Positions 1 to 26,367 of a DNA stretch of 26,367 bases are shown in pieces. This stretch comes from a virus: the IMG/VR virus record IMGVR_UViG_3300007346_000185, positions 1-26,367 of that record, one strand, 5' to 3'. A program made the position numbers and the translations under genes. Within the stretch, counting starts at the first letter, position 1. Every line of letters starts with the position of its first letter. Under the pieces are notes generated by a model that saw nothing but the letters and a program-made list of their open reading frames with translations, made no database searches and was not told the origin of the DNA.

Positions 1-1397
1 CAGGTGGAGATAGAAACAAGTATCTTTATTTGGCGTGTGTACTGTCAGAAGGTGAAATAGATAGCATTGAAACAGTATTTTTAGATGATGTAGATATACT
101 AGATGAAAGATTCAAAGACAGATACAAAATAGAAAGATTTACAGGTGCCGCAAATCAATCAGCAAGTACACTATTAAAAGAAGCAAGTGATTGGACAGAT
201 GATCATAGATTAAGAGGTTTGGCTTATGTTGCTCTTAGATTAGAATGGCGTAAGATTGAATCAATTGAAGACAGTGATGCTAATCCATATCAAGGTGTAC
301 CAAGAGTAACTGCTATTGTAAAAGGTAAAAAAGTAAAAGATTGTACAGGCTTAACAAACAGTCATAGTACAGCATACAATAGTGAAACAGTTACATGGAG
401 TAGTAACCCAGCAGATTGTATTTTAGATTATTTAAGAAATCCAATTTATGGTAAAGGTCTATCAAATGATAGAATTGACTTTACAAGTTTCAGTACAGCA
501 AGAGCCAAGTATGCACAAACAGTAGAATATGCCGCAGGTGGTGGTACAGGACCTGTGTTGACTTGTGATGCTGTTATTGATACAAGCCGTAGTATATTAG
601 ACAACTTAAAAACATTTTTAGCAAATGCTAGAAGTGGTATGCCTTATATACAAGGTAGATTCAAACTAAAATTACAGGATACAGGACATTCAACAGACAG
701 TCAAAATACAACACCAAATGTTGTGTTTGCTGTTACAAGAGATCACATTGTAGGTGGTATAAAATTACAAGCAAATGGTACTAGAGACCATTATAACCAA
801 GTAAAAATAACTTATGTTGATCCTACAAGTGATTGGAAATCAAATGAAGTTATCTATCCAATTTTAGATAGTGCTTTAGATCAAACATTATTAGCAGAAG
901 ACAATGGCAAACGACTAACAAAAGACTTTGCATTCAATCATATTACAAATAGAAATATGGCAGGTGATATTGGTAAAACAATCTTAAATCAAAGTAGAAA
1001 TAAAAAACATATCAGTTTCAGAGCCACAGCAGAATTACATGAAGCAGAAGTAGGTGATATTATAACAGTAACATATGATTTACTAGGCTTTAGCAGTGCT
1101 TATTATAGAATAAGCAGTTTAACACTTAACAATGATTATACAATTGACATCACAGCAACAGAACATACACCAGCAGAATATGTATTTGATGACACACAAG
1201 TAAAATATGGTGAGACCACACAAAGAAAATATGTAGGTGGTTTGACACCAGGTAAATATTATTATTGGGATGGCAGTGAATGGCAAGAAGGTATTGCTCC
1301 ACCACCAACAGCAAATGAACCTAAATTACCAGCACAACCAGTGTTAAGTAAAAATGATTTAAAAATAACAAGTATAACAGTAAGGTCAACTAGTTAG
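1..1397 (+). CDS. Tail-tip (J-type) protein, 5' end missing
   Basis: The reading frame is open from base 3, so the gene is cut by the window edge; the TTG at 30 is only an internal codon. The first residues read GGDRNKYLYLACVLSEGEID, which matches the conserved entry of the J-type tail-tip/central fibre family (the form 'GDxNKYLYLVxALxEGEIxxI' followed by a valued 'DD' loop). Later parts (DCILDYLRNPIYGKGL near residue 140, and the ITATEHTPAEY segment near the end) also fit the hub part of that family. It should form the tail tip that contacts the host and carries the fibres. At about 465 visible residues it is much shorter than lambda J, as if only the hub half is kept and the receptor-binding part is moved to separate fibre genes. 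The N-terminus may be the gene that starts at 26156. Confidence 0.8.
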   Translation, partial: GGDRNKYLYLACVLSEGEIDSIETVFLDDVDILDERFKDRYKIERFTGAANQSASTLLKEASDWTDDHRLRGLAYVALRLEWRKIESIEDSDANPYQGVPRVTAIVKGKKVKDCTGLTNSHSTAYNSETVTWSSNPADCILDYLRNPIYGKGLSNDRIDFTSFSTARAKYAQTVEYAAGGGTGPVLTCDAVIDTSRSILDNLKTFLANARSGMPYIQGRFKLKLQDTGHSTDSQNTTPNVVFAVTRDHIVGGIKLQANGTRDHYNQVKITYVDPTSDWKSNEVIYPILDSALDQTLLAEDNGKRLTKDFAFNHITNRNMAGDIGKTILNQSRNKKHISFRATAELHEAEVGDIITVTYDLLGFSSAYYRISSLTLNNDYTIDITATEHTPAEYVFDDTQVKYGETTQRKYVGGLTPGKYYYWDGSEWQEGIAPPPTANEPKLPAQPVLSKNDLKITSITVRSTS

Positions 1398-1406
1398 GAG
1401 AAAAAT

Positions 1407-1769
1407 ATGGGTGCTATAGCATTACCACTTATTGGTGCCGCTTTTGGTACAAATGTTAAACAACATTTATTAGATATACAGTTTACCATGACTGATAATT
1501 TTAGAGACAATGCAAATATGATTGCAGTACAAGTATACCACCCTATACTTGAACAGTATACTCCTATAGTAAGTGGTCCAGCAAATACATTTCAAAATGT
1601 AAGTGGTACAACATATCTAGTAAGAGCATTCATACCTGCAAGTGGCATACCAACTAATTTTAGATTATTAGCACTTATGGATAATGGAGATCAAATACCT
1701 AGTGCTACATTTAGTTTCACTCCGCCACTAGTTAAAAGTGATAATATACAAATAGGAGGTGCTTTATAA
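1407..1769 (+). CDS. Small tail-tip associated protein, unknown
   Basis: 120 residues, not recognised. An AGGAGA ribosome site directly after the tail-tip stop codon fixes the ATG. The N-terminus (GAIALPLIGAAFGTN) is hydrophobic but lacks a cleavage site or basic start, so it is not a convincing signal peptide. The rest is beta-rich and low in charge, as in virion proteins. It lies between the tail-tip gene and another tail-like protein and ends in a TAATG overlap with the next gene, so a tail-tip accessory or fibre-attachment role is inferred from position only. Confidence 0.6.
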   Translation: MGAIALPLIGAAFGTNVKQHLLDIQFTMTDNFRDNANMIAVQVYHPILEQYTPIVSGPANTFQNVSGTTYLVRAFIPASGIPTNFRLLALMDNGDQIPSATFSFTPPLVKSDNIQIGGAL

Positions 1770-2416
1770 TGGCACTGTATAGTACAAGAACATATGATTG
1801 GCAAGACCTAGCAGATGATAGTGTTACATGGGCTGATTGGACCAATTGGACAGGTAATGGTGTAACTATAAATGGTTCAACAGGATTTGATGATTTAGTT
1901 CATACAACAACAGCACAAGATTTAGGACAAATACAAGATTTCTATCTTACAGCACAAGCAATCAGCAACGGTACAAATGTAATTGCAGTACAAGTAAGTG
2001 ACGATGATCTAAGTTATACAACTGTAAATCCACAAACAAATCCAGAACTTTTAAGAGGCAGATATGTTAAGTTACAAGTAACTGTAACAAACGCATCAGA
2101 AACAGCAAGATTAGATAGTATAACAGGACAAGTACAATTTGACCCACAAAGAGAAACATTTAACCAATTAAGTGTTACAAATAGTGGTACCACACTCCCA
2201 ATTATAAAGGCGTACAGCAGGATTTTGGGTATCACTTATAGCTCAGCACACAAATATCAAATTGTACTAACAGACACAACAGCAACAGCACCAGTAGTAA
2301 CTAGTTATAATTTAGATACTTGGGGCAAAGTAGCAGAAACTTCAACAGCAGATGTAACAGTGATTGGATTTCCCACAATGACCGTAAGTGCTAACGGTGA
2401 CATTGTATTAAGTTAA
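1769..2416 (+). CDS. Probable minor tail protein with carbohydrate-binding-like fold
   Basis: 215 residues, started by a strong AGGAGG site and a TAATG overlap with the gene before. The sequence is rich in Thr, Ser and Asn and predicted beta. The segment GRYVKLQVTVTNASETARLDSITGQVQFD (residues about 92-120) has the look of discoidin/F5-8-like jelly-roll domains, where 'RYVKLQVT' precedes a paired strand. Position after the tail-tip gene and before the fibre supports a virion, host-contact role. The family is not certain; a generic beta-sandwich tail protein is the safe description. Confidence 0.6.
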   Translation: MALYSTRTYDWQDLADDSVTWADWTNWTGNGVTINGSTGFDDLVHTTTAQDLGQIQDFYLTAQAISNGTNVIAVQVSDDDLSYTTVNPQTNPELLRGRYVKLQVTVTNASETARLDSITGQVQFDPQRETFNQLSVTNSGTTLPIIKAYSRILGITYSSAHKYQIVLTDTTATAPVVTSYNLDTWGKVAETSTADVTVIGFPTMTVSANGDIVLS

Positions 2417-2429
2417 GGTAAGTATTATT

Positions 2430-2612
2430 ATGAAGTTAGATGATCAAGTAAAAGAGAATACAAAAAAGATAGAACAAATTAGTATTGATATTGCTCAAAT
2501 TAAAGACAATCATCTACATCATATACAATTAGACATAGACGAATTAAAAGCAAGTTTACGAGAACAAAATGCAACGCTGTTAAAAATATTAACTATACTG
2601 GCGGACAAATAA
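2430..2612 (+). CDS. 60-residue coiled-coil protein
   Basis: MKLDDQVKENTKKIEQISID is followed by further heptads up to the C-terminal LLKILTILADK. Isoleucine and leucine recur every 3-4 residues along almost the whole length, so the protein is probably one long helix that forms a coiled coil. The hydrophobic C-terminal 12 residues could touch a membrane, as in XhlA-type small phage proteins, or be a trimer tip. It sits in the tail/fibre operon, so a fibre-trimerising or connector role is as likely as a lysis-related one. Its ribosome site is weak (AAGG about 11 nt upstream). Confidence 0.6.
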   Translation: MKLDDQVKENTKKIEQISIDIAQIKDNHLHHIQLDIDELKASLREQNATLLKILTILADK

Positions 2613-2613
2613 A

Positions 2614-2808
2614 ATGGCAAGTTATTATGGATCACAATGTAAAACAAATTGTGCAGGACACAGAGCAGGTGCAAGTTATGTAAGACGAGGTGGCAGAAGT
2701 CTTACTAGAAGTAGCAGTAGTTTCAACAATGGTATGAGAATACAACAGAAACGAACCAAGCAAAAAGGTAAAAGAATGCGCCTAAGTATAACAAAGAAAA
2801 GTAAGTAA
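2614..2808 (+). CDS. Small basic Cys-containing protein, probable virion component
   Basis: 64 residues, starting one base after the previous stop codon. It begins MASYYGSQCKTNCAGHRAGA and continues with an arginine-rich stretch and SSSSFNNGMR. Short proteins with this layout (Cys-x3-Cys-x-GHRAG, RRGG, SFNNGM) occur, from memory, among structural genes of marine phages; I cannot name the family. The C-terminal third is strongly basic (KRTKQKGKRMRLSITKKSK), which suggests nucleic-acid or polyanion binding. It forms a run with the even smaller basic gene that follows. Confidence 0.55.
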   Translation: MASYYGSQCKTNCAGHRAGASYVRRGGRSLTRSSSSFNNGMRIQQKRTKQKGKRMRLSITKKSK

Positions 2809-2821
2809 TGGAGATCGTGAT

Positions 2822-2920
2822 ATGAGTTGGCACACTAAAAAGAAAAAAACAACAACAAAAGGCTATTCAAAAAAGCCTGCTATGAAAAAGAAAAAAACAA
2901 GTTACAATAGGAAAAAATAA
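2822..2920 (+). CDS. 32-residue lysine-rich peptide
   Basis: ATG at 2822 with GGAG about 8 nt upstream and a stop codon that overlaps the start of the tail fibre (TAATG at 2918-2922). The product (MSWHTKKKKTTTKGYSKKPA, then more lysines) is nearly half lysine and has no acidic residue. Tight coupling to the genes on both sides and the good ribosome site argue that it is translated. Possible roles are a DNA-condensing peptide or a short virion protein; coupling for fibre translation is another option. Function unknown. Confidence 0.5.
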   Translation: MSWHTKKKKTTTKGYSKKPAMKKKKTSYNRKK

Positions 2921-4263
2921 TGGCTACTTGGCCCTCAGGAACTAAAGCAAGTGCAACTACAACAGCCGCAGATACAAATAGTATCAGTGGTGCTCGTGGC
3001 GACATCAATCAAGCAATAACAAATCAAAATAGTATTATTGATATGTTTGATATACCTGCTAGTCCAACAGATGATTATATTTTAGTTTATGACAGTGCTA
3101 GTGCTACTTTTAAAGTAGAAGCAAATGCTTCAGGCTTAACAGACATTAGTTTAGACACAACACCTACTTTAGGTGGTCATCTTCAGGTTGATGATAAAAG
3201 TATACAAAATACTGATGGTAGTAACAGAGGTGATAGTTTCATAATTGGTGGTGATTGGAGTGAGCCTGTTGAAACTAGTAGTTCACAAGTTATGGGTGGT
3301 TCATGGACTGGCAGTGACACAATGGAAGGCAGTCAACTGCGTATTATGGGTCCTGTTACAAGTTCATACCTAAGTGACCTAAACACTTGGAATGATAGAG
3401 TTCACGCTAACCCACAAATTACTAAAATTGTAATGACTGATGATTTTGGTGAAAGTGGTAGTGGTGCTGAAAGAGGTAAAGCGAGAATTCGTAATCAGTA
3501 TACTGAGTTGGTACTAGACACTGCAGGTTATCAGTTTGGTGATTTTGCTTTTGCAAGATTTGGTGATGGACTAAATGGACAGTTTATTACTGCAAAAGGT
3601 TATACAAGTGTAGATGTTAGCGATGCACACATACACACAATTAGAGGTGTATTAGCGGCACCACAAGCAGATGGTTCAAGTGCGGCACTAACAGGTGCTA
3701 ATAGATTTACAGTTAATCAAATGAGTGGTGCAGAAGTAAGTCCATTTACAGATGCAGTAAGTGATGTAAACACTGTATATGGATTTAAACTAGATACAAG
3801 TAATATTCATGCAAGTAGTGTAGTATCAAACAAATACAGTTTCTATAGTGATGATGTTGATTATGAATTAAACAACGCAGGACATATTAAAGGTAAGTCA
3901 ATTGGTATAAGTGCTCCATATGATTTAGGCACAGTATCAGATACAGCCACTGATTTTGATATAGATTATAGTAATGGTGGTTTACAAAAAGTAAATTTAA
4001 CAGCCGCAAGTGGTTTAGCAAGTACAGTAATAAATGCACCAACAAATATGGCAGATGGTGATATAATGTATTTGATTGTAACTTGTACATCAGGTACAGC
4101 AGGTCAAAATGGTGAATTTACTTTTAAGACAGGTGTTAACTATGTTACTAGTTTAGCCACAGTAAGTGCCGCACAAGGCACAGATCAACAAATTTTCATG
4201 TTCGTTAAAAGTGGATCAAATTTTTTGGTGACGCAATTAGGCGGAACAATGAGCCCAAGATAA
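2920..4263 (+). CDS. Tail fibre protein, copy A
   Basis: 447 residues. The N-terminus (MATWPSGTKASATTTAADTN, then SISGARGDINQAITNQNSIIDMF) is the type of attachment domain common to marine phage fibres, followed by 'SPTDDYILVYDSASATFKVEA' and a GGHLQVD turn. The C-terminal half (residues about 160-335) is paralogous to the fibre at 10752: HANPQITK versus HSNPTLSK, IRGVLAAPQADG versus VRGITAAPQTAG, VYGFKLDTSN versus MYGIHYSTTG and NKYSFY versus SHYSFY. The last ~100 residues are an added beta-rich domain. Likely a trimeric receptor-binding fibre or a chaperone/knob part of one. Start is set by the TAATG junction. Confidence 0.75.
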   Translation: MATWPSGTKASATTTAADTNSISGARGDINQAITNQNSIIDMFDIPASPTDDYILVYDSASATFKVEANASGLTDISLDTTPTLGGHLQVDDKSIQNTDGSNRGDSFIIGGDWSEPVETSSSQVMGGSWTGSDTMEGSQLRIMGPVTSSYLSDLNTWNDRVHANPQITKIVMTDDFGESGSGAERGKARIRNQYTELVLDTAGYQFGDFAFARFGDGLNGQFITAKGYTSVDVSDAHIHTIRGVLAAPQADGSSAALTGANRFTVNQMSGAEVSPFTDAVSDVNTVYGFKLDTSNIHASSVVSNKYSFYSDDVDYELNNAGHIKGKSIGISAPYDLGTVSDTATDFDIDYSNGGLQKVNLTAASGLASTVINAPTNMADGDIMYLIVTCTSGTAGQNGEFTFKTGVNYVTSLATVSAAQGTDQQIFMFVKSGSNFLVTQLGGTMSPR

Positions 4264-4285
4264 ATAACATAAAGGATAAAAATAT

Positions 4286-4714
4286 ATGCCAGCATTCCCA
4301 AATACAACAGTACTAAGCACGGCTAATTTAGATGAAACAACAGACAGTCCAGCAAGTGCTAGAGCTGATTTAAAAGATACTGTAGACGCAGTACAAGAAA
4401 TTATTGACAGTTATGACAGTGCTAGTGGTATCGCCGCTCTAAATAGTAGTGGTGTACTATCAAATACAAAATTACCTGATACAATTATTAGTAGCAGTGG
4501 TAATAACCTAACACTAGACCCAAATACCAGTATGGTTAAAATACAGGACTTCGTAAATATAAATCCTGTAGCACACGCAAGTTTACCAGCAAGTCCCGTA
4601 AAAGGTGATGTTGCATTTTTAACCACAGACAGTTTAGCAGGGGCACAAAATAGACTAGTATACTATGACGGCTCAGGCTGGAAATATGTTGCTGATGACA
4701 GCGCCGTTGCTTAA
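4286..4714 (+). CDS. Fibre-associated short protein A
   Basis: 142 residues with a good AAAGGA site. Its N-terminus has LDETTDSPASARADLKDTVD followed by a helix ending in IIDSYD; the gene at 12213 has LDQSTDDPNEARPQIKQNIE and IIDNFA at the same place, so the two are paralogous at their N-termini. The C-terminal part (PASPVKGDVAFLTTDSLAGAQNRLVYYDGSGWKYVADD) resembles the small domain at the ends of many phage fibres that shows a new 'YYDGSGWKYV' strand. Each copy follows directly behind a fibre gene, so it probably assembles with that fibre. Confidence 0.65.
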   Translation: MPAFPNTTVLSTANLDETTDSPASARADLKDTVDAVQEIIDSYDSASGIAALNSSGVLSNTKLPDTIISSSGNNLTLDPNTSMVKIQDFVNINPVAHASLPASPVKGDVAFLTTDSLAGAQNRLVYYDGSGWKYVADDSAVA

Positions 4715-4791
4715 TGTATAAAATACTATTTTGGTGTTTGGTACTTTGGTTAATGTTATACTGGTTCGCTAGTAGTGTAGGTTTAAATTAA
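4714..4791 (+). CDS. 25-residue membrane peptide
   Basis: Starts in a TAATG overlap with the gene before and reads MYKILFWCLVLWLMLYWFAS then SVGLN. Residues 4-18 form one hydrophobic helix with a single lysine in front, so it would insert in the inner membrane. It is the last frame before the non-coding segment and terminator. A small holin-like or superinfection-related peptide is possible, but there is no family match to prove it, and the length is near the limit at which an ORF could be chance. Confidence 0.4.
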   Translation: MYKILFWCLVLWLMLYWFASSVGLN

Positions 4792-4808
4792 TCATATATT
4801 TCAAAAAA

Positions 4809-4978
4809 GACTAAATAATATTAACAATAAAAATATTTGCTCTTTATTGTTGAATGGTATAGTGAAACTTTATGTTCTTTGGTTGGACCATAAAGATTAA
4901 CTCCAATTTATGCTTATAAAACCTTTGCAATAAAGGTTATTCCCCCTAGTTATGCTCATTTCTAGGGGGATTTTTTTT
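4809..4978 (+). ncRNA. Structured non-coding RNA candidate 1
   Basis: No reading frame. Four helices follow one another: AACAATAAA/TTTATTGTT (4823-4831 with 4843-4851), CTTTATG/CATAAAG (4868-4874 with 4889-4895), AACCTTT/AAAGGTT (4920-4926 with 4932-4938) and the terminator stem. The segment begins with GACTAAATAATATT (4809-4822), the identical 14 nt that opens the larger candidate at 10381. Whether it is a free small RNA, a processed 3' end of the fibre transcript or a leader of the next operon cannot be told from sequence. Confidence 0.5.
4941..4978 (+). terminator. Rho-independent terminator
   Basis: Perfect 9-bp stem TCCCCCTAG/CTAGGGGGA (4941-4949 with 4962-4970), a 12-nt loop and eight T residues (4971-4978). 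It ends the first tail/fibre transcript just ahead of the accessory operon promoter. Confidence 0.92.
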
Positions 4979-5031
4979 GACTTTTTTTAAAAAACCCAAT
5001 AAAAACAAGGCTTTTTTGCCCATATAAAAGG

Positions 5032-5059
5032 TTGACAGATACTGTATCTGTGCTACATT
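5032..5059 (+). promoter_or_regulatory. Promoter P1 with 17-bp palindrome
   Basis: TTGACA (5032-5037), 16-nt spacer, extended -10 TGCTACATT (TG at 5051, TACATT 5054-5059). Between the boxes lies the perfect palindrome ACAGATAC-T-GTATCTGT (5035-5051), a good place for a repressor to block the polymerase. It is the first promoter after the terminator and should drive the gene at 5096. Confidence 0.75.
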
Positions 5060-5095
5060 AATAATATAAGTTAACAAAACAAAGGAGTATAAAAG

Positions 5096-5320
5096 ATGGG
5101 ACAAGCAAAACAAAGAGGCACTTATGCTGAAAGGGTTGCTCAAGCAAAAGCAAAAACAACTAACACTAGTGCTAATTTAGGCTGGAGTGAACAACATTAT
5201 AATGGTTTAACGGCAGATCAGCACAAAGCCAATAATGAATGGTTTGCAAAAACGCAAAGTTTATTGAATCCAGGTGGTCATATATTAGTGCCAAGTTTAG
5301 GTAAATCGTTCACAAAATAA
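5096..5320 (+). CDS. Small 'MGQAKQRGTY' family protein
   Basis: 74 residues with an AAAGGAG site 8 nt upstream. The start MGQAKQRGTYAERVAQAKAK is a recurring opening of short proteins of unknown function in bacteria and phages ('MGxAKxRGTxExR'). The rest, ending in HILVPSLGKSFTK, has no known motif. It is the only gene between two near-identical promoters and is therefore expressed as its own unit, probably early. Function unknown. Confidence 0.65.
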   Translation: MGQAKQRGTYAERVAQAKAKTTNTSANLGWSEQHYNGLTADQHKANNEWFAKTQSLLNPGGHILVPSLGKSFTK

Positions 5321-5323
5321 TGG

Positions 5324-5351
5324 TTGACAGATATTCAATCCGTGTTACATT
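5324..5351 (+). promoter_or_regulatory. Promoter P2, diverged copy of P1
   Basis: TTGACA (5324-5329), 16-nt spacer, TGTTACATT with -10 TACATT at 5346-5351. The stretch from TTGACAGATA through ACATTAATAATATA is the same as in P1 apart from the 12 nt in the middle, where the right half of the palindrome is degraded (AATCCGTGT in place of GTATCTGTG). It should drive the gene at 5388. Confidence 0.72.
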
Positions 5352-5387
5352 AATAATATAGTTAAGAAACAGAAAGGAAATATAACT

Positions 5388-6398
5388 ATGTCAAATATAT
5401 ATGTAGGAACAAGAGCATCTTTCAATGAAATGATTGATTTGCTTGATAATAGAAGTGTTAGGCGTCTAAATCAAGGTGCGTGTAAACACTTAAGAAAAGC
5501 CGCTAACTCAGTTGGTATCAAACAAACTGAGCAAGGTAAAAGACTTGAATTCTATAGTGTCACTCAAGACGAATATGATGATTACTTTGAAAAGTCAGCT
5601 CAATTAATTGCTACACTTAAAAGTGATGGATCTGTAAGACCATTAATTAAGATGTATGAATCTGACCTAAGCAAAATATTTGATACTGTCAATAGTAAAG
5701 ACAAGTACAAAGGTGGTATGGATTACAAAACCGCTAGCGAGTATAAAGAAGAACTAGTCAAAGAAATGTGTAAAAAGATTGAAAGGATTGGTGACGATCT
5801 TAATACTCGTAAGAAAGTGGATAAGGTACCAGAGAATCCATATAAAGTTGGTGATATTATTGGTAGCCACACACATCCATATGGTTGGTATCATAATGAA
5901 AATGTTATGGTAAAGAAAGACGACAAATGGACAGTAACGAAGTTACCTAAAGATACTTTATTTGGTAGACATAGAGTAATAAAGGCAGGTAAGAAGTTTA
6001 TTGAAGTTGAAGCTCTATGTTGTAGTAGAAACCCTTTCTTTTCTAATACTGTTAATGCTATGAATTCTTTTCATAGTGTAGTTGCTCAATTCTTTGGCAT
6101 GGACAAACAAGAAGGCAAGTCATATGCTAATGATGATTGGTTCAACAATCAGGATCCTCATGCTCACTTTATTGAAGAAAGTGCTAACAAAGATAACCCT
6201 TTATGGCATAGGTACTTTGAATGGAAACCTATTTTGTCTAATGTATGGGGACAAGAAGGCAAGCCACAAAAGTTTCAATGGACTAAATTTGCTGATGTAG
6301 ATTATAAAACAGGAGAATATACATCTTTAGTATTAGATCCAAATAACCCAAATCACAAGGTTGGTTACTTGTACAAATATGATGGATGTTATAACTAA
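5388..6398 (+). CDS. Unknown 336-residue protein of accessory operon
   Basis: AAAGGAA site; first gene behind promoter P2. The protein is soluble, lysine-rich in its first half (helical, residues 1-145) and rich in Trp, His and Phe in the second half (IIGSHTHPYGWYHNENVMVK near 155, then HAHFIEESANKDNPLWHRYF near 255). The two-part shape suggests a helical domain followed by a beta domain with aromatic residues. I do not recognise a catalytic motif. It overlaps the next gene by one base (TAATG), so the two are co-translated. Confidence 0.65.
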   Translation: MSNIYVGTRASFNEMIDLLDNRSVRRLNQGACKHLRKAANSVGIKQTEQGKRLEFYSVTQDEYDDYFEKSAQLIATLKSDGSVRPLIKMYESDLSKIFDTVNSKDKYKGGMDYKTASEYKEELVKEMCKKIERIGDDLNTRKKVDKVPENPYKVGDIIGSHTHPYGWYHNENVMVKKDDKWTVTKLPKDTLFGRHRVIKAGKKFIEVEALCCSRNPFFSNTVNAMNSFHSVVAQFFGMDKQEGKSYANDDWFNNQDPHAHFIEESANKDNPLWHRYFEWKPILSNVWGQEGKPQKFQWTKFADVDYKTGEYTSLVLDPNNPNHKVGYLYKYDGCYN

Positions 6399-6751
6399 TG
6401 CGTAAAATACTCCTACTAGTGGCAATGTTGGCTGTGTTCATTCAGCCAGCATTCGCTGAATCTTTAACTGATAAAGAAAAAACGAAACAATCAATCTTTC
6501 ACGGATTAAGTGCCGCGGATGCTATTACTACAATCGTAGGTGTAGGTAAAGGTTTGGTTGAAACGAATGGTATTTTAGGTGCGGCACCTGAGCCCATAAC
6601 GGTAGTAACATTCTTTGTCGCTAGAAGTGTTATTCACGAGTATGTAACACCTATGATTGATGAAAAATTGCGTCCTTATTGGCAAAATACATGGATTGGC
6701 GTAGCAGGATTGGCTGTAATAAACAATCTAGTGTTAATTTCTAAATATTAA
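6398..6751 (+). CDS. Exported membrane-associated protein
   Basis: 117 residues. MRKILLLVAMLAVFIQPAFA is a standard signal peptide with an AFA cleavage site after residue 20, so the mature form starts ESLTDKEK. Two further hydrophobic stretches follow (about 64-80, EPITVVTFFVARSV, and 98-115, WIGVAGLAVINNLVLIS). The motif ADAITTIVGVGKGLVETNGI, then LG, resembles small bacterial membrane proteins in which 'DAxTT...ETNPxLG' lies in a helix. No lysis family is evident, but an exported phage membrane protein is a fair candidate for a lysis or exclusion function. Confidence 0.65.
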   Translation: MRKILLLVAMLAVFIQPAFAESLTDKEKTKQSIFHGLSAADAITTIVGVGKGLVETNGILGAAPEPITVVTFFVARSVIHEYVTPMIDEKLRPYWQNTWIGVAGLAVINNLVLISKY

Positions 6752-6764
6752 ATTCAGAAAATGC

Positions 6765-6793
6765 TTGATATTTGTCGTATGAGACTATATACT
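6765..6793 (+). promoter_or_regulatory. Sigma70-like promoter
   Basis: TTGATA (6765-6770), 17-nt spacer, TATACT (6788-6793). It stands in the 110-nt gap after 6751 and should drive the genes at 6862 and 7329. A possible short leader frame (6815) follows. Confidence 0.65.
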
Positions 6794-6814
6794 ATTATAG
6801 TATAGGGGTAAACA

Positions 6815-6886
6815 ATGGCACAAGGTATGATTAAATTAACAATTAACAAATGGAGACAAATATGTCAAAAAACTCAGATATTTTAA
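6815..6886 (+). CDS. Possible 23-residue leader peptide
   Basis: ATG at 6815 after AGGGG, reading MAQGMIKLTINKWRQICQKT then QIF and stop. It overlaps the ribosome site and the first 25 nt of the gene at 6862 in another frame, so ribosomes on it would open or block that start. No amino acid is enriched enough to suggest attenuation. Real translation is uncertain. Confidence 0.3.
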   Translation: MAQGMIKLTINKWRQICQKTQIF

Positions 6887-7329
6887 AAGAAATGAAAGAT
6901 AGACAACAGGGAGAAACTGTTGACTATCGTCCAAAACAAGTATGGCCTATTCAAGATTCTGACGGTAAAGTTAGAACTATGGAAGATGACCACGCACACT
7001 ATATGAAATATTTTCACAGTAAAGAAAGAGAAGAATTTCTAAACTCTATAAACGATGGTAGTGATTTTGATGCTGAAAAATTAAAAGCAGAAAACCACGA
7101 AAGACAAAAAAATCATAACATAGAGGATATAATTGATTTCGTTGTTCATGACTTCTATATGAAAATTAGAGGTATATATGAAAACAATGAAAATTATAGT
7201 ATATTTTCTGCAATTGAAGATGCATATGGTTTAATTATATGTAACAATTATGCAAGTTACCCAGCAAATATTCTAGATTCACTAGAATATCGCGAATATG
7301 CACTTAAAAACAAAAAGGAGATGAACTAA
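6862..7329 (+). CDS. Unknown acidic protein, 155 residues
   Basis: I take ATG 6862 (MSKNSDILKEMKDRQQGETV) rather than 6850, because GGAG at 6852-6855 lies 6 nt before it and overlaps the earlier ATG. The protein is hydrophilic with many Glu, Asp, His and Tyr, no membrane segment and no motif that I can name; the middle (NHERQKNHNIEDIIDFVVHD) is helical. It is first in a two-gene operon, with AAGGAG near its end serving the next gene and a one-base overlap. Confidence 0.6.
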   Translation: MSKNSDILKEMKDRQQGETVDYRPKQVWPIQDSDGKVRTMEDDHAHYMKYFHSKEREEFLNSINDGSDFDAEKLKAENHERQKNHNIEDIIDFVVHDFYMKIRGIYENNENYSIFSAIEDAYGLIICNNYASYPANILDSLEYREYALKNKKEMN

Positions 7330-7784
7330 TGACATTTCTTTTAAAATACAAAAAGAAACATGAAATGCCTCGTCGCGATGGTGTAAAGTATGCGACCGTA
7401 TATTTACAAGGTGTTCAAAACAAAAAAGATTTAATTGAACACATCAATCGTGCTTATGATGATGTAGTGTATCTTACAGACAATGTAAAAGATACAGCCG
7501 CTATCAGAGAAATGCTAACTGAAGGTATGAAGTTTGGCGGTAGACGAGATCGTAAGAATGTACATAGTCAAAGAAACAAACTGCCGCTATATAAAAGCCA
7601 TATGGACAACATAAGAGAATTTAAAGAATATGTTGAAGTAGAAAATCCAGATGGTGATATACCTGTTCAAATAGTAGAACGATGGAACAAGGCTTTTGCT
7701 AATTGTCATACAAGGCAAATTATGCCATTAGATGTTTCAGGCGTCCCTAAAGGCAGAAACGATAAGTTTGACGACTTCTTTTAA
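7329..7784 (+). CDS. Unknown basic protein, 151 residues
   Basis: AAGGAG site and TAATG overlap with the gene before. The N-terminal part (MTFLLKYKKKHEMPRRDGVK, then YATVYLQGVQNKKDLIEHIN) looks like a small alpha/beta domain. The middle is very basic (GGRRDRKNVHSQRNKLPLYK), then acidic (REFKEYVEVENPDGDIP), and the C-terminal end is acidic and aromatic (DKFDDFF), a shape seen in DNA-binding accessory proteins such as phage SSB-like or host-takeover factors with acidic tips. This is a suggestion only. Confidence 0.6.
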   Translation: MTFLLKYKKKHEMPRRDGVKYATVYLQGVQNKKDLIEHINRAYDDVVYLTDNVKDTAAIREMLTEGMKFGGRRDRKNVHSQRNKLPLYKSHMDNIREFKEYVEVENPDGDIPVQIVERWNKAFANCHTRQIMPLDVSGVPKGRNDKFDDFF

Positions 7785-7793
7785 ATTAAAAGT

Positions 7794-7830
7794 GATGGGA
7801 GGGCTCACTGATATGGGTTACCCTCCCATC
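7794..7830 (+). other. 10-bp perfect hairpin after operon
   Basis: GATGGGAGGG (7794-7803) pairs perfectly with CCCTCCCATC (7821-7830) around a 17-nt loop. No T-run follows, so it is not a standard terminator; it may protect or process the mRNA end. Confidence 0.75.
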
Positions 7831-7873
7831 TATATGCCAAGAACAAGCATACACTAGTATTTAAAAAAAAAGG

Positions 7874-7902
7874 TTGACAAAATAGGCAAAAGATATTATT
7901 AT
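7874..7902 (+). promoter_or_regulatory. Sigma70-like promoter overlapping a start codon
   Basis: TTGACA (7874-7879), exact 17-nt spacer, TATTAT (7897-7902). The -10 box includes the first two bases of the ATG at 7901, so RNA from it would begin near 7909, inside that frame. Confidence 0.55.
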
Positions 7903-8137
7903 GGCAATAACTAGGCACATTAATCACGACAACTGTCCTATAGTAGCAGTTAAAGTTACTAGCGATAACTGTCCTCACTATGCGAAATTATGTTGTGATA
8001 AACACAAAAAGCACATTCAATGGCTCACTAAGGCAGACTTTAAGGCAATCGTAAAACTAACAGGTAAATGCAGAATAAATGGTAAGACATTTACCAAATT
8101 TGATAATAATATTATCAATAGATATATGCGGGGTTAA
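7901..8137 (+). CDS. Small Cys/His-rich protein, possible zinc binder
   Basis: 78 residues, MAITRHINHDNCPIVAVKVT first. Cys and His cluster as CP...DNCPHYAKLCCDKHKKHIQWL (residues 12-42), close to the 'H-Y-A-K-L-x-C-x-x-C-x-K-H-I-x-W-L' pattern of short phage proteins thought to bind zinc. The C-terminal half is basic. There is no ribosome site before the ATG, and the nearest promoter starts RNA inside the frame, so the real start is in doubt; ATT at 7919 or read-through RNA from upstream are alternatives. Confidence 0.5.
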   Translation: MAITRHINHDNCPIVAVKVTSDNCPHYAKLCCDKHKKHIQWLTKADFKAIVKLTGKCRINGKTFTKFDNNIINRYMRG

Positions 8138-8435
8138 AGAACGACCCACCCGCCGTTATTATAACGGGCATTTATAGAGTAATACATATTCTTTTAAACA
8201 CTAGACTCACTAGTGAATTAACTGCGTGTCTGTAGGAAGGCATAAACAGAGAGCGGAGATATGTACTATAAGGTATGATGACCAATCAGAGGGTATAAAA
8301 GGCATTTCGCTGATAAACGATATGGTAGGTATTTAAAAAAAAAGATTTTTTAAATCCCTAAAAAAAAAGCGTTCTGCTCTTCTATATTGATAATCAATTA
8401 TAATATTGTATAAGTGGTATTAATGTATATTGTAG

Positions 8436-8455
8436 TGTTTGGCTAAAGCCAAACA
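8436..8455 (+). other. 8-bp hairpin TGTTTGGC/GCCAAACA
   Basis: 8436-8443 pairs with 8448-8455 around TAAA, with no mismatch. It sits directly against the larger hairpin that begins at 8456, so the two would stack as a tandem. Confidence 0.7.
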
Positions 8456-8495
8456 AAACACACAATTACTCGCTTCGCTCGTAATTGATGTGTTT
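8456..8495 (+). other. 14-bp hairpin with one bulged A
   Basis: AAACACACAATTAC (8456-8469) pairs with GTAATTG-A-TGTGTTT (8481-8495), leaving a single bulged A and an 11-nt loop TCGCTTCGCTC. It is the longest stem in the non-coding region; a T/C-rich stretch follows. Confidence 0.75.
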
Positions 8496-8588
8496 GATTT
8501 CTCTCTTTCTTTTGAGATACATCAATAAGTGGAGATGAAAACAAAGACGAAACTTTAGTTGAGTCTTTCATCTACCTTTAGGTAGATG

Positions 8589-8614
8589 ATTTAAGGTTGA
8601 CAAATACCTTAAAT
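8589..8614 (+). promoter_or_regulatory. Operator-like inverted repeat over the -35 box
   Basis: ATTTAAGGT (8589-8597) and ACCTTAAAT (8606-8614) are exact reverse complements with an 8-nt spacer that holds the rest of TTGACA. A dimeric repressor bound here would block the methyltransferase promoter. Confidence 0.6.
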
Positions 8615-8625
8615 TACACTATAAT
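8597..8625 (+). promoter_or_regulatory. Perfect consensus sigma70 promoter
   Basis: TTGACA (8597-8602), 17-nt spacer, TATAAT (8620-8625). Both boxes and the spacing equal the consensus. It drives the methyltransferase, whose AAAGG ribosome site (8636-8640) and ATG (8649) follow at the usual distance. Confidence 0.85.
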
Positions 8626-8648
8626 AATTACTATAAAAGGATTATTAA

Positions 8649-9860
8649 ATGAAAATACATCACGGTAATAATATTGATATTTTAAAAACATATGATGCCA
8701 ATTCTTTTGACAGCATCATCACTGACCCACCATATGGGATAGAATTTTTAGGTAAAGATTGGGATAAGAATACAGGTGCTGTAGAAACTTGGCAAGAATG
8801 TTTAAGAGTACTAAAACCAGGCGGACATTTATTGGCTTTCTCAGCCGCTAGGACTTATCATAATTTAGCCTCAAACATTGAAAATGTTGGCTTTGAAATA
8901 AGAGATCAATTGATGTGGTTGTATGCTTCAGGTTTCACTAAAGCACAACAAATAAAAGGACAAGAAGGTTGGAAGACTTGTCTTAAACCAGCACACGAAC
9001 CAATTGTAATGGCTCGTAAGCCATTTAAAGGCAGTACATATGCTAATATGGACAAATATGGTGTTGGTGGTTTGAATATTGATGCTACAAGACTTGAATC
9101 AGAACCTTATGAATATTGTGCTGATGTTATAAAAAGAATGACATATTCACAATCAGATCCATCAAAATGGAATGATAGTGATAAACAAATGATTGTAAAT
9201 AACAAAGGCAAATTCCCAATGAATGTATTAGGTGAAGTAGAAGGCTATCAAAAGTATTTCTATTGTCCTAAAGTAAGCAGAGCAGAAAGACATATTGGAT
9301 TCTATACTGAAGATATACCTACAAACCCTGACGCTATGTATGTAAAAGATGAAAATGGTAAATGTGGTGAAAGGTATGAAGCAAGAGTTGAACAAGAAAG
9401 AACAGTACAAGGTGCTTATACACAAACAGGTACACTAAAAAGAATGAAAGACAAAATGTCTTTAAGTGATATGCCAAAACCTTTTCAAGTTAAGCACGGA
9501 TTTGATTATAGAATGCCTAGCAGTAAGAACGAAGATCCTAATGCTCAAATAGGTATAGTAGAAAAAACAAATATTGGTAATAATCACCCCACAGTAAAGC
9601 CTGTTGAATTGATGAAATGGTTAATAAAATTGGTTACACCTAAAAATGGTACTGTATTAGATCCATTTACAGGCAGTGGATCAACAGGTATGGCGTGTGT
9701 TGAATTAAACTATAATTTCGTAGGTTGTGAGATGGATGCCAAGTATGTAGAAATTGCTAAGACCCGTATACAGGGCTGGCAGACGCTGATAGAAAACAAA
9801 AAACCTAAAGAAACTGTTGATAATACATTTGACAGACTATTTGAATATGAAAATCGTTGA
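8649..9860 (+). CDS. DNA amino-methyltransferase (N6-adenine or N4-cytosine)
   Basis: 403 residues. Motif IV DPPYGIEF is at 26-33 and the AdoMet-binding motif I DPFTGSGSTGMA at 338-349, with HPTVKPVELMKWL before it; this order (IV, recognition domain, X, I) is that of the beta class that includes CcrM-like and many restriction-linked enzymes. The reaction is transfer of a methyl group from AdoMet to an exocyclic amino group of DNA. The recognition region is the long stretch between about 100 and 300. No restriction enzyme gene is beside it, so it is an orphan that probably protects phage DNA or alters transcription. Its target is unknown; the absent motifs of this window are worth comparing. 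Strong promoter with operator-like repeat. Confidence 0.9.
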   Translation: MKIHHGNNIDILKTYDANSFDSIITDPPYGIEFLGKDWDKNTGAVETWQECLRVLKPGGHLLAFSAARTYHNLASNIENVGFEIRDQLMWLYASGFTKAQQIKGQEGWKTCLKPAHEPIVMARKPFKGSTYANMDKYGVGGLNIDATRLESEPYEYCADVIKRMTYSQSDPSKWNDSDKQMIVNNKGKFPMNVLGEVEGYQKYFYCPKVSRAERHIGFYTEDIPTNPDAMYVKDENGKCGERYEARVEQERTVQGAYTQTGTLKRMKDKMSLSDMPKPFQVKHGFDYRMPSSKNEDPNAQIGIVEKTNIGNNHPTVKPVELMKWLIKLVTPKNGTVLDPFTGSGSTGMACVELNYNFVGCEMDAKYVEIAKTRIQGWQTLIENKKPKETVDNTFDRLFEYENR

Positions 9861-10119
9861 ACATCCACTAGTAACCAAATACTATTTCACAAGTACACTA
9901 GATATAGATGACTATATGAATGTAACTGTTAATACACGAGAATTTGATAAGTTTATGCTATTACTAGAAAGTCACAACATAACTCATGACAAATTACACT
10001 TTACAAAGTTCGTAGAAGGTAATAAAGAAGTGATTGTAGGTGTTTCAGTAGCAGATTTCTTACACACAGAAGAATTAAAATATGACATCTTAACCTTTAT
10101 GATGGAGAATCAATCGTGA
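9847..10119 (+). CDS. Unknown 90-residue protein
   Basis: I prefer ATG 9847 (MKIVEHPLVTKYYFTSTLDI), which overlaps the methyltransferase end by 14 nt, over a TTG at 9817. Neither has a clear ribosome site, so translation is probably coupled. The protein is acidic, has an alpha/beta pattern (NVTVNTREFDKFMLLLESHN; EVIVGVSVADFLHTEELKYD) and no recognised motif. It could be a small partner or regulator of the methyltransferase, inferred from position. Confidence 0.55.
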   Translation: MKIVEHPLVTKYYFTSTLDIDDYMNVTVNTREFDKFMLLLESHNITHDKLHFTKFVEGNKEVIVGVSVADFLHTEELKYDILTFMMENQS

Positions 10120-10247
10120 AGTGGATATACATAGTGTTATTTTTAATGGTGTTGTTTACATTTAATGCTTGTAGTCCAATCCCGCTGAACAAGTGTGAAA
10201 CATTTGGAGTTAGAACAAATATCGCAAATTGTGTATATACTAAATAG
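10116..10247 (+). CDS. Small lipoprotein, spanin-like candidate
   Basis: GTG start at 10116 with GGAG 8 nt upstream, overlapping the previous stop. The frame gives MKWIYIVLFLMVLFTFNACS, then PIPLNKCETFGVRTNIANCV and YTK. Residues 4-18 are a signal helix and FNAC is a lipobox, so Cys19 would be lipidated; the mature part is only 25 residues with a short proline segment, the size of Rz1-type outer-membrane spanins. The last third overlaps the next gene in another frame. No partner inner-membrane spanin is obvious, so an immunity or exclusion lipoprotein is the alternative. Confidence 0.55.
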   Translation: MKWIYIVLFLMVLFTFNACSPIPLNKCETFGVRTNIANCVYTK

Positions 10248-10386
10248 TGTTATGCACTACATATACATAAAAGATTGGATGCCAAACAAAACTCACCCTA
10301 GAGCCGTACATGAAATGTACTATCTATGTAAGTTACACGCAGAAGTATTGACTCAGATTTTAATGGTTAAATGTAAATTAGACTAA
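10195..10386 (+). CDS. Unknown 63-residue helical protein
   Basis: Reads MKHLELEQISQIVYILNSVM from a GTG at 10195 without a clear ribosome site; a shorter form from ATG 10252 (MHYIYIKDWMPNKTHPRAVH) is possible. It is helical, without a membrane segment, and overlaps the lipoprotein gene by about 50 nt, as overlapping gene pairs in lysis cassettes do. Its stop codon (TAA 10384-10386) lies inside the 14-nt element that begins the second non-coding RNA. Confidence 0.45.
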   Translation: MKHLELEQISQIVYILNSVMHYIYIKDWMPNKTHPRAVHEMYYLCKLHAEVLTQILMVKCKLD

Positions 10387-10698
10387 ATAATATTGTTGGT
10401 AAGGGTTGATCCTTAAGTATTGTTTGACTCCGTAGTTAATAAAACTTTAGGCCATTTGATTATGCTCCTACATATTAAATCCCGCAAACAATCCGTACCA
10501 ATTTTGCAAGTTAAGTGTTTCGCTAGGTTCATTTAATTTGCCCAACCTACAAGTTCTACTTTTAGGTATTTGCATAACAGCAAAAAAACCTAGCATCTTA
10601 TCAAAACAGACAGTAACTCATTCTGAGTTATTTTCAGACATTTGATATTTCCTTTTATATGAGTAAAGATAGGTCCTTAGGGGCCTATCTTTTTTTTT
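10381..10698 (+). ncRNA. Structured non-coding RNA candidate 2 (about 300 nt)
   Basis: No frame and many compatible helices. Outer stem TTGGTA/TACCAA (10396-10401 with 10496-10501); inside it an AAGG/CCTT hairpin and the 8-bp ATTGTTTG/CAAACAAT (10419-10426 with 10485-10492). Next the 8-bp GCTAGGTT/AACCTAGC (10522-10529 with 10587-10594) that encloses ACCTA/TAGGT (10545-10549 with 10563-10567), then TAACTCA/TGAGTTA (10614-10620 with 10624-10630), and last the terminator. It begins with the same 14 nt as the RNA at 4809. No match to tRNA, tmRNA or RNase P features. It may be a free RNA or a leader of the second fibre operon, though a terminator lies between. Confidence 0.6.
10666..10698 (+). 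terminator. Rho-independent terminator
   Basis: 11-bp stem AAGATAGGTCC/GGGCCTATCTT (10666-10676 with 10681-10691, one T-G pair), TTAG loop and T-run to 10698. It separates the accessory region and its RNA from the second fibre operon. Confidence 0.92.
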
Positions 10699-10751
10699 GA
10701 ATAGATAAATAACTATGTTATAACAGTACAATCCTTTAAAGGACAATTAAA

Positions 10752-12200
10752 ATGGCAACAATCGTAACTCGTAGTGGTAAAGGTTCTGCTCTAACTCACA
10801 CAGAGATGGATGCAAACTTTAACAACTTAAATTCAGACAAAATTGAATCAACACTAGCCGCTGATTTAAACACCAATGATAATGCAATTAAAAACACTGG
10901 TGTGAATGGCTATGTTGAAATAGCAAATAGAACACAAATTACACAAAATGTATCAAATAACTTATTACAATTAGAAAACCAAAATGATAGTGGCTTGGGC
11001 TTATCTATTATTGCAGGTAATAGTGACCAAGGTACATATGGCTCACTTGCAATTTTAAGTGTAGCAGACAAAGATTCAAATTTAAGATTTATCGTAAAAG
11101 CCTCTGGTGAGGTTAATGTGTATGACAGTTTAGGCGTAGACAGTTTATTGATCAACAATGCAACTAGTACACAAGCAGAAATTACTACACTAACAAGTGG
11201 ACACGATTTAAATATCAAAACAAATGGCGGTACATTAAGCCTTAATAGTTTGAATTGGCCCGCTTCAGATGGTACAACAGGACAATTTTTAAAAACAGAT
11301 GGCGCAGGTAATTTAACTTTCGCCACAGTAAGCACCACAGCAATTGACAATGTAGTAGAGGATTTGAGCCCACAATTAGGTGGCACATTAGATTGTAATG
11401 GTCAACTTATTGATGATGCTAGTAGAGATTATTTAATTTTAGGTGATAACAATGCCCCTAGTGCCTCTGACTTTGACAGTTTCAGTGCCACTGGTACTAG
11501 AGTACATGGTGTAGTTACAATAAGTGATATTGATGGCACACAAGAAAGCAATAGATATCACAGTAATCCTACACTGAGTAAATTTCAGTTAACAGCAGAC
11601 AGAAATGACAATAATTCAAGATTTAGAATGAATTATGTTGAAGGTGTACTTGAAATGGACGGCTTTGACAGTCATGATGGTGCAGGATCAAACACCACAG
11701 GATTTGGTAAAGGACACCATGGTATGTTCGTTAGTGCAATGGTGCGTAATGCTGGTACACAAGGTACAGGACAAAGTGAAGATACAGTTATTACACAAGT
11801 AAGAGGTATTACAGCCGCTCCACAAACAGCAGGCGGTGGCCCAACTGTTACTGTTAAAGATATGAGAGCGTTTGAAACACAACCTAATATTTTAACAGGT
11901 GATACTATTGAAAATATGTATGGTATTCACTATAGCACAACAGGTGGCGGCACAATTGGTAGTGTATCACACTATAGTTTCTATGGTGCTGAACAACTAG
12001 CAACAGCATATAACCAAGGTGGATTTCAACTGCCCACTTTTAGTGTAGCAACATTAAATACAACATCACCAGCAGTACTAGTACCAAGAAATACAGGTAA
12101 CATGGTGTATTGTTCAGATGAATCAACAGGTGCTCAAGCAGTAATTTGGAATGGCAGTAACTGGGTATTATTAGCAAGTCCTGGTACAACTATTTCGTAA
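10752..12200 (+). CDS. Tail fibre protein, copy B
   Basis: 482 residues, AAAGGA site. The N-terminus MATIVTRSGKGSALTHTEMD (then ANFNNLNSDK) is the common head of marine phage fibres. A 'SLNWPASDGTTGQFLKTDGAGNLTF' repeat-type turn near residue 165 and 'LSPQLGGTLDCNGQLIDDAS' near 205 are typical fibre-shaft elements. Residues about 270-415 are paralogous to fibre A (see 2920). The end (PAVLVPRNTGNMVYCSDES, then TGAQAVIWNGSNWVLL) is a different tip from that of fibre A. The phage thus has two fibres with a shared mid-domain and different ends, which may bind different receptors or form a branched fibre. Confidence 0.8.
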   Translation: MATIVTRSGKGSALTHTEMDANFNNLNSDKIESTLAADLNTNDNAIKNTGVNGYVEIANRTQITQNVSNNLLQLENQNDSGLGLSIIAGNSDQGTYGSLAILSVADKDSNLRFIVKASGEVNVYDSLGVDSLLINNATSTQAEITTLTSGHDLNIKTNGGTLSLNSLNWPASDGTTGQFLKTDGAGNLTFATVSTTAIDNVVEDLSPQLGGTLDCNGQLIDDASRDYLILGDNNAPSASDFDSFSATGTRVHGVVTISDIDGTQESNRYHSNPTLSKFQLTADRNDNNSRFRMNYVEGVLEMDGFDSHDGAGSNTTGFGKGHHGMFVSAMVRNAGTQGTGQSEDTVITQVRGITAAPQTAGGGPTVTVKDMRAFETQPNILTGDTIENMYGIHYSTTGGGTIGSVSHYSFYGAEQLATAYNQGGFQLPTFSVATLNTTSPAVLVPRNTGNMVYCSDESTGAQAVIWNGSNWVLLASPGTTIS

Positions 12201-12212
12201 GGAGAATAATTT

Positions 12213-12911
12213 ATGGCATATTCGTGGCCCACAACTAAAGGTACTACTGAACATTTGGATCAATCAACAGATGATCCTAATGAAGCAAGACCACAGATTA
12301 AGCAAAATATTGAAAATGTAAATAAAATTATTGATAATTTTGCAACAACAACACCTAGCAATGGTGACACTTGGGTATTCAATAGTGCAACAGATAAATT
12401 TGAACCTAGTGCTACTGGTACAGGGCAAGAAGCAACTATTCAATTCACAGGTACAATTTTAGGTACTAAAGCAGTGTTTACAACTGTAAGAGATACCAAC
12501 AGTATATTAACAGAACAAACAGATACAGGTTATGTAAGTGGTACTAGTGTATTGGTTACAGATGGTCAAGTATCCTTTCAATTACCCACAGGCACATATA
12601 GAATTAATTGTGGTGATAGAATTAATGCACAGGATTTAGGTCCTGCACCATCGTGGCAGTTTCAAAAAGTAGACACTAGTGCTGTAGTAACATCAATTTT
12701 TGGAGACAATGACAATCATAATTTAACATTAGCAGGTAGTCAAATATTGTTTCAAAATTTTGACCAAAGAGAATTTACCGTAACAGATGCAACAGACAAA
12801 TATTATTTTAACCCATCTCCAAGCAACTCATGGTGGGTGTATATATCAGGCAGTACACTGGATACAGCATATTTGGAAGATGTAGCGGTAAGAATAACAA
12901 AAATCGCTTAA
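12213..12911 (+). CDS. Fibre-associated protein B
   Basis: 232 residues with an AAGGAG site 13 nt behind the fibre stop. The N-terminal 60 residues are paralogous to the protein at 4286 (LDQSTDDPNEARPQIKQNIE). Residues about 85-232 are a beta-rich domain (YVSGTSVLVTDGQVSFQLPT, then GTYRINCGDRINAQDLG) that resembles the C1q/TNF-like jelly-roll heads of phage fibres. It probably assembles on or next to fibre B. Confidence 0.65.
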   Translation: MAYSWPTTKGTTEHLDQSTDDPNEARPQIKQNIENVNKIIDNFATTTPSNGDTWVFNSATDKFEPSATGTGQEATIQFTGTILGTKAVFTTVRDTNSILTEQTDTGYVSGTSVLVTDGQVSFQLPTGTYRINCGDRINAQDLGPAPSWQFQKVDTSAVVTSIFGDNDNHNLTLAGSQILFQNFDQREFTVTDATDKYYFNPSPSNSWWVYISGSTLDTAYLEDVAVRITKIA

Positions 12912-12928
12912 TAAGGAGAAAATAAATT

Positions 12929-13330
12929 ATGTCAGCGGCAACAAACTATTTAGAATTAGAAATTCTAGATCATTTATTCAGTGTTGGTACATATACCCCA
13001 GGTACATTGTATCTAGCATTGGCAACAGATGCTACAACACCAGATGTTGAAGCAGGTACATTTACTGAAGTATCAGGCGGCAGTTATGCTCGTCAAAGTT
13101 TATCAGGTAAATTTGGCACAGCGGCGGCTAGTGGTAGTATTTCAAATGATGCTAACATTCAGTTTCCCACAGCAACAGCAGATTATGGCACAGTTACTCA
13201 CATTGTAGTAATGGATGCTCTAACTGGTGGTAACGCATTAATTATTCAAGCACTAACTAGTGATAAGACAGTAGAAAACGGCGATACATTCGTTGTTAAC
13301 ACTGGTAACTTAACAGTTAACTTAGACTAA
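12929..13330 (+). CDS. Phage tail fibre-type protein (LALxT family)
   Basis: 133 residues, AAGGAG site. The layout NYLELEILDHLFSVGTYTPG - LYLALATDATTPDVEAGTFT - EVSGGSYARQ - NIQFPTATADYGTVTHIVVM - DALTGGNALI - VENGD is that of a widespread phage family found beside fibre genes ('LYLALxTxxPT...EVxGxxYxRxxxxF...GxVTHxxxxDAxxGGN'). It is a virion beta-sandwich; its usual annotation is tail fibre protein. Confidence 0.72.
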   Translation: MSAATNYLELEILDHLFSVGTYTPGTLYLALATDATTPDVEAGTFTEVSGGSYARQSLSGKFGTAAASGSISNDANIQFPTATADYGTVTHIVVMDALTGGNALIIQALTSDKTVENGDTFVVNTGNLTVNLD

Positions 13331-13339
13331 GGCGTATAA

Positions 13340-14242
13340 ATGGCAACTGTAACTGGTGTTATAGCACATTTCGTAGATAATGATTATCTAGTAGACCAAT
13401 TGGATTATATCCCAGGTCCTGCAGGTATCAGTTTCTCAGCGAGTGCAGATGCTAGTTTAGAAGCCTTAGGCACAGTGTATGCAGGTACAGTATTATGGCA
13501 GGACTGTGGTACATGGGCAACATGGCCTCGTAGTAAATGGGTGCCAGGCTTATTAAGTGCAATTGAATTAACATCAAGTGCAGTAGGTGAGCGTAAACCA
13601 GGTGGTACAGCAAGTGCAGATATCAGTTTAACAGCAAGTTCAACTGGTAATGTTACATATGATCCTAGTATATCAACAAATGTAGCAATTACAAGTAGTA
13701 CAACAGGTAATTGTACATTTAGCGGTAGTGCAAGTTCAGACTTAACATTTACTGTTGAAGCAGAAGGTGGTAAACTATTACATGGTGTAGCCTCAGGTGA
13801 TTTAACCATTACTGTAAGTGCAGTAGGTGAAAGAAAACCAGGCGGAACTGCTAGTGCAAATATCAACTTAACAAGTACAACAGCAGGTGTAGTAGTTAGA
13901 GATGGTAGTGCAACAGCAGATTTACAAATTACAGCAAGTGGTACTGGTAGTTTAACATTCTTAGGTACTGCTATAGCACCTATAAGTTTAACAACAACAC
14001 TAGTAGGTGGGCTAGTACAAAAACCAGGTGAAACAAATACAGTATATACTGTAGAAAGTGAAACTAGAGTTTATCCTGTCCCATATGATCAAATTAATGA
14101 CAGTGCAGGACAGCATTTAGGACACAGTTATTACAAATTACCAATTGAATGCTGTGGTAATAGAATATACAAAGTATTGTTTGATACAAGAACAGCAACA
14201 GTACCAAGTGAAACAAGAGTACAACCAACGGAGGTTTATTAA
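13340..14242 (+). CDS. Repeat-containing virion protein
   Basis: 300 residues. The middle (about 75-230) consists of roughly seven units of 20-24 residues of the form 'xGxAxxDLxLTxxxxG', for example ERKPGGTASADISLTASSTG, ERKPGGTASANINLTSTTAG and VVVRDGSATADLQITASGTG. The ERKPGGTASA unit occurs twice with different codons at many positions, so the repeats are old or selected. The N-terminal domain has WQDCGTWATWPRSKW and the C-terminal 60 residues (YTVESETRVYPVPYDQIND) form a separate domain. Most likely a beta-solenoid or string of small beta units in a fibre shaft. Overlaps the next gene by one base. Confidence 0.65.
   Translation: MATVTGVIAHFVDNDYLVDQLDYIPGPAGISFSASADASLEALGTVYAGTVLWQDCGTWATWPRSKWVPGLLSAIELTSSAVGERKPGGTASADISLTASSTGNVTYDPSISTNVAITSSTTGNCTFSGSASSDLTFTVEAEGGKLLHGVASGDLTITVSAVGERKPGGTASANINLTSTTAGVVVRDGSATADLQITASGTGSLTFLGTAIAPISLTTTLVGGLVQKPGETNTVYTVESETRVYPVPYDQINDSAGQHLGHSYYKLPIECCGNRIYKVLFDTRTATVPSETRVQPTEVY
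13555..14010 (+). repeat. Coding tandem repeats, about 20-24 codons each
   Basis: Recurrent 'GGTxGTGC..CAGCAAGTGCAGAT'-like units inside the 13340 gene; the best preserved pair begins GCAGTAGGTGA at about 13581 and 13821. They are coding repeats and differ too much for a CRISPR. Confidence 0.6.
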
Positions 14243-14577
14243 TGGCAACGCTAACAGGTTATAAAAGAGACAATGAAGGACTTTACATTGATAAAGATCC
14301 AGAGGCGGTGTTAATTTACACTTTTGATTGGTCAAATTGGTTAGCAAGTGGTGAAAGTATCACTACTAGTAACTGGACAATTGATGCAATCACAGGTGAT
14401 ACAGATCCTTTAACAGTGGACAGTAGTATTATCCATAACAATGGTAAACAAACTATTATTACATTAAGTGGAGGCACTGAAGGTAAAATTTACACTGTAT
14501 ACAACACAATCGTCACAGACGAAAGCGAAACAGAACGCAAATTTTTTAGAGTACCAGTTAAAAAACGAAGTTTCTAA
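14242..14577 (+). CDS. Probable fibre-tail adaptor protein
   Basis: 111 residues, GGAGG site, TAATG junction. The segment DKDPEAVLIYTFDWSNWLAS, then GESITTSNWTI, is the hallmark of short phage proteins of the form 'KDPxAxLDYxxDWSxWLxxxDxIxxSxW', annotated as fibre-tail adaptors, which link the fibre to the tail. It is the last gene of the fibre block and precedes the small terminase, as in many similar phages. Confidence 0.72.
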   Translation: MATLTGYKRDNEGLYIDKDPEAVLIYTFDWSNWLASGESITTSNWTIDAITGDTDPLTVDSSIIHNNGKQTIITLSGGTEGKIYTVYNTIVTDESETERKFFRVPVKKRSF

Positions 14578-14616
14578 AAACAAGCGTGACCTATCAAGGG
14601 AGAAGGGGAAAAGAAT

Positions 14617-15033
14617 ATGAGTGATACCCAATCACCAAAAGAAGAAAAGAACAAAGGTGGCAGACCAAAAGTTCACAACTTTGATTATGAACAAATAACT
14701 CGTTTAGGCGAGTTAATGTGTACCAAACAAGAAATAGCTCATGTATTGGGCTGTAATGTAAGTACAATAAAGCGTGATCAAAAGGCATTAGAAGCAATTG
14801 AAACAGGATACAGTTTAGGTAAACTAAAACTTCGTCGTGCTATGATGCGTAATGCTTGTGAAAATATGAATGCGGCAGTACAAATTTTCTTATCAAAAAA
14901 TCTGTTGGGCTACAGCGACAACGGACAATTAGACGGAGAAGCAAGTCAACCGCTACCATGGAATGAAGCACCACAAGAGGAAGTAAAAGAAGAAAATGCA
15001 ACTGACGAAAATGCAACAACAGATAGCCAATGA
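14617..15033 (+). CDS. terS: Terminase small subunit
   Basis: 138 residues, GGGAGAAGGGG site. A helix-turn-helix (ITRLGELMCTKQEIAHVLGC, then NVSTIKRDQKALE, about 25-60) follows a basic GGRPKVHNF start, and an oligomerising helix comes next (LGKLKLRRAMMRNACENMNA). The acidic tail (EEVKEENATDENATTDSQ) is common in these DNA-binding subunits. It recognises the packaging site and hands the DNA to the large subunit, whose gene overlaps it. Confidence 0.8.
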   Translation: MSDTQSPKEEKNKGGRPKVHNFDYEQITRLGELMCTKQEIAHVLGCNVSTIKRDQKALEAIETGYSLGKLKLRRAMMRNACENMNAAVQIFLSKNLLGYSDNGQLDGEASQPLPWNEAPQEEVKEENATDENATTDSQ

Positions 15034-16231
15034 TACTAATCGCTGGCGCATTGTTGTGGCTGGTAGAAGAGGTGGCAAAAGCCATAGTGCGTTAAGAGAG
15101 ATGTGCTATTTTGCTAGACAGCCAAACAAAGTTATATACTATGTTGCACCCACATATAGAATGTGTAAAGCAATTATGTGGGACAAGTTAAAAGATCAGT
15201 TACACGCACTTCGCTGGATTAAAAAAGTAAATGAAACAGAACTTACAATTAGGCTAGTGAACAATAGTAAAATTGTTCTCGCTGGTGCAGATGGCGGAGG
15301 CGACCGCCTAAGAGGAATTTTTTGCGACCTAGTCGTGTTTGATGAATTTGCTGATATGGAGCCTGAAGTATGGACTGTAATGAGACCAGCTCTAGCAGAC
15401 AGAGGCGGACACGCGATGTGGTTAGGTACTCCAAAAGGTAAGAATCATTTCTATGATTTATTTCAATGGGCTCAAGCACAGGATGGTTGGAGTACATATA
15501 AGTTTACAAGTTTAGAAGGCGGCATTATCCCTGAAGAAGAAATAGAAGCCGCTAAACAAGAAATGGATGAAAGAAGTTTCAAACAAGAATTTTTAGCAGA
15601 CTGGGTAGACTATGTTGGATTGGTATATTATGCTTTTTCAGAACTGTGTGTGGCAAAGCACGAATTGAAAAATAATATGCAAGAAATATATGTGGGGATT
15701 GACTTCAATGTGGACCCAGGCTGTGCTGTCGTTGGTACCATGACTGCTGAAAACGGTCTCCACATTTTTGATGAAATAGAATTAAGAAATACAAATACAT
15801 TTGAAATGGCAGAAGAAATAAGACGAAGATATCCAAATAAAATTATAAAAATATTCCCTGATCCTGCAGGTTCACAAAGAAGAACTAGTAGCACAACAAC
15901 AGATCATAAAATATTACATAATGCAGGCTTTCAAGTGTTTGCTCGTAGAGCTCACCCTGCCGTAAAAGATAGAATTAACAGTGTTAATAGTGCATTCAGC
16001 CATAGCAAGTTACTGATAGATCCTAAATGTAAAAGTTTAAGAAATTGTTTGAACAAGTTATCCTACCGTGAGGGTACTAATGATCCAGACAAAAATAGTG
16101 GCTATGATCATATGACAGATGCACTTGGCTATATGGTAGAATACTTGATGCCAATTACAAAAACAATAACACCACGGGTAGAACCAGCACGATGGGCCAT
16201 AAATGCTCCAGCAGTGCGTAAATTTGGGTAA
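14996..16231 (+). CDS. terL: Terminase large subunit (ATPase/nuclease)
   Basis: 411 residues. Walker A is VAGRRGGKS (21-29), Walker B LVVFDE (112-117), with a WLGTPKGKNHFYDLF motif-III-like segment after it. The nuclease domain has GIDFNVDPG (Asp236) and HMTDALGY (Asp375), the usual acidic residues of the RNase H-fold nuclease. It packs DNA into the prohead. Starts inside the small-subunit gene (38-nt overlap); ATG 15011 is the alternative start. Confidence 0.92.
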   Translation: MQLTKMQQQIANDTNRWRIVVAGRRGGKSHSALREMCYFARQPNKVIYYVAPTYRMCKAIMWDKLKDQLHALRWIKKVNETELTIRLVNNSKIVLAGADGGGDRLRGIFCDLVVFDEFADMEPEVWTVMRPALADRGGHAMWLGTPKGKNHFYDLFQWAQAQDGWSTYKFTSLEGGIIPEEEIEAAKQEMDERSFKQEFLADWVDYVGLVYYAFSELCVAKHELKNNMQEIYVGIDFNVDPGCAVVGTMTAENGLHIFDEIELRNTNTFEMAEEIRRRYPNKIIKIFPDPAGSQRRTSSTTTDHKILHNAGFQVFARRAHPAVKDRINSVNSAFSHSKLLIDPKCKSLRNCLNKLSYREGTNDPDKNSGYDHMTDALGYMVEYLMPITKTITPRVEPARWAINAPAVRKFG

Positions 16232-16248
16232 ATAACAGTAAGGATAAT

Positions 16249-17724
16249 ATGATGTATACAAAAGAAACATTAGACCAAGTCCATCCTGAATATGTGGCTA
16301 ATATAGCTCGCTGGAGATTATATGCAGATTCATACCAAGGTGGCGCGGCGTACAGAAATGGTGAGTACTTATTTAAGTACCATTTAGAAACAGGTGGCGA
16401 ATACAGCCAAAGACTAGATGAAACGCCTTTAGAAAACCATTGCAGAAGAACTATTGACAGTTATAGTAGTTTCATATATGGATCAACAATTGAAAGAAAT
16501 TATGGATCAATTGAAAACAATCCAAACCTAGAACCATTTTTAAAAGATGCAGATATGGACGGCAGAGATTTTGAAGCCTTTATCGCAAGTGCATCAAAAC
16601 AAGCGGCGATATATGGTGCAGTTTATATTTTCGTAGATAAGCCCACTAACAACGCAGGTACTAGAGCAGAAGAACTAGGACAAGGTATTAGACCTTATCT
16701 AGCAATGGTATCACCAGAGAATGTAATTGATTGGCATTATGAAAGACAATCAAACGGCGCAATGATAATGACTTATCTAAAAGTCTTAATAGAAAAAACA
16801 CAAGATACAAAAACTTATAAAATATACACACCTGAAGAAACAATTACAGCAATTTCAAGTTTAGAAAGTGATTTAGTTTCTATTGTAGATCAAGTACCAA
16901 ACCCATTAGGTGAAATACCATGTGTTGTACTATACAATAATAGATCATGGACACACGGAATTGGCATCAGTGATATTGCTGATGTGGCTGACATACAAAG
17001 AAGTATATACAGTGACTATTCTGAAATAAATCAATTGATTAAACTTTCAAATCATCCCACACTCTGTAAAACGAATAGTGTAGATGCTAGTGCAGGTTCT
17101 GGCGCGATTGTATCTATGCCTGAAGATTTGGATGCGGGACTAAAACCCTACCTATTATCGCCTAGTGGACAAAATATAACCACACTGTTAGAAACAATTA
17201 ATCGCAAAGTAGAGGCTATTGAAAAAATGACACACTTAGATAGCGTAAGTGGTCAAAGAACAGCACGAAGCGGTGTTGCTATGCTTATAGAACAAAAAGC
17301 ACTAGCAAGTACCTTAAGCGGTAAGGCACAACTGTTGCAACTAGCAGAAGAACAAATATGGCGTCTATGGTGTCTTTGGGAAGGCACGGCTTGGGATGGT
17401 GAAATATACTATCCTGATTCATTTGATACAAGGGACAGACAACAAGACTTAATGAACCTTAAGTTAGCACAAGAAATTGGTGTTACTGATCCAATGTTGA
17501 AAAAATATGTGCAGATGTCAATTGCAAGTGCTATTGTAGATGATGAAGATGCATTACAACAAATTAATGATTCAATTATGAGTGATGAATTCGTACCTCA
17601 CACGATGTATGATGCTCAAGGCAACGAATATCAAGTAAACAGTCAAGAAGACCATGAAAGATATGAAGCATTAGGCTACACTCACGAACAAATGGTGAGT
17701 GATGACAACAGCAACGAGGAATAG
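16249..17724 (+). CDS. Portal protein
   Basis: 491 residues; TAAGG lies 6 nt before ATG 16249. The opening region (HPEYVANIARWRLYADSYQG and GEYLFKYHLETGGEYSQRLD, then ETPLENHCRRTIDSYSSFIY) and the middle (QVPNPLGEIPCVVLYNNRSW; ADVADIQRSIYSDYSEINQL) fit portal proteins of the group often listed as DUF4055. The helix SVSGQRTARSGVAMLIEQKA lies in the stem region. It forms the dodecameric ring to which terminase docks. The gene sits where a portal is expected, between terminase and scaffold. Confidence 0.85.
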   Translation: MMYTKETLDQVHPEYVANIARWRLYADSYQGGAAYRNGEYLFKYHLETGGEYSQRLDETPLENHCRRTIDSYSSFIYGSTIERNYGSIENNPNLEPFLKDADMDGRDFEAFIASASKQAAIYGAVYIFVDKPTNNAGTRAEELGQGIRPYLAMVSPENVIDWHYERQSNGAMIMTYLKVLIEKTQDTKTYKIYTPEETITAISSLESDLVSIVDQVPNPLGEIPCVVLYNNRSWTHGIGISDIADVADIQRSIYSDYSEINQLIKLSNHPTLCKTNSVDASAGSGAIVSMPEDLDAGLKPYLLSPSGQNITTLLETINRKVEAIEKMTHLDSVSGQRTARSGVAMLIEQKALASTLSGKAQLLQLAEEQIWRLWCLWEGTAWDGEIYYPDSFDTRDRQQDLMNLKLAQEIGVTDPMLKKYVQMSIASAIVDDEDALQQINDSIMSDEFVPHTMYDAQGNEYQVNSQEDHERYEALGYTHEQMVSDDNSNEE

Positions 17725-18376
17725 ACAACCTTATTTTTGCGAGGCTGATTATGAATATTGGCAAAAGCGTAAAGCAGAATACAAGCCAGTACCTAGATTA
17801 GTTCTAACTAGAAGAAGTGTTTATGTATCAAGCGTAAAAAGTGAAGATCTACCGTTATTATGGCAAATTGATAGACGAGAAACTAGTATTGATTTAGATG
17901 AATGGGAAATGAATACAGTACCACAACAGTACTGTGGAGCAGGTATGAGACGAGGCGATTATTGGGGTGGACATTTTTTAGATTGGTGTAGTTGTTATGG
18001 CTTAACAAGTTGGTATGCAGGACATTCACATGAAACAGTGACCACTGTTGACACTAATGCTGTTATAAGAAAATTAACTCGTGCTAATTTAAAAAAATTA
18101 GGAACAGAATTCTATGAACAAAAGTTCTTAGATATTGATTGTACAAAATATACACTGATACAAGCAATTAAAAAAATTGATTGGGGTATGTATGATACAA
18201 TTAGAATTGGTAGTGCGTCATATAATGTAATATATGATAACATCAAAAATAGTATAAAAGACGATTGTAAAATAATTGTTTATAAGCCAAGTTTAGACTT
18301 TATAAAAAAGTTAAAACAGGACAACAGACAGTTTATAGAGAACCTAAAAGGTATTGATTATTTTGCAAAAGGCTAA
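17699..18376 (+). CDS. Unknown protein between portal and scaffold
   Basis: 225 residues, starting 26 nt inside the portal gene (GTG 17699 or ATG 17702). Not recognised. The first half carries several Trp, Tyr and Cys residues (QQYCGAGMRRGDYWGGHFLD, then WCSCYGLTSWYAGHSHETVT) and the second half is basic, with an alpha/beta pattern (DTIRIGSASYNVIYDNIKNS, IIVYKPSLDFIKKLKQDNRQ). The position is that of a capsid maturation protease in many phages, yet no serine-protease triad or ClpP-like motif is visible. Confidence 0.55.
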   Translation: MMTTATRNRQPYFCEADYEYWQKRKAEYKPVPRLVLTRRSVYVSSVKSEDLPLLWQIDRRETSIDLDEWEMNTVPQQYCGAGMRRGDYWGGHFLDWCSCYGLTSWYAGHSHETVTTVDTNAVIRKLTRANLKKLGTEFYEQKFLDIDCTKYTLIQAIKKIDWGMYDTIRIGSASYNVIYDNIKNSIKDDCKIIVYKPSLDFIKKLKQDNRQFIENLKGIDYFAKG

Positions 18377-18402
18377 ATACAATGTAATAAAGGACAACAA
18401 AC

Positions 18403-19080
18403 ATGACTGACATTAAACAGGACGAGGTAACTCAAACCGCTGTAGAAAATACAGAAAATGAGGCGAATACATCTAACGATGAAAGTTTCACCCAGGAACA
18501 GTTAGACCGTATCATAGAAGACCGTTTGGCTAAACAAAGAAGAGCGTTAGAAAAACGATATGCTGGGGTTGACCCTGATAGATACCATGCAATGGTTGAA
18601 GCTCAGGAGGCAAAACGACTGGAGGAAGCCAAGTCAAAAGCAGAATTTGAAAACATTTTGCGTGACACAGTATCCAAAAAAGACAGTACAATTACTCAAC
18701 TGCGTAATGAATTACACAGTGTAAAAGTAGATGGTGCTGTACTAGGAGCGGCTAACAAAGCAGGTGCCATAAATGCACAACAAGTAAGTGCATTATTGAA
18801 GAATCAAATTAGATTAGGCGATAGTGGCGATGTTGAAGTTACAGATTCAAAAGGACAACTGCGTTATACAGACAAAGGCGAACCAATGAGTGTAGAAGCA
18901 CTAGTAAATGAATTTATTGATGCTAATCCACACTTTGCCCGCCCAACTCCAAGTGGGTCAAACAGCAAAACAAACTTAAATCCAAATACTTTGGATAAGT
19001 TTAATTTACAGAGTTTAGATTTAACTAAACCTGATCATCGTAGATTATACAAAGAGGCCCAACAAAAAGGTCTAGTATAA
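18403..19080 (+). CDS. Capsid scaffold protein
   Basis: 225 residues. Very acidic N-terminus, then a long charged helix (QEQLDRIIEDRLAKQRRALE, EAQEAKRLEEAKSKAEFENI), then a more loosely folded C-terminal part (FARPTPSGSNSKTNLNPNTL) with a basic end. This is the layout of phage scaffold proteins of the GP20-like type, placed just before the capsid gene. It guides prohead assembly and leaves before DNA enters. Confidence 0.82.
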   Translation: MTDIKQDEVTQTAVENTENEANTSNDESFTQEQLDRIIEDRLAKQRRALEKRYAGVDPDRYHAMVEAQEAKRLEEAKSKAEFENILRDTVSKKDSTITQLRNELHSVKVDGAVLGAANKAGAINAQQVSALLKNQIRLGDSGDVEVTDSKGQLRYTDKGEPMSVEALVNEFIDANPHFARPTPSGSNSKTNLNPNTLDKFNLQSLDLTKPDHRRLYKEAQQKGLV

Positions 19081-19107
19081 TTTACATAGCCAAAAAGGAG
19101 AAATGAC

Positions 19108-19968
19108 ATGGCAAACGAAAATTATATTAACGCTATGGTCACTAACTATGATGCAACGGTATTACCCGTAAAAAGTGCGACAATTTTTGCCGCACACGAG
19201 AATTCGTTGTTCTTAGGTGGTGAGTTAATCCCTGTAGTAAATGCACCAAATGGTATTCTACAGGTACCAGAAATCGCAAAAGATGTTGATGTAGATGTAA
19301 TCACAGGTGCGGCACCAGGTAGTGCTGACATTGAAACTGAACTACCAACATTCACAAAAAATACAATCCAAGCAGACTTATTCGCGGCTCGCTCAGTAGT
19401 TCGTGATTTAGGTGCTATTGATCCTACAGAAGTAGGTAGAGCACTAGGTATGGCTGTTGCGGCTAAATTTGACGCACAGGTAATGAATGTGCTTGGTGAC
19501 TTAACAGCAATTGAGGCTGATGACACAGCAGGTAAAGGTGTACTAACAGTTTCTGATATCGCAGACGCAGTAGCGGCGATCAGAGGATCTGGAGATACAT
19601 CACCTCTAATGGGTGTAATCGCTCATACTGAATATGCTTCATTAATGAACGACATTGGATCAACAGCATTCGCTGGTGGTGATTTATTTCAAGGTCAAGC
19701 ATTAAGAAGTGGCTTCTTTGGTAATATCCTAGGTGTACAATTATTTGTCACATCATACATGACAGATGCTAACACAGGTGTAACAAACCCAATGGCGGCT
19801 ATTTTCTCTAAAGACGCAATGAGAATTGCTATGCAGAAAAATGTTGACTTAGAAATCGCTCGTAGAGCGGCGGCTGTAGGTAATGATGTTGTAGCAAGTC
19901 TACACGCGAAATGTGGTCTTATTGACGCGGCTCGTGGTAGAATCTTAATCAACGCGGCAGGTGCCTAA
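19108..19968 (+). CDS. Major capsid protein (HK97 fold)
   Basis: 286 residues, strong AAAGGAG site. Features of HK97-fold capsids are visible: an N-terminal arm, VPVKSATIFAAHENSLFLGG-like start region, QADLFAARSVVRDLGAIDPT followed by EVGRALGMAVAAKFDAQVMN (spine helix), a VIAHTEYASLMNDIGSTAFA segment (P domain), NILGVQLFVTSYMTDANTG and the C-terminal DLEIARRAAAVGNDVVASLH. No delta-domain extension, in line with the separate scaffold. A hairpin follows the gene. Confidence 0.88.
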   Translation: MANENYINAMVTNYDATVLPVKSATIFAAHENSLFLGGELIPVVNAPNGILQVPEIAKDVDVDVITGAAPGSADIETELPTFTKNTIQADLFAARSVVRDLGAIDPTEVGRALGMAVAAKFDAQVMNVLGDLTAIEADDTAGKGVLTVSDIADAVAAIRGSGDTSPLMGVIAHTEYASLMNDIGSTAFAGGDLFQGQALRSGFFGNILGVQLFVTSYMTDANTGVTNPMAAIFSKDAMRIAMQKNVDLEIARRAAAVGNDVVASLHAKCGLIDAARGRILINAAGA

Positions 19969-19982
19969 TTAAAACTTTAAGA

Positions 19983-20009
19983 GTGTGGGGTATATTCTTT
20001 ACCCCACGC
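19983..20009 (+). other. Hairpin behind capsid gene
   Basis: GTGTGGGGTA pairs with TACCCCACGC (19983-19992 with 20000-20009, one T-G pair) around a 7-nt loop. No T-run follows, so it probably limits or stabilises capsid mRNA rather than ending it outright. Confidence 0.75.
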
Positions 20010-20028
20010 CTATAACAAGGAGAACAAA

Positions 20029-20472
20029 ATGGCTTTATTTACAGAAGCAGACATGAAAGAGTATATGCCAGATTTACACAATTATGGCATTCAAGACTTC
20101 TCTGATATGATTGCAAAAACAGATGAGGACATCTATAGACTCCTTAGAGTAGAATGGTATCCAAAGTTAGGTGTTAGCAGTTATAACGGTAGTTACACTG
20201 GTGACTTATCAAATTTTGATACAACTAAACTTAAAGCAAGTCAACTTACTCGTAGTGCAGTTTATTATTGCTTATACAAATATGTACTTCCCAAATTAAC
20301 GCAATGGAGTGTAGAAGGTGATTCGTTTCAAACACAAATCAAATTCTACAGAGATGCGTTTGAAGAAGAATTTGCTATAGCACAAAGAGAACTGTATTAT
20401 GATTGGGATGGCGATGGCGTTTATGAAGATGGCGAACATGAAATTCAACCAGCAAAAAGGTTAGTTAGATAA
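20029..20472 (+). CDS. Head-tail connector
   Basis: 147 residues, AAGGAG site. Helical protein with MALFTEADMKEYMPDLHNYG first and TRSAVYYCLYKYVLPKLTQW in the middle, consistent with the connector (gp6/gp15-like) located after the capsid gene in siphophages. It closes the portal and accepts the tail. The C-terminal end (DWDGDGVYEDGEHE) is an acidic loop that looks like a calcium-type loop. Named by position and shape. Confidence 0.65.
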   Translation: MALFTEADMKEYMPDLHNYGIQDFSDMIAKTDEDIYRLLRVEWYPKLGVSSYNGSYTGDLSNFDTTKLKASQLTRSAVYYCLYKYVLPKLTQWSVEGDSFQTQIKFYRDAFEEEFAIAQRELYYDWDGDGVYEDGEHEIQPAKRLVR

Positions 20473-20903
20473 TGTCAATAAGAAACGATATTACAAATAA
20501 TATTGTAGCGATATTAACAGATGCTAACGACCCAAAGCCTATCTATGTAACTAGGGAGACACTAGAGCTTGAAAATCTCGCAAGACAACAATTCCCAGCA
20601 GTCGTGGTTAGAAGCGGCGATGAAACTCGTACAGAACTTACTGTACAAGGTAGTAATGGCCGTCGCAGGAGTATTTTTAATGTTATTTGCCAGTGTTATG
20701 TCACTGGTGATAATATTGATTTACAGCGTAACAACATCTGTGAAAGAGTTGAAGAGGCGCTTGAAGCAGATCGTACAAGGGGTGGTGTAGCCCAAGATAC
20801 TAGATTGTCAGAAGTAAGTGTGGATGAATCCATTGATCAACGCTTTGGATTAATTACTCTTAATTTTGAGATTGAATACATTTATCAACGAGGAGTAGCG
20901 TAA
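20472..20903 (+). CDS. Tail terminator / neck protein
   Basis: 143 residues, TAATG junction. It begins with a helix (DITNNIVAILTDANDPKPIY) and strands (FPAVVVRSGDETRTELTVQG, RRRSIFNVICQCYVTGDNID), then a helix (ICERVEEALEADRTRGGVA) and C-terminal strands (FGLITLNFEIEYIYQRGVA). This is the alpha/beta fold of gpU-like tail terminator proteins, which cap the tail tube at the head end. Assigned by pattern and order. Confidence 0.65.
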   Translation: MSIRNDITNNIVAILTDANDPKPIYVTRETLELENLARQQFPAVVVRSGDETRTELTVQGSNGRRRSIFNVICQCYVTGDNIDLQRNNICERVEEALEADRTRGGVAQDTRLSEVSVDESIDQRFGLITLNFEIEYIYQRGVA

Positions 20904-21115
20904 TGAAGATTACAAACGGTACAAAAACTTATGATGTCTCAAATTGGGACAGCGAAAAAGTAGAAAAGTATCTTTCTGCAGGATGGACTAAAGATGGTAA
21001 ATCATCAGGCTATTCTAAAAAGAAAGATGTAAAACAGGCTTATGAAGAAGCGGTTGAAGAGATTGTTTCAGAAGAGCCAACACAATTAGAGGAGAGCGAA
21101 GATGGCGGCAATTAA
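20903..21115 (+). CDS. Small protein, 70 residues, unknown
   Basis: GAGGAG site and TAATG junction. N-terminal MKITNGTKTYDVSNWDSEKV, then EKYLSAGWTKDG; the C-terminal half is charged (KKKDVKQAYEEAVEEIVSEE). The end overlaps the tail tube start, and the GAGGAGAG within it is that gene's ribosome site. Possibly a small tail-neck or assembly factor; no family known to me. Confidence 0.55.
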   Translation: MKITNGTKTYDVSNWDSEKVEKYLSAGWTKDGKSSGYSKKKDVKQAYEEAVEEIVSEEPTQLEESEDGGN

Positions 21116-21521
21116 CGGTCACGCAGGGTTGGTTACTATTGGTGGTACAGCTCTAGCACAAGTAACAAGTTACACATTAGACACAGTAAATGACACAGCA
21201 GAAACTTCTACAATTGGTGGTGGAGGCGACAGAACTTATGTATCAACAATGCAAAGTTTCTCAGGCTCTATTGACTTTATTTTAGAAGGTGGCGAACAAA
21301 CACCACAATTTGATGCTAACGAGGCATTAGATGTGGCGGCGCACAATGGTGCGGCTGTAACTTTTGAACTTCACCCAGAAGGTGATGATTCAGGTAACAT
21401 CAAGTACAGTGGTAGTGGTATCGTAACAGGTGTAAGTTATACTTCAACACCTGATTCACTAGTAACAGGTACTGTGACATTTCAAGGCACTGGTCCACTA
21501 ACAACAGCAGTAGCGGCATAA
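21102..21521 (+). CDS. Major tail tube protein
   Basis: 139 residues. GLVTIGGTALAQVTSYTLDT, then VNDTAETSTIGGGGDRTYVS, MQSFSGSIDFILEG and a closing VTGVSYTSTPDSLVTGTVTF show the beta layout of siphophage tube proteins ('V..V.SYTLD...E.ST.G......Y......G.I.F..D'). It polymerises into hexameric rings that form the tail. Strong ribosome site inside the upstream gene. Confidence 0.82.
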   Translation: MAAINGHAGLVTIGGTALAQVTSYTLDTVNDTAETSTIGGGGDRTYVSTMQSFSGSIDFILEGGEQTPQFDANEALDVAAHNGAAVTFELHPEGDDSGNIKYSGSGIVTGVSYTSTPDSLVTGTVTFQGTGPLTTAVAA

Positions 21522-21526
21522 TAATA

Positions 21527-21868
21527 ATGTCTATATTGAGTGTTAGTCTAACAGGCGTTGGGATAGCAACAAGTTTGAAGAGGGTGCAGGCTAAAGAAGC
21601 CCGCACTCTCGCAAACACGATATTTAGAGGTGTTAAAGATAGAACACCTGTAGATACAGGTAGAGCGAAACGCGGATGGGCACAAGCCAAACGAGGTAAC
21701 GACTATCTGATATATAATAATGTCCCTTATATAAAAATTTTAGATAAAGGACGACATATGACTAGAAGAGGTATGAGAGGTTCAACTCAAGCACCGCAAG
21801 GTATGACAAAACCTACACTCAATAGTCTAAGTAAAAGACAAAGATCAAGAACAAGGATAACAAGATGA
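21527..21868 (+). CDS. HK97 gp10-like head-tail protein
   Basis: 113 residues. KDRTPVDTGRAKRGWAQAKR, then GNDYLIYNNVPYIKILDKGR is the hallmark of the HK97 gp10-like family ('TPVDTGxLRxxW...IxNxxPYAxxLExGxS'), found near the head-tail joint and the tail completion genes. Very basic C-terminus (LSKRQRSRTRITR). Its stop codon overlaps the next ATG (ATGA). Confidence 0.75.
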   Translation: MSILSVSLTGVGIATSLKRVQAKEARTLANTIFRGVKDRTPVDTGRAKRGWAQAKRGNDYLIYNNVPYIKILDKGRHMTRRGMRGSTQAPQGMTKPTLNSLSKRQRSRTRITR

Positions 21869-22230
21869 CATTAGCAAGTAAAAATCCAGTAATTGCGAAA
21901 GCAGTAGAACATTTCAAAAGTCGTAATGATGTAGAAATGAATTCAATTGAAGTACCTGAATGGGATACTACAATTTATTATAAGAATGTAAGTACATTTG
22001 CTGATCAAAGCAAAGTAATGACCTTACATCAACAAGGTAAAGTCGTTGAAGCTCTAGTAGAAACAATTATTACTAAAGCAAGAACACAAGACGGCAAAAA
22101 AATGTTTCAACCCGCAGAAAGAACATACTTATTGAACGAATGTGATCCTGAAGTGTTATTGAAAATCGCAACAACACTAAACAGTACATCATCTCAAGAG
22201 TATGATGTGGATGAAACTGTAAAAAACTAA
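21865..22230 (+). CDS. Tail assembly chaperone, short form (gpG-like)
   Basis: 121 residues, ending VDETVKN. Order (tube - head-tail protein - this - tape measure) and the -1 frameshift at its end identify it as the G-type chaperone, which binds the tape measure until the tube forms. The N-terminal part (HFKSRNDVEMNSIEVPEWDT, then TIYYKNVSTFADQSKVM) resembles chaperones of marine siphophages. Confidence 0.78.
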   Translation: MTLASKNPVIAKAVEHFKSRNDVEMNSIEVPEWDTTIYYKNVSTFADQSKVMTLHQQGKVVEALVETIITKARTQDGKKMFQPAERTYLLNECDPEVLLKIATTLNSTSSQEYDVDETVKN

Positions 22231-22400
22231 GAAACGATCCAGACCTATTAATTCTGTGTAGACTGGGTCGTGAATTAAACAAGTCACTTGAAGAAGTGAG
22301 CCAAATGACAACAGCAGAAGTGTTTATTTGGTTAGCATACTTTAAGTTAGAAGCAGAGAGTCAGAGGAAAGCATATGGCAGAACAAACCGTAAAACTTAA
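21865..22400 (+). CDS. Tail assembly chaperone, frameshifted long form (gpGT-like)
   Basis: Reading slips back by one base at A-AAA-AAC (22221-22227) after codon 121 and continues as LRNDPDLLILCRLGRELNKS, then LEEVSQMTTAEVFIWLAYFK, LEAESQRKAYGRTNRKT to TAA 22398-22400, 178 residues in all. The extension carries the 'EEVxxMTxxExxxWxAYFxLE' pattern known from T-type domains, and has no start codon of its own with a ribosome site. As in lambda, a fixed ratio of short to long form is needed for tail assembly. The end overlaps the tape measure start by 26 nt. Confidence 0.82.
22221..22271 (+). promoter_or_regulatory. -1 ribosomal frameshift signal
   Basis: Slippery heptamer A-AAA-AAC (22221-22227) directly before the zero-frame TAA, a 6-nt spacer, then a 9-bp stem ACGATCCAG/CTGGGTCGT (22234-22242 with 22263-22271, one T-G pair) with a 20-nt loop. 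All three parts of a classic -1 site are present. Confidence 0.85.
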
Positions 22401-24519
22401 ACTAGATACTAGTCAATTTGATGCAGGTATAAAAAGAGTACAAGGCGGATTTGGTAATCTTACAAGTGTCATTGCTGGAGCGGCGGCGGCATTTGGAGGA
22501 TTTCAAGTCGCAAAAGGATTTTTAAATACAGCAAAAAGTATTGAAAATCTAAAATTTCAATTAGCCGCACTGACAGGATCAACAACTGAAGCCGCAAAGG
22601 CTATGGACATACTTGTTGATTTTGCAGGTGGCGTACCTTTTCAATTAGAACAAATACAAAGAGCGGCCCCAAGTCTATTAGCAGTAGCAAAAAGCACAGA
22701 TGAATTAAATGAACTATTAGCCATTACAGGTGATATCGCCGCGGCTAGTGGTATTGATTTTGAAACAACAGCATTACAATTACAAAGAACATTCTCAGCA
22801 GGTATAGGTGCGGCGGATCTATTTAGAGATAGAGCCGTTAAGAGTATGCTAGGCTTTCAAGAAGGCGTACAGTATTCAGCAGAAGAATCAAAAAACTTAA
22901 TTATCAATGGATTTAGAGATGGTACAATAGCCATAGCAGGTTCAAGTGCCAAAATGGCAACAACCTTTGATGGTGTGATCTCTATGATCCAAGATAAATT
23001 CATGAAGTTTCAATTGGCTGTTATGGATGCGGCACCATTTGAATCTATAAAAGCCGCGGCTACTTTAATGGAGCAAGCCTTAGAAAAGAATTTTGGATCA
23101 ATTGAAAAAGCAGGTGCTAGAATTGGTCAAGCATTGGTTGACACAACTAAACAAGTATTAATTGGTAGTGCTAAAATTATGGATGCACTAACACCTGTAT
23201 TTGAAATAGTTAAAAAAGGTATTAATGGACTTATAAAATTCATAAATCAACTGCCACCTGAAATGCAAATATTAGGTGCAATAGGATTCTTTTTAGTAGG
23301 TAGAGGTGTTAAACTTATATTATTGGCTGTAGCGGCATTCTTTGATCAAATCAAAGGCTTTATGGATAATATGGTCAAAAAATTTGCAGAAGGGATCAAT
23401 GATTTAATTGCAATAGCCAATAAGATCCCAGGCATTGAAATGGATCCAATTAAAGTAGGTGATAAAGAATTTAGCAGTTATGTAGATGAAGTTAATAAAA
23501 AGTTCGTAGACTTTATTGGTGAAGCCACAGGTGAAATAAAAGAAATAGCATTTGAAATTACAGGCTTAGACCCAGACGAAATGGGCAAATATGAAAAAGG
23601 CATTCGTAAAATTATAAATGCTATTGATGATCAAATAGTAAAAACAAAAGAATTAGAAAAAGCACAAGAAGGTACTGGAGCAGGACCAACAAGTAAAGCA
23701 CCACCAGTAGATAAAAAATTAGAAGCACAATTAAAGAAACAACAAGAAGCATTACAAAAACAACTTAAACAGTTAGACGAAAGTTTAATGACTGAAACTG
23801 AAAGAGAAAATTTTGAATACAATAAAAAACTAGCAATTCTAGATGAGTATTATAAAGGCAGAACACAATTTGATACTGAATACATGAAGTTAAGAGAAAG
23901 ACTAGAAACAAAACATCAACAGGCTCTTAAGAGAATACAAGATAATGAATATAAAGAACAGTTAGATTTATTTAAATCAGGACAATTTGCACAATTAGAT
24001 TTAGGCTCTTTCACACAGGATCAACTTAAGAAATTTACAATTGATACAGGTAAAGAAGTATTAGGCGCACTAGCACAACAAAACAAAAAAGCATTTCAGA
24101 TAGCAAAAGCATTTAATATTGCAATGGCGATTATGAATACAGCACAAGGTGTTACTAGAGCCCTTACATTACCATTCCCATTCAACCTAGCAATAGCAGG
24201 ATTGATTGGAGCGGCAGGTGCCGTACAAATAGCCGCTATTGCAAGTCAACAGTACCAAGGTAAGAAAGCAGGTGGTCTAGTACAAAAAGGTACTCCATAC
24301 ATTGTAGGTGAAAGTGGACCTGAAATGTTTATGCCAAACCAATCAGGTACTATCATACCAAATAGAAATTTAGATGGCGCTAAAAATGTAAATGTTACAT
24401 TTAACATTAATGCCTTAGATGCTAGAGGTGTTGATGAATTAATTGTAGAACGCAAAGGTTTAATAACAAACATAATTAGAGAAGCCGCTAATCAACGCGG
24501 TGAAAGGAGTCCAGTATAA
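22375..24519 (+). CDS. Tape measure protein
   Basis: 714 residues. N-terminal VKLKLDTSQFDAGIKRVQGG, a hydrophobic helix (VIAGAAAAFGGFQVAKGF), two membrane-like stretches (about 300-325 and 600-625), a charged coiled coil (LKKQQEALQKQLKQLDESLM) from about 450 to 540, and the C-terminal KAGGLVQKGTPYIVGESGPE, then MFMPNQSGTIIPN that closes many tape measures. At about 0.15 nm per residue it suggests a tail near 100 nm, in the siphovirus range. No lysozyme or peptidase domain is visible. Confidence 0.88.
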   Translation: MAEQTVKLKLDTSQFDAGIKRVQGGFGNLTSVIAGAAAAFGGFQVAKGFLNTAKSIENLKFQLAALTGSTTEAAKAMDILVDFAGGVPFQLEQIQRAAPSLLAVAKSTDELNELLAITGDIAAASGIDFETTALQLQRTFSAGIGAADLFRDRAVKSMLGFQEGVQYSAEESKNLIINGFRDGTIAIAGSSAKMATTFDGVISMIQDKFMKFQLAVMDAAPFESIKAAATLMEQALEKNFGSIEKAGARIGQALVDTTKQVLIGSAKIMDALTPVFEIVKKGINGLIKFINQLPPEMQILGAIGFFLVGRGVKLILLAVAAFFDQIKGFMDNMVKKFAEGINDLIAIANKIPGIEMDPIKVGDKEFSSYVDEVNKKFVDFIGEATGEIKEIAFEITGLDPDEMGKYEKGIRKIINAIDDQIVKTKELEKAQEGTGAGPTSKAPPVDKKLEAQLKKQQEALQKQLKQLDESLMTETERENFEYNKKLAILDEYYKGRTQFDTEYMKLRERLETKHQQALKRIQDNEYKEQLDLFKSGQFAQLDLGSFTQDQLKKFTIDTGKEVLGALAQQNKKAFQIAKAFNIAMAIMNTAQGVTRALTLPFPFNLAIAGLIGAAGAVQIAAIASQQYQGKKAGGLVQKGTPYIVGESGPEMFMPNQSGTIIPNRNLDGAKNVNVTFNINALDARGVDELIVERKGLITNIIREAANQRGERSPV

Positions 24520-25130
24520 TGAGTGCAGGTGGTACATTACCAGATAACCCTAAATTTAGAGAAGTATCTATCAAAAGTGTAAACCCAAGTATAGTAACGC
24601 TGGCAAGTAGTGGTAGAAAACAAGTAAAAACACAAAACGCACAATTTTGGAGTTTCACAGCAACTTATCCACCAATGAAAAGAAGTGAATGGGCACCAAT
24701 AGCCGCATTTATTCAACAGCAAAGAGGCAGTAGATGGGATTTTGATATAAAAATAGAACCATACAGTAACACACAAGGTAATTTAACAACAGAGACAGTT
24801 ACAGTAAATGGGGCTCATGATGCAGGAGACACTAGCGTGGCCCTTAGCAGTGGGTCTTTGACGCAAACAGATAGTTTAAAAGCAGGAGACTTCGTAAGTT
24901 TCGCACCTTATCAAACTAAAGTGTATATGGTTACAGCAGATGTAGACTTTAGCAGTGGTTCAGCAACAATGAACATTGAACCAGGCCTACAAGCAAGCCT
25001 GTCAGGTGGTGAAGGACTAATTTACAACAATGTAACTTGGAAAGTATTTTTAGTAGAACAGGATCAAGAATGGACATTTAGTCTAGGCGATATGGTAGGC
25101 TATGAAGTGCAATTTAGAGAGGCACTGTAA
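24519..25130 (+). CDS. Minor tail protein (distal-tail type)
   Basis: 203 residues, AAAGGAG site and TAATG junction. QFWSFTATYPPMKRSEWAPI followed by AAFIQQQRGSRWDFDI is a signature of tail proteins that follow the tape measure in marine siphophages; the rest is a beta domain with an inserted loop (ETVTVNGAHDAGDTSVALSS). It should sit at the tape-measure end, as the distal tail or gpM/L-type ring. Confidence 0.7.
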   Translation: MSAGGTLPDNPKFREVSIKSVNPSIVTLASSGRKQVKTQNAQFWSFTATYPPMKRSEWAPIAAFIQQQRGSRWDFDIKIEPYSNTQGNLTTETVTVNGAHDAGDTSVALSSGSLTQTDSLKAGDFVSFAPYQTKVYMVTADVDFSSGSATMNIEPGLQASLSGGEGLIYNNVTWKVFLVEQDQEWTFSLGDMVGYEVQFREAL

Positions 25131-25705
25131 TGGCAAGAGGACTAGGTTCAACTATAACAACGGAACTTTCAAGAAACCGTTTAAGATTCGCAGACTTATT
25201 AGAACTGCATTTTGAATCACCTAATGATTTATATCTTACAAATGGACCACTAGACATAACTGTAAATACAGATACAAGTACAGGCAAAACATTCGCCGCA
25301 AATGGAGAATTATTGACTTTTGATTCTATTCAAGAAACAGGACAAGCAAGAGTCAATCAAATTAATTTTGCACTATCAGGTGCAAGTAACACAATCACAA
25401 ATTTATTTTTAAACAACAACTATGTAGATAGACGCATTGTAATCTATAGATATTTTTTCAATGAACAAAGCGTTGCAATAGGTACTCCTGTTATGTTATT
25501 TGATGGGGAAATGACTTCTTTTCAAATTAATGAAACAGGATCCAGTTCAACGGTAAATGTAACTAGTTCAAGTGTATTCTATGATTTTGATAGAATCAAT
25601 GGTAGAAGAACAAACAGTACTAGTCAGCAAACATATTATCCGTTTGATAAAGGTATGGATTTTTCAAGTGCCGTAGACGATAGAATCAAGTGGGGTAAGC
25701 CGTAA
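25130..25705 (+). CDS. Minor tail protein (gpL/DUF2163-like)
   Basis: 191 residues. FADLLELHFESPNDLYLTNG, then PLDITVN, LLTFDSIQETGQARVNQINF, LNNNYVDRRIVIYRYFF and VMLFDGEMTSFQINETGSSS follow the order of hub proteins such as lambda L or the DUF2163 group ('LxLxF...xxxyxxxG...Y...L.sI......s....F.LSG....l...l.......V.v....'). It links the distal tail to the tail tip. TAATG junctions on both sides. Confidence 0.72.
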   Translation: MARGLGSTITTELSRNRLRFADLLELHFESPNDLYLTNGPLDITVNTDTSTGKTFAANGELLTFDSIQETGQARVNQINFALSGASNTITNLFLNNNYVDRRIVIYRYFFNEQSVAIGTPVMLFDGEMTSFQINETGSSSTVNVTSSSVFYDFDRINGRRTNSTSQQTYYPFDKGMDFSSAVDDRIKWGKP

Positions 25706-26172
25706 TGATACAAAAGATGACAGTAAATGATATAAGAGTATGTGTAGAACTAGCAGAAAAATATCATAAAGAACATTGGTTTGGTAAACATACAAAATAT
25801 GATGCAGATTATATTTTTGCAAACTTTAGACAGTTTATAGTAAATCCAATGGTGAATATGCTAGTAGCATATGATGATAACAAAAATATAGTAGGCTTCA
25901 GTGTATGCTTTATGCAACCTTTACTATGGTCAAAACAATTAAGAGCAACTATAAATTTTAGTTACTTAGAACCTGATCATAGAAAGTCAGGTAAATTTAA
26001 CGCAATGGTACAAAGCCATATTGAATGGGCAAAACAAAATAATTGTGTAGATATAAACATTGGCGATGGTGCTGAACACAATGGTAAGTTTGGTATTCTC
26101 GCTAGACAAATGAATTTTGACAATGTAGGCACGGATGCTTATATGGTATTGAATTATGATAAAAAAGATTAA
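25705..26172 (+). CDS. GNAT-type acetyltransferase-like protein
   Basis: 155 residues. The central block INFSYLEPDHRKSGKFNAMV, then QSHIEWAKQNNCVDINIG has the GNAT order: strand beta4 (MVNMLVAYDDNKNIVGFSVC), strand beta5 with 'YLxPDHRxxGxxxxMV' (loop RKSGKF in place of Q/RxxGxG/A, so the acetyl-CoA loop is shortened or altered), helix alpha3, and the end VGTDAYMVL. It should transfer an acyl group if active; the weak loop leaves this open. Its place among tail genes suggests modification of a virion protein, or a purely structural role. Confidence 0.7.
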   Translation: MIQKMTVNDIRVCVELAEKYHKEHWFGKHTKYDADYIFANFRQFIVNPMVNMLVAYDDNKNIVGFSVCFMQPLLWSKQLRATINFSYLEPDHRKSGKFNAMVQSHIEWAKQNNCVDINIGDGAEHNGKFGILARQMNFDNVGTDAYMVLNYDKKD

Positions 26173-26367
26173 ATTATTTTTAATAGCCTTTTTAGGTACT
26201 GCTTTAATTAGCACACCAGCATGGGCTGGACCAGTAGTAATTGTTGGTGCTGTTATTGGTGGTGCTGTAGGTGCCGCGGCGGCGGCGGCAGGATTGATAA
26301 GTGCAACTATCTTTACAGGAGCACTAATTGGAGCCGCTGTAGGTGGTGTAGCAGGAGCACTAGCACC
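26156..26367 (+). CDS. Glycine-rich secreted protein or tail-tip N-terminus, 3' end missing
   Basis: ATG 26156 overlaps the end of the acetyltransferase by 17 nt; the frame is open to the window edge (70 codons and two bases). MIKKIKLFLIAFLGTALIST, then PAWA is a signal peptide with AWA cleavage; the next 45 residues are a glycine/alanine zipper (VIGGAVGAAAAAAGLISATI, GALIGAAVGGVAGAL). Tail-tip proteins of related phages often open in this way before reaching the 'GDxNKYLYL' block, so this and the gene at 1 may be one gene. The alternative is a short separate membrane protein. Confidence 0.6.
   Translation, partial: MIKKIKLFLIAFLGTALISTPAWAGPVVIVGAVIGGAVGAAAAAAGLISATIFTGALIGAAVGGVAGALA

Follow-up and report, generated by a model that had tools for sequence, protein, structure and literature searches.

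Palindromes and one-strand words missing from the genome of an aquatic siphophage

Double-stranded DNA phages avoid type II restriction sites, as Sharp in 1986 and Rocha et al. in 2001 reportedly found; the enzyme BbvI recognises GCAGC. In the survey by Rusinov et al. 2018, short palindromes are wholly or nearly removed from virulent double-stranded DNA phages, GCWGC is among the words listed and is reduced in roughly two thirds of the phage genomes for which it is relevant, and, over prokaryotic viruses, no systematic strand-asymmetric avoidance was found for type I and type III sites (PMC6286503). GCWGC methylation occurs in aquatic bacteria, where M.AbaBS3I, an enzyme of a Chloroflexi bacterium in Lake Biwa, makes DNA resistant to TseI (PMC6329791). 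Phage T7 evades the type III enzyme EcoP15I by having all 36 of its CAGCAG sites in one orientation (PMC3874151), and our recount of this control gives 0:36. Pelagiphages are depleted in GANTC, a word methylated in their hosts (PMC9516812).

Here, we analysed the full stretch of IMGVR_UViG_3300007346_000185, positions 1-26367 (26,367 nt), which we refer to as the window. The window contains double-stranded DNA tailed-phage genes, approximately 38 in number and all on the + strand (Table 1), and is a nearly complete map of an aquatic siphophage: its ends, 26367 and 1, are bridged by ~161 nt in the conspecific contigs L014/L093, L015 and L092 and, therefore, the genome maps as a circle of ~26.5 kb. 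Contigs of the same species from other samples are 99.1-99.8% identical to the window, and the window terminase shares at most 42% identity with that of named phages, e.g. Pelagibacter phage HTVC112P. The window has no tRNA genes, and the scanned window proteins include none recognisable as a polymerase or primase. Three orphan proteins (5388-6395, 6850-7326 and 7329-7781) have no family match and no relative among the loci gathered; for the first of these, with 336 aa, the structure model is unusable (pLDDT 38).

Table 1. Genes and word losses in the window.
Feature	Position	Strand	Remark
DNA methyltransferase, phage-encoded, predicted	8649..9860	+	PF01555 N6_N4_Mtase
Terminase large subunit	14996..16231	+	Basis of the family tree
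Portal protein	16249..17724	+	Query that found relatives L100, L101 and L278
Major capsid protein	19108..19968	+	Query for relatives
Tape measure protein	22375..24519	+	Query for relatives
GCWGC, YCGR, ACGT, HAGCTD, HGCGCD, RCATGY: zero on both strands	1..26367	.	Counts compared with null models
GTTTT, TACG, TTTGTD, CAATAY, TTTTAY: zero or single	1..26367	+	Complements AAAAC, CGTA, HACAAA, RTATTG, RTAAAA at expectation
Sole + strand TACG	2557..2560	+	Common to conspecific contigs L092 and L093
TTCCTTTTAT, sole TTCCD and sole TTTTAY of the + strand	10649..10658	+	Common to L003 and L010

GCWGC is missing from the window: neither GCAGC nor GCTGC occurs in its 26,367 bases, in agreement with the initial annotation, in which the word appeared to be entirely absent. 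Four null models, two of which preserve the proteins, give expectations between 30 and 51 copies, i.e. 30 by a second-order Markov model, 32.9 (sd 5.6) by dinucleotide shuffles, 51 (34.7 + 16.7) by synonymous-codon shuffles of all genes, and 39.1 (sd 3.4; minimum 28 in 100 runs) by the strictest null, a junction-context shuffle in which protein, codon usage and codon-junction context are kept. The loss is specific to the word. GCTG has 59 copies and none is followed by C, much as annotated (about 60), and the control word GCSGC has 67 copies in the window, with a threefold excess in coding DNA (58 versus 20 expected in the junction-context shuffle), confirming that GCCGC and GCGGC are tolerated. 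The Ala-Ala pairs number 62, more than the roughly fifty first estimated, and begin exclusively with GCC (25) or GCG (37) and never with GCA or GCT, as had been described; where no alanine follows, GCA (345) and GCT (175) are indeed the commonest alanine codons compared to GCC (43) and GCG (35).

The rarity of GCWGC could in principle reflect mutation bias or codon usage rather than selection, given that the genome is AT-rich (36% GC) and has strong codon preferences. However, at three levels of shuffling none of the four null models comes near zero; codon-preserving shuffles, for which a near-zero outcome had been named as the result that would overturn the original interpretation, predict 51 and 39.1 copies, and with junctions also preserved every run yields at least 28. 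Moreover, GCSGC is in excess, and relatives with a composition like that of the window, e.g. L042-L047, have normal GCWGC. We therefore reject composition and codon usage as the cause and regard this explanation as having a negligible probability. An assembly artefact was likewise rejected because the loss also holds in the contigs L003, L010, L013, L014, L015 and L092 from other samples. In the conspecific contig IMGVR_UViG_3300034418_001156, there is one GCWGC, which overlaps a single HAGCTD.

The initial annotation had proposed that one exact 5-bp palindrome is avoided. This single-palindrome account does not hold: at least five other palindromes are purged alongside GCWGC, and in addition words are lost from one strand only. 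In a scan for zero words that covered all degenerate 6-mers, the following palindromic words are also at zero: YCGR, i.e. TCGA, CCGG and CCGA/TCGG (71-97 expected under the Markov or codon null and 49 under the strictest null), ACGT (31-53 expected), HAGCTD (51-73), HGCGCD (8-28) and RCATGY (11-43). For HGCGCD and RCATGY, the case for complete loss is based on low numbers, since the strictest null predicts 8-11 copies. For GCWGC, YCGR, ACGT and HAGCTD, the ratio of observed to expected copies is below 0.1 with more than 15 copies expected, and the palindrome loss persists under the null that preserves codons and context. Few zero words are left once palindromes and one-strand words are set aside. 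In 20 shuffled genomes, the best score reaches at most 4.7 for symmetric and 7.8 for asymmetric words, compared to 64.8 and 32.1, respectively, in the real genome. All 12 remaining AGCT and all 11 remaining GCGC have a G before or a C after the palindrome. This flank rule, by which only sites with neither a preceding G nor a following C are cleared, is valid for GCGC and for AGCT in the clade of the window; as a general rule for all palindromes it fails across the phage family and was discarded. Weaker depletion is seen for YGGCCR (1/11, observed/expected) and TGGCCA (0/7), and GGAA/TTCC is depleted on both strands (HGGAA, 29/79). The window differs from the type II avoidance surveyed in that a small genome has lost six or more palindromes together, with flank rules applying to some of them (HAGCTD, HGCGCD), and in that the set shifts between sister lineages. 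Also unlike in pelagiphages, GANTC is not depleted in the window (42 versus 43.5 expected), and the likeness to those phages is that of an aquatic phage devoid of a word that is methylated in its hosts, presumably so in this case.

Among relatives (127 non-redundant loci, 1.5 Mb), 90 are testable for GCWGC at a threshold of at least 12 expected copies. In 27 of the 90, GCWGC is exactly zero (0 observed versus 699 expected) and GCSGC is at 919 versus 331 expected; in many other relatives GCWGC is normal. Among 5-bp palindromes the runner-up, AAWTT, has 7 zero loci, and no other comes near the 27 of GCWGC. The number of zero-count loci is 33 for AGCT, 38 for GTAC, 35 for TCGA, 23 for ACGT, 8 for GATC and 7 for AATT, and in other relatives the same loss behaviour is seen for AGCT, GTAC, TCGA, ACGT, AATT, GATC, CTAG and GGNCC/CCNGG. 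On a terminase tree with 107 tips, at least 12 changes of the GCWGC trait are needed compared to 19.6 for shuffled labels and, therefore, the trait persists through descent for some time before a loss or gain. In the nearest lineages, GCWGC is at 0/16 (L022), 0/10 (L100) and 0/12 (L278) observed/expected copies; these three share with the window the loss of GCWGC, HAGCTD and HGCGCD and differ from it in ACGT and YCGR. The loss of GCWGC is accordingly all-or-none among relatives and subject to turnover. Separately, eight loci (L053, L059, L064, L065, L068, L080, L081 and L086) lack the trinucleotides ACG/CGT or CGA/TCG, or nearly all CpG, and in these loci words of only 2-3 bases seem to be purged.

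Type II restriction predicts a loss of short palindromes that is all-or-none and word by word, through synonymous substitution and with turnover, and earlier surveys describe such loss (PMC6286503). Therefore, we suggest with good confidence that the losses of GCWGC and of the other palindromes represent avoidance of type II restriction sites. Restriction enzymes with these specificities, acting at 4-6 bp palindromes, would be the cause. In this scenario, type II enzymes of the hosts met by the lineage would select against GCWGC because every unmethylated site would lower survival at phage entry, and synonymous changes from GCA or GCT to GCC or GCG before a G would be fixed until no GCWGC remains. 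YCGR, ACGT, HAGCTD, HGCGCD and RCATGY would be cleared likewise, independently and combinatorially, and the same process would have cleared sister lineages of other palindromes. The specificities of TseI and M.AbaBS3I (GCWGC) and of BbvI (GCAGC) fit the missing word; BbvI-type and TseI-type specificities leave the same footprint. The proposal that GCWGC avoidance is a mark of type II restriction stands as far as the loss is word-specific, survives the codon controls and is all-or-none among relatives, and falls short over the one-strand losses, which would not be expected from ordinary type II restriction. Alternatively, the palindromes could be avoided through a CRISPR-type or other non-restriction defence that does not act by cleavage at unmodified sites, and one study is said to tie motif depletion in phages to CRISPR PAMs. 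Depletion of PAMs would, however, neither centre on 4-6 bp palindromes nor be complete, and the purged words have the palindromic form that type II enzymes recognise, making this alternative highly improbable.

Approximately eleven specificities are many for one host, which argues against the restriction reading; the footprint sums the hosts met over time and need not describe one host. It is plausible that the footprint is informative on the immune system of the hosts. Neither a host, by prophage searches, nor a cognate restriction-modification pair for GCWGC was found: a capsid profile search of the species-genome collection detected no prophage with a related capsid, and a terminase profile search gave only distant matches in bacterial contigs (29-48% identity) from many phyla. 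The phage itself encodes a predicted DNA methyltransferase with homologues in L175, L176, L044 and L046; its DPPYG motif precedes its FTGSGS motif and, therefore, it has the beta-class order. This methyltransferase might shield palindromes that are not avoided in the window, e.g. GATC, GTAC and CTAG.

The second set of losses concerns asymmetric words. Five words are missing, or nearly so, from the + strand and their complements are near expectation: GTTTT is at 0/32 observed/expected copies (AAAAC, 78/81), TACG at 1/39 (CGTA, 66/61), TTTGTD at 0/16 (HACAAA, 128/101), CAATAY at 0/16 (RTATTG, 35/33) and TTTTAY at 1/26 (RTAAAA, 74/71). Under the strictest null, the expectations for the five words are 22, 17, 15, 16 and 14, respectively. 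Two further candidates are weak: YCTTG, with 0 copies on the + strand versus 7.5-15 expected, because only 7.5 are expected under the strictest null, and TTCCD because its complement is depleted too (29/79). The exceptional site TTCCTTTTAT is non-coding and lies directly ahead of a terminator-like hairpin (10665-10692). It is part of a 365-nt non-coding stretch (10387-10751) that also contains 2 of 14 GGCC, with the sites just before or in the hairpin.

Relatives at 75-78% identity are without the one-strand losses of the window, and in a 5.6 kb alignment to L022 (76.9% identity) the window retains 0 of 48 lost-word sites compared to 39 of 107 complement sites. Therefore, the one-strand loss is recent. 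Other relatives have one-strand losses of their own: CCAC is at 0/27 on the coding strand of G002 (L157) and at 4/53 in G003 (L158, L159), with GTGG at expectation, and TTCYA and TTGGA are lost in L190, TTTCA in L250 and TCAGT in L048. Of 14 cases, 13 have lost the less frequent orientation.

An enzyme acting at lone sites is blind to orientation on double-stranded DNA and, therefore, something must break the symmetry. The reading that we favour, and to which we give an even chance, is orientation-dependent restriction of the type III or ISP kind. Type III and ISP enzymes require two facing sites, such that clearing one orientation would suffice for escape. In a second, younger layer, about five asymmetric words would have been removed from the + strand only, and clearing the rarer orientation each time would be the cheapest escape. 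The 13 of 14 count gives this reading no more than moderate support because the lost words are pyrimidine-leaning and the + strand is purine-rich. Against this reading stands the survey result of no systematic strand asymmetry at type I and type III sites (PMC6286503). Like CAGCAG in T7, each word is missing on one strand and reaches or exceeds its expected number on the other; unlike in T7 with its single word, at least five words of 4-6 bp are involved, DNA and mRNA strands are confounded, and the enzyme is a presumed one.

The confounding arises because all genes are on the + strand and, therefore, DNA orientation and mRNA sense coincide for the one-strand words. Alternatively, then, these words could be purged owing to their recognition in mRNA, with sequence-specific endoribonucleases such as MazF-like toxins, or some other RNA-level defence, cutting transcripts that contain GUUUU, UACG, UUUGU and the other words. 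Many endoribonuclease toxins read words of 3-7 nt, the strand cleared of these words is the one with mRNA sense, and neither the window nor the relatives with such losses have believable minus-strand genes. However, the loss is near-complete, with at most one copy per word, as for the palindromes, and at the RNA level a lone additional site within any of the ~38 genes would be expected to carry little cost. Loss of the rarer orientation in 13 of 14 cases is not predicted either, unless the enzymes prefer pyrimidine-rich RNA, and non-coding DNA is equally asymmetric (AAAAC 12, GTTTT 0), though it is possibly transcribed. Overall, we consider cleavage of mRNA unlikely, though worth keeping in mind. 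The relatives L190, L250 and L160 were tried as a means to separate DNA from RNA effects and set aside, given that the minus ORFs in these first two loci, L190 and L250, resemble antisense ORFs over plus-strand genes; the other contigs tried have almost no minus ORFs. In a broader form, the words would be recognised in sense-strand RNA by a host defence, or selected against at some other strand-polar step (DNA entry or replication, for instance), with restriction-like stringency and with several host-carried specificities; this, too, we hold to be rather unlikely. We know of no phage genome purged by an RNA-reading or strand-polar defence.

It could also be argued that the phage has its own sequence-specific nucleases to degrade host DNA and that its genome is free of their sites instead of being methylated. 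Annotations of the related phage DSL-LC06 include HNH endonucleases and a PacI-like restriction endonuclease; in this genome (L090, 7322-8109) the PacI-like gene adjoins an HNH endonuclease. However, searches of the uncharacterised window proteins with Pfam, PHROGs, PADLOC and NCBIfam returned no nuclease family, approximately eleven specificities exceed the coding room, and a nuclease acting at lone sites would not spare one orientation. We consider this possibility very improbable.

In total, the GCWGC loss adds a further clear example of an established strategy, and the multi-word one-strand loss, for which we do not claim priority, extends the T7/EcoP15I phenomenon beyond its single-motif precedent. 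The joint losses of palindromes and one-strand words resemble an imprint of several simultaneous bacterial restriction systems. The strand layer weighs more than the GCWGC loss, T7 with EcoP15I being the textbook case, and at least five one-strand words in one genome make it testable whether orientation-dependent restriction or RNA-level defence is strong on natural phages. This phage family provides an unusually clean record, lineage by lineage, of a changing list of restriction specificities escaped in uncultured aquatic hosts.
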